Positions 1-64,000 of a stretch of DNA of 64,000 nucleotides are shown in pieces. The stretch is taken from assembly GCA_016788585.1 (NCBI GenBank), contig JAEURP010000009.1, forward strand, positions 186,001 through 250,000, in the 5' to 3' direction. The notes below the pieces were generated by a model. It saw only the letters and a program-made list of their open reading frames with translations, searched no databases and was not told the DNA's origin. Position 1 is the first letter of the stretch, and the number at the start of each line of letters is the position of its first letter. The translations under genes and the position numbers were made by a program. The stretch comes from Chthonomonas sp. (lineage in GTDB: Bacteria > Armatimonadota > Fimbriimonadia > Fimbriimonadales > Fimbriimonadaceae).

Positions 1-37
1 GGATGGCGCCAATAGCAAGATAGATGAGTCGATTCAT
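1..37 (-). CDS. Partial gene start, hydrophobic N-terminus, coupled to branching enzyme
   Basis: On the minus strand an ATG at 37-35 overlaps the TGA of the upstream GH57 gene in an ATGA arrangement, the same coupling used by many gene pairs in this window. Only twelve codons lie inside the window, reading MNRLIYLAIGAI, which could be the start of a signal peptide or membrane helix. No function can be given. The overlap suggests it is translated with the branching enzyme and may take part in the same polysaccharide process. The main uncertainty is its length, since the reading frame leaves the window open. Confidence 0.5.
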   Translation of the reverse strand, partial: MNRLIYLAIGAI

Positions 38-1755
38 AACTGGTCGATCGAGGCAACCGACGGCAAGGGGAAGTCTAATTCTGCCCAGAACTTGAGGTCA
101 ATCGTATTCTGGAAAGGTGCGTCCTTTTGCCGGCAATCTTCATAGAATGACAACTCGTCTGGGGTCATGGTTTCGCCAATGTGAACCTTGTCGGCAATTG
201 CCGCCAGCCGCAAGAATCGGTCGACATGATCGTCGAACCGAATCTCGGCATAATCTCGCGCCGCCCACGTCGAGATCAAAAACTGCCAATCGGAGGCTTC
301 GGAAAGGAGGAGTTCTCTAGCTGCCTGAATGACGATGTCATGGGCAGGACCGCCGTCGTATTCTGCAGCCATTTGACGCATCTTCTTCTGGCACGGATAG
401 AGCTTTTCCCAGGTCCACAAGTTGTCATTGTTGATCCAGATGTAGTGATATCCTCCCTCCCCCCACGAGCCTTCGGGTAGGTGAATCAAGTGTCGAGCCG
501 GCTCTTCGTCGATTACGTCTCCAGCAGAGACGCTCGCCAAATCCGGCTCGGCTGCCATGGCTCGCCCCATTTCGAAGAGGAATTCTGGGCCCTCCCACCA
601 CCAGTGGCCAAAAAGTTCAGTATCGTACATCGCGACCAGAGTGCCAACGCGACCATGGTTGTCGCGGTATTCGTGCATCACGCCTTTCACCGTCTGCACA
701 AAGTCCTCGGCGTGCCCTTGAATCTTTTCGAATGCATTCCAAGGGTCGTACGGTTGCTTCTGCCCAAGATCGGCTTTGTTCTCGCTAATTCGCCAATACC
801 TCAGCCGCCCTGGCACCAAGTGCTTATGAAATTCTAGGTAAGCCGGGTCGCCTGGGTAACCGACATCACCGGACCAGACCTTGGCGGTGGTGTTGGGGTC
901 TCGGGCAAAGCAAATCACTCCGTTTGGCAGGGCGTAATGCTCGTATTCGCTACGGTTCTCGATCAGATCTTCAAACAAGAGTTTCGAGCGTTCGAACATC
1001 TCGGCGAGCTGCGGGAATTGCATCACATAGGTGCCAAGCGGCTCGCCGCCGCGAATCATGTGCGAATCAACAAAGAAGTACTCGATGCCGTTTTCGTACA
1101 GAAAGTCCTCGACCGACTTGCGGGGCCAGATCGTTTCATCACCAACCGGGGCTTTCCAATCGTAACCGGGTCGGTATGCGCATTCTGGGAGCCAAATCCC
1201 TCTTGGGGCGCGCCCAAACCTCTGTGAATGGCTCTTGACTGCGAGCTTCACTTGCGCCTGAATCGACTCATCCGTTCCCGTCAAGGGGAAATAGCCGTGG
1301 GTTGCGCCACAAGTAATCAAGTCGATCGAACCTTCGTCTTGGAAGTAACGAAAGCCATCGTTGATGTTCCGACCCCATTGGTGCTTGAAAGAGACCAATG
1401 CACGAGTGTAGTAGCGCTGCCACATACCGGCCACTCCCTGCATCCATGTTGATCCCTCGCGCTCAAAGGTGTCGCGGTCGGCGACGGCAGCATCGATTTT
1501 CTCTTGGCAGTAGGCCTCGAATCCTGCCTTAAATGTTGGATCGTCGAGCTGCTCAGCCAAGATGGGGGTCATATTGACGGTCCAGCGAGGTCGGATACCA
1601 AGATCATTTAGCCGGCCAAGGGCATCGAGAATTGGCAGGTAGCATTCTGCGGCCGATTCATGCAACCAGTCTGTTCCATGTGGCGACTTGCCGTGCGACA
1701 AGACATACGGCATGTGTGAGTGAAGCACCAAGGTAAATCGGCCGACCACGGACAT
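34..1755 (-). CDS. GH57 family 1,4-alpha-glucan branching enzyme
   Basis: This 573-residue protein belongs to glycoside hydrolase family 57, in the branch of glycogen branching enzymes that includes Thermus and Thermococcus members. It cuts an alpha-1,4 glucan and rejoins the piece through an alpha-1,6 bond, probably in cytoplasmic glycogen storage. The N-terminal LHSHMPYV holds the family's conserved histidines. Glu191 in GIWLPECAYRPGYDW fits the catalytic nucleophile and Asp378 in MYDTELFGHWWWEG the acid/base. The C-terminal part (about 430-550) contains the helical region typical of the family. Length is close to the usual 520-570. There is no signal peptide. Starch or glycogen synthesis genes are not visible nearby, but a coupled gene follows off the left edge. 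An amylase or 4-alpha-glucanotransferase role is the alternative, less likely because of the WWWEG motif. Confidence 0.88.
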   Translation of the reverse strand: MSVVGRFTLVLHSHMPYVLSHGKSPHGTDWLHESAAECYLPILDALGRLNDLGIRPRWTVNMTPILAEQLDDPTFKAGFEAYCQEKIDAAVADRDTFEREGSTWMQGVAGMWQRYYTRALVSFKHQWGRNINDGFRYFQDEGSIDLITCGATHGYFPLTGTDESIQAQVKLAVKSHSQRFGRAPRGIWLPECAYRPGYDWKAPVGDETIWPRKSVEDFLYENGIEYFFVDSHMIRGGEPLGTYVMQFPQLAEMFERSKLLFEDLIENRSEYEHYALPNGVICFARDPNTTAKVWSGDVGYPGDPAYLEFHKHLVPGRLRYWRISENKADLGQKQPYDPWNAFEKIQGHAEDFVQTVKGVMHEYRDNHGRVGTLVAMYDTELFGHWWWEGPEFLFEMGRAMAAEPDLASVSAGDVIDEEPARHLIHLPEGSWGEGGYHYIWINNDNLWTWEKLYPCQKKMRQMAAEYDGGPAHDIVIQAARELLLSEASDWQFLISTWAARDYAEIRFDDHVDRFLRLAAIADKVHIGETMTPDELSFYEDCRQKDAPFQNTIDLKFWAELDFPLPSVASIDQL

Positions 1756-1818
1756 CTGCCAGATTATGCCCTCTATCGGAGCTTGTGGAACGTCCCGAAC
1801 ATGTTGATGGTGATATCG

Positions 1819-2277
1819 ATGAGAGTTTTCAAGTGCTTGACCGGTTTAGCCATCGCGGGACAGTGCATCGCACAACAGATGGTCGACGTTCCAGTCGGAG
1901 AGGCCGCGTATGTTCGAAGTGGCGAACCTGTAGTCCAATCCCGCCCATCGCCAGCCCCGGAGGCAAAGCCAGCAGCCAGGGAGGAAGCGAGGCGCAACCT
2001 CGTCCCTTCCCGCCCCGTGCTTCGGGGACGCATTGGCAGCCCGGCAAGCGGGGGACTTGCACCGATGATGCCGGACATGCGTTCATTACGACGAGCCCAG
2101 GTTCTCGAGGATTTTGCCACTGGCCCTTGGACAAGCACCGGATTACTTGCGACTTCAAATCGCGGAGTGAAGTCAGCTCTCGGTGTCTTCCCAAATCCGC
2201 GAAATGACGTTTCAGTGGCCCGTGTGGGCCTCACAAAGACAAAAGGCTATTGCGCCTTGCCGACCGTTTCGGGTTAA
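1819..2277 (+). CDS. Doubtful small secreted protein ORF
   Basis: An open frame of about 152 codons lies in the otherwise empty 1756-2289 stretch. From ATG 1819 it starts MRVFKCLTGLAIAGQCIAQQ, which resembles a signal peptide; ATG 1801 is an alternative start. The rest is Pro/Arg/Ala-rich without a recognisable domain. Other frames on both strands are also open here because the region is GC-rich, and a likely tRNA promoter overlaps its 3' end, so it may be chance. There is no clear Shine-Dalgarno sequence. No function is proposed. Confidence 0.25.
   Translation: MRVFKCLTGLAIAGQCIAQQMVDVPVGEAAYVRSGEPVVQSRPSPAPEAKPAAREEARRNLVPSRPVLRGRIGSPASGGLAPMMPDMRSLRRAQVLEDFATGPWTSTGLLATSNRGVKSALGVFPNPRNDVSVARVGLTKTKGYCALPTVSG
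1979..2027. other. GC-rich nested hairpins, possible dispersed repeat or RNA
   Basis: Within the 534-bp interval between the branching enzyme and tRNA-Ala the sequence is markedly GC-rich. An imperfect stem pairs 1979-1992 with 1998-2011 around a CGCAA loop. A second stem pairs CCCCG at 2013-2017 with CGGGG at 2023-2027 around TGCTT. CGTCCC at 2001-2006 can instead pair with GGGACG at 2025-2030, so the two folds exclude each other. It does not match RNase P, tmRNA or SRP RNA signatures I know. It could be an intergenic repeat or part of a doubtful ORF. Confidence 0.3.
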
Positions 2278-2279
2278 AT
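2250..2279 (+). promoter_or_regulatory. Candidate promoter for tRNA-Ala
   Basis: TTGCGC at 2250-2255 and TTAAAT at 2274-2279 are separated by 18 bp and lie 10 bp before the mature tRNA 5' end, a good fit to a sigma70-type promoter for a tRNA gene. No terminator is visible after the tRNA, so the same transcript may continue into the acyltransferase gene. Confidence 0.4.
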
Positions 2280-2288
2280 ACCGGAGCC

Positions 2289-2365
<77 letters not shown>

Positions 2366-2373
2366 AATTTTCT

Positions 2374-2385
2374 GCCAAAATTGGC
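2374..2385. promoter_or_regulatory. Short dyad between tRNA-Ala and acyltransferase
   Basis: GCCAA and TTGGC flank two adenines in the 26-nt gap between the tRNA and the ATG at 2392. It could be a small operator or a processing hairpin; it is too short to act as a terminator. No ribosome binding site is seen in front of the ATG, so the leader deserves attention. Confidence 0.2.
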
Positions 2386-2391
2386 CTAACC

Positions 2392-3906
2392 ATGGCAGTC
2401 GTTTCTGTACGCATTCCAATGATCGGTGAGGGCCTCCAAGAAGCCCGTGTTGTCGCCTTTCTAAAGCAGCCTGGAGATTTCGTCAAGCGTGACGAGGCAA
2501 TTTACCAAATGGAGACCGACAAGGCCGTCATGGATGTCGAATCGCCGTTTGAGGGGACGATTGTCCGGTGGCTGGGTGCGGTTGATCAAGTGATGCCCAT
2601 CGGAGCCGAGATTGGCGAGATGGAAGTGACGGCTGCGGGCTCGGAGCCTGCGCCAGCACCAGTGGCTCATGCTCCGGCGGCATCCTCATCAGGCGAGTCG
2701 ATCATATCGCTTCGCATTCCTATGATCGGAGAGGGCTTGCAGGAGGCGCGATTGGTGGCGACGCTTAAGAATCCTGGCGATACGATCAAACGCGATGAAG
2801 CGATCTATCAGATGGAGACCGATAAGGCCGTGATGGATGTCGAATCTCCTCACGATGGAGTTTTAACCGAATGGTTAGTAGCGATTGATACTGTCGTGCC
2901 CATTGGGGCTGAGATCGCCAAGGTTCGAGTTGCGGCTGGTATTCAAGAAGCTCCGGCTGCGCATGGATCGCCCGCTCCTCGGGCTAGCCAGGCGGTTCAG
3001 GCTGTGGCGTCAGGAGCAGGGTCGGGTTCGCGGCGACTGGACGTTCCGCCACGAACACGGGCCTATGCTAAGGAAAAGGGACTGTCAGAAGCTGACTTAG
3101 CAGGTGTTCCGGCGGCGGGTTCGAAGCTTATGCCGGCTGATATTGATGCCTTTTTGGCGGTCGGGTCTCCAACGGCTGCGCCAACGGCGGCCCCAGTCCA
3201 GAAGGCGCCGACCTCAGCTTGGAAGCATTCGGAGCGGGAATTGACTTCAAGCCAAAGGTTGCTCAGCTCTCGGCTTGTTCGAGGAAGCCAGTTGGTTGTC
3301 CCAGGAACTATCACGGTCGCGGCCCTTTGGGAATCGGTTGAAGCGAAGCGAGCCGAGTACAAGGCTGGAGGTGGCGACTTCCAACCAAGCGCCTTCACGA
3401 TGTTTGCCTATGCCACGGTTCAGGCACTTAAGGAGCATCCTGGGTTCAGGTCATCCATGAGCGGGGATTCGACGGTTCGGACTTACGATCACGTTCACCT
3501 GGGTATTGCAGTCGCTTTGCCAGGCGACCAATTGGTGCTCGCGGTGATTGATGAGGCCGACAAGTTGAGTTGGGAAGAGTTCGCGGCCAAGTCGCGGGAG
3601 CAGATTCAATTAGCGCGCGATGGAAAGGATCAGGCGCATGAGGCAGTGACGATCAGCCTCACGAACATGCAGGCGTTTGGCCTCCGGGATGCGGTGCCGG
3701 TTGTGGTGCCACCGAGCGTGGCGACGATCTTCTTGGGCGAGCCGTACAATGGTCTTGACCAAACGGTTAACGAGTTGAAGCTACGCCGCTATGTCAACCT
3801 GGCTATGACGTTTGATCACCGTTTGATCAATGGCGTCGGAGCCAGTGAGTTCATCAATCAGGTGAAAGCCTACACCGAGAATGCAGGCCAATTGGTGAGC
3901 CAATGA
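2392..3906 (+). CDS. 2-oxoacid dehydrogenase E2 acyltransferase, two lipoyl domains
   Basis: This 504-residue protein has the layout of a dihydrolipoamide acyltransferase core. Two lipoyl domains, about 3-80 and 105-180, carry the swinging-arm lysines K44 and K145 in ETDKAV and are so alike that a recent internal duplication is likely. Ala/Pro-rich linkers lead to a peripheral-subunit-binding domain (about 217-256) and a catalytic domain (about 280-500). His476 in FDHRLINGVG is the catalytic histidine, but the usual HxxxDG aspartate is replaced by asparagine. It would transfer an acyl group from lipoate to CoA. No E1 or E3 gene is nearby; downstream genes suggest branched-chain or acyl-CoA breakdown, while pyruvate dehydrogenase is the alternative. 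ATG 2392 was chosen because earlier in-frame codons lie in the tRNA gene. The next gene overlaps by ATGA. Confidence 0.88.
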   Translation: MAVVSVRIPMIGEGLQEARVVAFLKQPGDFVKRDEAIYQMETDKAVMDVESPFEGTIVRWLGAVDQVMPIGAEIGEMEVTAAGSEPAPAPVAHAPAASSSGESIISLRIPMIGEGLQEARLVATLKNPGDTIKRDEAIYQMETDKAVMDVESPHDGVLTEWLVAIDTVVPIGAEIAKVRVAAGIQEAPAAHGSPAPRASQAVQAVASGAGSGSRRLDVPPRTRAYAKEKGLSEADLAGVPAAGSKLMPADIDAFLAVGSPTAAPTAAPVQKAPTSAWKHSERELTSSQRLLSSRLVRGSQLVVPGTITVAALWESVEAKRAEYKAGGGDFQPSAFTMFAYATVQALKEHPGFRSSMSGDSTVRTYDHVHLGIAVALPGDQLVLAVIDEADKLSWEEFAAKSREQIQLARDGKDQAHEAVTISLTNMQAFGLRDAVPVVVPPSVATIFLGEPYNGLDQTVNELKLRRYVNLAMTFDHRLINGVGASEFINQVKAYTENAGQLVSQ

Positions 3907-4601
3907 AGCCAATCATTGGCATTACTTGCGATATCTACCCGGTCGGGGATGATCGTGGTCCGGAGTATCGGCTTAAGGTGAACTATTGCGAGATGGTGGC
4001 GGAAGCAGGTGGTATTCCGGTGATCATTCCAACGGTCGCTGACGTTGAGGAGTTAGCCTCCATGCTCGATGGGGTGCTAATTCCGGGAGGTCGTGACATT
4101 GATCCGGCTCGGTTTGGTCAAGAAAAGCACCCAGCCGCAGATCTTCAAAATCCGGCTCGATTCGAGACAGAGGCGTCACTTTACGAGAACTTGCCCAAGG
4201 ATGCTCCCGTGTTTGGCATCTGCTACGGCGCCCAATTTTTGAACGTGGCTGGCGGCGGGACAATTAATCAACACATCCCGGACCATTTGGTTAATCATGA
4301 CCACGAAGGAGGGACTCTACAGGGATACTCAGTAGATCGCGATTCGCGATTGGGGGCGATTGTTGTTGATCATCTCGAAGGAAAGAGCTTTCATCACCAA
4401 GCGATAGATCAGGTTGCCGACGGCTTAAAAGTGGTCGCTCGCCATGACGACGGAACTATCGAAGCCGTGGAAGGAGATGGGCCGCGTTGGATGATTGGGG
4501 TGCAGTGGCACCCAGAGCGAACTCCAGACGACCCGAATTCGAAGCGCCTCTTTGCAGCTTTTGTGGAGGAGGCCAAGAAATTCAGGGCACGGCGAAAATG
4601 A
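3903..4601 (+). CDS. Peptidase C26, gamma-glutamyl-GABA hydrolase-like amidotransferase
   Basis: A 232-residue class-I glutamine amidotransferase-fold hydrolase of the PuuD/peptidase C26 group, which cleaves gamma-glutamyl amide bonds such as gamma-glutamyl-GABA. Cys107 in GICYG is the nucleophile, and His203 and Glu205 in VQWHPE complete the triad. The loop DGVLIPGGRDIDP around 57-68 is characteristic of the family. Length is near the usual 230-255 residues. It overlaps the E2 gene by ATGA and is itself overlapped by the biotinyl-domain gene, so it belongs to the same translational unit. Putrescine pathway genes are not seen here, so the real substrate is uncertain. Confidence 0.85.
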   Translation: MKPIIGITCDIYPVGDDRGPEYRLKVNYCEMVAEAGGIPVIIPTVADVEELASMLDGVLIPGGRDIDPARFGQEKHPAADLQNPARFETEASLYENLPKDAPVFGICYGAQFLNVAGGGTINQHIPDHLVNHDHEGGTLQGYSVDRDSRLGAIVVDHLEGKSFHHQAIDQVADGLKVVARHDDGTIEAVEGDGPRWMIGVQWHPERTPDDPNSKRLFAAFVEEAKKFRARRK

Positions 4602-5032
4602 AGTGGAATGTCAACGGAGAGCCAATCGACCTGACCGTGGCGCCAGAGATCGAATTGCAGTCCCTTCCCGACCGGCTCGTCGTGAGGACAAGTGAAGGAG
4701 TTCATTCTGCGCTTTCGATTAGAAGTGGGGGCAAGACGCTAGTCAGCTATCGCGGGAGGACCTACGAAGTTTCAAAAGCGACACGGCTGGCGGCTGGAAA
4801 ATCCGCCTCGGATGGAAGCTTCGCTGCACCAATGCCCGGGGTTGTGGTTGATGTTCTTACCTCGGCCGGCGCCAACGTGGTCAAGGGACAGAAGCTCTTG
4901 GTTCTCGAAGCAATGAAGACTCAGCAACCTATTGTCGCCCCATTTGACGGTACGATCGAAACGCTGTCCGTACAGAAAGGTGACCAAGTGATCGAAGGTC
5001 AGCCCTTAGTAACGGTTACTGCAAATGCTTGA
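4598..5032 (+). CDS. Biotin carboxyl carrier-type protein
   Basis: A 144-residue protein with an N-terminal strand-rich segment and a C-terminal biotinyl domain (about 74-144). Lys107 in LEAMKTQQP is the predicted biotin attachment site, and PMPGVVV upstream is the matching hairpin. It is built like the separate carrier subunit of acyl-CoA carboxylases, which pass CO2 from biotin carboxylase to a carboxyltransferase. Neither enzyme subunit is in the window, so they must be encoded elsewhere. The neighbouring HMG-CoA lyase makes methylcrotonyl-CoA carboxylase (leucine breakdown) an attractive role, with propionyl- or acetyl-CoA carboxylase as alternatives. ATG 4598 overlaps the upstream stop by ATGA and removes a spurious 37-residue extension. 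Confidence 0.82.
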   Translation: MKWNVNGEPIDLTVAPEIELQSLPDRLVVRTSEGVHSALSIRSGGKTLVSYRGRTYEVSKATRLAAGKSASDGSFAAPMPGVVVDVLTSAGANVVKGQKLLVLEAMKTQQPIVAPFDGTIETLSVQKGDQVIEGQPLVTVTANA

Positions 5033-5415
5033 TGACCGAGTTCACCTCGCTCTTAGATTGGGAGTCTAGCGTGCACAAACTTCGTGCAGCCCATTTGTCC
5101 GTCGCTCCTGCTGATGCACAAACTTGGGAGCACAAGATAACGAACGCGATCAAGGGCCTTCCTTATTTTGAGAGGGTCAAGACGGCACCTTTGGACGACT
5201 ACTCACTCTTTCAAAGGATTCAGATGCGAAGTGCCGCGGGAGATGCCATGACTGTTCGCCAAGATCTAAGGACTGTTCTCAATCGCTATGTTTTCGGCAA
5301 TGAACGGGATGAGTTTGTATTCGTACGAAGAGACGGAGGGTTTGATATTTACATTGCAATCATAGATTCTGATAGCCTTTTGTTTACGAGCAAGCTCCAG
5401 GTGCAGATCCTATGA
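5032..5415 (+). CDS. Unrecognised 127-residue protein in acyl-CoA operon
   Basis: I do not recognise this protein. It is small, soluble-looking and acidic/mixed in charge, with no signal peptide, no membrane segment and no metal-binding cluster. The middle (QMRSAAGDAMTVRQDL) and the hydrophobic end (YIAIIDSDSLLFTS) suggest an alpha/beta fold. ATG 5032 shares its A with the TGA of the biotinyl-domain gene, and its own TGA overlaps the HMG-CoA lyase ATG, so it is locked into the operon and is probably real. A TTG at 5029 is a possible alternative start. A role as accessory or binding partner of the pathway is a guess from position only. Confidence 0.68.
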   Translation: MTEFTSLLDWESSVHKLRAAHLSVAPADAQTWEHKITNAIKGLPYFERVKTAPLDDYSLFQRIQMRSAAGDAMTVRQDLRTVLNRYVFGNERDEFVFVRRDGGFDIYIAIIDSDSLLFTSKLQVQIL

Positions 5416-6308
5416 TCAGAATCATCGAGGTGGGTCCTCGCGACGGGCTCCAGAACGAACGACAGCCCATCGCAACCGAGGTTAAGGCCAATTTTATCAA
5501 TAGCCTTGTTGAGGCGGGTCTCAGCGAAGTTGAGGTGACGAGCTTTGTGTCGCCAAAGTGGGTACCCCAATTGGGAGATGCGCTGGAACTTGTTTCGATG
5601 TTGCCCGCCGGTCCAGATTATTCTGCCTTGGTTCCCAACGAAAAGGGACTCGAGAGAGCTCTCCAAACCGGGCTTGATCGCATCGCCGTATTTACAGCGG
5701 CCAGCGATGAATTCACGAAGCGGAATATCAATATGACAATTGAAGAGTCGTTGGAGGCATTTCGCCCAGTCATCGAGCGATTCCGCGCCGAGCGAAAGAA
5801 CGGATTTGTGCGAGGTTATGTCAGCACGATCGTCGAGTGTCCTTATGCCGGGCTAATCGAGCCAAAGCGGGTGGCGCAGGTCGTGGATTCATTGTTCACG
5901 CTGGGGGTGGACGAAGTATCACTTGGCGAAACGATTGGGGTCGCGGTTCCAAGTGAAATCCGGGCACTTATTGGGGAACTAACCAATTGGCCAAAGTCGA
6001 GAATTGTATGGCACTTCCACGATACCCGTGGCACGGCAATTGCCAATGTGGCGTCCGCAATGGAGGCCGGGTATTTAGCGTTTGACTCGAGTGCGGCAGG
6101 GCTGGGAGGGTGCCCATATGCGCAGGGCGCGGGCGGCAATATGGCTACCGAGGATCTCGTCTATTTTGCTGAACGATGCGGTGTGGCAACCGGTGTTAAT
6201 CTGGAGAAGTTGGCAAAGGCTTCTTTGCCTGTCCTAACTCGATTGGGGAAGCCTGTGACGGCGAAGGCCCAGCTGGCGGCGCTTGCGGCTTCGAGCGAGG
6301 CGCCGTAA
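5412..6308 (+). CDS. mvaB: Hydroxymethylglutaryl-CoA lyase
   Basis: A 298-residue TIM-barrel enzyme of the HMG-CoA lyase/homocitrate synthase family that splits HMG-CoA into acetyl-CoA and acetoacetate, the last step of leucine breakdown. The N-terminal GPRDGLQNE carries the catalytic Arg10 and metal ligand Asp11. HFHDTRG supplies metal ligands His201 and His203. The lyase signature GLGGCPYAQGAGGN provides the catalytic Cys234. Length matches the family. It follows an ATGA overlap and is the last gene of the plus-strand operon. Its last 113 bp overlap the opposite-strand membrane protein gene, so the two transcripts are complementary there. Confidence 0.93.
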   Translation: MIRIIEVGPRDGLQNERQPIATEVKANFINSLVEAGLSEVEVTSFVSPKWVPQLGDALELVSMLPAGPDYSALVPNEKGLERALQTGLDRIAVFTAASDEFTKRNINMTIEESLEAFRPVIERFRAERKNGFVRGYVSTIVECPYAGLIEPKRVAQVVDSLFTLGVDEVSLGETIGVAVPSEIRALIGELTNWPKSRIVWHFHDTRGTAIANVASAMEAGYLAFDSSAAGLGGCPYAQGAGGNMATEDLVYFAERCGVATGVNLEKLAKASLPVLTRLGKPVTAKAQLAALAASSEAP

Positions 6309-7179
6309 TCCCCGCCCAGGCGAGCCCGACTGCAATCAGGCCGACGATCGCAGTCCCCAGCACTTCATCCTTCTTGAGTTGAAACTCCCGTGAGTTAACC
6401 AAAAGGATAACTAGTCCGATCGGTAGGAGCGCTGGTAATGCAGCCAATGAAATCGGGCCGAGTTCGATATGTCCGAAGACAAGCACCGTGATCATATAGG
6501 CAACCAGAGCGACGATCATCCAAGGCAAAGTCCTATGGGGTCGCATTGAGAACTTGAACAATGCGACAAAGAACATGCTGAGGAAGATGAAGTCGGCTGG
6601 CCCGACGTAAGAGCTAACATGAACCCCAACCGCTTGCCCGGTTTCCGCGGGTTTCGGTATTGAATAAGCTACTTTAGCAAGAACCTCGGGTGACCTTTGA
6701 AGAACCTGTTGGACAGGCCCGAGAGGGAATGTTACTAAAAAGACATCGAAGCCAGCCAGAAATAGGGCAACAGGCAACAGCAGGTTTTTGTCCTTGATTA
6801 GGCAGGCGACGACTGCCCCAAGGCCGAAGCACCATAGAACCAGGCCGGTTTGAGCAACAACTGTAAGTGCCACGGCTGTCCAGCCAGAGGCTGAGCCTAG
6901 GGCAATCGTGCAAATCGCCTGGATCGCGATACCCAGCATTAAGCAGATTGCCGAAGGTTTCGGCCTCCAGTTCGAGTCAGCGGCATAGTACAGCCCGATG
7001 ATCGGAATGGCGATGAAAACCGCAGAAAAGACTAAGCCCAAAGTTGCCGACATGAACGGCGGAACCTGGATGAGGGCGACAAAGAGTCGAAGTCCGGCCA
7101 GGAGGACTAACAGCCAGAGGAGGGCTTGCACGCCTCTTTTAGGCTGGTTGAGTGTCTCGCGAACGACGTTTGACTCCAT
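6196..7179 (-). CDS. Multi-pass membrane protein of unknown function
   Basis: The 327-residue product is highly hydrophobic, with roughly eight to nine predicted membrane helices between residues 17 and 290, for example LLWLLVLLAGLRLFVALI and a final helix near GLIAVGLAWAGI. I recognise no family. The last 36 residues are a Pro/Ser/Ala-rich tail lying wholly on the strand opposite the end of the HMG-CoA lyase gene, as if a stop codon had been lost and the frame extended. Its start overlaps the preceding glycosyltransferase gene by 41 bp, so the two are probably cotranscribed; a role in lipid or envelope glycoconjugate handling is only a positional guess. Confidence 0.72.
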   Translation of the reverse strand: MESNVVRETLNQPKRGVQALLWLLVLLAGLRLFVALIQVPPFMSATLGLVFSAVFIAIPIIGLYYAADSNWRPKPSAICLMLGIAIQAICTIALGSASGWTAVALTVVAQTGLVLWCFGLGAVVACLIKDKNLLLPVALFLAGFDVFLVTFPLGPVQQVLQRSPEVLAKVAYSIPKPAETGQAVGVHVSSYVGPADFIFLSMFFVALFKFSMRPHRTLPWMIVALVAYMITVLVFGHIELGPISLAALPALLPIGLVILLVNSREFQLKKDEVLGTAIVGLIAVGLAWAGITAPRSKPQAPPAGPSPSQASPIELGQAKKPLPTSPD

Positions 7180-8323
7180 GTATCGCTTGATCGTACACTG
7201 TTAGAACGTCTTCCGTCATATCCCGCGTCGAGTACGTTCGAGCGGAGCGTGAAGCCTCCTTTGAAATGGCGGAGTAGTACCCCTCGTCTTCCAATAAGCT
7301 CACGACAGCATTTGATAACTGCGTCGCATCGTTGCCGACAATGATGCCGTTTACACCATTTTCAATCGCACTGCTGGCCCCGCCGCCTTGGACCACGACA
7401 CTTGGCAGGCCGTAACTCATAGCCTCTTGGATGACGAGGCCCTGTGTTTCAGTCATTGAGGCAAAAATGAAGATGTCCGCAAGTTCATAGTACGCATCGA
7501 CCTGATGCCGATCCACAAATCCGACAAACCTTACGCGATCGCCAATACCGAGAGCCCGGGCCATCTCCGCGCATTCCTCTCGGTATGGACCGTCACCAAC
7601 GAGCCAGAAAACGGCGCGATGATCCTGTGCAAGCGCTTGTGCAGCGGCTTCGAACAAGACGCCCATGTTCTTCTCTTCTGCCAAGCGCCCGACGTAAAGC
7701 AGAATGCGGGCATCGACGGGGACCTTGTGTTGCAGCCGCAACTCTGCGCGATCGAGCATCTGGCGGGGCAGATTGCCAGTCGGAATCACCGTCACTGGCG
7801 TGCGCACGCTATGTCGGCCGAGCCATTTGGCGCTTGCCTCGCTCGGCGTAATGACATGATCGACAGCGTTGTAATAGTAGTTGGTGTGCTTTGCGATCTT
7901 GTATCGCAGGTAGCGCTTCGGCACAAACGGAATGTAGTGCGTGTACTTGTCGTAATGGGTGTGATAAGTGCTCACGACGGGCACCCCTTCCGACTGCGCC
8001 CATCGTAGCCCGACAAAGCCGATAGTCCATGGAGTGTGCGTGTGCACTACATCAAAGCGATTTCGCCTGAAGTGCTGCAAAAGAGGATAGAACGGCGGGA
8101 ACGCCAGCGGGTAGCCCTTCGTCCACGGGGTTTCGATCGCTGGGAACCGGTAAGTATTTGGGTCCGGATCTTTGTATCCGAAATGTGCCGCCGTAAAGAT
8201 GTGAACGGAATGACCAGCCTGGCGTAGTTCTCGCACCAAAGCATCGATGCTGACCGACACCCCATTTAAGACCGGCAGGGCCGAGTCGGAAAACATGGCA
8301 ATTCGAAGGGCGTCTTGGCCCAT
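7139..8323 (-). CDS. GT4 family glycosyltransferase
   Basis: A 394-residue GT-B fold glycosyltransferase of family 4. The N-terminal domain has the acceptor-side loop PVLNGVSVSI near 17-26 and DVVHTHTPW near 91-99. The C-terminal nucleotide-sugar domain has VGRLAEEKN (Arg213, Lys218) and the E-x7-E pair Glu292/Glu300 in TETQGLVIQEAM. The overall pattern resembles diacylglycerol glucosyl- or mannosyltransferases that act on membrane lipids, but specificity cannot be read from sequence. It has no membrane helix and would act at the cytoplasmic face. The downstream membrane protein gene overlaps its 3' end by 41 bp, and the upstream helix-turn-helix gene ends 6 bp before its start. Confidence 0.88.
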   Translation of the reverse strand: MGQDALRIAMFSDSALPVLNGVSVSIDALVRELRQAGHSVHIFTAAHFGYKDPDPNTYRFPAIETPWTKGYPLAFPPFYPLLQHFRRNRFDVVHTHTPWTIGFVGLRWAQSEGVPVVSTYHTHYDKYTHYIPFVPKRYLRYKIAKHTNYYYNAVDHVITPSEASAKWLGRHSVRTPVTVIPTGNLPRQMLDRAELRLQHKVPVDARILLYVGRLAEEKNMGVLFEAAAQALAQDHRAVFWLVGDGPYREECAEMARALGIGDRVRFVGFVDRHQVDAYYELADIFIFASMTETQGLVIQEAMSYGLPSVVVQGGGASSAIENGVNGIIVGNDATQLSNAVVSLLEDEGYYSAISKEASRSARTYSTRDMTEDVLTVYDQAIHGVKRRSRDTQPA

Positions 8324-8329
8324 CTGGAT

Positions 8330-8923
8330 TTAGTCGTGGTTGCGACCGTGCTCTTCCACAAACTTCACGACGTCGGTGAGGCGGAAGCGGCGCTGGCCGC
8401 CCTCTGTTCGATGGTGATTGAGCCAGTTTCGGTTGGTGTAGCGCCGAACTGTAGCAGGGCAAACGCCAAGAAGACGGCTAACCTCTTCGAGGGTGAGCTG
8501 GGGATCCAAGAGCCGTCGAATAAGCTCTTGGCGAGACTCTTTGAAGTCGCCTGTATAGTAATTGGCCGTTACCTTGTCATCAAAGAACCGCCCTAAGAAC
8601 TCAATATTCTTTGGCAGACTGCTCCAAACCTCTGTCAATTGTGGATCAATCGTGGTTTGCGTCGTCTTGCTGCGAACCCGGCGTGGTCGGGGAGCGCTCA
8701 GCGATTTTCGCTGAGTGCGCGACTTTCTGGCCTTCTTTGGAGTTTGGTCTTTGCCTAGGAATTCGCCGATGGACTCGATCTCAAGGTCTAAGTTGTTCTC
8801 GCCCTTGAGGGGCTCCTTTCGATCGGTCGTAAACGCACTCTCAATATAGGCAATGGGATCAAACTCTTCCTGAGTGGACACGGGCGAATCCTTCGACGGG
8901 CTCATCTGCCGTAGATGATACAT
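8330..8923 (-). CDS. Helix-turn-helix protein with disordered basic N-terminus
   Basis: The 197-residue protein ends in a MerR/excisionase-type DNA-binding fold (about 143-192): LTLEEVSRLLGVCPATVRRY forms the helix-turn-helix and GGQRRFRLTDVVKFVEEHG the following wing. Before it lies a charged, low-complexity stretch (about 60-90) rich in Lys/Arg/Ser that may bind nucleic acid nonspecifically, and an acidic start. No sensor domain is evident. Six bp separate it from the glycosyltransferase, so it may regulate that operon or itself. ATG 8923 is used; ATG 8905 (MSPSK) is equally possible as neither has a strong ribosome binding site. The target is unknown. Confidence 0.72.
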   Translation of the reverse strand: MYHLRQMSPSKDSPVSTQEEFDPIAYIESAFTTDRKEPLKGENNLDLEIESIGEFLGKDQTPKKARKSRTQRKSLSAPRPRRVRSKTTQTTIDPQLTEVWSSLPKNIEFLGRFFDDKVTANYYTGDFKESRQELIRRLLDPQLTLEEVSRLLGVCPATVRRYTNRNWLNHHRTEGGQRRFRLTDVVKFVEEHGRNHD

Positions 8924-8955
8924 GGTTTTGGGTTCATTTCGCCTATCAAAATGGC

Positions 8956-9972
8956 CTAAATGACCAACATTGCATCACCAAAGCTCAAAAAACGATAGTG
9001 TTCCCGTATTGCGTGGGCATAAGCATTCATTAGAGGCTCCCTCCCAACCATCGCCGAAATCATCATTAGCATGGTGGTTCGAGGAAGATGGAAGTTGGTC
9101 AACATACCGTCGACGGCCCTCCATTGGTAGCCTGGCTTAATGAAGATTCTGGTATCACGAGTACCGCTTTGAACTGAGCCGTCTTGATCTGCAAATGTCT
9201 CGATAGTTCGAACCGCCGTTGTGCCGACGGCAATGAGCCTTCCTTTTCGGTCATTGATCAAGCCAGCTGTGGCGTCTCCAATCGTGCAAGTCTCGCCATG
9301 CATTACGTGATCATCCAGGTTTGTGGCTTCGACGGGGCGAAAAGTATCAATGCCGACGCTGAGGGTGACATAGGCGATGCGTACACCCTTCATAGCAATT
9401 TCCTCCATTAACCGTTTGGTGAAATGGAGTGATGCCGTGGGTGCTGCACTGCTTCCGGGGTGCTCGGCGAACACGGTTTGGTAGCGGTCAGGGTCCTCCA
9501 GCGCCGTCGTGATGTAGGGGGGGAGTGGTACCGAACCAAATCTGTGGAGGGTTTCGGTAAGCCCGCTGATAGGCTCGAAGAAGGTGAGTTCTCTTTCACC
9601 ATTAAGGCCTTCGCCTGTTACCGTCGCCTTGAGGTCGCCCGCAAAGTGAATTTCGGCACCGACTTTCAATCGCTTGCCCGGCTTGACCAAAGCCATGAAG
9701 CTATTCGGAAGTGACGATTCGCGTAGCAGGAGAGCCTCGACCAGCGCCCCAGTGGATTTCTTCCCATGTAGTCGGATAGCGCTAACTTTGGTGTTGTTGA
9801 GAACCAACACATCGCCCGCGCTCAGATATGTGGGAAGGTCTTCGAAAGCGGCATCGTTGATGCTCCCGCCATTTTTGGGTAAGACGAGCATTCGGCTTGC
9901 GCTCCGATCTTCAAGCGGTTTTTGAGCGATCAACTCAGGCGGAAGATCGTAATCATAGTCGCTTAAGAACAT
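8956..9972 (-). CDS. queA: S-adenosylmethionine:tRNA ribosyltransferase-isomerase
   Basis: QueA transfers and isomerises the ribosyl moiety of S-adenosylmethionine onto 7-aminomethyl-7-deazaguanine in tRNA, giving epoxyqueuosine. The 338 residues match the usual 340-355. Recognisable blocks are FDYDLPPELIA-like YDYDLPPELIAQKP at the start, VLVLNNTKV near 55-63, the HPGSSAAPTASLHFT segment around 167, and the C-terminal TNFHLPRTTMLMM. Cytoplasmic. It overlaps the upstream HAD gene by 10 bp, so both are translated from one transcript. Other queuosine genes are not in the window. Confidence 0.95.
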   Translation of the reverse strand: MFLSDYDYDLPPELIAQKPLEDRSASRMLVLPKNGGSINDAAFEDLPTYLSAGDVLVLNNTKVSAIRLHGKKSTGALVEALLLRESSLPNSFMALVKPGKRLKVGAEIHFAGDLKATVTGEGLNGERELTFFEPISGLTETLHRFGSVPLPPYITTALEDPDRYQTVFAEHPGSSAAPTASLHFTKRLMEEIAMKGVRIAYVTLSVGIDTFRPVEATNLDDHVMHGETCTIGDATAGLINDRKGRLIAVGTTAVRTIETFADQDGSVQSGTRDTRIFIKPGYQWRAVDGMLTNFHLPRTTMLMMISAMVGREPLMNAYAHAIREHYRFLSFGDAMLVI

Positions 9973-10685
9973 AGGGCCGCCTCGATGATCGCCGGAAGCG
10001 TCGCACCCCTTATAAGCATGCGGTCGCCAGCCATTTCGCGACTAGCAACCTGGTTTATCGTACGATCCACAAAACCAGCGTGGATTCCAGCGCAAAGTGC
10101 CCCTTCCACGTCATCGCCCCATGAGTCGCCGATGTGGATGATCTCATCTGGCGCAAGATTAGCTCGCGCGCAAAGAACATGAAAAATTCTTGGATCGGGC
10201 TTTTCGTAACCCTCCTCCAAGGATGCAATGGTCAGCGCAAAGGAGTGGTTTGGAATCTTTGCCCTGAGAATACGGTGCAAGCTGAGGTCCCAATTGCTCA
10301 GTACAAACACGGGCAAATCAAGACTCACCAAAAGGTTAATAGCCGGTTCAACATCATCATATGGTTCGAACCAAGAGTCTGATTCAAGTAGCTGGCGTTC
10401 CCCTTCTGCACATATCGCCTTTGCACAATTGGTGTCCTCGCCTATTTCGGCGAGCCAATCCCTAGTCAGATCGAGCCAGTAGTCTCGAAGAGCTGCCTCG
10501 GAGCGCGTTTGATTTGCTGTCCAAAAGGCGGCTAATCGGTCTTTGAAGATCCGAACATAAGCGGCCTCCTCTGGGTCAGTGACGGCAATGCCGCATGAGT
10601 TAGCGCAATCGCGAGCGAATTTGCCTGGGTGATATCGGTTGACCAGCAAAGTACCGGCTGCGTCAAACGAAACTCCCTTGATCAT
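9963..10685 (-). CDS. HAD-superfamily phosphatase
   Basis: A 240-residue haloacid dehalogenase-like hydrolase. Motif I is SFDAAGTL, where Asp8 is the nucleophile but the usual second aspartate two residues later is alanine. Motif II is VLSNWD, and motif IV is HIGDSWGDDVEGA with the Mg-binding aspartates. A helical cap (about 20-110) replaces the small cap, as in subfamily I. HAD enzymes with an altered motif I, such as the REG-2/HDHD3 type, are known, but the loss of the general acid could slow phosphatase chemistry. The substrate is unknown. It is the first gene of a pair with queA, overlapping by 10 bp. Confidence 0.85.
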   Translation of the reverse strand: MIKGVSFDAAGTLLVNRYHPGKFARDCANSCGIAVTDPEEAAYVRIFKDRLAAFWTANQTRSEAALRDYWLDLTRDWLAEIGEDTNCAKAICAEGERQLLESDSWFEPYDDVEPAINLLVSLDLPVFVLSNWDLSLHRILRAKIPNHSFALTIASLEEGYEKPDPRIFHVLCARANLAPDEIIHIGDSWGDDVEGALCAGIHAGFVDRTINQVASREMAGDRMLIRGATLPAIIEAALCS

Positions 10686-10751
10686 AATGTCCTTATCAGT
10701 TTACGTCGTGGAAACTGCGGTTGCCCATGATGCGTCCGAAAAGAGATTGAA

Positions 10752-11453
10752 ATGAGAACCCGAGTCCTTTCCATTGCCGTTGGTGCGTTAACGACCTTGG
10801 CCCTTGCCGGTCAAACCAGCCCGAGCACGCTATCACATGTCGCCAAGGTCGGCGACGAGATCAACTATAAATTTGAAGCTAAGCTTGAGGTCCAAGGTGT
10901 GGTCATCGAACTCTCGGGGAAGACCATGCAAAAGGTCACGAAGGTCAACGAGGATGGCACGTGGTCGTATCAAAGCTCGGATTCTGGAGTTAAGGTGAAA
11001 ACCGAGGATGGTGAGCAAGAACTTGAAGAGGGGGCCCCAACCAAGGTTGAAATGGGCTCGGATAGGGTGATCACCAAGTACGGTGACGGCGGCGACGAGG
11101 ATGCGTCGAGCATTCGGCTCATGCTGTTGGAAACCGTCAAGAAGCCAGAAAAGCCAATTCAGGTTGGTGACAAATGGTCCGCGACGCTGACTTATAAAGG
11201 CAAAGAGACCGTGCCGGTCAAAGCACAATACGAAGCCATTGCCCTAGAGAAAATCGGCGAGTGGGAAACGATGAAGGTGAAAGTAGAGGCGAGCGAAGCC
11301 GAAGGTGAGGTTAAAGCCTCAAGTTCCGGATTTGTGTGGATTACACTTGCCGATGGCTTTAGTGCCAAGGAAGAGCTTAAAATTAGCAAGGCTCCCTTTG
11401 CTTTCTCGCCCGACCCGATCGACATGTCGATCTTGATCACCCGCGTGAAGTAG
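10752..11453 (+). CDS. Secreted protein of unknown function
   Basis: The 233-residue product starts with a clear signal peptide (cleavage near residue 19-20 after LALAGQ) and is then a strand-rich, Lys/Glu-rich protein without cysteines or catalytic motifs. Repeated phrases VGDEINYKFEAKLEV and VGDKWSATLTYKG suggest two related beta-sheet modules, resembling in style the DUF6263-type lipocalin-like secreted proteins, though I cannot confirm that. It is probably periplasmic. A weak AAGAGAT ribosome binding site precedes ATG 10752. It stands alone on the plus strand, and its end overlaps the thymidine kinase end by 17 bp in convergent orientation. Confidence 0.75.
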   Translation: MRTRVLSIAVGALTTLALAGQTSPSTLSHVAKVGDEINYKFEAKLEVQGVVIELSGKTMQKVTKVNEDGTWSYQSSDSGVKVKTEDGEQELEEGAPTKVEMGSDRVITKYGDGGDEDASSIRLMLLETVKKPEKPIQVGDKWSATLTYKGKETVPVKAQYEAIALEKIGEWETMKVKVEASEAEGEVKASSSGFVWITLADGFSAKEELKISKAPFAFSPDPIDMSILITRVK

Positions 11454-12027
11454 ACCGCTTCGTACCGCGTAACTCAAAGCAGTTGCGGCACCTTGCCTCG
11501 TAGGACTCGGTCGCCCCAATCAAAATGATCGGGTCGTCACGATGTGCTGGCTTCCCGTTGATCATTCGGTAGGTATGGCTGGCTGTCGCTCCACACTTCA
11601 GGCAGATCGCTCTTAGCTTAACTACTTCGTCTGCGAGGGCAAGCAGCGTTGGCATTTGACCAAATGGTTCACGGCGAAAGTCTTGGTCAAGTCCGGCCAA
11701 AATCACCTCGACACCTTTGTCGGCCAGCTTCATGGCGAGGTCAACAATCTTCTCGTCGAAGAATTGGACTTCCTCGATCACGAGGACGTCTACCTTGGGG
11801 TCGAGCTTTGTTTTCAGTTCTGCAGTGTCCAGCACCGGCACGGCTTCGTGCTTCTGGCCCATGTGGCTCACGACCATACTTTCGTCGTATCGACGGTCGA
11901 TGCTGGGCTTGAACACCTGCACATTCTTCTTGGCGTAGAGGGCGCGGCGGGCTCGCCGGATGATCTCCTCAGACTTGCCTGCGAACATACTGCCGCAGAT
12001 GACGGTGATGCTGCCCAATCGCTTCAC
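11437..12027 (-). CDS. tdk: Thymidine kinase
   Basis: A 196-residue class II thymidine kinase that phosphorylates thymidine with ATP for nucleotide salvage. The P-loop is GSMFAGKS (12-19). VLVIEEVQFF (81-90) holds the catalytic glutamate region and GLDQDFRREPF (112-122) the magnesium/phosphate loop. A structural zinc site is formed by Cys142/Cys145 and Cys180/Cys183. Length is typical. The start is GTG at 12027. No good ribosome binding site is visible, but the gene lies 30 bp after the end of the membrane protein gene upstream and is probably read with it. Confidence 0.95.
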   Translation of the reverse strand: MKRLGSITVICGSMFAGKSEEIIRRARRALYAKKNVQVFKPSIDRRYDESMVVSHMGQKHEAVPVLDTAELKTKLDPKVDVLVIEEVQFFDEKIVDLAMKLADKGVEVILAGLDQDFRREPFGQMPTLLALADEVVKLRAICLKCGATASHTYRMINGKPAHRDDPIILIGATESYEARCRNCFELRGTKRSTSRG

Positions 12028-12057
12028 AAGGGCGGAAGGTACCAGAAGTCGTTGCTC

Positions 12058-12576
12058 TCAATATTCGGGTCGAGCAGATTGAGGTGGAGTTGCGACGAAC
12101 GACCCAACCCAGTCCCCTTGAATTCGCGCGACGCCAGTCATTCCCTCGCCCATGGTGAAGTAGGTTTCCTTTGAAGTGCGAAACTCCTTTTTTCTGCCGT
12201 CGCTTAACTGAAGAGTGACATAGTATTTCAGCCCCTCTTCGTGTTCAGTAGGAAACTGCATGAGGTGGTGTGCGTCGAAAGCGTTCTTTGCAATCACGTA
12301 GGCCCCCTCCTCATCGGTGATCACCCTTGAAGTCGCCTCGCGCCTCGGAATCCACCACATCTTAAAGAGGTTTGCGCCGGCAAGGAAAGCTCCCAAGCAA
12401 GCAACGCCTAAGGGAATTCCGGTGCGACGAAGAATGGTGTATGACCCGTCTTGCCATGGCGAAGCGGCTTCAGATGCGGAGGCCATGAGCATAACAAAGA
12501 ACGCGCCTAGCCCAAGGACGAATATGCCGATACCCGCAAAGAGAGAGCACCCAATTCGGCCTTCCTGAGTAAACAT
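12058..12576 (-). CDS. Small membrane protein with DUF2500-like C-terminus
   Basis: The 172-residue protein has two membrane helices (about 10-32 and 53-71) followed by a soluble strand-rich domain. That domain's layout, EGLKYYVTLQLSDGRKKEFR then MGEGMTGVARIQGDWVGSF, resembles the DUF2500 pattern of small bacterial membrane proteins in which a beta-barrel-like domain follows a helix; this is a resemblance only. It begins 6 bp after the end of the ribonuclease gene and precedes tdk, forming a short minus-strand unit. Function unknown. Confidence 0.72.
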   Translation of the reverse strand: MFTQEGRIGCSLFAGIGIFVLGLGAFFVMLMASASEAASPWQDGSYTILRRTGIPLGVACLGAFLAGANLFKMWWIPRREATSRVITDEEGAYVIAKNAFDAHHLMQFPTEHEEGLKYYVTLQLSDGRKKEFRTSKETYFTMGEGMTGVARIQGDWVGSFVATPPQSARPEY

Positions 12577-12582
12577 AACGGA

Positions 12583-14355
12583 CTACCGAATAGCCGGTTG
12601 TCCAGCATGAATGGCGTTGCCAACGCCAAATGACCTGCGGATATCCAGCAACATCACTTTTCCTCGCTGACCCACAAGTTCGTGAGCCCCCATGAGCTCA
12701 ACATAGAACCCATTATCGGTCCAGCCAATAATCTTGTTGAGACCTTCATCATCGGACCTTCTGACATTGCATTCGACAACTTGTTGCCTGCGGAATGACA
12801 TGTAATCGCGATCGAGTTCTTCGATGGTCGAGGCGTCGATGGTGTATTCATCGAAAGCCATATCAAAATCGGCGCGGAGGTAGATGCCCCTGCCAAGATC
12901 GTGTTCAAGATCTTCGATACCTTCCCCATCTGCCCCAATCATTGCTTCGATTACGGCAGGGTGGCACCGGACCAGAAAGGCATTTCCCGGCTCCCCAAGC
13001 ATTCGGTGCATGTCGCGCTCGATCCACAAGCTGACCGTGTCCTTGCTGGCAATGCGTCCCCGCCCTTCGCACATCGGGCAAATGTCGCTAATGGATTGAG
13101 TGACGCTTTCGCCCGTTCGCTTCCGCGTGATCTCGATAAGTCCAAGAGAGGAGATCTTTCCGACTCGGGTTCGATTCGAGTCTTTGCCTAGTTGCTTCGT
13201 AAAGTGGTCGAGAAGTTTCTTGCGATGATCGGCCGACTCCATATCGATGAAGTCGATCACGATAATGCCTCCCATGTCGCGTAGGCGAAGCTGGCGGCAA
13301 ACTTCTTCGGCCGCCTCTAAATTCGTCTTTAGAATTGTCTCCGCCAAATTGGTCGAGCCAACCATCCGGCCGGTATTGACGTCGACGGCAGTCAGGGCTT
13401 CCATTTCATCCATCACAAGGTAGGCGCCCGACCGAAGCGTGACCTTGTGCTGAAGAAGCCGTTCGAGATCAGACTCGATATTGTAATGATCGAAAATGGG
13501 TGTCTCGCGATCGTAAAGATAAATCTTTGACGTCAGGCTCGGGGCGACGACGCGAGCCACCATATGGGCTTTTTCGTATTCATCCGGGTCGTCGATCACC
13601 ATCTTTGTGATCTCGTCATTGAACATGTCCCGAATGGTGCGATAAAGTAGCGTTTGGTCGCGGTGGACGCAAGCTGGTGCCCGCATCTTACGAGAACCTT
13701 CGGTCACCTGGGACCAAAGTTGTTGGAGAAAAACGACGTCCTGCTTGAGCTCTAACTCGGTTCGGCCTTCGCACTCGGTGCGCATGATGATCCCAAACCC
13801 CTTGGGCGCAATGCGATCTCCGAGTCTTCGCAGTCGCTCTCGTTCTTTGCGATCCTCGAGTTTTCGGCTGACACCGATGTTATTGTGCTCGGGCATCAGA
13901 ACTAGGTAACGACCGGGGAGGGCAATACGCGTTGTGACGCGGGCGCCTTTAGTTCCACGGGGAGCCTTGGTTACCTGAACCATCATCTCTTGGCCCGGTC
14001 GGATCAATTCCTTTATCTTGCGGCTCCTAAGTTCTTGGCGCTTCAAACCGCTTGGGGAATTATCATGATTGGGCTCATCGGGCAAAATGTCGCCGACGTA
14101 AAGAAAGGCGTTGCGCTCGAGGCCAATATCGATGAAGGCCGCATCCATGCCGGGAAGAACGTTTTGTACGATTCCCTTGAAGATCGAGCCAACCACACGT
14201 TCTTCACGTTCGACACGATATTCCTTGAGTTGACGATCTTCTAGAACAGCGATTCGAGTTTCTCGCTGACTACAATTGACGATAATTTCGACTTGCCCAG
14301 TCTTGATGCTGGGCGCGCTCTGACGGCGCGGATTAGATTTAGTTGTTCTGGCCAC
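12583..14355 (-). CDS. rng: Ribonuclease E/G family endoribonuclease
   Basis: The 590-residue enzyme matches the RNase E/G catalytic core used in rRNA maturation and mRNA turnover. A basic N-terminal tail precedes an S1 RNA-binding domain (about 45-125) with GSIFKGIVQNVLPGMDAAFI. The DNase I-like catalytic part has the metal-binding aspartates in AVDVNTGR and IIVIDFIDM. CPMCEGRGRI is the zinc-link motif that joins subunits. A long C-terminal degradosome scaffold is absent, so it is G-like or a short E. The start codon is GTG 14355 with AGAGG ahead of it. It is divergent from the two-component system across 139 bp. Confidence 0.94.
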   Translation of the reverse strand: MARTTKSNPRRQSAPSIKTGQVEIIVNCSQRETRIAVLEDRQLKEYRVEREERVVGSIFKGIVQNVLPGMDAAFIDIGLERNAFLYVGDILPDEPNHDNSPSGLKRQELRSRKIKELIRPGQEMMVQVTKAPRGTKGARVTTRIALPGRYLVLMPEHNNIGVSRKLEDRKERERLRRLGDRIAPKGFGIIMRTECEGRTELELKQDVVFLQQLWSQVTEGSRKMRAPACVHRDQTLLYRTIRDMFNDEITKMVIDDPDEYEKAHMVARVVAPSLTSKIYLYDRETPIFDHYNIESDLERLLQHKVTLRSGAYLVMDEMEALTAVDVNTGRMVGSTNLAETILKTNLEAAEEVCRQLRLRDMGGIIVIDFIDMESADHRKKLLDHFTKQLGKDSNRTRVGKISSLGLIEITRKRTGESVTQSISDICPMCEGRGRIASKDTVSLWIERDMHRMLGEPGNAFLVRCHPAVIEAMIGADGEGIEDLEHDLGRGIYLRADFDMAFDEYTIDASTIEELDRDYMSFRRQQVVECNVRRSDDEGLNKIIGWTDNGFYVELMGAHELVGQRGKVMLLDIRRSFGVGNAIHAGQPAIR

Positions 14356-14494
14356 GAATGTTGCCTCTTAAAAAAAAGGTGGGAAATGGCGGGGGCCACT
14401 TCGCGTGAGTTCATAGTACCCGATCAGTTCAATTCTGAGCCTCCACACGCCTTCCTCATCAAATCCTCACAACTTGGCGCAACAATAGAAAAGG

Positions 14495-15166
14495 ATGCGC
14501 ATTTTGATCGTCGAAGACGAGCCGGATATCGCCTTTGGTCTAGAGACAGCTCTCAAGCGCGAGCGCTATCAGGTTGAAGTTGCGCTCGACGGTGCCACTG
14601 GCGAACAGATGGCCATCGAAAATCATTACGGAATAATTCTTCTCGACCTCATGTTGCCCAAGAAGAATGGTCGAGAAGTGTGCCGGACTTTGCGGAGCCT
14701 TGGAATCAGTACGCCAATTCTCATGCTAACGGCACGCGATCAGATCGACGATCGGGTCGAGGGGCTCGATGCGGGTGCTGACGATTATCTCGTCAAGCCC
14801 TTTGCTACCAAAGAACTGTTGGCGCGAATCCGGGCGTTGGGACGGCGTGAATCCGAGCGGCGTGGTGGCGAGATTTCGATCGGTGATCTGAAGATAGACA
14901 CTCTCGCTCACACGGTAACTCGAGGAACGGAAAATATTCGGCTTACCAAGCGAGAGTTTCAGCTGCTAGAGGCATTAGCTCGAAACCGCGGTCGTGTCCT
15001 TACTCGCGAGGTGATACTGTCTCGGGTTTGGAACAACGACGAAGCCCTGCCCAATACAGTGAGTTTTCACATGGCGAGCCTTCGCAAGAAGGTCGATCCG
15101 AACGGGGAGATTATTCAGACGGTGCATGGACTCGGCTACTCCCTTCGTGCAAGGAGCGACACATGA
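14495..15166 (+). CDS. OmpR-family response regulator
   Basis: A 223-residue response regulator. The receiver domain (1-115) has the acidic pocket VEDE, phosphoacceptor Asp51 in LLDLMLPKKNG, Thr79 and Lys101 in DYLVKPF. The C-terminal winged helix (about 125-220) has LTKREFQLLEALARN and VHGLGYSLR, typical of OmpR/PhoB DNA binding. It is coupled by ATGA to the histidine kinase. An AAAAGG ribosome binding site stands in front of ATG 14495. The following Spy/CpxP-like gene is a likely target, judged by analogy with envelope-stress systems. Confidence 0.94.
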   Translation: MRILIVEDEPDIAFGLETALKRERYQVEVALDGATGEQMAIENHYGIILLDLMLPKKNGREVCRTLRSLGISTPILMLTARDQIDDRVEGLDAGADDYLVKPFATKELLARIRALGRRESERRGGEISIGDLKIDTLAHTVTRGTENIRLTKREFQLLEALARNRGRVLTREVILSRVWNNDEALPNTVSFHMASLRKKVDPNGEIIQTVHGLGYSLRARSDT

Positions 15167-16572
15167 AATCACTGTCGTCTCGATTCATGCTACTGAACGG
15201 AGGGTTCGTTCTCGTAATACTGGTGATTTTCGGCTTCGTTCAGCATCAGGCGAGCGTGCGCACTATAGAAGGCATGGTCGATCACGATCTCTTGGGTCGT
15301 GCTCAGCAACTCGCACGAAATGCGTCCCGTCCGCCCGACGAACCCTTCGGCATGGGCGGGCCGATAGAGCGGCGGCCTCCTAACCCACCGCCAAACGAGC
15401 AGCCCTTGACGAGGCCGCGCATTTTCAATGTCGATGGCAAGGCACGCGATCCTGAGAGCGGTCATATTTCGTGGAGCCAAAAGCTCTTTTCAGAGTCATT
15501 GAAGGGCCGAGTTATTTTAGAGACCCATTGGGTCGAAGGGCAGGAATATCGTGTTGTTTCGGCGCCCATTCCGGGTCTGGATCGAGCATCCGGTGTCGTA
15601 CAAGTGGCCCAGCACATGGGACCGTATCGCCTGGCGCAGCACGCCCAACTGTGGGTTCTCGCCGTTGCAATTCCTTTGGGCCTGATCGTGGCGGGCCTGC
15701 TGGGGTTCATTCTGGCAAAGCTCGTCCTGAATCCAGTTCGCACTCTAACTTTTGCGGCGGAAAGAATTGCTCAAGACCCATCACGAAAAGAGGAGATTGC
15801 GGTAGCGCAAAACGACGAGATCGGGCGCCTTGCGGGGGCTTTCAACGCCATGACGAAACGACTTCAACAGTCGAACCGAGAGTTGGCTGTATCACTCGAT
15901 CAGCAAAAGCAGTTCACCAGCGACGCGGCGCACGAGTTTCGGACTCCATTGACGGGCATTGTGCTTGCGGCGGAGAACGGGCTCCACGATGAAGCAACGA
16001 GCGATGACATGAAGTCCGCTCTCAAGATGATTCACCGCAACGGCGAGGCAATGGCGAATCTCACACAATTGTTGCTCACGCTAGCACGGCTTGATCACTC
16101 AAAGTCAAAGCTCGATCTGGCTGAAGTCTCGATCTTGCCGGTCATCGACAATGCCTTGGAAGGCTGCGCGAAAGACTCTCGTATTGAGATTGCAGCAAAC
16201 CAAAATCAGACCTTGTATTGCAACGCCGATGCCGCGAAACAAATGGTTCGAAATCTGGTGGAGAATGCGCTTGCCTACACGCCAGAGGACGGGAAAGTTA
16301 GCATTTCGGTCGAGGGCCGGGAGCTAATTGTTTCTGACACAGGCAGCGGTATTGCGCCAGAGCATTTGCCTCATCTGTTCGACCGCTTCTACCGCGCAGA
16401 CCCTTCGCGCCACCGCGCGGGAGGAGGCACAGGGCTTGGTCTCGCGATCGTGAAAGAGCTTGCAGATCGGCAGGGCGCCACTGTTTCGGTGGCGAGCACA
16501 GTTGGAGTTGGAACTCGATTCACTATACTTTTTGAAGAAAATAGGGAAAACTCACAAGTCCCTCACGTTTGA
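15163..16572 (+). CDS. Sensor histidine kinase
   Basis: The 469-residue kinase has a first membrane helix (about 8-27), a periplasmic sensor segment (28-162) with a proline-rich patch near 65-86, a second helix (163-187) and a HAMP linker. The HisKA domain has phosphoacceptor His257 in AAHEFRTPLTG. The ATPase domain has Asn368 in NLVENAL, DTGSGI and GGTGLGLAIVKEL. It would phosphorylate the partner encoded just upstream. ATG 15163 overlaps the regulator's TGA and begins the helix correctly; an earlier in-frame start at 15028 would lie inside the regulator gene. The signal is unknown, but context suggests envelope stress. Confidence 0.92.
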   Translation: MKSLSSRFMLLNGGFVLVILVIFGFVQHQASVRTIEGMVDHDLLGRAQQLARNASRPPDEPFGMGGPIERRPPNPPPNEQPLTRPRIFNVDGKARDPESGHISWSQKLFSESLKGRVILETHWVEGQEYRVVSAPIPGLDRASGVVQVAQHMGPYRLAQHAQLWVLAVAIPLGLIVAGLLGFILAKLVLNPVRTLTFAAERIAQDPSRKEEIAVAQNDEIGRLAGAFNAMTKRLQQSNRELAVSLDQQKQFTSDAAHEFRTPLTGIVLAAENGLHDEATSDDMKSALKMIHRNGEAMANLTQLLLTLARLDHSKSKLDLAEVSILPVIDNALEGCAKDSRIEIAANQNQTLYCNADAAKQMVRNLVENALAYTPEDGKVSISVEGRELIVSDTGSGIAPEHLPHLFDRFYRADPSRHRAGGGTGLGLAIVKELADRQGATVSVASTVGVGTRFTILFEENRENSQVPHV

Positions 16573-16627
16573 AACGCACACTACAGTTAGCCGAGGTTAG
16601 TTCGGTCATTAGAAAAGGAGAAAGTCA

Positions 16628-17452
16628 ATGAAACACATCAAGATGGCAAAATCCATGTTGCTCGCTTTAGCACTCGTCGGAGTTTCCGCGTTTGCAATGG
16701 CCCAAGCTGGTCCCCCTCCCGGCGGCGGCGGACAAGGCGGCCCACCTCCACAAGGTCCAGGGCATAACATGCGCCGCGGCGATAACCTCATGTTCATCGT
16801 TCGGATGCCGACCGTACAGACACACCTCAATCTGACCCAGGCACAGAAGGATGCCATTGCCGCCCTGCCTCCACCTCCTCCGGGCGGTGGCCCTGGCGGT
16901 CAAGGCGGACCTGGCGGCCCCGGTGGCGGCGGTCAAGGCGGACCTGGTGGTCCTGGTGGCGGCGGTCAAGGCGGACCTGGCGGACCTCCTCCAGGTGGTG
17001 GTGGTCAGGGTGGACCTGGCGGACCTCCTCCGGGTGGTGGTGGTCAGGGTGGACCTGGCGGACCTCCTCCGGGCGGCGGTGGTCAGGGTGGACCTGGCGG
17101 CCAAGGCGGTCACAATCCGCTTGCTGGGATTCTGAATCAGCAGCAGATGCATCGCCTAGGACAATTGGGTTTGCAATTTGACGCGCCGATGACCATGGTC
17201 GACCCGCAAATGGCAAACCAGTTGAACCTGACGCAAACTCAGCGACAGGGCATTCACCAGGCTATCCAAACCAACAACCCTCCTCCGCAGCCTAACCAGC
17301 CACGACCGACGTTTGCTCAGATGCAACAGCGAAAGTTGGCCGCGTTTAACGCTGCTTGGGGAATCCTGACGCAGGAGCAAAAGGACTCTTGGAATCAGAA
17401 GGTAGGCCCTCGATTCACGAACTGGGTCGAGCCACCTCACCCAACTCCGTAA
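16628..17452 (+). CDS. Secreted Spy/CpxP-like protein with Gly/Pro/Gln repeats
   Basis: The 274-residue product has a signal peptide (cleaved near AFAMAQ, residue 26). Two LTxxQ motifs, LNLTQAQKDAI and LNLTQTQRQGI, are the hallmark of the Spy/CpxP group of periplasmic chaperones induced by envelope stress. Between them lies a repeat region (about 80-160) built from a 13-residue unit rich in Gly, Pro and Gln. The C-terminus (about 190-265) is helical with QRKLAAFNAAWGILTQEQ. It follows the two-component genes by 55 bp with a strong AAAGGAG ribosome binding site, the arrangement expected of a target or feedback regulator. The repeat insertion is not found in ordinary Spy proteins. Confidence 0.75.
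   Translation: MKHIKMAKSMLLALALVGVSAFAMAQAGPPPGGGGQGGPPPQGPGHNMRRGDNLMFIVRMPTVQTHLNLTQAQKDAIAALPPPPPGGGPGGQGGPGGPGGGGQGGPGGPGGGGQGGPGGPPPGGGGQGGPGGPPPGGGGQGGPGGPPPGGGGQGGPGGQGGHNPLAGILNQQQMHRLGQLGLQFDAPMTMVDPQMANQLNLTQTQRQGIHQAIQTNNPPPQPNQPRPTFAQMQQRKLAAFNAAWGILTQEQKDSWNQKVGPRFTNWVEPPHPTP
16890..17105 (+). repeat. In-frame tandem repeat, 39-bp period
   Basis: The phrase GGTCAGGGTGGACCTGG recurs at 17003, 17042 and 17081, exactly 39 bp apart, with more diverged copies before them from about 16890. Each unit encodes 13 residues of the Gly/Pro/Gln type. The nearly identical copies make the array prone to slippage, so the length may vary between strains. Confidence 0.85.
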
Positions 17453-17468
17453 GCGGTTAGCTGGTAGC

Positions 17469-17505
17469 GGGGCGCCCAGAATATTAACTGAGCGCCCCAG
17501 ATTTT
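17469..17505 (+). terminator. Candidate terminator after Spy-like gene
   Basis: GGGGCGC at 17469-17475 pairs with GCGCCCC at 17492-17498 around a 16-nt loop, followed by AGATTTT. It lies between convergent genes, so it could stop both the repeat-protein transcript and, less well, the nucleotidase transcript. Confidence 0.5.
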
Positions 17506-18991
17506 AGCGAGAACTCGTCACTCGACCCTCGATGGGGGTATCGATGGGCGAGTTCTTTTTGATGTACTCAATTAGGGCTTCAGAATCGAGCAGTCCTGTA
17601 TCGACCCGGTAACCCTTCGCCTCAGCAAGCGATGTGAAGCCATCGCCGCCTCGGGCCATGAAGTTGTTGACCACGATGCGGTACTTGGCGTTGTCAACCA
17701 TTTGGTTGCCATTAAGGGTCATCGAGGTGATCGAGCCGCCCGCACCAATCTTGTAGGCGAAGCCCTTACTGACTTGCACCGTGCCCGCCTTCGTCGCACC
17801 CACGGCTAGCATGTCGCGGATTTCGGTGCCCGTAGCTTCGAGGACAACCAGCGTATTGCCAAAGGGTTGAGCTGCGATAATTTCTCCGTAGGTGATGGGG
17901 CCGGGCTCAATGTGTGAGCGAACACCCCCTCGGTTCATGAAGGCAGCAACGGTCTGATTGCGAACCGTGTAGGCTAGCATCGCGTCTGCAATCACGTTGC
18001 CCATCTTCATTTCCGGCCCTGTGTCTCGAGTCAGCCCGCCCTTGGTCTCACCGACGACCTCTTTGCCTAGGTTATCAATGGGCTTCTTAAAGGCATCCAC
18101 CGCACTCTTTACCGCGTGATCTTCGGGGACCGCCTCGTCAACCAAAATTGGCTTGGCATCGAGAACGCTCTTGATATTGCCAGCAGCGTCAAACACGATC
18201 TTTAGTCGACCTAACACCTTGTTCCATTCCCAGGCTTGAACAACGAGGGTATTGCCAACCTTCGTTGGGTAGCCGCCAGCCGGATTGGCAATCGGAATCG
18301 CTCCCGTTTCGCACAGTAGAGAGTGCGAGTGACCGCCGACGAAGACGTCCACATCTGGGTGTCTTTTCGCGAGCGCGATGTCGGTGGAGTAGCCAATATG
18401 GGTCACGGCGATGATCTTGTTCACGCCTTGCGACTTGAGCTTGTTTACCTCGCTTGAGAGAGCTTGGTCGATGTCGATCATCTTGAGCCTCTCGCCTGGG
18501 CTAGAGATTTCGAAAAGGTCTGGTGTCATGAGGCCGATCAAACCAATTCGCTGCCCGCCAATTGTGAGGACAGTGGATGGCTTGATCCAATTCTTAAGAA
18601 ATGGCTCGCCGGTGAAATCCATGTTCGCGCAGAGCAAAGGAAAGCTTGTGGATTGGGCAAAGGGAAGAAGTCCGGCGGGGCCGTCATCGAATTCGTGGTT
18701 GCCGAGTGCCATGGCGTTGTAGCCAGTGAGGTTCATCAGGTGGGCATCGGCAAGCCCCTTGTAAACATTGTAATAGAGCGTTCCTTGGAACGTATCCCCG
18801 GCATTGAGAACGATCGGGTTCGGATCGGTTGCTCGGTAGCGCCGGATGAGAGTGGCTGCGCGAGCGTAGCCACCGTAGGTCTTGCCGCGGATCGCCGTAG
18901 GTTCGACATGGGCGTGAATGTCGTTCGTATGCAAAATCGTCAGGGTAAACGTCTGAGCCGCCATGGCGGCGGCAAGGGTGGTTGTAATCAC
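17504..18991 (-). CDS. 5'-nucleotidase/cyclic phosphodiesterase, UshA-like
   Basis: A 495-residue bifunctional metallophosphatase that hydrolyses extracellular nucleotides or cyclic nucleotides in the periplasm. The N-terminal domain carries the dimetal motifs HTNDIHAH, NAGDTFQG, GNHEFD and GGHSHSL. The C-terminal nucleotide-binding domain has FMNRGGVRSHI and NNFMARGGDGF. The start is GTG 18991 preceded by GGAGG; the resulting N-terminus is a short signal-like stretch ending near AMAAQ. Length is slightly below the usual 520-550. It is a single gene on the minus strand. Confidence 0.9.
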   Translation of the reverse strand: MITTTLAAAMAAQTFTLTILHTNDIHAHVEPTAIRGKTYGGYARAATLIRRYRATDPNPIVLNAGDTFQGTLYYNVYKGLADAHLMNLTGYNAMALGNHEFDDGPAGLLPFAQSTSFPLLCANMDFTGEPFLKNWIKPSTVLTIGGQRIGLIGLMTPDLFEISSPGERLKMIDIDQALSSEVNKLKSQGVNKIIAVTHIGYSTDIALAKRHPDVDVFVGGHSHSLLCETGAIPIANPAGGYPTKVGNTLVVQAWEWNKVLGRLKIVFDAAGNIKSVLDAKPILVDEAVPEDHAVKSAVDAFKKPIDNLGKEVVGETKGGLTRDTGPEMKMGNVIADAMLAYTVRNQTVAAFMNRGGVRSHIEPGPITYGEIIAAQPFGNTLVVLEATGTEIRDMLAVGATKAGTVQVSKGFAYKIGAGGSITSMTLNGNQMVDNAKYRIVVNNFMARGGDGFTSLAEAKGYRVDTGLLDSEALIEYIKKNSPIDTPIEGRVTSSR

Positions 18992-19360
18992 TTCATGACC
19001 TCCAGTCTGTACGCGAGTGTCGAGGCACCCAATGAGTAGTAGGCGCGTTGAACGGGCATGCCGATTTCATCGAGCCACCCTTACGACGGTTTGGCTATCC
19101 CCGTCGCTGAACTGTGAGCTGTCAGACCACTCTAGGCTCCCGTCCTCCGAGAGAGTTCGTCGAATCACGACCTTGCCGTTGGTGTCGAGAGTGCCGGTCA
19201 ATATGAGGGTGCGCTCGGCCACGATTGGGCCCGGAGCGAGATGTGCGAGAACTGCGACTAGCATCAAATTAGATTTTGGCTCATTGGCAATTGCAATGGT
19301 TGCCCGAACAAAGGAGGTAGCGCGTTACGTCCTAGTGTTGCTATTATCTTTGAGTAATAA
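18992..19360. other. Intergenic region before pilT
   Basis: This 369-bp region separates the minus-strand nucleotidase from the plus-strand pilus locus, so it should hold both promoters. TATTAT at 19342-19347 is a possible -10 element close to the pilT ATG at 19361, but I see no convincing -35. A small minus-strand ORF (19067-19264) lies inside. No RNA gene or clear terminator is visible. Confidence 0.5.
19067..19264 (-). CDS. Possible small 65-residue protein
   Basis: An ATG at 19264 opens a 65-codon frame upstream of, and in the same direction as, the nucleotidase gene. The N-terminus (MLVAVLAHLAPGPIVAERT) could be a weak signal peptide, and the remainder LILTGTLDTNGKVVIRRTL looks like short beta strands. 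No family is recognised and there is no ribosome binding site, so this may be a chance frame. TTG at 19267 is an alternative start. Confidence 0.3.
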   Translation of the reverse strand: MLVAVLAHLAPGPIVAERTLILTGTLDTNGKVVIRRTLSEDGSLEWSDSSQFSDGDSQTVVRVAR

Positions 19361-20596
19361 ATGGAGACTCCGATCAATCAACCCGCTGGTGCGCCTCCCG
19401 TTGCGCCACCTCCCGCAGGCACCCTGCCTAACGCAACTTCCAATGCCGAACTTCCGCTCGAAGGTGCTGGCAAGCCGCGACCAGTAGAAGATTTACACAT
19501 TGACGCTCTGCTCGACATCGTTGTCGATCGCAATTGCTCAGACCTTCATATCGCTACGGACAGCCCTCCGATCGTCCGTGACGACGGCGCATTGAAGCGA
19601 CTGAATTACGAAAAGTTCAATCCGCAGATCACTCAGAGAATGATGTACGAGATCATTTCGGATGAACAAATTCAACGATTTGAAACCACCTTGGAACTCG
19701 ACTTCTCATATGCGCTACCGAAAGGTCGCGCACGCTTCCGTGTGAACTTGTATCGAGATCGAGGCGCGGTCGCTGCCGCATTCCGTCTGATTTCAAGCCG
19801 CATTCCTACAGTTCGCGAGCTAAATTTGCCGCCGATTCTGGAGCAACTTACTGAGCGCCCGCGCGGTTTGATCCTCGTAACCGGTCCGACTGGATCGGGT
19901 AAGTCTACGTCGCTCGCGGCAATGATCAACAAGATCAACACGGATACCGCGGTGCACATCATTACGATCGAAGACCCGATCGAATACCTGCACACTCACA
20001 AGCAGTCGCTTATTAATCAGCGTGAACTCGGTCAAGACACGAAGAGCTTTAACAATGCCTTGCGCGCCAGCCTTCGTGAAGACCCCGATGTCCTGCTCGT
20101 AGGTGAAATGCGCGACGTGGAAACGATCAGTCTGGCCATTACGGCTGCTGAAACGGGACACTTAGTTTTCGCAACCTTGCACACGAATAACGCGGCTGAA
20201 TCCATCGACCGTATGGTCGACGTGTTCCCGCCCGGACAGCAAGAGCAGATTCGTGTCCAGCTTTCAAACAACCTCGTCGCCATCATTTCGCAGCAGTTGT
20301 TGCCACGCGCAAGTGGTAAGGGCCGAATTCCTGCTAACGAGATTATGATTGCGACGCCGGCTATCCGCAACTTGATTCGTGAGGGCAAGACCCACCAAAT
20401 TCCATCAACGATTCAAACGAGCGGCGGCCTCGGAATGACCACCATGGACCAGGCCCTTCGTGATCACTACATGAAGGGAATCATTACGTTGGATGAGGCC
20501 ATGTCGCGTTGCCAGAATCAGGAAGAATTGAAGAAGATGATCAGCACAATGGCAGTTGGGACTCCAGGAAATGCCCCTTCGCCACCGAAAAGGTAA
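19361..20596 (+). CDS. pilT: Type IV pilus retraction ATPase
   Basis: PilT is the hexameric cytoplasmic motor that depolymerises pili for twitching and DNA uptake. The 411-residue protein has a PAS-like N-domain, Walker A GPTGSGKST (175-183), an Asp box TIEDPIEY (202-209), Walker B LLVGEMRD (245-252), a His box HLVFATLHTNNA (267-278) and the retraction signature AIRNLIRE (334-341). It carries an extra Pro/Ala-rich N-terminal extension of about 40 residues. The gene heads the pilus locus and is separated by 4 bp from pilC. The extension ATPase PilB is absent from the window. PilU is a less likely identity because the AIRNLIRE motif is intact. Confidence 0.95.
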   Translation: METPINQPAGAPPVAPPPAGTLPNATSNAELPLEGAGKPRPVEDLHIDALLDIVVDRNCSDLHIATDSPPIVRDDGALKRLNYEKFNPQITQRMMYEIISDEQIQRFETTLELDFSYALPKGRARFRVNLYRDRGAVAAAFRLISSRIPTVRELNLPPILEQLTERPRGLILVTGPTGSGKSTSLAAMINKINTDTAVHIITIEDPIEYLHTHKQSLINQRELGQDTKSFNNALRASLREDPDVLLVGEMRDVETISLAITAAETGHLVFATLHTNNAAESIDRMVDVFPPGQQEQIRVQLSNNLVAIISQQLLPRASGKGRIPANEIMIATPAIRNLIREGKTHQIPSTIQTSGGLGMTTMDQALRDHYMKGIITLDEAMSRCQNQEELKKMISTMAVGTPGNAPSPPKR

Positions 20597-20600
20597 GTAA

Positions 20601-21827
20601 ATGCCAGTCTATAGTTACACGTTCAAAGACGGGTCGGGTGCCATTCAGAAGGGCACCATGGATGCCGAAAGCGAAGACGTTCTACGGAGTCGTTTTACGG
20701 AACAAGGCTTCGACGTTATCGAAGTCACCGTCATCAAGTCGAAGAGCACCAAGCCGAAAAGCTTCGGAAAAGTAAAGCTCGGCAATCTCGCCGTGTTCTG
20801 CCGTCAGTTCAGCACGATGGTCGACGCAGGTGTGTCACTTGTTCGGTGCCTCGACGTTCTTGGTCGTCAAACGCAGGATCCTAAGCTCAAAAAGATTCTC
20901 GTTGATTTGGGCGAGCGTATCGAGTCTGGCGAAACGCTCAGCCGATCGATGCAACGTCACCCTCGAACGTTTAACAACCTTTTCATTGGTTTGATTCGGG
21001 CAGGTGAGATCGGCGGTGTGCTCGAAGAGACCCTTCAGCGATTGAGTCACTTCTTGGAAAAGGACGTGGAGCTACGCCGAAAGATCAAGTCGGCCATGAC
21101 TTATCCTACGCTGGTTTTAACGGCGGCCATCTGTATCGTGATTTTCCTTGTTAGCTGGGTTGTCCCTCAATTCGCCCAACTCTTCTTGGATATTGGCCTC
21201 AAGGCCGACGAGTTCCCAGCCATGACCAAGTTTCTCATCGATCTGTCTGCATCGTTTGTGAAAACTTGGTACCTGTGGATTGGAGGCGTGGCACTGATCT
21301 TGATCACCTACAAGCTGATCGCTTCTACTCGATTCGGTCGGCGAGTGATCGACCGAGCAAAGCTCTACGTACCGGTGTTCGGAAAGCTCCACCATATGAT
21401 TTGTATGGCGCGCTTCAGCCGAACAATGGGCACCCTGCTAACCTCCGGTGTCCCTATTCTGCAGGCCATGGAAACCGTCGCCGGTACGGTGGGTAACACG
21501 ATCATGTCGGACGCGGTGCTCGAAGCTCGTGCCCGAATTCGAGAAGGAGACCGCATTGGTGATCCGCTTGAGCAATCGCGACTCTTCCCGCCCATGGTCA
21601 TTCACATGATCGGTGTTGGAGAAGAGTCTGGTTCGCTCGACTTCATGCTCCAAAAGATCGCAGATTTCTATGAGGATGAAGTCGAAGCTCGTGTCGCCTC
21701 GCTCACTGCCGCTTTGGAACCAATCATGATTCTGGTTCTCGGCTTTATTGTCGGCTTCATCGTTATCGCGATGTTCCTGCCGCTCATTAAGGTAATCGAA
21801 ACCCTTTCGGCCGGCGACTCGAGCTAG
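20601..21827 (+). CDS. pilC: Type IV pilus inner-membrane platform protein
   Basis: A 408-residue PilC/GspF-family protein that forms the inner-membrane platform on which pilus motors act. Two related T2SSF domains (about 70-195 and 275-400) contain three membrane helices near 170-190, 222-242 and 377-397. The conserved FCRQFSTMVDAGVSLVRCL and MARFSRTMGTLLTSGVPIL mark the starts of the two repeats, and MIGVGEESGSLDFML is typical of the family. AGGTAAG serves as ribosome binding site. It works with PilT and with the PilM-O complex encoded 22 kb downstream. Confidence 0.95.
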   Translation: MPVYSYTFKDGSGAIQKGTMDAESEDVLRSRFTEQGFDVIEVTVIKSKSTKPKSFGKVKLGNLAVFCRQFSTMVDAGVSLVRCLDVLGRQTQDPKLKKILVDLGERIESGETLSRSMQRHPRTFNNLFIGLIRAGEIGGVLEETLQRLSHFLEKDVELRRKIKSAMTYPTLVLTAAICIVIFLVSWVVPQFAQLFLDIGLKADEFPAMTKFLIDLSASFVKTWYLWIGGVALILITYKLIASTRFGRRVIDRAKLYVPVFGKLHHMICMARFSRTMGTLLTSGVPILQAMETVAGTVGNTIMSDAVLEARARIREGDRIGDPLEQSRLFPPMVIHMIGVGEESGSLDFMLQKIADFYEDEVEARVASLTAALEPIMILVLGFIVGFIVIAMFLPLIKVIETLSAGDSS

Positions 21828-21850
21828 TTGTCTCCCATCTTAAGTTCGTT

Positions 21851-21884
21851 GCCCGTGCCTGAAGGTACGGGCTTCGCTCTGTTT
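21851..21884 (+). terminator. Candidate terminator between pilC and pilD
   Basis: GCCCGTGCC at 21851-21859 pairs with GGTACGGGC at 21864-21872 (one G-U pair) around a TGAA tetraloop, followed by a pyrimidine-rich TTCGCTCTGTTT. A 9-bp stem with a T-containing tail suggests termination or attenuation after pilTC, making the following pilin cassette separately adjustable. Confidence 0.55.
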
Positions 21885-21913
21885 AAGGGTGACTAGCCGT
21901 CCTTTAAGTTCGA

Positions 21914-22933
21914 ATGTTTCCCGAATGGACTGCAATCGTTGGATTCTTGATCGGCGCGGCGATCGGGAGCTTTCTTAATGTCGTAATTTATCGGCTTCCG
22001 CTGGGGCTTTCGATCAATGAGCCCAAGCATAGCTTCTGTCCCAATTGCAAGAACCAGCTTGGCGTCCAGGACCTGGTGCCCCTGTTTAGCTGGCTGTTTC
22101 GCAGAGGGAAGTGCCGTCAGTGCGGGGTAGCAGTGCCAGCGAGGTACTTCTGGGTCGAAGTGGTTACCGGGGGACTTTGGGGGCTCATTTGGTACCAGCA
22201 ACTCTGCCTCGCATGGGATGTCCCGCGGGCGGTCTGCTACCTGCTCATGGTGAGTGTCTTGGTTGCGGCCACGTTCATCGACCTCCGCTGGTTCATCATC
22301 CCCGACGAACTAAACGCGATTTTGCTGCTGATCGGACTTGGCTTTAACGTCGCCCTCCTCGCCTTGGGCCGGACCGAGGCCTGGACTTGGGGCATACCTA
22401 GCGCGGTTGCTGGAGCCGTAGTAGGCACTTTGGTCCTATGGGGCATCACATTTTTGGGCCGGCTGATTTTTCAGAAAGACGCCATGGGACATGGCGATAT
22501 TAAGCTGGCAAGAGGCATAGGAGCCTGCTTGTTTCCCCTCGGAGCAATGGTCAGTTTTGGCTTGGCCATCATCTTGGGAGCGTTGCTGGGAATCGTCCAA
22601 GCGATCGTCGCGGCCCGGATGCGCCAATCGGAGGGGGCAAACACCGACGACTTCGAAGAAGAGCCCGAGTCGATTGGGTCCATTCTTAGGTCCGGAATCG
22701 GCTATTTGTTCGCAATAGACGCAATAGGATTAGTTTTCCCCAAGCTCTACATGGCTTGGTTCAATGAGGACCCGCGAACTCAGGAGACGGTGGAAGAGGA
22801 CGATTGGCAACCCGGATTCACGACCATTCCGTTCGGGCCGTATCTTGCCGCTGGGGCGATCGTTGCCGCAACCGCCAATGGTCCAATCAAATCTATACTG
22901 GATGCCTACATTAAATACCTGCAGGGCGATTGA
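21914..22933 (+). CDS. pilD: Prepilin peptidase and N-methyltransferase
   Basis: A 339-residue aspartyl peptidase of family A24 that cleaves the leader of prepilins and methylates the new N-terminus, in the inner membrane. The N-terminal cytoplasmic domain has GSFLNVVIYRLP and a zinc-type tetracysteine (Cys42, Cys45, Cys67, Cys70). The catalytic aspartates are Asp123 in FIDLRWFIIPD and Asp195 in GHGDIKL. About eight membrane helices are expected. A charged loop (about 242-257, DDFEEEPES) and the C-terminal extension (about 280-310) make it longer than the usual 250-290. Its substrates are presumably the pilin-like proteins that follow. Confidence 0.95.
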   Translation: MFPEWTAIVGFLIGAAIGSFLNVVIYRLPLGLSINEPKHSFCPNCKNQLGVQDLVPLFSWLFRRGKCRQCGVAVPARYFWVEVVTGGLWGLIWYQQLCLAWDVPRAVCYLLMVSVLVAATFIDLRWFIIPDELNAILLLIGLGFNVALLALGRTEAWTWGIPSAVAGAVVGTLVLWGITFLGRLIFQKDAMGHGDIKLARGIGACLFPLGAMVSFGLAIILGALLGIVQAIVAARMRQSEGANTDDFEEEPESIGSILRSGIGYLFAIDAIGLVFPKLYMAWFNEDPRTQETVEEDDWQPGFTTIPFGPYLAAGAIVAATANGPIKSILDAYIKYLQGD

Positions 22934-22997
22934 AAAGGTGCGGCAGGACGGGAACAGAGGGGATGAATTTCAAGTCAAGACTAAGCGTCGGCGGACC

Positions 22998-23885
22998 ATG
23001 GTTATGAAACGACAACACGCGTTTACGCTTGTGGAGCTTTTGGCGGTGATTGCGATCATCGCTTTGCTCTCGGCAATTATCTTTCCCGTCTTTGCGCGGG
23101 CACGTGATAATGCGAACCGAGCTGGCGATATTTCATCCTTGAATGAACTACGCACTTCGTTGCAACTTTATCGGCAAGACTTTGGCGGCTACCCGCCATC
23201 ACTTCTTGGTTTTGTAGACCGCTATTCAACCGGTCCTCAAGCTGGTCAGGTAATTCCTGCCGATCTCATTACATCGGCCCTCTTTCCAAAGCGGGTTCGG
23301 AGCCTTGAGACGTTTCGCCCTCGGCCGGTGCGCGTCACGAAGACCGCGCTGACCACGGCCGTTTGGCCAGTTGCTGATAGTCGTGCATTAGGTCAAGCTC
23401 CCATCGTCGACACCAATGGCGATAACCAAGTGACTGCAGCAGACGATATTGCTGGGGCACGCCAAGCCTATTCCAACTCAGACACGGTAGCGATCAATCG
23501 TGGTGTACCAGTTGGCCCCGGCAATCCGGCGGCAGAGTTTTATCAGATCAGCGGTTACGACGTCGCTCAGAATCCGAAGAGCATTGGCAACCGAGCAAAC
23601 GAGTGGGAGTTGCGATACACACTCTTCTGGACGAATTACTCGATCGGTACGGGCGCTGGCTATGGAAGTGGAAGCGCCTTTGACGATCCGCGGCAACTAG
23701 GTTACAACGATCCGCCCGAAAGCACGGTCATCACATGGAACTCGTACTATCGCGATTGGGAGCCTGCTGGTGTAAACCGCATCCCGCAGCGAAGCAACCG
23801 CGACATCGTTTTGTTCCTTGGTGGCGCCGCCCGCCCATTTGATTCGCGCAAGGTGTGGGATTACGCCTGGCGCTCCATGCCCTGA
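22998..23885 (+). CDS. FimU/GspH-like prepilin with calcium-loop motif
   Basis: This 295-residue type IV pilin-like protein has a short basic leader and the methylation segment FTLVELLAVIAIIA, with glutamate at mature position 5; cleavage would be after alanine (HA/F) rather than glycine. The helix continues as FPVFARARDN, a common form in Armatimonadota. The globular part contains DTNGDNQVTAADD (about 138-150), which resembles an EF-hand/dockerin calcium loop. It is the first of four prepilin-like genes and occupies the FimU/GspH position of a minor-pilin operon. ATG 22998 is used; ATG 23004 is equally plausible. It could also be a major pilin, although the size and the calcium loop favour a minor one. 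Confidence 0.8.
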   Translation: MVMKRQHAFTLVELLAVIAIIALLSAIIFPVFARARDNANRAGDISSLNELRTSLQLYRQDFGGYPPSLLGFVDRYSTGPQAGQVIPADLITSALFPKRVRSLETFRPRPVRVTKTALTTAVWPVADSRALGQAPIVDTNGDNQVTAADDIAGARQAYSNSDTVAINRGVPVGPGNPAAEFYQISGYDVAQNPKSIGNRANEWELRYTLFWTNYSIGTGAGYGSGSAFDDPRQLGYNDPPESTVITWNSYYRDWEPAGVNRIPQRSNRDIVLFLGGAARPFDSRKVWDYAWRSMP

Positions 23886-23912
23886 GCACTTCGCTTTGGA
23901 GGCTAATTTACT

Positions 23913-25901
23913 TTGAACTGTCTTGTGTCTAATCATCGGAAGCGTGGAGCCTCGTTAATCGAGATCCTCGTGGTCATTGTGATCTTCGTGGTCGGGATTT
24001 TGGCTTCGGTCCAGGTCTTCCCGGGTGGCCTCGCCATTTTGCGGCAGAACCGCTCGAACACGGTCGCCAATGCCCTCGCCCGAGCCGAGCTCGAAAGGAT
24101 GAAGTCCCAAAAGGACCAATCATTCGACGCCCTCCTCGCCGTCAATTACCCCATCGTTTTGCCCGGCGTTCGCGAGATTGAGCTAGACATTCAGCGTCTG
24201 CCTACTGATATCAATCCTCCCGTTCAAGTCACCGACCTCGACAACACGGGTCTCCTTTCCGATGCCGACGGTGGGCTCGGAAACTGGTGGCTGTTCTCGG
24301 GCGCAAATGCAATGCGGCAGATCATCGGCGAAGGCCGCCGAATCCCCTCGGCTCGATTCGTCGATGGTCCGACTGGCACGCGCTTCGGTGGTGTCCTCGC
24401 GCTTCAATATGGCCCGCTGTTTCTAAATATCCAGTCGGCTAGCCCGGTGAATCCGGCCAACTTGGTTCCGTTTGTCGTTTATGGTAATGAACTGGTCCGT
24501 CGATTCACGGATGCCGATCTGTCCAGCGATTTTCCCCTTCGCGACGACTATGTGTCCTGGGTCGAAGACGATGGGGAGTTCTTCACGCTTCCGCAGGGTG
24601 CTTATCGCCCCGGTGCTCCTGTTGACCGGAATTACCGAGTTAGCGCAAGAGTTCAGTTTAGTGACGGCACGGTGCAGGACCTCGTGAGAGTGGTACCGGT
24701 ACCGGCTGCTGCGTCTGGTGCCCAAAGATACAACATCTCGCACGACTTCAAGGTTGTATTTAGTGGGGTTGGACCAGCTGTCACTCGTGTAGAGCCGGAC
24801 ACGGTTCAAATTGCGCGTCTGTTCGACGAAGTAGCGACCTTCTACACTGAAGCTCAGATTCAGGCTAACCCCGGCCTTCTCGACGATGCTGTCTATCAGT
24901 ATCAGCGGCTGGACGACCAACTCGGAATCTTCTTGTTCCACCCTCAGGGCTCGCAGTATCAAGAGCGGCGCGGTCGTGGGCGAATCCCGATGCGGGCATT
25001 CGTGGATTACAACGTGCTCGATTGGAGGATCATCCGCGACGATTTTCGAATCGGTACTTCCGCGCCTTACCACCAGAAGCTCCTTGTAGAGAGTCTCAAA
25101 GTTTCTGGTAATCGCGGCGCCGATGGCCTCAACTACTTGGGCCTCGGTTTCCCAGCGGCCAACGGAACAGTGACCCCAGCCCAACGAGACTTCGTATTGT
25201 TCGATCGTGATACAGGCGCAGTGATTCTCCCAAACAGCTACACCATCGACAAGTCTCTTGGACTCCTCCGGTTTGTTGACGTCGATAACAATGCAGCCAA
25301 TGGCCTTAGTGCTGATGTGGTCTACGCCGGGACAACTGCCGCGGCAAGGATCGACGATATTCGAAACCGCGCGGTTCGGGCGCTTTATCAGGCCAATGGC
25401 GAATACGCCGTTCAGCCGGTAAAGGCGTTTAACCGGTACCGAGCGACGTTCAGTTCGACCCTCGGCGTCGGTCAGTGTTACATCGGCGGTACCGACGCAG
25501 CGGCGCCTCTGTCGCTGGATCGGCGGATCTACTTCCCGCTCAGCGAGATTGGCAAGCAAGTCGTGGTGAGCGAAATCGTATACGAGGATGGCGCGGCGGT
25601 CCGAAAGAAGCTCACTGAGCAGGTCTTCCTCATCCGCGCACCTGGTCCCACCGATTGGAACCGATATGCCTTTATCGATATCCAAGATAAAGATCCCGCG
25701 GCCGTTCGATTTAACTACAGTTTGGGATACGCCGTTCGATCAGTGAGAGGCGCGAGTGTGGGTGTTCGGGTGCTTTGGAATCCGTCGTCCTTCTCCCTGA
25801 CTGGGGACTCGGCCACGAATATGACGAGAATGCGCCAATGGCTGGGCCAGATGCGGCGTGTGACTACTGAAACATTCCTTCTTAAGGGAGCGGAGAATTG
25901 A
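23913..25901 (+). CDS. Giant PilV-like minor pilin
   Basis: The 662-residue protein begins with the leader NHRKRG and then ASLIEILVVIVIFVVGILA, a type III signal with glutamate at position 5, followed by a PilV-type amphipathic helix with LARAELERM. A normal PilV is about 150-200 residues, so roughly 450 residues are added. These are strand-rich and include DLDNTGLLSDADGG (about 109-122) and SYTIDKSLGLLRF (about 442-454), the latter resembling a beta module seen in the last giant protein. A TTG start at 23913 is supported by GGAGG 10 bp upstream. It overlaps the next gene by TGATG. Predicted pilus tip component, inferred from order. Confidence 0.76.
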   Translation: MNCLVSNHRKRGASLIEILVVIVIFVVGILASVQVFPGGLAILRQNRSNTVANALARAELERMKSQKDQSFDALLAVNYPIVLPGVREIELDIQRLPTDINPPVQVTDLDNTGLLSDADGGLGNWWLFSGANAMRQIIGEGRRIPSARFVDGPTGTRFGGVLALQYGPLFLNIQSASPVNPANLVPFVVYGNELVRRFTDADLSSDFPLRDDYVSWVEDDGEFFTLPQGAYRPGAPVDRNYRVSARVQFSDGTVQDLVRVVPVPAAASGAQRYNISHDFKVVFSGVGPAVTRVEPDTVQIARLFDEVATFYTEAQIQANPGLLDDAVYQYQRLDDQLGIFLFHPQGSQYQERRGRGRIPMRAFVDYNVLDWRIIRDDFRIGTSAPYHQKLLVESLKVSGNRGADGLNYLGLGFPAANGTVTPAQRDFVLFDRDTGAVILPNSYTIDKSLGLLRFVDVDNNAANGLSADVVYAGTTAAARIDDIRNRAVRALYQANGEYAVQPVKAFNRYRATFSSTLGVGQCYIGGTDAAAPLSLDRRIYFPLSEIGKQVVVSEIVYEDGAAVRKKLTEQVFLIRAPGPTDWNRYAFIDIQDKDPAAVRFNYSLGYAVRSVRGASVGVRVLWNPSSFSLTGDSATNMTRMRQWLGQMRRVTTETFLLKGAEN

Positions 25902-28237
25902 TGCGAAGAAGGGCATTTACACTATTAGAACTCATCACCGTCATGGCGTTGACGGCGGTGCTCATGGGCCTTGTGGTGTATCCGCTCATTCAAAGCTTTG
26001 ACATCACTCGTGCTGGCCAAGGCTTTGCCGATGCTCAAAACCGAGCGCGTATTCTCATCGAGCGGATCACGCGTGAGGTTGGAAACGCTGCGTTTGTACG
26101 GGATAACACTGGCGACGCCGGATCGGTCTACATCGACGTACCCGCCTCAGCCGCGACCCCAAACAACTTTGTCCGAATTAGGCTAGAAAACTCGCGCCTG
26201 GACATCATGGCACCTGCCCAAGGAGACCCGACGCCATCAAGCCAGCCGGGCGGAGGCCTGATTAACCCAGATACCGGTCGCGTCGACCCCACACTGAAAA
26301 CTCCAAAGGGCGATGTTAACTTGCCAGTGACCGAGGGCTTGCGTCTCGTGCGCTACTTTGTCGGGCTACGCGAGCCAGTTCAGGGCACGCGGGCGAACCC
26401 GCTTCCCGCAAGATATTTTAATCCGTATGACGGCGTTCTGAATCGAAGGGCTGGCGGACAAGATAACCTCTACGTTCTTTGGCGGGCCGAGGTCGATATT
26501 CGCCAGTTCAACAATGCAACGAGTACTTGGCAGATTAATACAGAACTGTTCGATGTCGACGGTGACGGAACGGCCACACCGCGTGAATTGGAGCAGGCTC
26601 TCGACGACCCAAACTTCTTCAACTTCTCGATTCCATTAGCGGATATCAACAACCCCGCCAATGTTGCCCTAGCGCAACGGCAACGAGACTTCGACCGCAT
26701 CCGGGCTTGGATGAAGCGTTCGCGCATCGTTACCGAGTTTAGTCGATACGACATGATTCAGGTTTCGATCGACAAAGCTTCGCGGGCAATTCAGACCTTT
26801 GTCGATCCGATCGACGGCGTGACCAAGCCGAGAATCACCTCGTTGGTGGAATTCACTCCGACCCGAGTGAGCGGCGAGCCAATGGGCGGCTTGTTGGCAG
26901 TCCGAAGCGGTGAAGAGTCGGACAACTCAGCCAAGATTGGTCCCGATGTCTTTTCGGCTGACTTTGGCTTTGTCACTTCGCCAATCTTGCGCGTTCGGCC
27001 CAGTAGCTATCGAGATCTGGCGAACGCGATTGTTGCGCCGTGGACTCCTTACGAGTCTTGGATCAATGGGCGGCCCTATCTGGTGAGCCGAGATCGTCCA
27101 AATGGTGGGTTCAGTCAGTTCTACTTTGTCTCGGGAAATGACCTAACAGCCGGCACCGAGGTCTTCGATAATAGCGGTTACACGTTTGCCCGCGACTATG
27201 ATCGTGGTCAGCCCCTGCCTCCAGATCCTGACACTGGCGTCGCAACGACCGGGCTCTTCCGCTATCCTTACTCTTGGGCGATCGATAAGGCCGTTCAGAG
27301 AGCTGGCGGAACAAATTTGCTCAATACCGCTGCCATGCGTGAAGACTTTGTACCAACGGTGCTCGATCGCAAGCAAGGCAAGGTCATTGCGAGCTTTGGC
27401 ATTAATGAAGTTGGAACCGCGAACGCATTGCCGCCGGGTGTCGATGACAATCGACCGGTTGCCGATTGCGGGCAAGCTGTTCCGCCTGCGCAGGATGTTC
27501 TAGTCACGGGAGGCTCCCCTTCCAACCAGCGCTGGGCGGCGGTTGATTTCAATCCGGCGCTCGCTTCCAGTCACATCAATCAGCGCTTTAACGTGCTCTG
27601 GAATGACTGGCAGTTGCTCGCTCCTAACCTTGAGAAGTCGCAGCTCGTGCGTCGGTTCGTCGACTTGCGTGTAACCCCTCAAGTGGATGGTGCGGCGAGT
27701 CCGCTCGATCCTAGGCAGGGTTTTGCTAGGGCCAGAATGGTCCCTGGTAGCGAAATTGTGATCGGGCCAGACCAAACTCCAGGCACCAACTATGGGCAGC
27801 CTGTGCGATACACTCGCGTGCCCGTCGCCGGCAACGTTGGCCCTAATCAGTATTTCATCAATTACGTCAATCAGCGTGAGCCCGATTGGCAGCAACTCGG
27901 CTTTACGGTCGATCCTCAGATATTCAATCCGACCTACTACGATGATGCGGGCGGAAACTGGTCAAATCGGTTTGTGTCGCAAATTCTACAACCGCGGTAC
28001 CGGGCTGGATACATCGAGTTCAACTCGATGCCTGGCGAACCCCTGCCAAGCGGTCGGATTAGTGTTTTCTATCGTTTCCAATTCACCGAGACCAAGGATG
28101 TGTTTGAGTTGGATTACGACTCGCGACAATTGATGAACATCGCGCTGACGATTCGGAACTTCCCCCAAACCAGCGCGCCTAATCAGCAGAACGTCACCGT
28201 TCGCGGCCAAGCCAATGTGCGCAACCTTTTGAGATGA
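25901..28237 (+). CDS. Giant PilW-like minor pilin with EF-hand loop
   Basis: At 778 residues this prepilin-like protein is two to three times a usual PilW. MRRRA then FTLLELITVMALTAVLMGLV gives a leader, glutamate at position 5 and the hydrophobic helix, and FADAQNRARILIERITREV continues like PilW. Residues 218-229, DVDGDGTATPRE, form a textbook 12-position EF-hand calcium loop with Asp at 1, 3 and 5 and Glu at 12. The C-terminal part is strand-rich with aromatic residues (PNQYFINYVN, RISVFYRFQF). ATG 25901 shares its A with the previous stop. It probably assembles with its neighbours into a tip complex. Confidence 0.76.
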   Translation: MRRRAFTLLELITVMALTAVLMGLVVYPLIQSFDITRAGQGFADAQNRARILIERITREVGNAAFVRDNTGDAGSVYIDVPASAATPNNFVRIRLENSRLDIMAPAQGDPTPSSQPGGGLINPDTGRVDPTLKTPKGDVNLPVTEGLRLVRYFVGLREPVQGTRANPLPARYFNPYDGVLNRRAGGQDNLYVLWRAEVDIRQFNNATSTWQINTELFDVDGDGTATPRELEQALDDPNFFNFSIPLADINNPANVALAQRQRDFDRIRAWMKRSRIVTEFSRYDMIQVSIDKASRAIQTFVDPIDGVTKPRITSLVEFTPTRVSGEPMGGLLAVRSGEESDNSAKIGPDVFSADFGFVTSPILRVRPSSYRDLANAIVAPWTPYESWINGRPYLVSRDRPNGGFSQFYFVSGNDLTAGTEVFDNSGYTFARDYDRGQPLPPDPDTGVATTGLFRYPYSWAIDKAVQRAGGTNLLNTAAMREDFVPTVLDRKQGKVIASFGINEVGTANALPPGVDDNRPVADCGQAVPPAQDVLVTGGSPSNQRWAAVDFNPALASSHINQRFNVLWNDWQLLAPNLEKSQLVRRFVDLRVTPQVDGAASPLDPRQGFARARMVPGSEIVIGPDQTPGTNYGQPVRYTRVPVAGNVGPNQYFINYVNQREPDWQQLGFTVDPQIFNPTYYDDAGGNWSNRFVSQILQPRYRAGYIEFNSMPGEPLPSGRISVFYRFQFTETKDVFELDYDSRQLMNIALTIRNFPQTSAPNQQNVTVRGQANVRNLLR

Positions 28238-31200
28238 AAATGAGAACGAATCGGCAGTCGGGTCAGACCCTGATCATTGCGCTCCTAATCATGGGGGTTC
28301 TCCTCATCCTAGGTTTCGTCTTCGCCGGAATCGTCAGCCGCGGCATCTTCCAGACTTCCAGCGCCTTCAAGCGAACCCAAGCGACCGACCTTGCCGAGGC
28401 TGGCGCACGATTTGCCCACTACCAGCTCCAATATTCGGATCTGGCCGCCGACTGGCGCCCTTCCGCCACGATCATGGCGACGGATCCACAAGGCTTCACG
28501 CGAGACCCCGATGCATGGTATCTGCGACCAAGGCCAACATCGCCTTCATTTTTGCGCGACCGCTTAGGAAACACGATTCCTGACCTTGGAGGCCCTGATG
28601 GGTTGGGGCCGTTTAGCCGATTCGAGTTCGACAAAGGGCGTGCCCTTGTTCGCGTCCTCTACAATCCGACCCAGTTCGCCGGATTTAATGGGAATGCTTA
28701 CCTGCGCGAGCCAGCTAGGGCCCGAAGCCTCGTCCTCATTGAAAGCGTGGGCCGCCCAGGTAAGGTTGTGCCCAACGACCCCACGACTCTCACCAGCGAG
28801 GCAGTCAAAGTAAACAACTACGCCAGCCTAGCCGAGTTTGATGAGCAAATGGGCAAGCAGCGTTCGCAAGTGACGCGTAACGCGGAGACTCGAAAGCTCG
28901 TGGCATTTGCTTCGGTGACGAACATCGAGTACGGCTACTCGATCATGGACAAGTTTCATGTGAGTCGCCCCGCCGAAATCGGAGCGCCGACGGATAGTCT
29001 TAATCTTCTTTCAACCGCGACCGCCACAGATCCTCGCGGCGATCTGGGAATTACTTACGAAGGTAACCGAGTCATCGTGCCGTTTATCTTGGGTAGCCAA
29101 GTGGTTACTGCAACGGGTGCCAATCTCGTTCGCGGGACGGGCTCTCTCTTCTCCAATGCTGACTTGCTAGTCCATGGAGATGTGCGGGTGACGGTGGATC
29201 CACGGGCAGGTGACAAGTTCTTGACCGCCGGACGAATCACGCCGGCCAACAATGCTGCACGAATTGAAATTACTCGGACCGACAACTCGGGGACAACGGT
29301 TATCAACGTCGCCGGGCAAGGCATGTCCAGTACCAATCCAGGATTCAGCACTCATGGTGGGGTCTTCCGTGATGGGTCAAAGTCTGTTGACGCAACGGGC
29401 CAAGCGCGGTCGGTGAACCGCATCGAGCCGCCCAGCTTTGTGGCGAGCGATCCGGCATCGGGCGTTAATCGATACACAGAAATGACTCGCCAAAGTGGTC
29501 GCCAAATCGTTGGCGGAATGTTTGGAGGTCGCAACACTGGTCAATGGGGGCACGGAAACGGTCTATATATCGATAGCCCCGAACGAGGGAACTTCTCGAC
29601 AGAGACCGACCGCGAAACCGGTGATCCAGCCAAGGCGCTCACCCGCGATTGGCTTAACCCCAATAACCCAGATTCAGTTGCCTGGAAAGGCCCCTACTAC
29701 ATTCCTGTCGCCGCATATTGCGAGTTCTTGCCAGACGGTTTTCGAATCATCCGAGATGCGCGGAGCCGCTCGCGAGTATGGCGTCGGGAAGACGGCACAA
29801 CAACGGGCACCTCCGAAGTGCGCTATCGACTCCTTTACCCAGGACGCTTTGGACGCAAATACATCATCAACTCCATTTCACACCCCGACCTGATTGACCT
29901 GCCCTATAACACCATCCCGGTGGCTTCGGTGCAGAACCGGGGATGGGAATTCAATGGCGTCCTCCAGTTCGAGGGTGATGTCCGCGTTCGAGGCGTGATT
30001 CCCACTTTCGAGCAAATCACGCTGACCTCGCTAGGCACGATCTATATCGAAGGATCGATCACAAAGGGTGTCGTGAGTCCTGTCGATGGCTCGGTCCTGT
30101 CAGTGCCAAGCCCAGCTACGGTGATGCTGGCCGCGAAGGACTATGTTTGCGTGAATACCACCATGTTCACGGGTCCTGCTCCAGGCGAATCCGTAAGCCC
30201 GAAGAGAACCGATCGTTTGCCGAATACGCCCAATCCGATCGAACTCGACTTGAGCGAGCGACAGACCGTAACCCTGCAAACCCAGTTTCTGCGCGATCCA
30301 TTTATCACTGCGAGTGGCCTTCCAAATGCGAATCCCCAAACATGGGCGCCTTTTGCAACGGAGTACATCGAAGCGGGCGATAACCAGCCGATCACCTCAT
30401 CTTTGCTCTTGAGTCATAGCGCTGACAATAGTGGCCCCAGCTTCATCAGTCTCTCAAGCACACCATTTGGTTACATGGGTTCGACCGGAGATCCCGTTGG
30501 GCAGAAGTATATCTTTGGTCGCGATGTTACGCGTGACTTCAATGTAGAGGCAGGTGCCTTGTTCACTGCGGCGAATCTCGTCAGTATCTATGGACTGACC
30601 AATACTACTCAAACCGCATTTCCAAGGTTCGAGACAGCAGCACTTCCGCTGATCGACAATGCGTTTACGGTGACCTCGCTACGACTGACCGGTCAAACTC
30701 CTGGCTTTGGAGGCGCGCAGGTCTACGCGATCGACGACGAGACTCGGTTCACGATCACCCCTGAGTTTCCAAGCGCTTATCAAGCCCAGAACTATGTCCT
30801 CGCTCGAGCGGCAATGCAGCCCAGCGATATCAGAGTCCAGGCGGCGATCTATGCGGAGGAGGGCTCGTTCTTCGTGATTCCAGGTCCTGCGTTTAACCTT
30901 AATCCGGACGATACACGCGCTCGCTTCCTCGGCACAATTGCCACCAATGCGGCCAATGGCATCGCCGATGCGATCGGTCAAGCGCAACTACAACGCTATC
31001 GAGACTTTGGCAGCCGCCCCGAGGCCCCGTTCTTTGGTGAGCCGCTCAATTGCCGCGTTTCGATTCTTGGATCGATCAGCGAGAATATGCCCGTTCCCAT
31101 GAGCGAACGTGCCGAGTGGTTGAAGAAGTGGGGATGGATGCCTCGATACGTCGGTGGTTCCGGTGATCCCAATAGCTCGAATCTCAATGATCTACAAACG

Positions 31201-31440
31201 TTGCCTCGGCAGCACGTGCCAGTCGGCTGGCCGCTGGATTTGACAACCGGCGCCCCAAGTGCGACCGATGCGAGGTTTGTACCGAATTTCAACTTGACCT
31301 ATGATCCGGTTTTTGCTGTGGGCTCGGCCGATGGCGTCAATCCGCTGAGACGAAGCGATGATGGCCTTTGGATATTGCCGCCCATGCCCCGACTGCCGGT
31401 TAGCCCAACACTTGCCTACTTTGGCGAGGTGAACCCATGA
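28234..31440 (+). CDS. Giant PilX/GspK-like minor pilin
   Basis: The 1068-residue product starts with NRQSG then QTLIIALLIMGVLLILGFVF, a prepilin-type leader and helix that lacks glutamate at position 5, as expected of PilX/GspK, the tip pilin. ATDLAEAGARFAHYQ matches the PilX/GspK helix with its AEAG phrase. The remaining thousand residues are mainly beta-rich and unlike any family I recognise, whereas normal PilX is about 170-200 and GspK about 330. It overlaps the neighbouring genes on both sides (ATGA at the start, TGA overlapping the next ATG). The usual role is to cap a pseudopilus and contact PilY1, so a partnership with the next gene is likely. Confidence 0.74.
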   Translation: MKMRTNRQSGQTLIIALLIMGVLLILGFVFAGIVSRGIFQTSSAFKRTQATDLAEAGARFAHYQLQYSDLAADWRPSATIMATDPQGFTRDPDAWYLRPRPTSPSFLRDRLGNTIPDLGGPDGLGPFSRFEFDKGRALVRVLYNPTQFAGFNGNAYLREPARARSLVLIESVGRPGKVVPNDPTTLTSEAVKVNNYASLAEFDEQMGKQRSQVTRNAETRKLVAFASVTNIEYGYSIMDKFHVSRPAEIGAPTDSLNLLSTATATDPRGDLGITYEGNRVIVPFILGSQVVTATGANLVRGTGSLFSNADLLVHGDVRVTVDPRAGDKFLTAGRITPANNAARIEITRTDNSGTTVINVAGQGMSSTNPGFSTHGGVFRDGSKSVDATGQARSVNRIEPPSFVASDPASGVNRYTEMTRQSGRQIVGGMFGGRNTGQWGHGNGLYIDSPERGNFSTETDRETGDPAKALTRDWLNPNNPDSVAWKGPYYIPVAAYCEFLPDGFRIIRDARSRSRVWRREDGTTTGTSEVRYRLLYPGRFGRKYIINSISHPDLIDLPYNTIPVASVQNRGWEFNGVLQFEGDVRVRGVIPTFEQITLTSLGTIYIEGSITKGVVSPVDGSVLSVPSPATVMLAAKDYVCVNTTMFTGPAPGESVSPKRTDRLPNTPNPIELDLSERQTVTLQTQFLRDPFITASGLPNANPQTWAPFATEYIEAGDNQPITSSLLLSHSADNSGPSFISLSSTPFGYMGSTGDPVGQKYIFGRDVTRDFNVEAGALFTAANLVSIYGLTNTTQTAFPRFETAALPLIDNAFTVTSLRLTGQTPGFGGAQVYAIDDETRFTITPEFPSAYQAQNYVLARAAMQPSDIRVQAAIYAEEGSFFVIPGPAFNLNPDDTRARFLGTIATNAANGIADAIGQAQLQRYRDFGSRPEAPFFGEPLNCRVSILGSISENMPVPMSERAEWLKKWGWMPRYVGGSGDPNSSNLNDLQTLPRQHVPVGWPLDLTTGAPSATDARFVPNFNLTYDPVFAVGSADGVNPLRRSDDGLWILPPMPRLPVSPTLAYFGEVNP

Positions 31441-34400
31441 CGACTAAGTCTGCACTACTTTTAGTTACTGCCGCGTTAGCGGCAAATGCCGTTTCAGCCC
31501 CAGTCACGTTCTCGGGACGACGTCTGCCGGTGAATGTGGGCGTACTAGTAATCGAGAGCCAAACGACGGGCGGAGAACCGACAAATCTCGCCCCCCACGT
31601 TTGGGGACAACTTGAGAAAGATCGGGCGATTAAGCCGGCTGCATGGTCATTCACGAATCCTCGTGCCAATTCGTCCCTCACCGATTTCATGCAGACCCGA
31701 TGGGTCAATCGGGGTGTCGCAAATGTCCCCAGTAGCGGCTCGCGCATGACTAAAGACGATGGCCCCTATTGGGAGGTCGATCTGGATGATGCGAGTGACA
31801 CTCAACTTGCCAATTACGACGCACTACTCCTGGTGGTCAGCGGCACGGTCTCGCTGAACTCCAAGGAAAGAGAGAAGCTCCGCAAGTTCATCGATCAGGG
31901 CGGTTTGCTTTGGGTGGATGTTGCCGCTGGCGGATCGCCTGCGTTTGACGTTACGAATCCACTTCCCATTCCGATGCTGTTTAACTTCAGCGCAACGTCT
32001 CTATTAATTGACCCAACTCACCAATTGGTGAGTTATCCAAACGCCATCACTCCCAGTGAGTTAGGCTCACTTTTTTCTGCGGGCACCGGCGTGATCCAAG
32101 TGCCCAATGCGGCCCCTGGCAACGATAGCCAAGGCTGGGTGCTGGTCGACGGCTTGAAGCTGGATCCGGTCGTCGGGCCAGATCCGACCGCGATGACCCT
32201 TGGTTTGGCCAAGATAGGTGACGGCTACATGATGGCGACGACACGATTTGTGTCGGGCGCTCTCAATCAAGGGCGCAATGGAGCCGGAGCGATTGTTGCA
32301 AACACCGGATTCCGAAGCTTTCCGCCCGTTCAATCTAACGTTTTCTCGTCGGCGGCAAAGCTTGTCATTAACGCCTTAAGTCTTCGCGCAAGCTCTTCGA
32401 CCGGACTTGCCAATGGTCGTCACACGAATTCGCTCTCGGTGGACATTTCCGCCCCCTTGCTAAAGCGATTCGAGACAGCCCAGATTTCGCCAGCCGCTGA
32501 CACGAGCCCGGTTCTATACAAGAACAGAATTGTGATGCTCGGCCGTGATGGTCGACTCTATGTTCTCGATGCAAGAGCATCTGATGATTTGGACGGCGAC
32601 AGCAATCCCGACGATGGCTATACAGATGCCGCGGGTTCGCCAATCGATATCATTTGGAGGAGCGCCCCGCTCGTCGGAGGTGGTCGTGGCTCGACCCCTA
32701 CATGTACCGAACTGGTCCGCTCAGTAGATACGGCCGATGGATCGGACGCAATTCTCGTGCATGTTGCGGAAGCCGGGCAGCCAAGCACCGTTTACCAATT
32801 CCCATTCCGGGGTAGCGGCGACAATTTCCCCGAGAGTAACCGTTACACGAGCGACTCTAATACGACTCTGACTCCGGCAAGCGGCTTCACGGTGCCGCAA
32901 AAGGCGCCAGCCTCACCGACGGTTCACGAGGGTATCGCGTATGTCGCCGATATCACCGAAGCCAACAATGCGCTTGGTCGCGTTTGGGCGATCGATCTTA
33001 TGGATCAGGTCGAAATGCAAACCGCGAGTCGACAATGGCAAATCCAACTCGCGCCGCGCATGGCCGCAGTAGATGGGGCGCCAACAGTTGGTTACATCCC
33101 AATTCAGGACAATTCTGGCGGGGCCGATAAGGTCGTTTATGTGCCGACTCAACCTGATGCCGCGCGGTCGGCGGGATTCGTAAGCATTTGGGCTGGAGTT
33201 CGGGGCGAGGCGCCCGTAAGCGTTCAACGCATCGGCAACACCCTTCAAATCACCACTCGCGCATCGCTTCAAAACCTTCCAATTTATGCCAGTGGTGGCA
33301 CTGGGCAACAGAGCCTCGATCTCAAGCTCACCGTTCTGGACACGGCGACCGGCCGGCCATTCTCCGGCGCAAACATGAACAACATGTTTGCCGGTAGCCC
33401 TCTCGCCAACAGCGGTCAAAACGGAACGATTCGAATTGACCTTGGCGGATTTGGCCAGGGGCTCGACTTCACCGGTCCAAATCCAACCGCAGCTCTGCGA
33501 ATCGACTACACCCTTGACTGGGGACGAGCCGGTTCAGGACCCGGCCTCGCCGCCGCCGACAACTACATTCGCGGCGATGCTCAGTTGCCGGATGACTCTG
33601 GCAACGGACGTCGAGTTCTAGGAACGGTCGCCCTGGGCTCGACTGGCAACATTTTCGTTGTTACCGCTCCGTCTGATGTCACACGTCCTGGCGGCTCCCT
33701 TTTCGCTCTTAAGGAACGGGGTCGAGGCGACTTCAACATGCTCTACCGCTGGGAGGCATTTGACCAAATGAACCTCTTGGCTAGTGCGTCGACGGGACTG
33801 ACAAGGATTCCGTATGACGGCTGCGTTGTCGATCACGATGGCTTGCTGAACTTCCCCGGTATCGGCGCATTCTTGAACCGCCCCATGACGATCCAGCGCT
33901 TCGCCACTGGTCCAGTGGTTAGGGGCAATCGCGTCTACGCGGCGCTAAACTCTGGGAAGCAGTTCCCATTTCCGACCGGTAGTGAGCGGTTCAATACTAG
34001 CGTCATTGCCTTCGAGGCCGATCCGCGACCTCTTGAAATGCTTGTCGAAGGACTAGGGCAGAGCTTTGCTCTTGTTCAGCCAGATCCGGGCCGCAGCATT
34101 CGTCCAGCAGTTGGTCCATTCGAGCCAAATGTCTTGAGCGTTTTGCAGCCAATTCAGTTCCAAACTGACACTGTTAACGGATTTTCACGGGTGACTTTGA
34201 ATTCGGTTGCCAGTGTTAGCCGAGGCCGATTCCGAGATGCGCTTATCTGCAACCTGCCCGTCATTGCCCGCCGCGGCGGTTCGCCAGACATGGTGATCCA
34301 GCCCGATGCCGGTGTTGGCGACGGCCTTCTGGTTCCTGGAAATGCCGATGGCCGATGGAATCCCCAGAAATGGCAAATCGTGATCAATGGCATGGAGACC

Positions 34401-36308
34401 ACAGGCAACATGTTCGTATCCGGCGATACCCTGTACTTCGGTGGTGGTAGCTTCCTGCCAGGGTTCCTTGAAAATGGCTTCGGTACCTTGCCAACCAAGA
34501 CCGGATTCCTTTATGCTGTCGACCTCCGCATTGGCGCAAATGACCTGCGGGAGCCTTCGATCCGCCATGCTTGGCAGGTGGGTCCGCTCCGTGGTTGGGA
34601 ACGCTATATCAGCTTAATCGACCCAGACCCAAGTGGCAATGGCGTTACGCCTAGCCCGTACGTGATTTGGCCGAGTAACAATGGCATTCGTTCGTTTGAC
34701 GACTTCCGAGTTCGCGTTCGACAGGCTGTTCTAGGAAGTCCATCGGCTCCGTCTCCATTATCGGGAATCATTGGTGGCAATGACGCGTTATTGGCTTGGA
34801 ACAACAACGAGACATTTGCATTCTCAAGGTCCGACCTACTCGTGACTGATGAATCGCGAATCATTCGCATCGATCCCAGTGGCGCACCCCTTTGGTCTGT
34901 GGATGCTACGTTAAAGGGTGGTCAAGATGGTGAAATTGGCAGTAGCCAGACCTCGGTGAACTTGTCGCGGCCAACTCGCGCCTACTCGGTTGGCGGTAAC
35001 TCCTATCTGATTGCGGATCCTGGCAACAACCGTATTGTCAAGATCGATGGATCGGGCCGCGAACTCCGTACCTTGACAAAGTTCAATCTGGACCCAATCT
35101 ACCTGCCGGAAGGAGTGCCCGCGAACGCGCCTACGAAGTTGGCAGGGCCCAGAGATGTCTTGACCTTTACAACATTCCAAAGCGATATTCAGATTAACCA
35201 AATGGTTAGTAACGGAGAGCTTAGCCCAGCACTCGCACGTCGTCTCAATGGCACGGCCGAGTATTGGGTTCACTATGTCATCGCCGATACAGGTAACCAG
35301 CGAGTAATTGAGTTGATCGACCGCTATGAATACAGTTCAACTCGCGGCGTTATAGGGCCCGTTGCTCGAATCGACGACCCCAGTTCTGATGCGCCGATCA
35401 CCACGGTGGCAGGGATTCCGCGGCGGCTAGTTCCAGCTCTGGGCATGTTGAAGTGGCAGATCAAGAGCGAGCTAACACGAAAGCAATACTCGTACAACAG
35501 TATCGATCGAATCTGGCTGAACGACTCACACGGCAGTCACCCGATCTTTGCGTTCGGATTTGGAAATGTCGAGCCGGCTCAATCCAGCTTTGGCCTCCCG
35601 GATACGGGGCGAACCGACAATCAGGTAGGCGCCGGAGGCGTGGTCCTCTATGATCCTGATCACGACGACACAGCGGTAATCACCTCGTTTAACGTCCCGC
35701 CGATCTCGAGTTCAGTTTTCTGGAATGATACAACGGCAAATTGGGGCATCAACGATGTGCAAAACACCTACGTTGGTGGTGGAATGCGAAAGATCAGCGG
35801 ATTGAGATCGGCAACGCTTGGTTACGTCAATGGCGTTCTAAGCGTGATGATCAGCGACAGCAATGGCGTTTACGAGCTCACTGATAATGCCGGCACTTGG
35901 GATGCACGATGGGCAATGCCTCGCGAAGCCTATGTGGTTATGCGCCGCGGTCGACTTAATCCATCCAACCCCAATCCAGTCGTGCCCACAACGAAGAACC
36001 CAATGGGATTCATTCCAACATTCGCTCGGCGATTGAATTCGGGCGAAATCCTGGTCGTGAACGGTTATGTTGGCAAGCACCGCGTAGCCAGCCTTCCCCA
36101 CGTGTCCTCGTTTGGTATCAGCCCGGGCGACCCGTTTGGCGGCGAGGTCGTCGTGCTCGACGGCGCGATCGACCCCAATCCGGCCAACCGCGGATTTGGC
36201 TGGAACAAACCCAATCTAGGGTTTGACTCTTACTATGTGAACTTCGAATTACCACCGGTTGCGGGGACACGTTCGCTCGAAGGGCCGGTGTTTGCAGAAA
36301 AGCGATAG
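31437..36308 (+). CDS. Giant secreted PilY1-like beta-propeller protein
   Basis: A 1623-residue exported protein with a signal peptide cleaved near residue 21 (AVSA). Residues 120-165 (DALLLVVSGTVSLNS and the following QGGLLWVDVAAGG) look like a DUF4159-type Rossmann-like domain. Residues about 360-560 look like PQQ-type propeller blades, with DGRLYVLDARASDD leading into DLDGDSNPD (384-392), matching the D-x-D-x-D-x-x-x-D calcium site known from PilY1. Further on, YLIADPGNNRIVKIDG (about 1191) and VIADTGNQRVIEL (about 1282) are NHL-type blades. Its position directly after PilX- and PilW-like genes is that of PilY1, the pilus-tip adhesin. It would be anchored by the pilins or be surface-exposed. 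Only the propeller fold and order support the PilY1 analogy. Confidence 0.7.
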   Translation: MTTKSALLLVTAALAANAVSAPVTFSGRRLPVNVGVLVIESQTTGGEPTNLAPHVWGQLEKDRAIKPAAWSFTNPRANSSLTDFMQTRWVNRGVANVPSSGSRMTKDDGPYWEVDLDDASDTQLANYDALLLVVSGTVSLNSKEREKLRKFIDQGGLLWVDVAAGGSPAFDVTNPLPIPMLFNFSATSLLIDPTHQLVSYPNAITPSELGSLFSAGTGVIQVPNAAPGNDSQGWVLVDGLKLDPVVGPDPTAMTLGLAKIGDGYMMATTRFVSGALNQGRNGAGAIVANTGFRSFPPVQSNVFSSAAKLVINALSLRASSSTGLANGRHTNSLSVDISAPLLKRFETAQISPAADTSPVLYKNRIVMLGRDGRLYVLDARASDDLDGDSNPDDGYTDAAGSPIDIIWRSAPLVGGGRGSTPTCTELVRSVDTADGSDAILVHVAEAGQPSTVYQFPFRGSGDNFPESNRYTSDSNTTLTPASGFTVPQKAPASPTVHEGIAYVADITEANNALGRVWAIDLMDQVEMQTASRQWQIQLAPRMAAVDGAPTVGYIPIQDNSGGADKVVYVPTQPDAARSAGFVSIWAGVRGEAPVSVQRIGNTLQITTRASLQNLPIYASGGTGQQSLDLKLTVLDTATGRPFSGANMNNMFAGSPLANSGQNGTIRIDLGGFGQGLDFTGPNPTAALRIDYTLDWGRAGSGPGLAAADNYIRGDAQLPDDSGNGRRVLGTVALGSTGNIFVVTAPSDVTRPGGSLFALKERGRGDFNMLYRWEAFDQMNLLASASTGLTRIPYDGCVVDHDGLLNFPGIGAFLNRPMTIQRFATGPVVRGNRVYAALNSGKQFPFPTGSERFNTSVIAFEADPRPLEMLVEGLGQSFALVQPDPGRSIRPAVGPFEPNVLSVLQPIQFQTDTVNGFSRVTLNSVASVSRGRFRDALICNLPVIARRGGSPDMVIQPDAGVGDGLLVPGNADGRWNPQKWQIVINGMETTGNMFVSGDTLYFGGGSFLPGFLENGFGTLPTKTGFLYAVDLRIGANDLREPSIRHAWQVGPLRGWERYISLIDPDPSGNGVTPSPYVIWPSNNGIRSFDDFRVRVRQAVLGSPSAPSPLSGIIGGNDALLAWNNNETFAFSRSDLLVTDESRIIRIDPSGAPLWSVDATLKGGQDGEIGSSQTSVNLSRPTRAYSVGGNSYLIADPGNNRIVKIDGSGRELRTLTKFNLDPIYLPEGVPANAPTKLAGPRDVLTFTTFQSDIQINQMVSNGELSPALARRLNGTAEYWVHYVIADTGNQRVIELIDRYEYSSTRGVIGPVARIDDPSSDAPITTVAGIPRRLVPALGMLKWQIKSELTRKQYSYNSIDRIWLNDSHGSHPIFAFGFGNVEPAQSSFGLPDTGRTDNQVGAGGVVLYDPDHDDTAVITSFNVPPISSSVFWNDTTANWGINDVQNTYVGGGMRKISGLRSATLGYVNGVLSVMISDSNGVYELTDNAGTWDARWAMPREAYVVMRRGRLNPSNPNPVVPTTKNPMGFIPTFARRLNSGEILVVNGYVGKHRVASLPHVSSFGISPGDPFGGEVVVLDGAIDPNPANRGFGWNKPNLGFDSYYVNFELPPVAGTRSLEGPVFAEKR

Positions 36309-36320
36309 GTAGCGCTATCG
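36303..36320 (+). other. Hairpin across the stop codon between the giant genes
   Basis: CGATAG at 36303-36308, which includes the TAG stop of the first giant gene, pairs with CTATCG at 36315-36320. The downstream sequence GAATGATTTTGAG is only weakly T-rich. It may moderate translation or transcription between the two giant proteins, or be chance. Confidence 0.25.
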
Positions 36321-36341
36321 AATGATTTTGAGATTCAAAAG

Positions 36342-39300
36342 ATGAATACGTGGCGATCAGTTTTTAGTGGCTTCCTAGCCTTGGCTCTGATTCAGGGGGC
36401 GATGGCACAGCAATGGGGCGGCTTCCAAGGAGGTCAGGCGAGACTAGGGCAACACGATGCCAATAAGCGCACCTTCAATCCAGGACGACCGTTCCTGCGT
36501 TGGTGGGACCCGCTCTACAGCTTGACCACGGTCATTGATAATTTTGAGCCTGGGGCTTCTTACACGCCAATCGCGGCATGGGACCAGCCTACCGGTGATC
36601 GCGCTGGCTTCGCTCACCAAGAGGATCTCACTTCATTCCCGCCTCCAGCCGAGTATCGGTACGCTACGCCGGTCAATGCAATCTCCGTCGATGAACCTTG
36701 GACACCCGCAAGTGGCGTTGCTCCAGCGTTTCAATGGCAGTTCACGGGATTGGCAGCAGGCGAACAGTATGGCGTGAGCGTCAACATTCCAATTGGACCA
36801 ACCGACGTCGACCCCACTGCCGCGACGGACTACCGCTTTCAGGCTCGATACTTCGTTTACGAAATTACGGGTGTCGACAACCCGACCAACCCTGGGCAGC
36901 CCATCTACCAGGTCGTAGACAATCTCCAATATGCGGGGGGATGGGTGCGCCTCGGCAACAATGGGGCGACCACGAATCAGGTCTACACCGTCTCGGCTGG
37001 GAACACGATCACCGTACGGCTTCTCGCGACCGTGCCTCGACTCGCTGATGGCTCGTGGGCCGACAATGCGTCAAACGTGCTGGTTTACGCCGACGCAGCT
37101 CGAATTGAAGGCGTCACGAGTACTGCAGGCACCGTGACCACCCAGGCCGTTGTTGGTCAAAACAACGCTGGCCCATTCCCGTGGCGAACCGTGTCCGTTC
37201 GATCGGAAGACACGACGGTCCAAGACGGTTCGGTACTCAAGAGCTTTGGCTTCCCGCTCGTCACCAGCTACGCTTTCGATGGCTCGCTCGTCAATGTGAC
37301 GGATACTACTGGTCGACGAAACATGATCTGGTCATGGCCTGTTCAGCGACCGTTCAACGCGACCGATACCGAGTTGCAACGCTACTATTCCGAGAAGGCC
37401 GACTGGGCCCTGGGAACGGGTCTTTTTGCCGCCGACCCTAATCGTACAGATCACAGCATCTTAGTGGATAACACGAATGCAAACGTGCGGGTGGGCATTG
37501 CTTGGACCCCCGATACGGTAGCCCCTGTTTTCAAGGGCACCGACTACTTGGTTAAGGTCGCCGAAGTTGCCTCGACGAGCCAAGTTCAATATGAACCCAA
37601 ACTCACGGCGGGTCGATACACGATCGACGTGTTCATTCCGCAAGCCTCGGGCCTCGCCACGGCCGCAACTTACGAAGTGCGTCGCGGTGCAACGCTCATC
37701 GCTACCGATACGATTGACCAGAACGCTAATGCAGGCCGATGGGTGCGGATTCAAGTTGGACAAACCTCGGCATGGGATAGCGACGACTTATCGCCTCTTT
37801 CGCTGAGCGTCACCGGTACGAGCAATCCAGCCAATGGCGACGTCATGGCGGATCAAGTCCGCTTTACGAAGACTGCCGACCTGACCGTACGCTCGACTCC
37901 GATTTACACGCGCGCGTTCGTTCGAGTGGGCGCAACCACCGCGGAGCGAGATGTTGTCATCGTCACGATGGACAATGGCCGCATTTACTGTTTGGATGCT
38001 AGGGGCTTGGAGAGCGCGGGTACGCCAACAGGTCGCACCCAAGTTTATTGGGTCTACCCAAGTGAGGGGAGCGCCGACCCGAATTGGGTTGCCGGCGAAG
38101 ATGGACCGGACGGCATGGCTGAAATGCCGACGGCATTCAATGCATCCAGCGCAACGATGGCGCGGGTGAACACAGGAACCGGAACTGAAGATCTTCTGTA
38201 TATTGGTTCTCAGAACGGTCGGGTTTATTGCATCAACATGGAGGGCCGTGGGGACGGCACGACAACTCGGCGCTGGAGCTACCCCAACGACTATCCGTCA
38301 GCTTCAGTCGAGAGCGCACTTGGACCCATTCAAGGCTCTGTTGCGTTTGCTGACACAACCGCCGGACCGACCGTTTTTGTGCCAACAGTTCAAGGGCGAC
38401 TCTATGCCCTCGATGCCGTAGGCGATCCCATCAATAAAACAACAAATTCGCGCTGGACCTATCCGGATATTGCTGGCGGCCCTATTGGGTCCATCACGAT
38501 GGCGCCAGTCATCGGATGGAGAACGGGTAACCCCACTGATCGTGTGGTCTACTTTGGTACCAACGATGCATCACTTTTTGGTGGTGGGAACACCATGTTT
38601 GCGGTTAACGCGGTGGACGCGGGTGCCGATGGTATTGGTGATCTCCTTTGGTCTCGCGACTTTGCCGCAAATCCATTCGGAAACTTCCTCAACATTAGCC
38701 CAGCTTTTGCAGATCAATCGGACGTGAACCCGAACTGGCCGGGTGCGCCGTTGAACCCTTATGGCGCAACCATGCCCAACACCCTTTTTATTGGTAACAC
38801 CAACCAAGAAGTGGCTGCACTGGATGCAGACAATGGAAATGTCATCTGGGTCGACGATGTTGGCGCTTCGCCATCGGCCCCTCTCAGCTTCTCGCACGCC
38901 CGACTTCCGGATGTTGCTAGCGGTGCAACTATGGCGACGCCAGAGCCGATGGTCGTCGTGCCAACTACGGACGGACGCTATGTTTCGCTCGGAGCTCCTG
39001 CGGGCCGGCTCGACTTTACCGGTAGCCGAACGATTTGGACGATAACCGGTCAACGTAACGGCAATGTGCCCGCGATGTCCTTTGGCGGTACTAATGCGCC
39101 CTTCCACAATTACATGTATGGGGCTGATGCCGCCGGATATCTATACGCATGGAGTTGGGATCCAACGCTGCCAGATGATGGGCAAGCCATTACTCCTGGG
39201 CAACCACCAATTGGACCAACTGATGTCACGACGGACCAAACCTCAATCAACCTTGGCGATATTGTTCGGAACGCTCGCGTCGATTTCATTCTTCCACAGG

Positions 39301-42300
39301 ACTTCTCGAATTTGCAGGCCAGGGCTTCGGCGGGAACTCTAACACAGGCGGACCTCGCCGCGGCGATCAATAAGGTCACGAGAAGGCATTTTGAGTTTGG
39401 CGAGACTGCATATCTGCTGGTCCATAACTTGCCGGACCCGGCTTCCTTTGCGCCGCCATTCCCGTATACCGTCGACTTGTTCTTCAATGCGCCGGGGCAG
39501 AGTTCACAACGCGTCGCCTTTGGACTTACTCCAGTTGGTGGAGCCGCAACACCGGCCAATAACCGGTGCGTTTTGGCCAGCTTCTCGTTCATCGGAATTG
39601 GTCAGAACGCATTGGTACCGGGGAACTCCACGATTACCGTCCGTGCTCTTTCCGTAAATCGCCAAAATGCGAACCGGACAATTCCAGCTACGAGCTTCCG
39701 CCCAAGCAATACGGTCTCGCTAGCCAACCCGCTGGCCGTCCGATTAACTGGCGTCACACAGACGCCGCAGACGCAAGTAGGAACGGCCCTGTCGCCCGCT
39801 GATGCCGACAATATCGTCAACGGAACTCCGGCCTCGAAGCTTACGACAATGGTTCAGCGATTCCGTCCAGAGCTTTCGGGCAATGCCGATCTCTTGTCCC
39901 ACGGAACAACCGGTCTGACGCGTCTCGATGTCTTTGACCGAAGTCTTATGTCGTTGCTCTTTGGCGGTCAACGCGGCCTGTCGGGAGTTCGGATGGAGCT
40001 CAATAACATGAACTTCCTCGGCAACCCGATCAAGCCATTGGATCCCCTCGTTTACGCGGGGCTAGAAGACTTGCCTGGTAGCCCAGGAACTAATGTGAGC
40101 TTGGACTACCCAGACATTCGGCGCGACCGGATGCAAGTGACCAAGGAGCAATATGGGCAGGTAGAGAACCCGCTTTTCCAAGGCGTGTCGCTCATTCCTC
40201 CGGCTTACACTCAAGCTGATCTCAACACCTACCGGTCGGACGAGAACCAATACAACCAGTTCCTGAATAGGACACTTGAAAGCACCGCGTTTGACTTCGA
40301 AGTCAGCGTGCCGCGATTCCAACCTCCAACCACGGATCAGTATCGAGGGGCCCAGTTCGTCTATGTAGATGCTGGAGCACCGGGGCGACAACTCAACGGG
40401 ACGCAAGCCGTCGAACCGTATCGCCAATTCGGATTGAGTACAGCGATTTCGATTGACGAGCGACCCGTCTTGGGTACCCCCACGGTCGATCTAGGATCGA
40501 TTCCAGGTGGTGGTGGTTACTTACCGTCGTCACCTTGGAATACTGCTGGGTACAACATGCTCGATGGTCGAATTCACAATTCGACGCGCTACCCATTCTT
40601 CCAGCGATTCTCGTTGTTCAACGAAGGCAATGTGAACTTGCTCAACGTCCGAATGGCGAAGCAGATTCAGACCACCGGCACAGACGTGGTGCCTCTCCGG
40701 GCGCCATCGCTGAACTTCCGAGCTCAACTGGATGGTCGATTACACCTCCATTCAGATGTGGATCCCTTCTTTGCCGGAATTACGCTCTCCGGACGCCCAA
40801 GCATGGGTGACCGGGTGATTCTGCAAAAGGCGCGCCCGGATGACGGGGAGCCGACTCGGCTCAGTGTTAATCCAAAGCGCCGCGCAAATGCGAATCTTGA
40901 GGTCGTAGATGGCTATCTGCTGGGGATTCCTGACTTTGCGAATGTCAACGACTACGAAGAGTCCATCAAGGATCCGAAAGTTGCTGTCTCCGTGCCGATC
41001 GGTACGCCAGTCGGCCGCTATCAGAATGGCATCTACCTCTTCGAGGATTCCTTGGTTGCTGGGCCAAGCCCCGCCTATCCGACGCTAAACTACGTGGTCG
41101 TCAATGGTCTCGATGTTTACGAGCCTTTCACAGACTCGCCAATGAACCTATTGTTCTTGGTCCGTGAATCCAGGTTGACGACAAGCACAGTAGGCAAGGC
41201 GGCTCCGATGGCGGACAATATTCCGGTCGGCCCGAACTTCCAATATGCCAATCAGGGACCGGCGGTCACCAGGGTCGGCAATGGAACGATGGTTGTTGCC
41301 ATCACTTCGGACAGATTGCATAATGGTGCCCCCAGCATCGTTCCTGGCATGCGGCCTGAAACCGAAGCCGGCAACTTGCCGCAATGGCGGATTTACTTCT
41401 TCACGCTAACGGGCGGCGGAACCACGCCGGTTGCCAATTGGAGCCCGATGGGCGATCTGGACTTTTGGAACCCCAATACGTCTACTGGCAATCCGGCAAC
41501 CGATAAGTGGTTCAACCCCGGTGCTGGTTCGTTCCCGATTACGCCAACCGAAGTGATCTTCAACTTCCCGTTTGCCGAATTGGTGCCAAACAGCGCCCAA
41601 TTCAGTAACCCGAGCTTCCCGGCGTTTGGCTTCTTCGAGCCAACCTCAGGATGGGGCGCGAACGGCAATGCTGAGCGTCGAACCATGTACATGGCGTTCA
41701 CGGGTGAAGTGATGCGTCAGGTCGCTGGCGGCGAGCGTCGACGAGAGACGCGGCTTCTGCTTAGCAACCTAGCCGTAGGCAGTGGTGGTTCGGTAACGGC
41801 ATCACCGCCTGTACCTTTGAATTTCAGCACGGAAGTGCCCGACATTCAGGCCAAACTTGGTAAGCCGAGTCTGGTGCAAAGTGGCAACACGGCAACGGTG
41901 TTCTATCCGATTACGGCTAGCGGATCGACCCAGATATTCTTCAGTACCTATAACGGAACCCAGTGGGTGGCCTCGGGAGCATCGCGTCGTGGTGGAACAG
42001 GCCCCGTCAATCGCCTGCGAACGGGCGATGGATTCGAGTCGGTAAACAACCCTTCGGTCGTGCTACGTTCAAACAACTCTCCAGCGATTAACTCGGGAAC
42101 GGTCATCGAGGCGGTCTTCACTGGTCGTCTCCGCGGTCGCTCCCAACCGGAGGTCTACATGGCTCGGATTCCGTCCAATGGTGCGGCTCCAAGGAGTGCG
42201 GACCCATCGCCGTTCACTCGCGGTGGCGGCGCCCTATTTGATCAATTGGTTTACGATCCAGGCGCCCAGATCTTCTGGTCGGCTGGCGCGGATCTGATGC

Positions 42301-43202
42301 CAGACTTCAATGGCGCAAACTCGATCGACCTTCAGCAATTGGTTATCGCCGGAAACGTACAGTCGTATCAGAGCATTCTGGTGCCGGGTTCGCGAAAGCA
42401 GGCCGATGGCTCATCGGTGGTCAGCTATGACACCACGCTCGGTGGCAGGGCATATATCGACCTTGCCAACGGCTCAGTGCGCCTCTCGGGTGCAATTGTG
42501 CCAAGAACAAACCGCCTGTTCCTGCGCTACATGCCGCGAATCCTTCGGGTCAGCGCAAACAGCGATGTGAACCACCGGTCAGCCAATATCACCTTTGACA
42601 ACCGATCGAGCCAGGATTACAACTACTGGTTCAATTCGGGCGGAACGGCGATCACCAATGGGAATGTGTTCCCGAATCGCTGGGTCGTCACGTACGGCAA
42701 GACTGCAGCGCGGGACAGCCAGAACAGTCGACCCTACATGATGACAATGCGCGTTGGAGTGCGTTTACCGAGGGCCGTTCAGCTCAATGCAAATGGGTCC
42801 ATTACAAACTTGTCTGTCGTGTTCACGGATGGTTTCACTGCGCCGTATCAGGTCGATCCGGCGGCGGGAGTGATTTACTTCCCACCGGGAGCCGAAGGAA
42901 GGCGTGTAAACGTCACATACAACGCGATTGACCGAGATGGTACGCCGATGGGTGCCAACACGGCAAACGGACTTCCTGTCGACCTTGTGGAAGAAATGTC
43001 CGAGACGGTTGTGCCCATCGAGCAGGTCTCAAACGAGTCTGCGGTGACAATGGCACTCGACATGTTGGGTTCAAACTCCTTCAGCCCGAATGGAAGGCCG
43101 GGCCTCATATGGATGTTCTGGTCAAGCACACGGTCGGGTGGCTCCGATGTGTTCTTCCAGACCATTGCGCCGAAGTTCACTCCTCAGGCGAACGGACAGT
43201 AA
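36342..43202 (+). CDS. 2286-residue secreted adhesin-like protein
   Basis: The largest product of the window, secreted through a signal peptide cleaved near ALIQGAMAQ. Two golvesin/CBM-like segments stand at about 60-255 and 390-505; each has a W-V-R strand (GGWVRLGNN; GRWVRIQVGQ) and an ADxxR strand (VYADAARIEG; MADQVRFTK). A PQQ-like propeller follows (about 520-945) with blades such as NGRIYCLDARG, NGRVYCINMEG and GRLYALDA, and a DAGADGIGD loop at 759-767 resembling PilY1's calcium site. The C-terminal half is beta-rich and ends with YQVDPAAGVIYF near 2170 and GGSDVFFQTI. It is the last gene of the cassette and is followed by a terminator. A role as adhesin or sugar-binding tip protein is inferred. 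Confidence 0.74.
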   Translation: MNTWRSVFSGFLALALIQGAMAQQWGGFQGGQARLGQHDANKRTFNPGRPFLRWWDPLYSLTTVIDNFEPGASYTPIAAWDQPTGDRAGFAHQEDLTSFPPPAEYRYATPVNAISVDEPWTPASGVAPAFQWQFTGLAAGEQYGVSVNIPIGPTDVDPTAATDYRFQARYFVYEITGVDNPTNPGQPIYQVVDNLQYAGGWVRLGNNGATTNQVYTVSAGNTITVRLLATVPRLADGSWADNASNVLVYADAARIEGVTSTAGTVTTQAVVGQNNAGPFPWRTVSVRSEDTTVQDGSVLKSFGFPLVTSYAFDGSLVNVTDTTGRRNMIWSWPVQRPFNATDTELQRYYSEKADWALGTGLFAADPNRTDHSILVDNTNANVRVGIAWTPDTVAPVFKGTDYLVKVAEVASTSQVQYEPKLTAGRYTIDVFIPQASGLATAATYEVRRGATLIATDTIDQNANAGRWVRIQVGQTSAWDSDDLSPLSLSVTGTSNPANGDVMADQVRFTKTADLTVRSTPIYTRAFVRVGATTAERDVVIVTMDNGRIYCLDARGLESAGTPTGRTQVYWVYPSEGSADPNWVAGEDGPDGMAEMPTAFNASSATMARVNTGTGTEDLLYIGSQNGRVYCINMEGRGDGTTTRRWSYPNDYPSASVESALGPIQGSVAFADTTAGPTVFVPTVQGRLYALDAVGDPINKTTNSRWTYPDIAGGPIGSITMAPVIGWRTGNPTDRVVYFGTNDASLFGGGNTMFAVNAVDAGADGIGDLLWSRDFAANPFGNFLNISPAFADQSDVNPNWPGAPLNPYGATMPNTLFIGNTNQEVAALDADNGNVIWVDDVGASPSAPLSFSHARLPDVASGATMATPEPMVVVPTTDGRYVSLGAPAGRLDFTGSRTIWTITGQRNGNVPAMSFGGTNAPFHNYMYGADAAGYLYAWSWDPTLPDDGQAITPGQPPIGPTDVTTDQTSINLGDIVRNARVDFILPQDFSNLQARASAGTLTQADLAAAINKVTRRHFEFGETAYLLVHNLPDPASFAPPFPYTVDLFFNAPGQSSQRVAFGLTPVGGAATPANNRCVLASFSFIGIGQNALVPGNSTITVRALSVNRQNANRTIPATSFRPSNTVSLANPLAVRLTGVTQTPQTQVGTALSPADADNIVNGTPASKLTTMVQRFRPELSGNADLLSHGTTGLTRLDVFDRSLMSLLFGGQRGLSGVRMELNNMNFLGNPIKPLDPLVYAGLEDLPGSPGTNVSLDYPDIRRDRMQVTKEQYGQVENPLFQGVSLIPPAYTQADLNTYRSDENQYNQFLNRTLESTAFDFEVSVPRFQPPTTDQYRGAQFVYVDAGAPGRQLNGTQAVEPYRQFGLSTAISIDERPVLGTPTVDLGSIPGGGGYLPSSPWNTAGYNMLDGRIHNSTRYPFFQRFSLFNEGNVNLLNVRMAKQIQTTGTDVVPLRAPSLNFRAQLDGRLHLHSDVDPFFAGITLSGRPSMGDRVILQKARPDDGEPTRLSVNPKRRANANLEVVDGYLLGIPDFANVNDYEESIKDPKVAVSVPIGTPVGRYQNGIYLFEDSLVAGPSPAYPTLNYVVVNGLDVYEPFTDSPMNLLFLVRESRLTTSTVGKAAPMADNIPVGPNFQYANQGPAVTRVGNGTMVVAITSDRLHNGAPSIVPGMRPETEAGNLPQWRIYFFTLTGGGTTPVANWSPMGDLDFWNPNTSTGNPATDKWFNPGAGSFPITPTEVIFNFPFAELVPNSAQFSNPSFPAFGFFEPTSGWGANGNAERRTMYMAFTGEVMRQVAGGERRRETRLLLSNLAVGSGGSVTASPPVPLNFSTEVPDIQAKLGKPSLVQSGNTATVFYPITASGSTQIFFSTYNGTQWVASGASRRGGTGPVNRLRTGDGFESVNNPSVVLRSNNSPAINSGTVIEAVFTGRLRGRSQPEVYMARIPSNGAAPRSADPSPFTRGGGALFDQLVYDPGAQIFWSAGADLMPDFNGANSIDLQQLVIAGNVQSYQSILVPGSRKQADGSSVVSYDTTLGGRAYIDLANGSVRLSGAIVPRTNRLFLRYMPRILRVSANSDVNHRSANITFDNRSSQDYNYWFNSGGTAITNGNVFPNRWVVTYGKTAARDSQNSRPYMMTMRVGVRLPRAVQLNANGSITNLSVVFTDGFTAPYQVDPAAGVIYFPPGAEGRRVNVTYNAIDRDGTPMGANTANGLPVDLVEEMSETVVPIEQVSNESAVTMALDMLGSNSFSPNGRPGLIWMFWSSTRSGGSDVFFQTIAPKFTPQANGQ

Positions 43203-43221
43203 GCAGGGCAGCTCGCCAAAC

Positions 43222-43258
43222 TTGGGCCCGGAGGTTTCCTCTGGGCCAAGTGTTTTTG
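43222..43258 (+). terminator. Strong terminator after the giant-protein cassette
   Basis: A 13-bp stem with one bulged G (43222-43235 pairing with 43239-43251, one G-U pair), a TTT loop and a TGTTTTTG tail fulfils the rules of a rho-independent terminator. It separates the pilin/giant cassette from pilMNOPQ, so the two halves of the locus are independent transcripts. Confidence 0.8.
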
Positions 43259-43356
43259 CCATCCTTCAAATTCGCAAAACAGGTCAGGTTGGGGTGAACC
43301 TTCGAGTGGCGAGCGTCCGTCCATTGGAAGTTCACCGCATTTCAAGCGAGGGGTCG

Positions 43357-43386
43357 TTGACGTGGCTCGTTAGGCGGTGCTAAGAT
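43357..43386 (+). promoter_or_regulatory. Candidate sigma70-type promoter of pilM
   Basis: TTGACG at 43357-43362 and TAAGAT at 43381-43386 are 18 bp apart, with the ATG of pilM at 43404. The location directly downstream of a terminator supports a new transcript start near 43393. Confidence 0.5.
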
Positions 43387-43403
43387 TCAGCGCGGACGCA
43401 CGA

Positions 43404-44792
43404 ATGGCCAAAAAGAAATTCAGCAGCGTTGTCGGGATTGATATTGGTAGCCAAAACATTAAGGTTGCCGAGATAGCCAGTCGCGGACGTGAGTATGTTA
43501 TCAATGCCCTCGGCATGGCCCCGACTCCCGATGGCCTTGTCGACCAGAACGGCGTTTACGATACCGATACGATCGGCGCAGTCGTCAAGGACATCTGTGC
43601 GAAGTCGGGTGTATCGGTGAACAATGCCGTAGTCTCCATATCGGGGCAAGCCGCAATTTTGGTTCGAACGCTTGAAGTTCCGAAGATGAATCCAGCTGAG
43701 CTGAAGCAGCACATGGAATGGGAGATTAGCCGGAACCAGCCATTTGCTGAGCTCACCGTGCAAAGCGACTATGCAGCATTTGACCCTACCGACCCGAACG
43801 CCCAGAACATGGACGTTGTGATGGCCATTGCCGCGCAATCCGCGATCGACACCATCATGGGGATCGGCAAGAAGAGTGGAAAGCAAGTCGTTGCCATCGA
43901 CGTCGAGCCACTGGCGGTTGCCAGAGCTCTTGCAACCGAATACGGCGATCTAAGCAACGAAACAGTTTGCGTCATTGATATTGGGCACAAGTCGACTTCG
44001 ATAAACGTTTACAAGAACGGTCAATTGCTGTTGCCGCGCCAAGTGCCTACGGGCGGCGAGGCCGTGACGCAAGCAATCGCAGGCGCCCTCAATGTTTCGG
44101 TTGAAGAGGCGGAGTCGATTAAGCTCAGTGAAGGCGAGATTCCAGCCAGCGCGGGAGCAGATTCCTTTGCCGGTTCATCCAATCCTTTCATGGGCGGTGA
44201 AACACAAGAATTCCAACCCTACAATCCGTTTGCAGAAGAGGAGCCCGCTGCTCCGGCACCTGAGCCAGATTTTGCCGCTCCGGGAGCCAATGAGCCTGAG
44301 AATCCATTCTCAGTACCTGCTGATGCTTCTGCTGCCAGCGATGATCCGTATGCGGCAGCTCCGACTTTTTCGCCATTCGAAGCTTCTGCGCCAACCCCAG
44401 GCGCCTTCGACGAGAATGGGATGCCAATTGATCCAGCTGAGGCAGCACCGGCTGCGGTGCCGATTCCTGCGCCGGCAGCCGACGTGCCCACAAATCGCGT
44501 CTATGTCGCAATGGCTCGCGAAATCGATGAGTTCGTTGCCGAAGTCCGCCGCTCGATCGATTATTTCCGCAGTAAGGGAGGGGACGTGGACCGAGTGCTA
44601 TTAGCCGGCGGCGGCTCCAAGCTGAAAGGGCTCGATTCCTTCATTGGTCGCGTGCTGGGGGTCCCGTGTGAGACCTTAGATCCGACCAAGCTGGCCCTGA
44701 CCGGGAAGCGACTCGATATGACGATGGTGGAAGCTCATCGTCCCGACTTCTTGATCGCCATTGGAAACGGCCTTCACATTGCCTTCGATTAG
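43404..44792 (+). CDS. pilM: Type IV pilus assembly protein PilM, with long insertion
   Basis: PilM is an actin-like cytoplasmic ATP-binding protein that docks to the PilN N-terminus. Residues 1-246 hold the phosphate-binding motif VVGIDIGSQNIKVAE, a second one in CVIDIGHKSTSINVY (189-203), and the 370-462 part has VDRVLLAGGGSKLKGL. Between them lies an Ala/Pro/Glu-rich, probably disordered insertion (about 247-363) with three NPF motifs (260-262, 274-276, 300-302). Usual PilM is about 350 residues, so the insertion accounts for the excess. ATG 43404 is used; a GTG at 43377 would precede the promoter's likely start site. Confidence 0.92.
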   Translation: MAKKKFSSVVGIDIGSQNIKVAEIASRGREYVINALGMAPTPDGLVDQNGVYDTDTIGAVVKDICAKSGVSVNNAVVSISGQAAILVRTLEVPKMNPAELKQHMEWEISRNQPFAELTVQSDYAAFDPTDPNAQNMDVVMAIAAQSAIDTIMGIGKKSGKQVVAIDVEPLAVARALATEYGDLSNETVCVIDIGHKSTSINVYKNGQLLLPRQVPTGGEAVTQAIAGALNVSVEEAESIKLSEGEIPASAGADSFAGSSNPFMGGETQEFQPYNPFAEEEPAAPAPEPDFAAPGANEPENPFSVPADASAASDDPYAAAPTFSPFEASAPTPGAFDENGMPIDPAEAAPAAVPIPAPAADVPTNRVYVAMAREIDEFVAEVRRSIDYFRSKGGDVDRVLLAGGGSKLKGLDSFIGRVLGVPCETLDPTKLALTGKRLDMTMVEAHRPDFLIAIGNGLHIAFD

Positions 44793-44802
44793 GACCGGTT
44801 GA

Positions 44803-45753
44803 ATGAAACTTAACCTCGTACCAGCAACCGCAAAGAAGGGCGCCGCCATGAAAACCATGGTGGTCCTTTCGATCGCCACAGTTCTTCTCTCCGGGTTAGC
44901 GACGGCCTTCATGGCTTACCAGTCGAGCGCCATGCTTGCACAAGCCAAGGAGGACGCCGAGGCGGCCCGTCCGAACGCTGTGGCTGCCGTGGCTTATGCC
45001 AAGCGCGCCAACGAAGTTCTTGAGAAGTCTCGCGGCGTGACCACCAATTTGACCTTGGCTCAGGAAATGAGCGCGCACAATAGCAAGTACACACGCTTCT
45101 ATACGAAGGTGCTGCCTTACGTTCCCGCGTTTTTCCGTGTCACCAGTATCAGCATCGACCCAATTGATGCGAATTCTTGCCGTCTGAATATGACTGGCGT
45201 GCTACAAACCGCTCAGCAGTATGCTGACCTTTCGCTCGCATTGCTTCGTATCCCGGGTGCTCAAGCCATCTCTCGTGCTGGCTTTGTCACTCAGTGGGAT
45301 GATGTTCCGGCTCTAACGGCTGAAGATCAACGCGGTCTCATGGTCCGGCAAGGTCAGATCGCACTGCCAGAAGATCCGGTAGCAAGAATGGAGGCGGTCT
45401 CTGCATGGGGAACCGAACAAACAACTGGATTTGCAAATGTCGGCAACTTTGGTTCGGCAACGGAATCGGCCAGAGGAGCAATGACTCGTTGGTCGAATAT
45501 TGGCGTCAGCGTGCTGCTGGCTGCACCAGGTGCGGCCCCTGCCCAGGCGCCGGGCCAGCCGGCTGCTCCGGCGGCCGCCGGTGGACCATTGCCGCCAGGT
45601 TGGAGCTTCGACTTCTTGACACCAAACCCGACCGATACACTTAACGGTGCGGCTCAATTTAACGTGCCTGGGGCGGCCCCAGCAGGTGGCGCAGCTCCGG
45701 CGCCCGCTGCAACGCCGGAGCCACGAAGCCAAGATGGCCTGGAGGGAAGATGA
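44803..45753 (+). CDS. pilN: Type IV pilus alignment protein PilN
   Basis: The 316-residue protein has the PilN signature MKLNLVPA at its start (the motif that binds PilM), a single membrane helix (about 17-38), a coiled-coil-prone segment (45-75) and a ferredoxin-like periplasmic domain (about 105-165). The last 80 residues are Ala/Pro/Gly-rich, longer than in classical PilN of about 200 residues. It begins 10 bp after pilM and overlaps the next gene by ATGA. It would span the inner membrane and pair with the PilO-like protein. Confidence 0.88.
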   Translation: MKLNLVPATAKKGAAMKTMVVLSIATVLLSGLATAFMAYQSSAMLAQAKEDAEAARPNAVAAVAYAKRANEVLEKSRGVTTNLTLAQEMSAHNSKYTRFYTKVLPYVPAFFRVTSISIDPIDANSCRLNMTGVLQTAQQYADLSLALLRIPGAQAISRAGFVTQWDDVPALTAEDQRGLMVRQGQIALPEDPVARMEAVSAWGTEQTTGFANVGNFGSATESARGAMTRWSNIGVSVLLAAPGAAPAQAPGQPAAPAAAGGPLPPGWSFDFLTPNPTDTLNGAAQFNVPGAAPAGGAAPAPAATPEPRSQDGLEGR

Positions 45754-46586
45754 AGCTTTCGCCACTCACAATATTCTTCTTTGCAATTTCGATTAGTGCG
45801 GTTATTCTGTGCTTAGGCTATTTCCAGCACTGGGCTCCCAAAACGGCTGAGGCTGCGAACTTCAAGGCGCTCCAAGAGCAACTTGAAACTATTGGCGCTC
45901 AACTTCCAAAGCAGAAGAAGAACGTCGATGACGCCACCCAACTTCGAAATGAAGCGGCCGCGCAATGGCAGAGCATCGTGTTGCGAAAGACGCCACCGTC
46001 TAGCGTTGAGCAGGGCGGTATCAACTTGGGAGTCAATCGCTTCCACTTGATCAATGACGCCGTACGCTTTAGAAACAATATCCAAATGGATGTGAATCGG
46101 CAGCTCAAGGTTGGAGGCGTAAGAGTTCTTTCCGGCGTCCGCGTCCCTCCGTTTCCAGATAATTCACTCACAATCATAGAAGAAGGCTTCAACTATCCAA
46201 GGCTTGGCTTCCCAGCGCGGGTTTATGACTTCGGAACCATTCGAGTTGAGGGGAGTATGGAGCAGATTCGGCGCAATGTTGAGTCTTGGAGCAATATGCC
46301 GAACTATCTGGCAGTCGTTGATGGACTAAGAATAGACGGTACTCCGCCGAAACTTATTGGTAGTTACAATTTAAGTCTCGTTATGTACATTCGCGCCAAG
46401 GATATTTATCCACCGGTTCCGGAGGTTCCTGGAGCCGAAGCACCTGCTGGCGGATCGGGCCCGATCGGTGGTATTGGTGGTGGTGGTGGTGGAGGAGGCG
46501 GCGGCCTCAACCCAACTGCTCCTGCTGGCGGTGGCGGCGGTGGCGGCGGCGAACAGCGAATGCAACGGGTGCAAATGCCACAGTGA
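45750..46586 (+). CDS. pilO: PilO-like alignment protein with polyglycine tail
   Basis: A 278-residue protein with an N-terminal membrane helix (about 6-24), a coiled-coil-like stretch (33-65) and a periplasmic domain (about 100-215), the layout of PilO. The sequence is divergent, so the name rests largely on position between PilN and a PilP-like lipoprotein. The last 50 residues are dominated by two polyglycine runs of ten and eight residues, absent from ordinary PilO. GAGGGAAG stands before the ATG as ribosome binding site. It overlaps the next gene by GTGA. Confidence 0.78.
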   Translation: MKLSPLTIFFFAISISAVILCLGYFQHWAPKTAEAANFKALQEQLETIGAQLPKQKKNVDDATQLRNEAAAQWQSIVLRKTPPSSVEQGGINLGVNRFHLINDAVRFRNNIQMDVNRQLKVGGVRVLSGVRVPPFPDNSLTIIEEGFNYPRLGFPARVYDFGTIRVEGSMEQIRRNVESWSNMPNYLAVVDGLRIDGTPPKLIGSYNLSLVMYIRAKDIYPPVPEVPGAEAPAGGSGPIGGIGGGGGGGGGGLNPTAPAGGGGGGGGEQRMQRVQMPQ

Positions 46587-47266
46587 GCGTGATTCAAATG
46601 AGATACTTTTTAACTCTGATTGCCGCCCTCATTGGATTGACCATGATTGGTTGCGGCGGCGGCGAGCCAACAGTGATGGCTGACGTGCCACCGCCTGTAT
46701 TGCCGCCGATCGAGGACGTGTATGCGGATGCTGGCGTGCCGGTGACCATGGTCGCAGACCCGACTTTCGATCGCACCAAGAATCTGGCAGCGACGCGCAC
46801 TTTTGGGCGACGGTCCGACCCATTCAGCCTGCTCGCTGTCGAGCGAACGTTCGAATCACGTCAGCAAGCCGAGCGAGCTCGAATGGAGTACGGCGGCTGG
46901 TTTGCTCCGGAATTTGACTGGGATAGCGTAGGAATCTCCGGAACAGCGCAACCCCAACTCGTTGTTGAGCCGCAACCGTATCGCAGACTGTCGGGCATCT
47001 TGTTGGGCAATGGCGTGGCCGCTCTGATCGAGTGGGAAGATGGCCGAGTTTTCGAGATTACGCCGGGCTCTCAGATTCCAGGAACTGACTGGGTTGTCAT
47101 TTCTATCGATTCTGAGCGGGCAATCCTCCGCAGAAGCGGCAATCGGCTCCCAAAGGAAATCATCGTCCGACTGGGCCCGCGAGGGTCTGAATTCGGCGGT
47201 GGCGGCGGTGGCGGTGGTGGCGGTGGTCAAGGTGGTGGCCCCGAGCTACAGCGACCCCAAATGTGA
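46583..47266 (+). CDS. pilP: PilP-like lipoprotein with polyglycine tail
   Basis: A 227-residue predicted lipoprotein: a hydrophobic leader ending in the lipobox MIGC places the lipidated cysteine near position 24. The region 115-200 (YRRLSGILLGNGVAALIEW then TDWVVISIDSERAILRR) has the beta-sandwich pattern of PilP/GspC homology domains, which link PilNO to the secretin. The C-terminus has an eleven-residue glycine run, unlike usual PilP. GTG 46583 overlaps the previous stop; ATG 46598 is an alternative start. Overall similarity is weak, but order and lipobox support PilP. Confidence 0.78.
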   Translation: MSVIQMRYFLTLIAALIGLTMIGCGGGEPTVMADVPPPVLPPIEDVYADAGVPVTMVADPTFDRTKNLAATRTFGRRSDPFSLLAVERTFESRQQAERARMEYGGWFAPEFDWDSVGISGTAQPQLVVEPQPYRRLSGILLGNGVAALIEWEDGRVFEITPGSQIPGTDWVVISIDSERAILRRSGNRLPKEIIVRLGPRGSEFGGGGGGGGGGGQGGGPELQRPQM

Positions 47267-47323
47267 GATTCTGGTAACGTACCTATAGCCATAGACTTCC
47301 AATAGAATGAGGAACAAACTCTG

Positions 47324-47992
47324 ATGAAACTCAAACTTGCTACACTGGCGCTCCCAGCGCTTATGACCGTGATGATGGCGGCTCCATTGCCAGCCATGGC
47401 GCAGGAGGATCCGCGTGAGCGAATCGTCCAGAGCCTAGAACTCGATCAAGCCGACATCCGTGACGCACTCAAGCTCCTATTCCGAATGGTTCAGGCGAAC
47501 TATTCCGTGAATCCCGATGTGCAGGGTACCGTTACGATCAGCTTGCAGAACGTTCCGTTTGAAACGGCTCTGCGCGCGGTTTTGAATCAGGTCGATGCGA
47601 CTTGGCGCGTTGAAGGCGGCATCTACAACATTATCAAGAAGCCTTCGGAAGTACCGATTGCACCCGGTGTCGATCCGACCCTGGGTGGTGGCACCGCTCC
47701 TCAGCAGAATAATGTCCCACGACGCATTAAGTTGCGTTCTGCTGATCCATACCTAATTCTTCTTCTCATCTCGCAATCGTCTCCATCGGCAGACGTCTTT
47801 TTGCAGCCTGAAATGAGCACTCAACCAAGCGGTGGTAATACCGGCGGCATGGGTGGCGGCGGCAATGGTGGTTTTGGCGGCGGCTTCGGTGGTGGAACCG
47901 GCGGCTTGGGCGGCGGCTTCGGCGGCGGCATGGGCGGCGGCGGAAGCTTCGGCGGCGGCGGCAGCTTTGGTGGTGGCCGCGGCGGACGGTAA
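47324..47992 (+). CDS. Stand-alone secretin N-terminal (STN) domain protein
   Basis: The 222-residue exported protein (signal peptide cleaved near MAQ, residue 27) contains an STN/secretin N0-like domain (about 35-105) with LELDQADIRDALKLLFRMV and TVTISLQNVPFETALRAVL, the form seen at the start of PilQ. It then ends in a Gly/Phe/Ser-rich low-complexity tail (about 165-222) with no secretin barrel. It lies immediately before the secretin gene, which has its own N0 domain. It may be a periplasmic secretin-associated partner, or the remnant of a duplicated secretin. Confidence 0.8.
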   Translation: MKLKLATLALPALMTVMMAAPLPAMAQEDPRERIVQSLELDQADIRDALKLLFRMVQANYSVNPDVQGTVTISLQNVPFETALRAVLNQVDATWRVEGGIYNIIKKPSEVPIAPGVDPTLGGGTAPQQNNVPRRIKLRSADPYLILLLISQSSPSADVFLQPEMSTQPSGGNTGGMGGGGNGGFGGGFGGGTGGLGGGFGGGMGGGGSFGGGGSFGGGRGGR

Positions 47993-48031
47993 GCGTTCGC
48001 AAAAAGTGGGGGAAGGGATTACTTAGATCAA

Positions 48032-49630
48032 ATGATGAAGATGTGGACTCGACAATTGAAGATGAGCCTGTTGGCTAGCTTAGCGGTAGGGATGGTAGCA
48101 CTGTCCCCAATCGCGAGCGCCCAAGGCTCTATGACGCTGGACCTTGACCTCAAAGATGCCGGTTTGGTGAGTGCTGTTCAGGCACTCACCAACCGCACTG
48201 GGTTGCAGTTCGTGATCGTGGATGAAGAAGCCAAATTCCGCCCGATTACACTCGCCCTGAGGCGAGCGTCGGCAGAGGAGGCCATTCAGTTTATGGTCGA
48301 AGCAGCCGGTGGCTGGGTCGAGCGAAACGAAGCTGGCGTCTACATCATCCGAGCAGGCAAGCCGCAGGGCAAGCCCGCAACCGGAGGAGCAACGACTCCA
48401 AAGGCCCCGGTGGAACTCCGAAAGATTCGTCTCTTGAAGGGCGACCCACATGTCGTGTTCCAGCAGATTCTCAGCACTTGGACCCCTGATCCGTACGCTG
48501 CGATTAATGACGCAAACCACGTCCGAAATCTGACGTCGTACAAGCCTTATCAAACGGGCACGATCAATGCGGTTACGAGCGATGGCGTTATCCCGATCAA
48601 GGGAAGCGACATTGAACAGAATAAGCCCCTCCCGGAGAGCAGTAATGACATCACGCTTCCTGGCGAAACTGCAACCCAGCTTGGCGGTGGCGGATTCCCC
48701 GGCGCCGGTAACCAAACAGGCGGGCAGCCTGGTGGTCAGACTGGCGGTCAAGGTGGTCAGGGTGGCATTGCGATTACACCTGGCCAAGGTCTAGTTCCCG
48801 ACGGAATCGAGTACCTCTCGTACGATCCGACCGATAACTCGATTATTGTTCGCGGTACGGATGAGGCCATTCGCCAGCTCCAATCGGCAATTGCTCTGTT
48901 CGACATTGCTCCCAAGCAAGTCGAAATTAAAGTCGAGTTCATCACGACCAGCCAGAGCATTTCGCGAACCTTTGGTATCGACTGGACATTCTCGCGAGGC
49001 GCCGTCTTCGCGGGTAACAACCCTGGTGCATTCGCTCGAACTGGTGATCCGATCTTCGTGAACTACAGCACGGGCAACCTAGTGACTCGTTTGCGCACGC
49101 AGCTAATCGAAGGTGAAGGAAAGGTTGTTTCGGCTCCGCTAGTGCGAACCTTCAATAACCAAAACGGTTTCATCGCTCAGAATACGACAACGACGATCTT
49201 TGTGCCTAACCAGACAGTTACCCAAGGCGTTATCACGACGACCTTCAACCCGGTTCCGCTGACGATCAATACGTTCCTCTCGGTGCGGCCTCGTATCAAC
49301 AACGATGGCTACATAACGATGACCCTCACGCCTCAGGTGCAGCAATTTGGTCAGATCCGAACGCCCCCAGGTGGTGGTCAGGCGATTCCCGACCAACTCA
49401 GCTCGTCGATCAACATCGCTACGCGCGTGAAGGATGGAGAGACCATCTTGATCGCTGGCTTCAACACGAAGCAAGACAATACGAGCGTCACGCGATTCCC
49501 GATCCTGAGCGACCTGCCAATCATCGGTAGCCTTTTCCGATCGACATCGCAGAACCGAAACGATAGCGAACTCCTGATCTTCGTGACTCCACGAATCATT
49601 CAGGAAGATGATGATTCGTTCGCTCCCTAA
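48032..49630 (+). CDS. pilQ: Type IV pilus secretin
   Basis: The 532-residue protein forms the outer-membrane pore through which pili pass. It has a signal peptide (near IASAQ, residue 31), an N0/STN domain (about 35-110), an NolW/N1-like region (about 130-290) broken by a Gly/Gln-rich insertion (about 222-248), and a C-terminal secretin domain (about 300-525) with VEIKVEFITTSQSIS, VKDGETILIAGF and the signature LSDLPIIGSLFRS. It is at the short end for PilQ and lacks AMIN domains. It closes the pilM-Q block, upstream of aroK. Confidence 0.93.
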   Translation: MMKMWTRQLKMSLLASLAVGMVALSPIASAQGSMTLDLDLKDAGLVSAVQALTNRTGLQFVIVDEEAKFRPITLALRRASAEEAIQFMVEAAGGWVERNEAGVYIIRAGKPQGKPATGGATTPKAPVELRKIRLLKGDPHVVFQQILSTWTPDPYAAINDANHVRNLTSYKPYQTGTINAVTSDGVIPIKGSDIEQNKPLPESSNDITLPGETATQLGGGGFPGAGNQTGGQPGGQTGGQGGQGGIAITPGQGLVPDGIEYLSYDPTDNSIIVRGTDEAIRQLQSAIALFDIAPKQVEIKVEFITTSQSISRTFGIDWTFSRGAVFAGNNPGAFARTGDPIFVNYSTGNLVTRLRTQLIEGEGKVVSAPLVRTFNNQNGFIAQNTTTTIFVPNQTVTQGVITTTFNPVPLTINTFLSVRPRINNDGYITMTLTPQVQQFGQIRTPPGGGQAIPDQLSSSINIATRVKDGETILIAGFNTKQDNTSVTRFPILSDLPIIGSLFRSTSQNRNDSELLIFVTPRIIQEDDDSFAP

Positions 49631-49653
49631 GGTTAGCGGAGGCGTATTCCAGT

Positions 49654-49678
49654 GTGGCCGGGCGGTAAGCTCGGCCAC
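49654..49678 (+). other. Stem-loop between secretin and aroK
   Basis: GTGGCCGGGC can pair with GCTCGGCCAC around GGTAA, a 10-bp stem containing one G-U pair. The ATG of aroK lies only 8 nt beyond, with no U-tract and no ribosome binding site, so this is more likely a translational control or attenuation element than a simple terminator. Confidence 0.4.
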
Positions 49679-49686
49679 AACGCTTT

Positions 49687-50193
49687 ATGGATGGAGCTTG
49701 GATACTGCTTGGAATGATGGGTGCGGGCAAATCGACCGTTGGGCGCGCACTTGCTGGGCTTGCGGATGTGCCTTTCCAAGACACCGATAACTTGCTGGAA
49801 ATGCGGTTCGGGCGACGCGTCTCCTCTATCTTCAGCATCTATGGCGAAGAGTCCTTTCGTGGCCACGAAACGAGCATGCTGAAGACGCTTGATCGAAAAC
49901 CCGGCGTCCTCGCCACCGGAGGCGGCATTGTTACGGTTCCGGAGAACTGGACTGAATTCCAGAGGTTGGGCACGACGATCTTCATGGATGTTCCGCCAAA
50001 CCAATTGAAAGAGCGCCTTGCGAAGAGCAAGAAACGCCGACCATTGCTTGAGTACGATGATTGGGAGGCTAGGTTTGATGCCATGTTTGAAGCGCGCCGA
50101 CCCGTTTACTGTCAAGCCGACATTATCTTTGAGATTGACGCCGCTCATCTGGAGGAAGCGGCGGACCGGCTGTATGCGAGGCTCACCTCGTGA
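49687..50193 (+). CDS. aroK: Shikimate kinase
   Basis: A 168-residue shikimate kinase that uses ATP to phosphorylate shikimate in the chorismate pathway. The P-loop is GMMGAGKSTVG (9-19), the substrate region DTDNLLEMRFG (32-42) and GGGIV (77-81) carry the shikimate-binding residues, and KKRRPLLE supplies the lid arginine. The enzyme is cytoplasmic and of usual length. It overlaps aroB by GTGA. The order pilQ-aroK-aroB mirrors that of Gammaproteobacteria. Confidence 0.94.
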   Translation: MDGAWILLGMMGAGKSTVGRALAGLADVPFQDTDNLLEMRFGRRVSSIFSIYGEESFRGHETSMLKTLDRKPGVLATGGGIVTVPENWTEFQRLGTTIFMDVPPNQLKERLAKSKKRRPLLEYDDWEARFDAMFEARRPVYCQADIIFEIDAAHLEEAADRLYARLTS

Positions 50194-51224
50194 AGATTCG
50201 CCACCGCCAAGGTGCATATCCAATCATATTTACGTCATTGGAGGTTGCACGAGATGCCATCCCGAACGACGCCTACGTCGTCACCGACAGCAATCTTGCC
50301 AAGATCTATGTACGTCACTTCCGCCACGACTTGCCAACTCTGGTGGTGCCTGCAGGCGAAAAGAGCAAGTCAGTTCCTCAATACGATCGAATCGTCAATT
50401 GGCTTGCTCGGCACCAGATGCTGCGAAGCCAGCCGCTAGTTGCCTTCGGCGGTGGAATGATTGGCGACCTTGTAGGCTTCGCTGCGAGCACGTACATGCG
50501 AGGCGTGCCCCTTATTCAGATACCGACGACGCTCCTCTCGATGGTCGATTCTAGCGTCGGTGGCAAGGTCGGAGTAGACCTTGAGAGCGGCAAAAACTTG
50601 ATTGGAGCATTCAAAGCGCCTGCGACCGTCTACATCTGTCCAGAGGTTCTTCAGAGCTTGCCAGAACGCGAATTCCGATCAGGCGTCGCCGAAATCCTAA
50701 AGTACGGCTTTGTCATGGATGAGCCCTTGGCCTCGAGCCTTGCTCGGCTGCCGCTCTTGCCGGGAGATGGTCGGTTGCCCGATACCATCAAGACGTGCAT
50801 CGCTCACAAAGCGGCCATCGTGGAGCGAGATGAGTTTGACTTGACTGGGCAACGTGCGATCCTGAACTTCGGCCACACCGTTGGACATGCCATCGAGGCC
50901 CTTCAGGATTACCAGGGCTTGCTCCACGGTGAGGCAATCGCGATTGGTATGGTTGCTGAGGCCCAACTAAGCGAAGACTTGGGCTTTGCACCTCCGCTGA
51001 CCAGAGCTGCTATTGAAGATGCACTTGTATCGCACGGACTGCCAACCCGCATCCCGGAAGAAATTGAAACGCTCGATCTCATTCGCATCATGCAAACTGA
51101 TAAGAAGGCCACAGGAACGGGCCTGGCCTTTAGCCTAGTCGGAAGCATAGGAACGTGTAAACTACAGACTGGCGTTACGATGGACGACGCTCTCCGCTCA
51201 CTCAATGAACTTAGGCGCGATTAG
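50190..51224 (+). CDS. aroB: 3-dehydroquinate synthase
   Basis: The 344-residue enzyme converts DAHP to 3-dehydroquinate, the second step of the shikimate pathway. Typical blocks are AFGGGMIGDLVGFAAS, IPTTLLSMVDSSVGGKVG, REFRSGVAEILKYG and NFGHTVGHAIEA, the last contributing zinc ligands. The GTG start at 50190 overlaps the aroK stop, as in other coupled pairs here. It continues by a 20-bp overlap into a small membrane protein gene. Confidence 0.95.
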   Translation: MKIRHRQGAYPIIFTSLEVARDAIPNDAYVVTDSNLAKIYVRHFRHDLPTLVVPAGEKSKSVPQYDRIVNWLARHQMLRSQPLVAFGGGMIGDLVGFAASTYMRGVPLIQIPTTLLSMVDSSVGGKVGVDLESGKNLIGAFKAPATVYICPEVLQSLPEREFRSGVAEILKYGFVMDEPLASSLARLPLLPGDGRLPDTIKTCIAHKAAIVERDEFDLTGQRAILNFGHTVGHAIEALQDYQGLLHGEAIAIGMVAEAQLSEDLGFAPPLTRAAIEDALVSHGLPTRIPEEIETLDLIRIMQTDKKATGTGLAFSLVGSIGTCKLQTGVTMDDALRSLNELRRD

Positions 51225-51417
51225 ATCCGGTCTTTTTGGCTTTTCGCTAGCCATGTTAGCTATTGGCTATGCCGCAAGCCAATGGTTTTTCTTTAATGGT
51301 CGAGCCAAAGATTATGCCCTGCTCGTCGATGTGCCCTCAGTGAGAATGCTGAGCCTCGTTATCTTGCTTGCGTTTATTGCCTTGGCATTTGTCCCCAACC
51401 AGGAGGAAGCAAAGTGA
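51205..51417 (+). CDS. Small two-helix membrane protein
   Basis: A 70-residue protein with hydrophobic helices at about 9-27 and 48-64 separated by a short loop; both ends carry few charges. ATG 51205 lies inside the end of aroB (20-bp overlap) and the GTG of the pseudokinase overlaps its stop, so it sits inside the operon. No family is recognised. It could be an accessory of the membrane-bound pseudokinase, from position alone. Confidence 0.62.
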   Translation: MNLGAIRSGLFGFSLAMLAIGYAASQWFFFNGRAKDYALLVDVPSVRMLSLVILLAFIALAFVPNQEEAK

Positions 51418-53207
51418 TCGGAAGCCTATTGAAAATTCGGTACGAGTTGACCGAAAGGCTGGATGAGGGGCCCGTCTTTACGCTCTACCGAGCGACCGAC
51501 CGCACTCAGGCGAAGGAAGTGCTCATCCGTTTGATTCGCGAGCCCTTTAATAAGGAAGAAGCGTTTGTCGAAACGCTCCGGGGCACCGTCGGTCACCTAA
51601 GCACGATTGATAACCCCAATGTCGAGCGGTTCTTTGGGCTAGACGAACACGAAGGCGAGCCATTTCTCCTTTCGGAAGCGCGGATAGGACAGCCGTTCGA
51701 CGAACGAATCCGAAAACTGGCGCCTTACTCCGTTCCCGTGGCAATCTCGATGGCCATTCAAATTGCCGATGCAGTCGCGGCGGTGAATGAGGCCGGATTT
51801 GTCCATGGTGAGGTGACTTCGAAGAGCATTCTCGTTTCCCAGGATGGAAAGGTCACGCTTTTGCAGCCCGGGGTTTGGGTGTCCTATTCGAAGTCTCGGC
51901 TAGCCGGTTCTGCTGTCTTGCCTACCATCGCTGGCTATCTTGCGCCAGAAGTGAGCCAGGGCACGATGCCGTCTGCTGCCAGCGATGTTTATGCGGTTGG
52001 CGTGTTGCTCTATGAGATGCTGACCGGTCGAACTCCTTTCAGCGGCGATACACCGATCGCTCTTGCCAGCAAGCACCTAACGGCTCCGGTACCAAGCCTA
52101 CGGGCCATTAATCAAGCCGTGCCGGTCCCACTCGATGAAATCGTAAAGAAGGCCCTCAGCAAGGACCCCGTCACTCGCTATGAAAATTCCCGAGCGCTAC
52201 TAAAAGATCTCCGCTACCTGCAGGACGCCGTACGCTTTGGACGCACCGTTTCATGGCCCTTCGAGCCTGGTGCGGCTTCGATCGAGGCGGTCGCCTCCGC
52301 CCCGGTCGCCGAAGCCAAGGTCGAATCCGTGCGAACGAAGCAATACGAACCTCCCTCTGCGGCGAATGTGGCGGCGGAGAGGCCCAAGAAGAAAGTGCCG
52401 GATGAGCTGGACGTAGCGGATTCTTTGCCCAAGTGGCTCACGGGGATTGCCTACACCTTTGTCTGCGCGCTCATTCTGATGGTTGGAAGTTGGGTCTTCT
52501 GGAGTCTCACAAAGCCAAAGCAGATTCCAGTGCCGAGTCTCGAGGGCATCCCCGTGGCAGAGGCTAAGCAGCGGTTGGAGGGAATGGGCCTGTCGTTAAA
52601 AGAGGGGCGTAAGGAGTTTAGTGAGCGCCAGCCTGAGGGCATAATTCTCGCCCTCGATCCGCCCCCAAAGAACATGGTTCGAGAAGGGTCCTCGGTTTCT
52701 GCCGTCATCAGCCGGGGAAGCAAGTTTGTCAAAGTCCCAGACCTCAAAGGGCGCACGCTGGAGGAAGCCAAGTCGCTTCTACTAGGTCTGGATCTGCAGA
52801 TTGCGGACCCGATCGAGCGGAAGCGTAGCCGTGAACTGGAACCTGGCCGTGTCTTGGAGACAATTCCAGAAGGGCGAAGCAAAGTTGAACGTGGGACCAG
52901 AATTCGGCTGACCGTGAGTACCGATCGACGCGATGAGTCTGTGGCTCAGATTGCCGACGCGAGAGGATCATATCGCCTCAAGATTTCCATGCCCAATGGA
53001 ATCACTTCAGTGGAGGTTCGAGTTGATATCACTGATGTGAGTGGCACACGGACCATTCATGACGACCGGCATCGTCCGGGCGAGGTCTTTGAAATTGAAG
53101 CCGATGGCTTTGGCGATCCGGTGTACTTCAAGATCTTTTTCAACAATGACTTGGTGAAGTCAATTGAAAAGTCGCCCGGTAAGTCGGCTGGGGCCGTAGA
53201 AGATTGA
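51414..53207 (+). CDS. PASTA-domain membrane pseudokinase
   Basis: The 597-residue protein has the plan of a PrkC/PknB Ser/Thr kinase: a cytoplasmic kinase-fold domain (about 8-270), a linker, one membrane helix (341-364), and extracellular PASTA domains (about 371-435 and 438-503) followed by an unassigned beta domain to the end. Key catalytic residues are gone: the VAIK lysine is Arg39, HRD is HGE (131-133), and DFG is QPG (151-153). The fold markers GYLAPEVS and ASDVYAVGVLLYEMLTG are kept. It is therefore probably a pseudokinase that senses peptidoglycan or muropeptides through PASTA domains. A GTG start with GGAGG is used. It overlaps rpe by TTGA, the usual neighbour of PrkC in Firmicutes. 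Confidence 0.85.
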   Translation: MIGSLLKIRYELTERLDEGPVFTLYRATDRTQAKEVLIRLIREPFNKEEAFVETLRGTVGHLSTIDNPNVERFFGLDEHEGEPFLLSEARIGQPFDERIRKLAPYSVPVAISMAIQIADAVAAVNEAGFVHGEVTSKSILVSQDGKVTLLQPGVWVSYSKSRLAGSAVLPTIAGYLAPEVSQGTMPSAASDVYAVGVLLYEMLTGRTPFSGDTPIALASKHLTAPVPSLRAINQAVPVPLDEIVKKALSKDPVTRYENSRALLKDLRYLQDAVRFGRTVSWPFEPGAASIEAVASAPVAEAKVESVRTKQYEPPSAANVAAERPKKKVPDELDVADSLPKWLTGIAYTFVCALILMVGSWVFWSLTKPKQIPVPSLEGIPVAEAKQRLEGMGLSLKEGRKEFSERQPEGIILALDPPPKNMVREGSSVSAVISRGSKFVKVPDLKGRTLEEAKSLLLGLDLQIADPIERKRSRELEPGRVLETIPEGRSKVERGTRIRLTVSTDRRDESVAQIADARGSYRLKISMPNGITSVEVRVDITDVSGTRTIHDDRHRPGEVFEIEADGFGDPVYFKIFFNNDLVKSIEKSPGKSAGAVED

Positions 53208-53842
53208 AGCTGGCTCCGTCGATCCTGTCCTTTCCGCCGGACAACTTTAGGGATCCGGTCAGAGAATTACACGGTTGCCAGGTCGACTGGATTCATCTCG
53301 ACGTGATGGATGGGCAATTTGTCCCGCCGATTACGTTTGGCGCCGACCTAGCCGCCGCCATTGGGAAGCTCGGATCGGTCCCCATAGAAGCGCATCTGAT
53401 GACCAAAACGCCCGAAGCGCACTTCGATGCCTTCATCGATGCGGGTTGCAAGCGCATTATTTTTCACGCTGAGGCAACTGCTCACGCTCACTTTCACTGT
53501 GCGGCCCTTCGGAAGCGAGGTATCCAATCTGGCGTCGCGATCAACCCGGCGACGCCCGTCGAAGCGATTCTCGCCGTGCTCGAGGCGATCGATGTGGCCT
53601 TGGTGATGACGGTGAATCCAGGCTGGGGCGGGCAGGCATTCATTGGCTCATGCCTTGAAAAGGTTAAGAAGATTCGTGCAAGAGCTCCGCACCTCGATAT
53701 TGAGGTTGATGGAGGAATCGACCCGGTTACGATACGTCTCGCTGCCGCCGCCGGGGCAAATGTCTTCGTGTCGGGTAGCTACCTGGCGAAGGCGCCGAGC
53801 ATCTGCGACGGCGTTCGGGAGCTTCGGTCGGCATGCGCTTAA
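53204..53842 (+). CDS. rpe: Ribulose-phosphate 3-epimerase
   Basis: A 212-residue TIM-barrel enzyme that interconverts ribulose-5-phosphate and xylulose-5-phosphate in the pentose phosphate pathway. APSILSFPPDNF at the start, WIHLDVMDGQFVPPITFG (about 30-47), EAHLMTKTPE, MTVNPGWGGQAF and IEVDGGI cover the metal and phosphate sites. It is slightly shorter than the usual 215-230. A TTG start at 53204 overlaps the pseudokinase stop. Confidence 0.94.
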   Translation: MKLAPSILSFPPDNFRDPVRELHGCQVDWIHLDVMDGQFVPPITFGADLAAAIGKLGSVPIEAHLMTKTPEAHFDAFIDAGCKRIIFHAEATAHAHFHCAALRKRGIQSGVAINPATPVEAILAVLEAIDVALVMTVNPGWGGQAFIGSCLEKVKKIRARAPHLDIEVDGGIDPVTIRLAAAAGANVFVSGSYLAKAPSICDGVRELRSACA

Positions 53843-54129
53843 ACGTCGTCACTACCTCGCTCCTGATATTCGGCGTGCTCCTTCTCTTGTGTTGGCCGAT
53901 TGCACTTGGGGGGCGTCCTTCGCCAGATGCACCGCGCGCTGAACTGGCAAACTGGGGAGCGCGGGCTCTCACTTACTTCTTGCTCACGAGCATGGCCTTT
54001 CTATCTGCCGCTTTTGGCGCGGTCCTAATCATGCGCCGAAATCGGAGGGAGTTCCTTGTCGAAGCCAAGCAAAACGTTCGAGATCTGATCGAGGGGTCGC
54101 TCAAAGACCATGAAAAGCCCGATGCATGA
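53833..54129 (+). CDS. Small membrane protein
   Basis: A 98-residue protein with two helices (about 8-27 and 46-67) and a charged cytoplasmic tail. Overlapping rpe by 10 bp and ribD by 20 bp, it is embedded in the operon and probably translated, but I recognise no family. Confidence 0.6.
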   Translation: MRLNVVTTSLLIFGVLLLLCWPIALGGRPSPDAPRAELANWGARALTYFLLTSMAFLSAAFGAVLIMRRNRREFLVEAKQNVRDLIEGSLKDHEKPDA

Positions 54130-55171
54130 GCATTGGATGGAATTGGCCCTAAGGCAAGCAGTCAGAGGCTACTCGGCCCCAAACCCGCTTGTCGGTTGCG
54201 TCATCGTAAAAGATGGCGAATGGGTGAGTAGCGGGTTTCACCTTGCTGCCGGACTGCCGCATGCCGAGGTCGAGGCCCTCCGGGGCGCCAGTCCCAAAAA
54301 ATTGGTCGGATCCGACGTCTATGTGACCCTGGAGCCATGTGCTCATCAAGGAAGGACCCCCTCGTGTGCCCAGGCGCTGATCGAAGCCAAAGTTGCGCGT
54401 GTAATCGTGGCGATGAGGGACCCTGGGATCGGTAAGGGTGGATGCAAGGTTCTGCGTGCTGCCGGAATCGAAGTGATTGAAGGCGTTCTCGAAGATGAGG
54501 CGCGCCGACTCAATGCGATCTGGCTGAGCCAATTTGACCGTGGTCGACCATTTGTTACTCTAAAGGCGGCGATAACTTTGGATGGGCGGCTTGGCCCTGG
54601 TCTGATCACAAACTCGCTTAGCCGGCACCGCGGTCGGCAAATGCGCGCCCAACATGGCGCTGTCTTGGTCGGGGCGGAAACGGCCCTTATGGATAACCCG
54701 ATGCTCACGGTTCGTGAGGAGTTTCCCATGGCAGAGCCACCCATTCGTATTGTGCTCGACCCACGCCGCCGCCTTCCCGATGATCTTAAGTTGTTTACCG
54801 ACGAGAAGGCTCCAACGTGGAGAGTGGTTTCCAGCACACATGCAGCTCCAGGCGATGTAGTTGTGCCAATGAGGGATGGGGCTCTTGATCTTGGCGCGCT
54901 ATTGTCGCGCTTAACCGAAGCGGGAATCCCTGGCCTATTGGTGGAGGGTGGCGCGAGGACCCATGCGTCCTTTCATCAACAGGGCCTAGTCGATCGTCTC
55001 TGCCTCTTCCTGGCGCCGTCATGGAAAGGGGAGGGGCCTGTGTGGGATGCGAGCCTAGATGGGATCAAATTCAGCCGTGTAGCAAGCCAGGTGCTCGCTG
55101 AGGATGTACTCATTCAGTACGACGTTCATGGGTGGAGGCAAAGAGACCCAGGACCGCTGAATCAACCGTAA
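54110..55171 (+). CDS. ribD: Riboflavin biosynthesis deaminase/reductase
   Basis: A 353-residue bifunctional enzyme of riboflavin synthesis: the N-terminal cytidine-deaminase-like domain (about 5-145) has HAEVEAL and PCAHQGRTPSC zinc motifs, and the C-terminal reductase domain (about 150-345) has PFVTLKAAITLDGR and GLLVEGGARTHASF. It deaminates and reduces the pyrimidine intermediate. ATG 54110 overlaps the upstream gene by 20 bp; ATG 54122 is a possible later start. Other rib genes are not in the window. The 66-bp tail to pdxT contains only a weak stem (55203-55208 with 55216-55221). Confidence 0.94.
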   Translation: MKSPMHEHWMELALRQAVRGYSAPNPLVGCVIVKDGEWVSSGFHLAAGLPHAEVEALRGASPKKLVGSDVYVTLEPCAHQGRTPSCAQALIEAKVARVIVAMRDPGIGKGGCKVLRAAGIEVIEGVLEDEARRLNAIWLSQFDRGRPFVTLKAAITLDGRLGPGLITNSLSRHRGRQMRAQHGAVLVGAETALMDNPMLTVREEFPMAEPPIRIVLDPRRRLPDDLKLFTDEKAPTWRVVSSTHAAPGDVVVPMRDGALDLGALLSRLTEAGIPGLLVEGGARTHASFHQQGLVDRLCLFLAPSWKGEGPVWDASLDGIKFSRVASQVLAEDVLIQYDVHGWRQRDPGPLNQP

Positions 55172-55237
55172 TCATTTGGCAGTCAAAAGCGTTGAATCCA
55201 GTAGAAGACTCCACATCTTCTCTCCCCCGGCTCCGTC

Positions 55238-55816
55238 TCACCCCCTCTGAGCGGAGCCAATCTCTTTTATGAACCACTCGTGGAGCCGGGTATCGCCGGT
55301 CAACTCGGGATGGAAGCTCGTTCCTAAAAGGTTGTCTTGGCGGACAGCGACGACTTGACCGTCGAACGTTGCTATGGCCTGTGTTGAGCCAACATCGGTG
55401 ACAACCGGAGCCCGGATAAACACTGCGGTCACTTCGCCGACCCCCTCAACTTGAACTGGGGCCTCGAAGCTATGCACCTGTCGGCCAAAGGCGTTGCGCT
55501 TCACCGTTATGTCGAGCAGCCCCAAAGAGTATTGCTCGCTGTCCTCAACGCGCGCCGCCATCATGATCATGCCCATGCAGGTGCCCCATATCGGCATCCT
55601 GGCCCTAGCTCGGCTTTGAATCTCCTCTCCTAGTCCAAAGCGCTGCAGCAGCTTTCCAACGGTCGTGCTCTCGCCGCCGGGAATGATGAGGTGCGAGCAC
55701 TGGTCGAGTTCCTCCGCGGTTCGGACTTCCAGGGCGCTGGCTCCAATGCTGTAAAGAGCCTTCAGGTGGCAGGCAAAGTCGCCTTGAATTGCCAAAACGC
55801 CAACGCGCGTGCCCAT
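55238..55816 (-). CDS. pdxT: Pyridoxal 5'-phosphate synthase glutaminase subunit
   Basis: A 192-residue class I glutamine amidotransferase that supplies ammonia to PdxS for PLP synthesis. VGVLAIQGDFACHL at the start, IIPGGESTT (about 45-53), the nucleophile Cys78 in WGTCMGMIM, and GTSFHPELTGD with the catalytic His/Glu are diagnostic. ATG 55816 gives the normal N-terminus; the longer open frame upstream is antisense to the arginase gene. The partner pdxS is not adjacent, unlike in many genomes. Its start faces the arginase start across only 9 bp. Confidence 0.92.
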   Translation of the reverse strand: MGTRVGVLAIQGDFACHLKALYSIGASALEVRTAEELDQCSHLIIPGGESTTVGKLLQRFGLGEEIQSRARARMPIWGTCMGMIMMAARVEDSEQYSLGLLDITVKRNAFGRQVHSFEAPVQVEGVGEVTAVFIRAPVVTDVGSTQAIATFDGQVVAVRQDNLLGTSFHPELTGDTRLHEWFIKEIGSAQRG

Positions 55817-55825
55817 CCCGGTATT

Positions 55826-56812
55826 ATGAGACCGATGAAGGCCGAGATCGTGGGGGTCCTGTTTGACCGTTGCGGCAAACAGCCGGGCAGCGCTCTCGGG
55901 CCCGAGGCGATTCGTTATGCCTTTGAGCGCAACGAGCGGCGCGACATCAGGCTCATGTATCGTCGCAACGTCGCGAAATGGCACGAAGTCCGTTCCGAGC
56001 CCCTTCCCGAAGACCGATCGGGGCTGAAGAACTTCAACCAAGCCCTGGCTTGCTATATGGAGATTCAAGGGCATGTCACGGGTGTTCTTGATCGCGGCCA
56101 CACTCCTATCGTGCTTGGCGGCGACCACTCGATTGCCATTGGTTCCGTGCCAGCAGCTCACCGCCACGTCCAAAAACTCGGAGGAAAGCTCGGTGTTCTA
56201 TGGATTGATGCCCACGGCGATGTCAACGACCCTCGAACCTCGCAAACCGGGAACCTGCATGGCATGCCCATCGCAGCTATGGTCGGGCGAGATTATCCCG
56301 ATGCTCCTGATGGCGTAAAGGATCACCAATGGAAGCGATTGATCGATAACGCGATGCAGGGATGCGGGATGACCGATGACCAGTTTGCCTGGCTTGGGCT
56401 GCGCGACGTAGACCTGGGCGAGGCAAAATACATCGCTCGCTCGATGCCCCGTTCACTTCCGATGAGCATGGAGACCATTGACCGCAATGGCCTGCTTTCC
56501 GCATTCGATAGATTCACCGCGTGGTTCAAAGCAAGTGGTTGTACTCACCTCTGGATTAGCTTCGACGTTGACGTCCTCGATCCCGTTCTAGCGCCAGGTA
56601 CCGGTACCGCTGTTCGAGGAGGCTTAAGCTATCGCGAAGGGCACCTACTTGCCGAATTATTAAATGAGCAATTTTTTGGCCAATTAATTGGCTGCGACGT
56701 GGTCGAGGTAAATCCGATTTTGGACAGCAATAATGCAACTGTGCGCGTCGCGACCGAGTGGCTTGCGTCGCTATTCGGCAAGAAAATCCTGCCTTGGGGG
56801 CCCCGCTTGTGA
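55826..56812 (+). CDS. rocF: Arginase-family ureohydrolase
   Basis: The 328-residue enzyme belongs to the arginase/agmatinase superfamily and carries the dimanganese motifs GGDHSIA, DAHGDVND and SFDVDVLDP, with QTGNLHGMPIAAM typical of arginase. It probably hydrolyses arginine to ornithine and urea. It is longer than usual arginase (about 300) through an inserted piece near 185-205. Agmatinase or formiminoglutamase are alternatives. ATG 55826 is used, 55835 being a possible second choice. It overlaps kdsD by GTGA, a strange partner. Confidence 0.85.
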   Translation: MRPMKAEIVGVLFDRCGKQPGSALGPEAIRYAFERNERRDIRLMYRRNVAKWHEVRSEPLPEDRSGLKNFNQALACYMEIQGHVTGVLDRGHTPIVLGGDHSIAIGSVPAAHRHVQKLGGKLGVLWIDAHGDVNDPRTSQTGNLHGMPIAAMVGRDYPDAPDGVKDHQWKRLIDNAMQGCGMTDDQFAWLGLRDVDLGEAKYIARSMPRSLPMSMETIDRNGLLSAFDRFTAWFKASGCTHLWISFDVDVLDPVLAPGTGTAVRGGLSYREGHLLAELLNEQFFGQLIGCDVVEVNPILDSNNATVRVATEWLASLFGKKILPWGPRL

Positions 56813-57771
56813 ACGAAGTCATCTCGCAAGTGCTCAGCCAAGAAGGACGAGCAATTCTTTCACTTTCCGAACGAGTAGGTAAGGAATTTGAGCAAGCGGT
56901 TGAGTGGATGTTTGCTTGCAAAGGGCGGGTTATTGCGTGTGGTGTCGGAAAATCTGGGCACATCGCCCGAAAAACCGCCGGAACACTAAGTAGTACAGGC
57001 ACGCCAAGTCTATTCCTTCACGCCACGGAAGCAATGCACGGCGACCTCGGCATGGTCACTGACCAAGATATTGTCCTGCTCTATTCCCATAGCGGCGAAA
57101 CGGACGAAATTACAAGCTTATTTCCATCTTTTCAGAAGCTTGGCGCAAAGACCATTTTGATTACTGGTCGCGCTGACAGCACCGCGGGGCGCAGTTCCGA
57201 CCTTGTGCTAGACACTGGCGTCACGGAAGAAGCCTGCCCCAATAACCTCGCCCCAACGACGAGTACAACCGTGATGCTAGCTGTAAGTGATGCGCTTGCG
57301 GTTGCGGTAATGGAAAGGCGTGGGTTCCAGCGAGAAGACTTCGCCCGATTCCACCCCGCAGGTGCCCTTGGTAAACGGCTCTTACTGACTGTCGCCGACA
57401 TTATGCGATCCGGTGAAGATAATGCGATCGTAAAGTCTGACGAACCAATTCTCGACGTTCTGCAAAAAATGACCAAGGCTGGAACGGGTGCAGCATGCGT
57501 TGTAGAAAATAGTGGAAAAATGGTTGGAATAATCTCTGATGGAGACGTGCGCCGCCATTTCCTCCGCTCGCAAAATCCAATGGAAGCGACGGCGGTGGAA
57601 ATAATGTCGGAGAAATACTCTCATATTCCGCCAGATTTGTTGGCGGTGGATGCGCTAGAGAGTTTCCAGAATAATCCCAAGAAAATCGGAGAAATGCCCG
57701 TGTTGAACTCAAATCAAGAGCCAATCGGCATGATCGCACTTAAAGACTTACTGCGAAGCGGAATAGTGTGA
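56809..57771 (+). CDS. kdsD: Arabinose-5-phosphate isomerase, KpsF/KdsD family
   Basis: A 320-residue enzyme that interconverts ribulose- and arabinose-5-phosphate to start Kdo synthesis for lipopolysaccharide. A SIS domain (about 30-170) has CGVGKSGHIARKTAGTLSSTG and the catalytic-site phrase HATEAMHGDLGM, and two CBS domains (about 200-320) end with GEMPVLNSNQEPIGMI. Full length. The GTG start overlaps the arginase stop. Its presence argues for an outer membrane with Kdo-type LPS. It ends at 57771, directly against the end of purA on the other strand, leaving no spacer for a terminator. Confidence 0.93.
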   Translation: MNEVISQVLSQEGRAILSLSERVGKEFEQAVEWMFACKGRVIACGVGKSGHIARKTAGTLSSTGTPSLFLHATEAMHGDLGMVTDQDIVLLYSHSGETDEITSLFPSFQKLGAKTILITGRADSTAGRSSDLVLDTGVTEEACPNNLAPTTSTTVMLAVSDALAVAVMERRGFQREDFARFHPAGALGKRLLLTVADIMRSGEDNAIVKSDEPILDVLQKMTKAGTGAACVVENSGKMVGIISDGDVRRHFLRSQNPMEATAVEIMSEKYSHIPPDLLAVDALESFQNNPKKIGEMPVLNSNQEPIGMIALKDLLRSGIV

Positions 57772-59064
<1,293 letters not shown>

Positions 59065-59067
59065 TCA

Positions 59068-59103
59068 ATTGAACCTTCTGAACCAGGGCCCAGAAGGTTC
59101 AAT
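59068..59103. promoter_or_regulatory. Perfect 13-bp inverted repeat next to the purA start
   Basis: ATTGAACCTTCTG (59068-59080) and CAGAAGGTTCAAT (59091-59103) are exact inverted copies separated by 10 bp. The repeat occupies positions 4-39 upstream of the purA ATG and lies 11 bp beyond the end of the efflux pump gene. It may be a terminator for the pump operon, an operator, or a translational hairpin. As it lacks a T-run on either strand, simple termination is not certain. Confidence 0.7.
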
Positions 59104-59113
59104 GGTACCCCGC

Positions 59114-62100
59114 CTAGTCCCTTTTCAGAAGTTCGCTCGGAGCCGGCTTCCGGCCCATCCAGCGCGTCAGCAGGTTGCTCATATCGTCAAAGATCGTGTA
59201 TGAACAAGGAATGACCAGTAAGGTCAGCATCGTGGAAAGCGCAATGCCTCCGATGATGATGATGCCTAGCGTCTCGCGGAATTCCGAACCGCGACCAATG
59301 GCCAGCGCGACCGGGAACATGCCAAGGATCACCGCGAGCGTCGTCATCATTATTGGTCGCAACCGCGTTCTTCCTGCCGAGACCAACGCGTCATGACGAT
59401 TCTCACCTCGTCCACGCATCGTATTGGCATAGTCCACCAGCAAGATTGCATTTTTACCGACCAAGCCAACCAGTGCGATCAAGCCGATAAAGCCCACGAT
59501 GTTCAGTGACTTATCCGTAAGCACCAGCGCCAACAGCGCGCCAACAAAGGCTTGCGGCTGGGCGAGCTGAATAATGAACGGATACAGCAGGTTGTCGTAG
59601 AGCGATGCAAGCACCATGTAGACCAAGAACAGCCCAATAAAGAGCGTCTGGAACAAGAACAAGGTCTCACGTTGCTGAGCATCGGCTTGTCCCAGGTCTT
59701 TTTTCGTAATGCCTTCAGGTAGGAGCTGCTCCTTCTTTATCCAAGCGGTGATCTCGTCCTGAACCGTGCCTGCAGCGAATCCCGGCAAGAGGTTCGCCGT
59801 GATTCGGATTTCTTCTTGGCGGTTTCGCCGCTCGACCTTGTCCACCGTCACGCCAGGTTCCAGCCGTGCAACCTGCGGCAGATAAACCGGACTGCCTTGC
59901 GAGAACGTGACCGGTACTTGGCTGATCAAGTCGGGGTTGTTACGGTCGTCGAGATCCATCATCACGCGGATCGGATACTCGCGACCCAGCTCGCGCAACT
60001 TCACGTCGTCATTGCCTTCGTAAAGCATACGCATCGTCATGGCGATGTCCGATGTCGAGACGCCGGCGTCCGCCATTCGGTCTCGGTCTGGAATCGCGCG
60101 ATACTCAGGCTTGCCTGGCTTCGAACTGACTTCCGGCGAAATCACGCCCTTGATCGCCCCATCGCTGAGCAAGCTCACAATACGGCTCGTTGTTTTAGCA
60201 AGCAGTTCCCGGTTGTCGCTGGCAAAGGACATCTGAATCGGCGCACCGAACGCAAATCCACCTGCTGCCGCAACGTTCACCTTCGCTCCCGTCACCTTGC
60301 CGATCGATGCCGTCAGGTCCGCCACTACCGATGTATCGCGCTGGCTTCGCGTCTTATCGTGATGATTGATCCACGGCGTCAATTTGTCCAAAATCGCGGT
60401 CCGGTCTTTCAACTTAATCCTTATGCTGGCTAAGTTCGAACCGCTGGACCCCCCGGCTCCGCCAAAAGTGCCCGACCACGAACCGATCTTTGTAACGTAG
60501 GTGTGGACTTCGGGATGCTTGGCCACAATCGCCTCAAGTTTCTTGACCACCGCCTGAGTCTGCTCAAGTGTCGCATTAGGTGCCAGTTCCGCCGTGACGT
60601 TAATATTGCCTTGGTCAGTGGGAGGAACGAACTCCACGCCAAACAGCGCTGACCCCTTCCACTGAGCGTATTGATATCCTGCGAACGAGAAGAGAGGGAA
60701 CACCAAGGCAAAGAGAACAGCTCCCCACAAAACGCGGGGCCGAAACTTTCGCATGAAAAGGAGGTTGCAAACGAAGCCGATCGCTGCGACGACCATCGTT
60801 ATCATCATTATTCCCATCAGGCCACCGTGGGAAACCGCATCCTTCGGACTTGATGCCGACCCGCCGCCGATAAACAGTCCGACGCCCAGCAGCAGTACAA
60901 ACCCCGAGATGAACACAAACCAGCGCCGATTCAGCGCCCATTCGAGCCCTCGTGCATAAGTCTCCTGCAATGCCTCAAATCGGCCATCAAACCAGCGGGC
61001 AAACTTGCCGCCCTGATGCTCGACATCCTCGCCCTCCTTGTACCAACGGCTCGCAAGCATCGGTGTGACCGTAAAACTCACGAAGAGCGAGATCATAACC
61101 GCCGCCGCAAACGCAATACCGAGCGGTCGGAAGAACTGCCCGACCACGCCGCCCATGAACGCCATGGGTAGGAACACCACAACGTCGGCGAGCGTAATCG
61201 CAATTGCCGCAAGGCCAATTTCGCCGCGACCATTAATCGCTGCCGTGGTCGGATCCTCGCCCATCTGAAGGTGGCGATAAATGTTCTCCAGAACTACGAT
61301 CGAGTCATCCACCAACACGCCAATCGCCAGCGACATCGCGAGCAAGGTCATGTTGTTGAGCGTATTGCCCGTGATCGCCAGCACGATAAACGTCGCGAGC
61401 AAACAGACCGGAATCGCGATCGCCACGATCAAGGTTCCGCGTAGGTTGTGCAAGAACAAGTAGATGATCGCGGTAACGAGGATGATGCCGATGATAAGCG
61501 TTAGCTTGAGGTCGTCCACCGACTCCGCGACCTGAATCGAAGTGTCCTGCGTCGTGACGAACTTGACGCCAAACTCCTTTTCCAGCGCGGGCGTCATCGC
61601 GTGGACGCCGCCTGCGATCTGAACCGCGTTGCCCTCGCGGGCCTTCTGAATACTAACAATCACCGATGGCTTACCGTCAACGAGGTCGAACTGCCGCTTC
61701 TCGGCTTGTGTATCAACCACTTCGGCGATATCGCTCAGCCGCACGCTAGCGCCGCTACCTTGCTCCTTAGGATCGCTGATTCGGATAATCGTGTTCTTGA
61801 TGTCTTCAGTGGACTTGAACTCACCAAGGACGCGGACTGAGATTTCTTCATCAGGCGAGACAACGCGTCCCGCCGGAACGTTGAGCGTAGCTTGAGCGAT
61901 TGCGCGCTGAACATCGGCGATTCCAATGCCGTAGCTGACGAGGCGATCCTTCTTGACTCGAACCTGAATCTCGCGCTCTTCGCCACCGCTCACTTCCACC
62001 TGGGCAACGCCTTTTATACGTGCAAACCGATCGGCAATTTTGTCGTCGGTGAGCGTTCGCAGTTCGCGAGGACTTAGCCGGTCGCTACTGAGAGACATCG

Positions 62101-62518
62101 TTACGATGGGCTCGCTGGCGCTATCAATCTTGCTGACCGACGGCGCGAGAGCCTCTTGCGGCAGCTCGGAAACAATGCCGTCCACCTTGGACCGAACGTC
62201 ATTGAGGGCCGCATCCATGTTCGTGCCGATTTCAAAGTTGGCTACAACGATCGAGACTCCTTCTTGCGAGGTCGACGTGAGTTCAAGAAGGCCGTTAACG
62301 CCCGAGATTGCCTCTTCAACACGGCGGCTGATGAGGGTGTTGATTTCTTCAGGGCCAGCGCCGGGATAAACCGTGCTGATCGTGACGACGCCGAATTGAA
62401 CTTCGGGGTTGTCCTCAACGCGCATCGAGCACGATGCAAAGAGCCCGCCGAACACGGCGAGACACATCAACATAAAAATGAAGATGGGCCGTGTGATGGC
62501 GAGTTTGGTTAGCCCCAT
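59114..62518 (-). CDS. RND (HAE1) efflux pump with extra transmembrane hairpin
   Basis: A 1134-residue inner-membrane RND transporter that exports drugs or amphiphiles with proton antiport. It has the two large periplasmic loops and the relay residues Asp404/Asp405 in LVDDSIVVLENI plus the lysine in GLVGKNAILLVDYAN. RLRPIMMTTLAVILGMFPVA is typical of the family. After the seventh helix (532-550) there is an insertion (about 554-625) with two further hydrophobic helices (about 566-588 and 596-617) around a positive MRKFRPR loop, not found in AcrB-type pumps; topology stays consistent. It shares a TAATG junction with the adaptor gene. No outer-membrane factor is in the window. Confidence 0.9.
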   Translation of the reverse strand: MGLTKLAITRPIFIFMLMCLAVFGGLFASCSMRVEDNPEVQFGVVTISTVYPGAGPEEINTLISRRVEEAISGVNGLLELTSTSQEGVSIVVANFEIGTNMDAALNDVRSKVDGIVSELPQEALAPSVSKIDSASEPIVTMSLSSDRLSPRELRTLTDDKIADRFARIKGVAQVEVSGGEEREIQVRVKKDRLVSYGIGIADVQRAIAQATLNVPAGRVVSPDEEISVRVLGEFKSTEDIKNTIIRISDPKEQGSGASVRLSDIAEVVDTQAEKRQFDLVDGKPSVIVSIQKAREGNAVQIAGGVHAMTPALEKEFGVKFVTTQDTSIQVAESVDDLKLTLIIGIILVTAIIYLFLHNLRGTLIVAIAIPVCLLATFIVLAITGNTLNNMTLLAMSLAIGVLVDDSIVVLENIYRHLQMGEDPTTAAINGRGEIGLAAIAITLADVVVFLPMAFMGGVVGQFFRPLGIAFAAAVMISLFVSFTVTPMLASRWYKEGEDVEHQGGKFARWFDGRFEALQETYARGLEWALNRRWFVFISGFVLLLGVGLFIGGGSASSPKDAVSHGGLMGIMMITMVVAAIGFVCNLLFMRKFRPRVLWGAVLFALVFPLFSFAGYQYAQWKGSALFGVEFVPPTDQGNINVTAELAPNATLEQTQAVVKKLEAIVAKHPEVHTYVTKIGSWSGTFGGAGGSSGSNLASIRIKLKDRTAILDKLTPWINHHDKTRSQRDTSVVADLTASIGKVTGAKVNVAAAGGFAFGAPIQMSFASDNRELLAKTTSRIVSLLSDGAIKGVISPEVSSKPGKPEYRAIPDRDRMADAGVSTSDIAMTMRMLYEGNDDVKLRELGREYPIRVMMDLDDRNNPDLISQVPVTFSQGSPVYLPQVARLEPGVTVDKVERRNRQEEIRITANLLPGFAAGTVQDEITAWIKKEQLLPEGITKKDLGQADAQQRETLFLFQTLFIGLFLVYMVLASLYDNLLYPFIIQLAQPQAFVGALLALVLTDKSLNIVGFIGLIALVGLVGKNAILLVDYANTMRGRGENRHDALVSAGRTRLRPIMMTTLAVILGMFPVALAIGRGSEFRETLGIIIIGGIALSTMLTLLVIPCSYTIFDDMSNLLTRWMGRKPAPSELLKRD

Positions 62519-63957
62519 TACTTCTTGGCGCCCTCAACCCGAACGGTCGTGCCGCCGACAACCAAAGTCTGTCCTTGGATGATCACCTGGTCGCCTTCCG
62601 AGACTCCAGAGACCACCACTCGGCCCGCCTGGGTCAAGCTCGGCGTTACCATGCGCTTAACTGCCTTGCCGTCATCCACAACGTAAACATATTTGGAGCC
62701 TTCGTCACCCAGCATGGCGCCGGACGGGATCGTGATGGCGTCGGGAATTTGGTCGGTCTCAACTTTTGCACGGGCAAACATGCCGACCTTCATGTCGGGT
62801 GGGTTGCCGCTGATCGTGATGCGAACCTTATAGAGTCGACCCAGTGATTCGGAGTTTGGCGAGATGGCCGCGACTATGCCGCTGAACATCCGGTTTTGGA
62901 GGGCGCTCAACTCGATGGCCATTGGCATGCCAAGCTTGACCTTTGCGATTTTCACCTCGGGTACCTCGCCTTCAAAATAGATCCCCTGTTCGCCTACCAG
63001 GCGGACTACAGGTGTGCCCGGACCAACGAAGGTTCCGATCTGAACTGGCTTGCCAGAGACCTTGCCCGAGAACGGTGCACGGATGATCGCGTCGTCCACG
63101 GCCTGTTGGGCAAGGTCCACTGCATCTCGAGCTGAAGCCACTTGGGCTCGCGCCGCGACGACGCGATCTTGCGACTGAACATCGAGCCGCTGATTGGCCA
63201 GCGCGCTTTGTAGTTGCTCTCGAGCTGCCGAAACTTGGCTCTCAAGTGCTCTGACATCTTCGGGGCGCGCGGCGCTTTGGGCCAAATTGTTGGCCTCCAA
63301 TGCGCTTTCATATTGAGCCAGTGCGTTCGCATAGGTTTGGCGATACCTATCGAAATCTCGTTCGCTAATCGCGCCCTCGTCGAGAAGCTTCTGCCCGCGT
63401 TCGAGGTCCTTCCGTGCGATATCGAGGTTTGTCTTGGCCGCGCGAAGTTGGGCCTCGGCTTGCCTCTTTTCCTCGGAGCGCGCGCCATTACGCGCCTTCA
63501 GCAAGTTAGCTTCAGCCGAGGCCAACTGGGCTCGGGCCGCTCGCACAGCGGCATTCGACCTCTGAGGAGCAACCATCGCCTCGGTCTCGGCTTGGCGCTG
63601 GGCCGCTAGAGCCGCGTTGAGTTGTGCCTGTGCTTGCCGAACGCGGGTCTGAGCTTCTCGAGAATCTTGGCGAGCCAAGACTTGGTCGGCGACAACTGTG
63701 TCGCCGTCCTTAACAGATACGGAGACAAGCCTACCTCCGACCTTGGCGCCTACTTCAGAATCTTCGTTGCTGGTTAAGGACCCGGTCACTTCGAGCAGGA
63801 CAGCAAATGGCTTGGCAATCGCTGTCTCGACCCGGACCGGTACGACCTGGTCGGCGAGTACTTCTTGTGTCTTTTTTGCCTGAGCTTGGGCATCTCGGTT
63901 AACGCAACCGACCAAAACAAGCGAAGCAAGGAGTGGAACAATGATCAAGCGGTTCAT
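62518..63957 (-). CDS. RND periplasmic adaptor lipoprotein
   Basis: The 479-residue membrane-fusion protein links the RND pump to an outer-membrane channel. A lipobox LVLVGC gives lipidated Cys18. The barrel-sandwich hybrid halves (about 50-95 and 290-330; VGAKVGGRLVSVSVKDGDTV and IRAPFSGKVSG) flank an unusually long alpha-helical coiled-coil hairpin (about 95-285) rich in Ala/Gln/Arg, followed by a beta-barrel domain. The long hairpin suggests reach across a thick periplasm or direct contact with a TolC-like channel. It is the first complete gene of the operon and overlaps its upstream neighbour by ATGA. Confidence 0.9.
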   Translation of the reverse strand: MNRLIIVPLLASLVLVGCVNRDAQAQAKKTQEVLADQVVPVRVETAIAKPFAVLLEVTGSLTSNEDSEVGAKVGGRLVSVSVKDGDTVVADQVLARQDSREAQTRVRQAQAQLNAALAAQRQAETEAMVAPQRSNAAVRAARAQLASAEANLLKARNGARSEEKRQAEAQLRAAKTNLDIARKDLERGQKLLDEGAISERDFDRYRQTYANALAQYESALEANNLAQSAARPEDVRALESQVSAAREQLQSALANQRLDVQSQDRVVAARAQVASARDAVDLAQQAVDDAIIRAPFSGKVSGKPVQIGTFVGPGTPVVRLVGEQGIYFEGEVPEVKIAKVKLGMPMAIELSALQNRMFSGIVAAISPNSESLGRLYKVRITISGNPPDMKVGMFARAKVETDQIPDAITIPSGAMLGDEGSKYVYVVDDGKAVKRMVTPSLTQAGRVVVSGVSEGDQVIIQGQTLVVGGTTVRVEGAKK

Positions 63958-64000
63958 GGGTTTGCAGGAGGTAAGTTGTCGGAGCCGATCGCCCTCTTCA
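63954..64000 (-). CDS. Partial upstream gene, C-terminus only
   Basis: On the minus strand a frame that enters from the right edge reads KRAIGSDNLPPANP and stops at the TGA overlapping the adaptor ATG (ATGA). The pattern matches other coupled pairs here. In RND operons the upstream gene is often a TetR regulator or TolC-type channel, but the fragment is too short to choose between them. Confidence 0.4.
   Translation of the reverse strand, partial: KRAIGSDNLPPANP

Follow-up and report, generated by a model that had tools for sequence, protein, structure and literature searches.

The minor-pilin cluster of Myxococcus xanthus consists of FimU-PilV-PilW-PilX-PilY1 (PMC7541494). Minor pilins form a tip complex that is capped by a subunit without Glu5 (reviewed in PMC10191384). 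PilX and PilY1 are joined by strand pairing, and calcium motif 1 of PilY1 has the form Dx(D/N)xDGxxD (PMC13190605). Large pilins are also known. ComZ of Thermus thermophilus, a pilin of 554 residues into which a beta-solenoid is inserted, binds DNA and has been argued to be located at the tip; its gene adjoins those of three pilins of 156–233 residues, PilA1–PilA3 (PMC6561018). Modular pilins reach 860 residues, and PilB and PilC of Streptococcus sanguinis carry large functional domains on a pilin that is presumably at the tip; the example studied in most detail has a single domain attached behind the pilin module (PMC8179133).

The locus described here is found in a 64,000-nt stretch of Chthonomonas sp. 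DNA (the window; GCA_016788585.1, contig JAEURP010000009.1, positions 186,001–250,000), which is part of a 2.38 Mb genome from the Fimbriimonadaceae of the phylum Armatimonadota. Six genes are found in a row on one strand and are termed U, V, W and X (prepilins 1–4) and Y1 and Y2 (secreted giants 1 and 2). A first-pass annotation had described them as a giant version of the minor-pilin/PilY1 operon; on re-check all six reading frames are intact, with places, order and sizes as it gave them (Table 1). The predicted mass of the summed precursors, one copy of each, is ~726 kDa. The six genes are flanked by genes of the pilus machine in the order pilT-pilC-pilD-[six genes]-pilM-N-O-P-pilQ. The features of a type IVa pilus (T4aP) locus, pilT, pilC, pilD, pilM and a secretin gene, are present together as determined by Pfam. 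The genes in the pilN, pilO and pilP positions are without a Pfam match. The locus in the window has no gene for the extension ATPase PilB; T2SSE ATPases of PilB size are encoded elsewhere in the genome, and one adjoins pilT in several relatives. Downstream of pilQ are aroK, aroB and a PASTA kinase gene. The STN domain of the secretin is encoded by its own gene ahead of a short pilQ, and this two-gene layout is common to many relatives.

Table 1. Features of the six-gene set and the adjoining type IV pilus genes (positions in the window)
Feature	Position	Strand	Length and evidence
pilT, retraction ATPase, first gene of the pilus locus	19361–20596	+	411 aa; PF00437 T2SSE, E = 2e-51; PilT-type by eye
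pilC, platform protein	20601–21827	+	408 aa; PF00482 T2SSF, E = 1.9e-69
pilD, prepilin peptidase	21914–22933	+	339 aa; PF06750 and PF01478
U, prepilin 1, FimU/GspG-like	22998–23885	+	295 aa; N_methyl
V, giant prepilin 2, PilV/GspI-like N-terminus	23913–25901	+	662 aa; N_methyl
W, giant prepilin 3, PilW/GspJ-like	25898–28237	+	778/779 aa; N_methyl
X, giant prepilin 4 without Glu5, ComZ/GspK/PilX-like putative tip pilin	28234–31440	+	1068 aa; AlphaFold2 model
Y1, Sec-secreted giant 1	31437–36308	+	1623 aa; DUF4159-like N-domain, BamB-like propeller, NHL-type propeller
Y2, Sec-secreted giant 2	36342–43202	+	2286 aa; Golvesin_C, PQQ/BamB-like propeller
Rho-independent terminator-like hairpin, 3' end of the six-gene set	43225–43247	+	stem of 10 base pairs (8 G-C), then a T run
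pilM	43377–44792	+	PF11104, E = 7.9e-49; alternative ATG at 43404
pilN position	44803–45753	+	place between pilM and pilQ; conservation in relatives
pilO position	45750–46586	+	place between pilM and pilQ; conservation in relatives
pilP position	46583–47266	+	place between pilM and pilQ; conservation in relatives
STN-domain protein	47324–47992	+	PF07660, E = 2e-7
PilQ secretin, short	48032–49630	+	532 aa; PF00263, E = 4e-35

The junctions agree with the earlier description of coupling by overlap. V and W overlap by 1–4 nt, the extent depending on the start of W (a TTG giving 779 aa or the ATG at 25901 giving 778 aa), and the W/X and X/Y1 overlaps are each ATGA. The intergenic gaps are 64 nt between pilD and U, 27 nt between U and V and 33 nt between Y1 and Y2. 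The strong terminator said to close the set is present as a hairpin followed by a T run, and a promoter-like site is found 5' of pilM. On the basis of the overlaps, the short gaps, the hairpin after Y2 and the promoter-like site, pilT to Y2 may be a single transcript. The same genome also has a second pilM-N-O-P-secretin cluster at ~316–321 kb of the contig, without minor pilin or giant-protein genes. Thus the machine used by the six-gene set is not certain, and its link to the adjoining pilM-pilQ genes is one of position. There are 24 N_methyl prepilin sites in the genome, mostly in genes of ~250–350 aa outside the six-gene locus.

Like the M. xanthus cluster, the set has a row of four minor pilin genes in matching order, then a gene for a large secreted propeller protein, and is associated with a T4aP machine. 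The minor-pilin operon logic and the FimU-PilV-PilW-PilX order proposed at first pass are supported. The set differs from that cluster in that V, W and X exceed classical minor pilins in size by a factor of two to several, that there are two secreted proteins and not one, neither of them in the PilY1 family PF05567, and that the set is within pilTCD-pilMNOPQ. What the set shares with ComZ and PilA1–PilA3 is a large pilin of the tip type that lacks Glu5 and has a domain within the pilin fold, with three pilin genes alongside. However, X is about twice as long as ComZ and has an extra jelly-roll, its sequence similarity to ComZ is undetectable, and Y1 and Y2 are additional. As in the streptococcal modular pilins, large domains are carried on a pilin, but X exceeds the extreme of the modular pilin survey, and here three giants are fixed together throughout a phylum. 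A motif-based pilin survey would miss X, since it has no N_methyl match.

A Verru_Chthon cassette consists of four genes, one of which encodes a very large protein; model A of this family (TIGR02600, of TIGR02596–TIGR02600) has 1296 positions. W has a weak N-terminal match to cassette proteins D and C. X has no useful match: TIGR02600 does not match the window X and reaches E = 0.043 in one of 38 X orthologs. A genome search with TIGR02600 gave matches in 0 of 31 genomes, the control genomes being likewise silent. The Verru_Chthon definition is not known to include secreted propeller proteins.

Four prepilin signatures had been reported at first pass. For three of them this is borne out by N_methyl matches above the Pfam cut-off in U (E = 6e-8), V and W; X has no such match, although its N-terminus is prepilin-like. 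Glu5 is kept in U, V and W and absent in X wherever the N-terminus could be located in 21 genomes. The assignment of U as FimU/GspH has to be changed, as GspG is the better N-terminal profile (E = 1.3e-8 at residues 8–69, against E = 0.002 for GspH, both below the cut-off). V resembles PilV (TIGR02523, E = 2.9e-6 at residues 11–70), scoring 27.8 bits where the cut-off is 52.2. The N-terminal profiles proposed as a check point to PilV and GspG at levels below the model cut-offs.

The N-terminus of X reads GQTL[IV][IV]A or near variants in the window and its relatives, and in one relative (G067) it is KGTALIIAL, likewise without Glu5. No Pfam model matches X, nor its orthologs at a useful level; a profile of X has no match among PDB sequences, and PHROGs has nothing for X or Y1. 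The AlphaFold2 model of X has a pLDDT of 85.7 and a pTM of 0.87 and displays an alpha1 helix of 57 residues (positions 11–67). Foldseek alone finds no PDB match with E < 1e-3. When the 1000 chains ranked highest by Foldseek were re-examined with VIA-align, the top match was ComZ (6qvi_A), with a Z score of 12.0 and an rmsd of 4.1 over 259 aligned residues that span positions 144–1055. The next matches are jelly-rolls of the CBM36/CBM35 type at residues 646–864, with Z scores ≤ 8.5. The jelly-roll is a common fold, and a match at Z ~8 tells no carbohydrate specificity. The missing Glu5 together with the ComZ/GspK-like fold makes X resemble a tip subunit, and in the model it looks like a ComZ/GspK-type cap that has been enlarged further. 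With the loose rmsd and no sequence similarity, the homology of X and ComZ is short of proof. The last residues of X are extremely conserved, with 78% identity. A role of this tail as a docking strand for Y1, comparable to the pairing of PilX with PilY1, was considered and found weak, as a similar tail is kept in reduced genomes that have no Y1.

By eye, a Sec-type signal sequence is recognised at the N-terminus of both Y1 and Y2. The DUF4159-like N-domain of Y1 is found in 34 of 36 orthologs. It is followed by a BamB-like propeller, the model of which (pLDDT 86.9) matches propellers of the BamB/YxaL type with Z scores of 15–19.5, Rv3035, YxaL and BamB among them at 16–19.5, and then by an NHL-type propeller. 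The structure 3HX6 of the seven-bladed PilY1 propeller is not among the best 50 structural matches listed for the Y1 model. The first blade of the propeller has a calcium-type loop at residues 384–394, where the window sequence at positions 384–392 is DLDGDSNPD, with S in place of G; a DxDxDGxxD loop is present in most of the 36 orthologs. Loops of the D-x-D-x-D-G-x-x-D type are common, so that this one is a parallel to PilY1 and not proof. Y2 has a Golvesin_C domain (PF25275, E = 5.7e-14) and a PQQ_2 propeller (PF13360, E = 7e-8), the profile of which also matches BamB and designed PQQ propellers. The ~1300 C-terminal residues of Y2 show no family match. There is no match to PF05567 in the window Y1 or Y2, in the region of residues 28–1125 of 36 Y1 orthologs or in 13 Y2 orthologs. 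A genome search with PF05567 gave matches in 0 of 61 genomes with the control genomes likewise silent, and the absence of PilY1 therefore rests on the direct protein scans. Judged by the family model, neither Y1 nor Y2 is PilY1. The placing of two beta-propeller proteins in the PilY1 position is borne out as to the propellers; the calcium loop of Y1 is a further parallel, and an identity of the two proteins with PilY1 is not supported.

The set is conserved throughout the Armatimonadota. By protein search, 262 of 291 Armatimonadota genomes have X (among the good genomes, 186 of 194) and 221 of 291 have Y1; a profile of X is positive in 19 of 24 genomes that were picked chiefly because their match was weak or missing. 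According to profiles built from 40 kb of each of 20 genomes, all 21 genomes, the window's own included, have U-V-W-X-Y1-Y2 in the same order and on a single strand. All six genes are found in 55 of 80 named loci, and the other 25 have part of the same order, mostly at a sequence end. The 80 loci and the 20 genomes partly overlap, and the counts are not independent. Scattered genes in relatives had been named beforehand as grounds for rejection; no differing order is seen among the 80 loci and the 21 genomes, and an arrangement kept in this way across a phylum is not due to chance. One locus (L161) continues for 1.2 kb beyond X without a called Y1, and another (L186) is without a called Y2. 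In the 21 genomes V is 606–764, W 625–803, X 865–1109, Y1 1507–1764 and Y2 2122–3590 aa in length. The term "giant version" is correct as to size but needs qualifying: such lengths are the rule throughout the phylum, and large tip pilins and modular pilins were known before. The genes pilT, pilC, pilD, pilM and pilQ are neighbours of the set in most of the 20 genomes. In three relatives (G145, G163 and G175) the set is away from pilTCD or pilMNOPQ, and the six genes thus travel as a unit.

The 80 loci were kept from a pattern-based scan of 84,980 species, and nearly all have Armatimonadota names or no taxon. The closest named relatives of X are from Fimbriimonadaceae bacteria SJ46 and SJ800. 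A record titled Methanoregulaceae archaeon SJ84 (L139) has the Armatimonadota set and is probably a mislabelled bin. One metagenome-assembled genome, Chthonomonas sp. UBA2387, has two copies of X, each in a full set (L112 and L137), which represent either a second cassette or contamination. Two reduced relatives of 1.5 Mb (G132 and G133) have short forms of U-V-W-X (V 262–318, W 492–538 and X 599–685 aa) with neither Y1 nor Y2 alongside, and PilM is absent or weak. These represent a natural minimal version, and the propeller proteins are accordingly not always needed.

The products of the six genes are probably an enlarged, phylum-specific version of the complex that primes a type IVa pilus and forms its tip. 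The gene order and its conservation throughout the phylum, the signal types, the missing Glu5, the predicted folds and the neighbouring pilus machine are the observations that point to this. From these we infer that the products would assemble in order into one complex at the tip, with a role in adhesion or polymer binding. PilD would cut the four prepilins; X, without Glu5, would form the cap, and V, W and U would pack below it and prime polymerisation of the major pilin. Y1 and Y2, exported by Sec, would join the tip in the periplasm and take the place that PilY1 has elsewhere. They would exit through PilQ with the growing pilus, which PilT would pull back. Outside the cell, the enlarged parts, which are the ComZ-like body of X, its CBM-like jelly-roll and the propellers of Y1 and Y2, may bind a polymer or surface. 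By analogy, the CBM-like part and the propellers suggest a polysaccharide or surface as the ligand, and ComZ suggests DNA. Fimbriimonas ginsengisoli, a member of the same group, is fimbriate and non-motile, and its pili have been proposed for attachment (PMC4072686). Counted against a tip complex are the long but loose match to ComZ, the empty search of X against PDB sequences and the lack of a match to the PilY1 model; passage of a ~726 kDa tip through the secretin may also be hard.

The match to ComZ also raises a reading in terms of DNA uptake, where a competence pilus would carry X at its tip as a giant ComZ-like DNA receptor, and Y1 and Y2 would help in capture. It has in its favour that ComZ, the top PDB match of X, binds DNA and has been argued to be a tip pilin, that pilA1-pilA2-pilA3 adjoin comZ in parallel to U-V-W-X, and that a retraction ATPase gene is within the locus. 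However, a shared fold is no demonstration of DNA binding, the predicted pI of X (6.1) and of Y1 (5.4) is acidic, the CBM-like jelly-roll of X points to sugars, and the pili of F. ginsengisoli have been proposed for attachment; DNA uptake is considered unlikely. A lower probability is given to Y1 and Y2 being unrelated surface proteins that share the operon, with a tip formed by U-V-W-X only. This would agree with the two reduced genomes and with the absence of a PF05567 match, but not with the order that is fixed throughout the phylum, the overlap of X and Y1 in the window, or the calcium loop and propeller by which Y1 parallels PilY1.

The least probable of the readings is that the set would build a giant tip for a pseudopilus of type II secretion, with Y1 and Y2 as secreted substrates and not as parts of the filament. 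The best profile of U is GspG, Y1 and Y2 have Sec-type signals, and on phylogenetic grounds type II secretion has been assigned to Armatimonadetes (PMC6668835). Such systems are recognised by the lack of a PilT-type ATPase and by a fused GspL in place of PilM and PilN, whereas this locus has pilT and a separate PilM; an X/Y1 overlap and a single six-gene order would also be unusual for substrates. The enlarged T4aP priming and tip complex is thus preferred. A stronger form of it is less than evenly probable, namely a separate class of T4aP tip in the Armatimonadota of ~0.7 MDa, among the largest known, with a ComZ-like giant pilin that has a sugar-binding jelly-roll and with two non-PilY1 propeller proteins that replace PilY1, serving as a phylum-wide polysaccharide or DNA receptor.

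Operons of the minor-pilin/PilY1 type are already known, as are modular pilins and ComZ as a large tip pilin. What is new is the scale, the fixed set throughout a phylum, the putative cap that resembles ComZ and bears a jelly-roll, and a pair of propeller proteins that do not belong to the PilY1 family; no published description of the six-gene set was found in the literature outside subscription journals. None of the family models searched recognises the giant putative cap pilin X. The set provides an independent case for the question of whether PilY1 itself, or any propeller on a cap without Glu5, is needed for T4aP assembly, and also a case for how a tip of ~726 kDa gets through a secretin. 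The fimbriate, non-motile F. ginsengisoli is likely a cultured host. Pilus tips determine what a pilus binds, and an order-fixed set this large throughout the phylum suggests a core function.

Follow-up and report, generated by a model that had tools for sequence, protein, structure and literature searches.

Among proteins that form the tip of type IV pili and prime their assembly, PilY1 is the best known, and the presence of its calcium site serves as a marker of function. The 64,000-nt stretch analyzed here (the window) contains, inside a run of pilus genes, an open reading frame for a giant protein, termed Y, with the nine-residue acidic loop DLDGDSNPD. A preliminary description of this DNA read the loop as a PilY1-type calcium site and as the best single hint that the protein acts as a PilY1. 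The locus raises the question whether Y is a PilY1 or a different protein in its place; if the latter holds for much of a phylum, with the calcium loop in a different place, what is conserved would be the slot and the need for a calcium-stabilized tip, and not the PilY1 sequence.

Gene neighborhood of the Y protein

The following genes of the run were annotated around the Y gene:

19361–20596, + strand: PilT-type retraction ATPase (TIGR01420 pilT_fam, 496 bits, cut-off 319)
20601–21827, + strand: PilC/GspF-like inner-membrane protein (Pfam T2SSF 232 bits, above cut-off; NCBIfam PilC and GspF below their cut-offs)
21914–22933, + strand: prepilin peptidase (Pfam A24_N_bact 101 bits and Peptidase_A24 51.5 bits, above cut-off)
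22764–23885, + strand: FimU/major-pilin-like prepilin (HAFTLVELLAV; Pfam N_methyl above cut-off)
23913–25901, + strand: PilV-like giant prepilin (TIGR02523 pilV E 2.9e-06, below cut-off; Pfam N_methyl above cut-off)
25898–28237, + strand: PilW-like giant prepilin (AFTLLELITV) with an EF-hand-like loop (N-terminal pattern)
28234–31440, + strand: PilX-like giant prepilin without Glu at position 5 (GQTLIIALL; same type adjacent in 39/39 loci)
31437–36308, + strand: Y protein, 1623 AA, putative PilY1 analogue (open reading frame with a hydrophobic N-terminus)
36342–43202, + strand: second giant protein, 2286 AA, with a Golvesin_C domain and a PQQ propeller (Pfam)
43377–44792, + strand: PilM (TIGR01175 202 bits, cut-off 133)
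46583–47266, + strand: PilP-like protein, weak (TIGR03021 E 2e-05, below cut-off)
48032–49630, + strand: secretin, PilQ-like (Pfam Secretin 121 bits, above cut-off)

The order is thus PilT, PilC-like protein and peptidase, then the FimU/major-pilin-like, PilV-like, PilW-like and Glu5-less PilX-like prepilins, and then Y, followed by the second giant protein, PilM, the weakly PilP-like protein and the secretin. The minor-pilin-like proteins are 662, 779 and 1068 AA long (23913–31440) and similarly long in the relatives listed. Minor pilins of model pili are several times smaller, and giants of this kind, so unlike the minor pilins of model systems, count against the reading of Y that we favor below. 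Models of the 'Verru_Chthon cassette' touch the PilW-like protein with scores below their cut-offs. Matches to the second giant protein were found in 38 of 41 genomes, its own included, in several cases directly after the Y gene.

A Glu5-less X-like prepilin stands directly upstream of Y in all 39 loci with at least 3.5 kb of upstream sequence, and a W-like Glu5 prepilin lies ahead of X in all 35 loci with at least 4.7 kb, the window being included in both counts. The V-like prepilin was found in 8/19 loci with at least 6.5 kb upstream (window included), a number that is probably too low, as stretches may end inside the V gene. The labels X, W and V come from short patterns at the N-terminus; models specific to these families score under their cut-offs. 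Narrower patterns, used before the final ones, gave X in 37/39 loci and missed L043 and L045. For this count L001, L002, L003, L005, L006 and L008 were dropped and L052 was kept. Among 300 control open reading frames (at least 300 AA, outside the upstream region, Y excluded) the X pattern occurred three times and the Glu5 pattern twice; each pattern was found in one of the 47 control frames of at least 700 AA, and in 3/367 of the control frames when Y proteins were included. Because X-like and W-like prepilins precede Y in 39/39 and 35/35 loci, the Y gene occupies the pilY1 slot in every locus whose upstream region is covered. A PilY1-like role of the Y protein is likely from this synteny. What the preliminary description had said of the role is upheld to that extent, on the evidence of the minor pilins; the loop as a PilY1-type site does not carry it, and the best single hint is the gene neighborhood. 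In the M. xanthus model, PilX also has no Glu5, tops the minor-pilin complex and touches PilY1 (PMC7541494).

The same gene run bears on the idea that the operon builds a short type II-like pseudopilus, with the giant Y as an exported substrate or surface protein. The X-like pilin is weakly GspK-like (E 0.089), and M. xanthus PilY1.3 is itself called an analogue of T2SS substrates (PMC7541494). Yet a PilT-family ATPase begins the run, PilM and a secretin end it, and fimbriae have been reported for Fimbriimonas ginsengisoli (PMC4072686); we consider a pseudopilus highly improbable.

Domains and distribution of the Y family

Within the Y protein the following features were delineated:

31503–32390, + strand: N-terminal Rossmann-like domain with partial DUF4159 similarity, approximately residues 23–318 (Pfam, model)
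32391–34766, + strand: first beta-propeller, BamB/PQQ-like, with inserted beta domains, approximately residues 319–1110 (model, structural matches)
32511–32663, + strand: first blade, with strands 359–361, 364–369, 374–378 and 405–409 and the loop between the third and fourth (DSSP of the model)
32586–32612, + strand: calcium-type loop DLDGDSNPD, residues 384–392 (exact encoding and family conservation)
34767–36305, + strand: C-terminal NHL/YWTD-like propeller, model of residues 1095–1623 (model, structural matches)

The N-terminus of the protein, MTTKSALLLVTAALAANAVSA, reads by eye as a type I signal peptide, and Y is apparently secreted. Of 46 family members, 45 match Pfam DUF4159 with an E-value no higher than 0.1; in the window protein the match covers profile positions 43–94 of 202 and scores 26.0 bits (25.3 in another search) against a cut-off of 25.9. 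Helices and strands alternate in the model of this domain.

The model of residues 23–1110, built on 46 sequences (model numbering plus 22 gives the protein residue), has a mean pLDDT of 85 and a pTM of 0.88, and the ten-residue blocks that contain the loop have pLDDT values of 80 and 81. Comparison of the first propeller with known structures by VIA-align gave Z-scores of 19.4 to 15.5 among the best 50 matches, BamB and eight-bladed designs included, with the BamB rows at Z 15.5 to 17.4 over approximately 300 residues. BamB is an eight-bladed propeller. TM-scores from Foldseek with the whole 1088-residue model were low; DDB1 ranked first there and BamB fifth (E 1.7e-04). The PilY1 structure 3HX6 was not among the best 50 matches of Foldseek or VIA-align with the propeller model and may stand lower. 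On the model, the first propeller is of the BamB/PQQ type. It differs from such propellers in its large inserted domains and its long acidic C-D loop, and Pfam PQQ_2 was found only weakly, in 5/46 Y-family members.

The C-terminal 529-residue model (pLDDT 84.7) resembles NHL/YWTD propellers, with Z-scores of 21.4 to 18.5 among the VIA-align matches listed, which are six-bladed; it differs from them in its long insertions and pilus context. Foldseek again placed DDB1 first with this model, and both the NHL reading of the C-terminal propeller and the BamB reading of the first rest on the VIA-align rows. The triplet RGD also occurs twice in the Y protein, first at residue 712 (33570–33578) and again at residue 763 (33723–33731).

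The nearest named relatives of Y come from two Fimbriimonadaceae MAGs and are 83 percent identical. A single-sequence search matched Y in 92/101 genomes, its own included, and a profile of the first 1110 residues matched in 238 of 291 genomes of the phylum, again including its own. Two of the nine genomes without a single-sequence match (G096 and G097) were positive by profile. The remaining seven comprise the reduced G050 without a PilM match, the reduced G032 with a weak one (E 1.6e-08), and five that retain PilM matches at E 1e-18 or better; because of these five, co-loss of Y and PilM gives only partial support. In G087 the single sequence matched only the C-terminal part, and the profile of the first 1110 residues gave no match. 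L007 (G049) and L008 (G043), given as different genera, have an identical Y protein; since a further Y gene, of different sequence, lies on a separate contig of G049, that assembly may include a foreign contig.

No relative was found in the PDB with the Y sequence, which gave chance lectin matches (best E 0.15), nor with the 46-row profile, and the loop consensus searched at E up to 1 gave one chance match (E 0.16). The loop consensus had no match in the plasmid collection and the Y family none in viral contigs. Among open-licence papers we found no description of the Y protein and, beyond one reference-list mention, none of PilY1 in Armatimonadetes/Armatimonadota.

Conservation and position of the acidic loop

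The motif D-x-[DN]-x-D-x-x-x-D is encoded exactly as previously described and does follow the blade sequence, RDGRLYVLDA standing just ahead of DLDGDSNPD. It occurs once in the 1623-residue protein. Since 178 of 3000 residue shuffles of Y contain the pattern at least once (55/3000 for the stricter D-x-[DN]-x-D-[GSN]-x-x-D), the motif alone is weak evidence, mildly unusual. More generally, identification of a PilY1 takes more than a calcium-loop motif.

Conservation was followed in relatives that were chosen, not sampled (loci from the genome search and two hand-picked sets of 20 stretches). L003 (the window itself), L002 (the same as L004), L014 (one internal stop), L001 and L005 (mutually identical and 98.9 percent like L004), L008 (identical to L007) and L052 (identical to L006) were omitted from the alignments. 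The loose pattern was present in 41 and Dx[DN]xDGxxD in 38 of the 46 sequences, window included, of the first alignment. Addition of 20 loci, most from more distant families, gave 66 sequences (the window and 65 relatives), of which 57 retain the loose pattern at the loop and 52 the exact Dx[DN]xDGxxD. The window copy itself has Ser at the Gly position of this published PilY1 motif, a position occupied by Gly in 57/66 sequences. Four of the 66 carry D-to-N variants and five have lost the acidic half, so that the loop cannot be essential throughout the phylum, a point against the reading of Y favored below. The putative ligand positions are kept in 61 (D384), 59 (D386), 57 (D388) and 65 (D392) of the 66 sequences; downstream, G394 and D404 are present in all and D397 in 59. 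A search for Dx[DN]xD[GSN] over the whole protein in the 46 sequences gave position 384 in 41 and position 382, the same loop in a shifted register, in five; no other place was recurrent, three others appearing once each. Together with two other regions, the loop region fills the 15 best-conserved 12-residue stretches of these sequences. By this conservation, and not by the rarity of the motif, the loop is genuine and under selection, and its signature is that of a calcium site of the EF-hand-like kind. Acid at position 12 of the EF-hand loop is not part of that signature, residue 395 being Leu in 23, Ile in 21, Val in 8 and Tyr in 3 of the 66 sequences.

Loops in propeller blades that combine Dx[DN]xDG and a further acid two positions on are known from integrin alpha, YesW lyase, a fungal lectin and PilY1, and the Y loop shows this combination as defined by Rigden et al.; compared with PilY1, it occupies a different blade turn (C-D). 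The calcium-type loops found in several extracellular propellers have a role that is often structural or not known (PMC3123361). A purely structural loop would be a calcium-type turn that stabilizes an ordinary secreted propeller unrelated to pilus control. The five sequences without the acidic half (L046, L047, L065, L067 and L068) all keep D392, G394, D397 and D404, consistent with such a loop and suggesting that its second half has a structural role of its own. This explanation agrees with the reading of Y as a tip protein except that it denies a pilus role, and the 39/39 synteny speaks against the denial; we judge it rather unlikely, though it is the strongest of the alternatives to that reading.

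Strands of a propeller blade are conventionally named A to D, and in PQQ-type blades a short turn precedes a docking tryptophan. In the model, the loop forms the C-D turn in blade one of the first propeller. Joining the third strand to the fourth, it is an enlarged version of the short PQQ-blade turn, here ahead of W407, which follows the loop in 64/66 sequences as in propellers of the BamB/PQQ type.

The PilY1 calcium site lies in blade IV of seven (PMC11891296). In 3HX6 the loop DNNSDGVAD is directly followed by YAYAGDLQGNLWRFDL and stands upstream of the YAGDLQGNLWRFDL hairpin (B-C), whereas the loop of Y is downstream of its hairpin; Aeromonas PilY1 has the same order of loop and strands as 3HX6. 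The statement that the loop comes after a propeller blade as it does in PilY1 is thereby contradicted, since the PilY1 loop precedes the matching strand pair. On the model, both outcomes that the preliminary description had set against its own proposal were seen, namely a different blade and topology (C-D turn of the first blade vs. pre-hairpin in blade IV) and a PQQ propeller of ordinary type, as judged from the BamB/PQQ-like fold and the BamB Z-scores above. A second PilY1 site, of the type DxDxNxxxD (residues 600–608), is placed ahead of the propeller in PMC13190605; identity of the window loop with this site was rejected, the window loop being inside the first blade.

These comparisons leave little room for Y as a true but diverged member of the PilY1 family, with the loop as a regulatory calcium site for extension and retraction. 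Y and PilY1/PilC (PF05567, P. aeruginosa 3HX6) do share a gene position behind the minor pilins, an N-terminus that reads as a signal peptide, and a beta-propeller with a nine-residue EF-hand-like acidic loop of the same motif class; moreover, M. xanthus PilY1.1 is likewise without the Gly of the motif (PMC8833165). However, PF05567 was matched in 0/101 genomes, and in the Y protein not even at a maximum E of 10, while the positive control, a fetched Aeromonas PilY1, scored 40–41 bits in the same searches (the built-in controls were silent). Alignment of two domain profiles with one Aeromonas PilY1 by hhalign gave probabilities of 0.2 and 0.3 percent, a weak test with a single template sequence. 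The two proteins also differ at both ends: Y has a second, NHL-like propeller at its C-terminus, and its N-terminus is DUF4159-like where PilY1 has vWA or DUF4114. A MIDAS motif (DxSxS) is absent from residues 1–330 of the window protein and present in 5/66 sequences; an N-terminal vWA domain with this motif occurs in only part of the PilY1 family. We regard membership in the PilY1 family as quite unlikely. With a different turn and blade, a BamB/PQQ-like fold, and neither PF05567 nor hhalign similarity, the designation as a PilY1-type calcium site is not supported. Given its location elsewhere in another kind of propeller, the loop is, on the model, a look-alike of the PilY1 calcium site. One of the loci, L053 (NZ_AP026896.1), is a chromosome-sized record of 4.9 Mb labelled as an Aeromonas caviae plasmid, and it carries a pilY1 gene.

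Possible role at the pilus tip

Taken together, we consider it reasonably probable that Y is the Armatimonadota counterpart of PilY1 by position, and probably by job: a pilus-tip protein outside PF05567 with an independently placed calcium loop. From the synteny, the place of Y would be at the type IV pilus tip, seated on the PilX-like minor pilin that lacks Glu5, where it would present its N-terminal domain, which is presumably adhesive. Model and alignment show an EF-hand-like calcium loop in place of the short turn that links strands three and four in the first blade; judging by the motif, a single Ca2+ is most likely bound there, with D384, D386, D388, the main chain at residue 390, and D392 as ligands. 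Because the first blade follows the linker from the DUF4159-like domain, Ca2+ outside the cell would probably lock both this blade and its junction with the N-terminal domain. Calcium would then stiffen the tip against pulling load instead of acting as an extension/retraction switch through the PilY1 blade-IV site; no feature found supports the switching by Ca2+ that has been proposed for PilY1. Attachment is a likely use of the pilus, since F. ginsengisoli has fimbriae but is reported as non-motile (PMC4072686). The tip protein might instead be the second giant protein, encoded downstream of Y.

A broader proposal, which we put forward tentatively and with some doubt, is that in Armatimonadota the place of PilY1 was taken, throughout the phylum, by an unrelated giant tip protein (DUF4159-like, BamB-like and NHL-like) that evolved a calcium loop of its own, accompanied in some lineages by an EF-hand loop in the PilW-like pilin. 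If this is true, control of type IV pilus tips by calcium arose at least twice. The Y family offers a testable second case of calcium dependence at the tip. EF-hand-like loops were found in 13 of 35 W-like open reading frames vs. 1.86 expected from shuffling, 11 of the 13 at residues 223–300 of the open frame, and X-like frames showed no excess (3/39 vs. 3.08 expected). Pfam EF-hand matched the PilW-like protein at E 0.11 only. The PilW-like prepilin of the window has the canonical EF-hand-like loop DVDGDGTATPRE, and loops of the DLNGDGKVNYSE type recur in distant relatives. In the FimU-like prepilin, DTNGDNQVTAADD is similar to calcium loops of the dockerin or EF-hand-like type.
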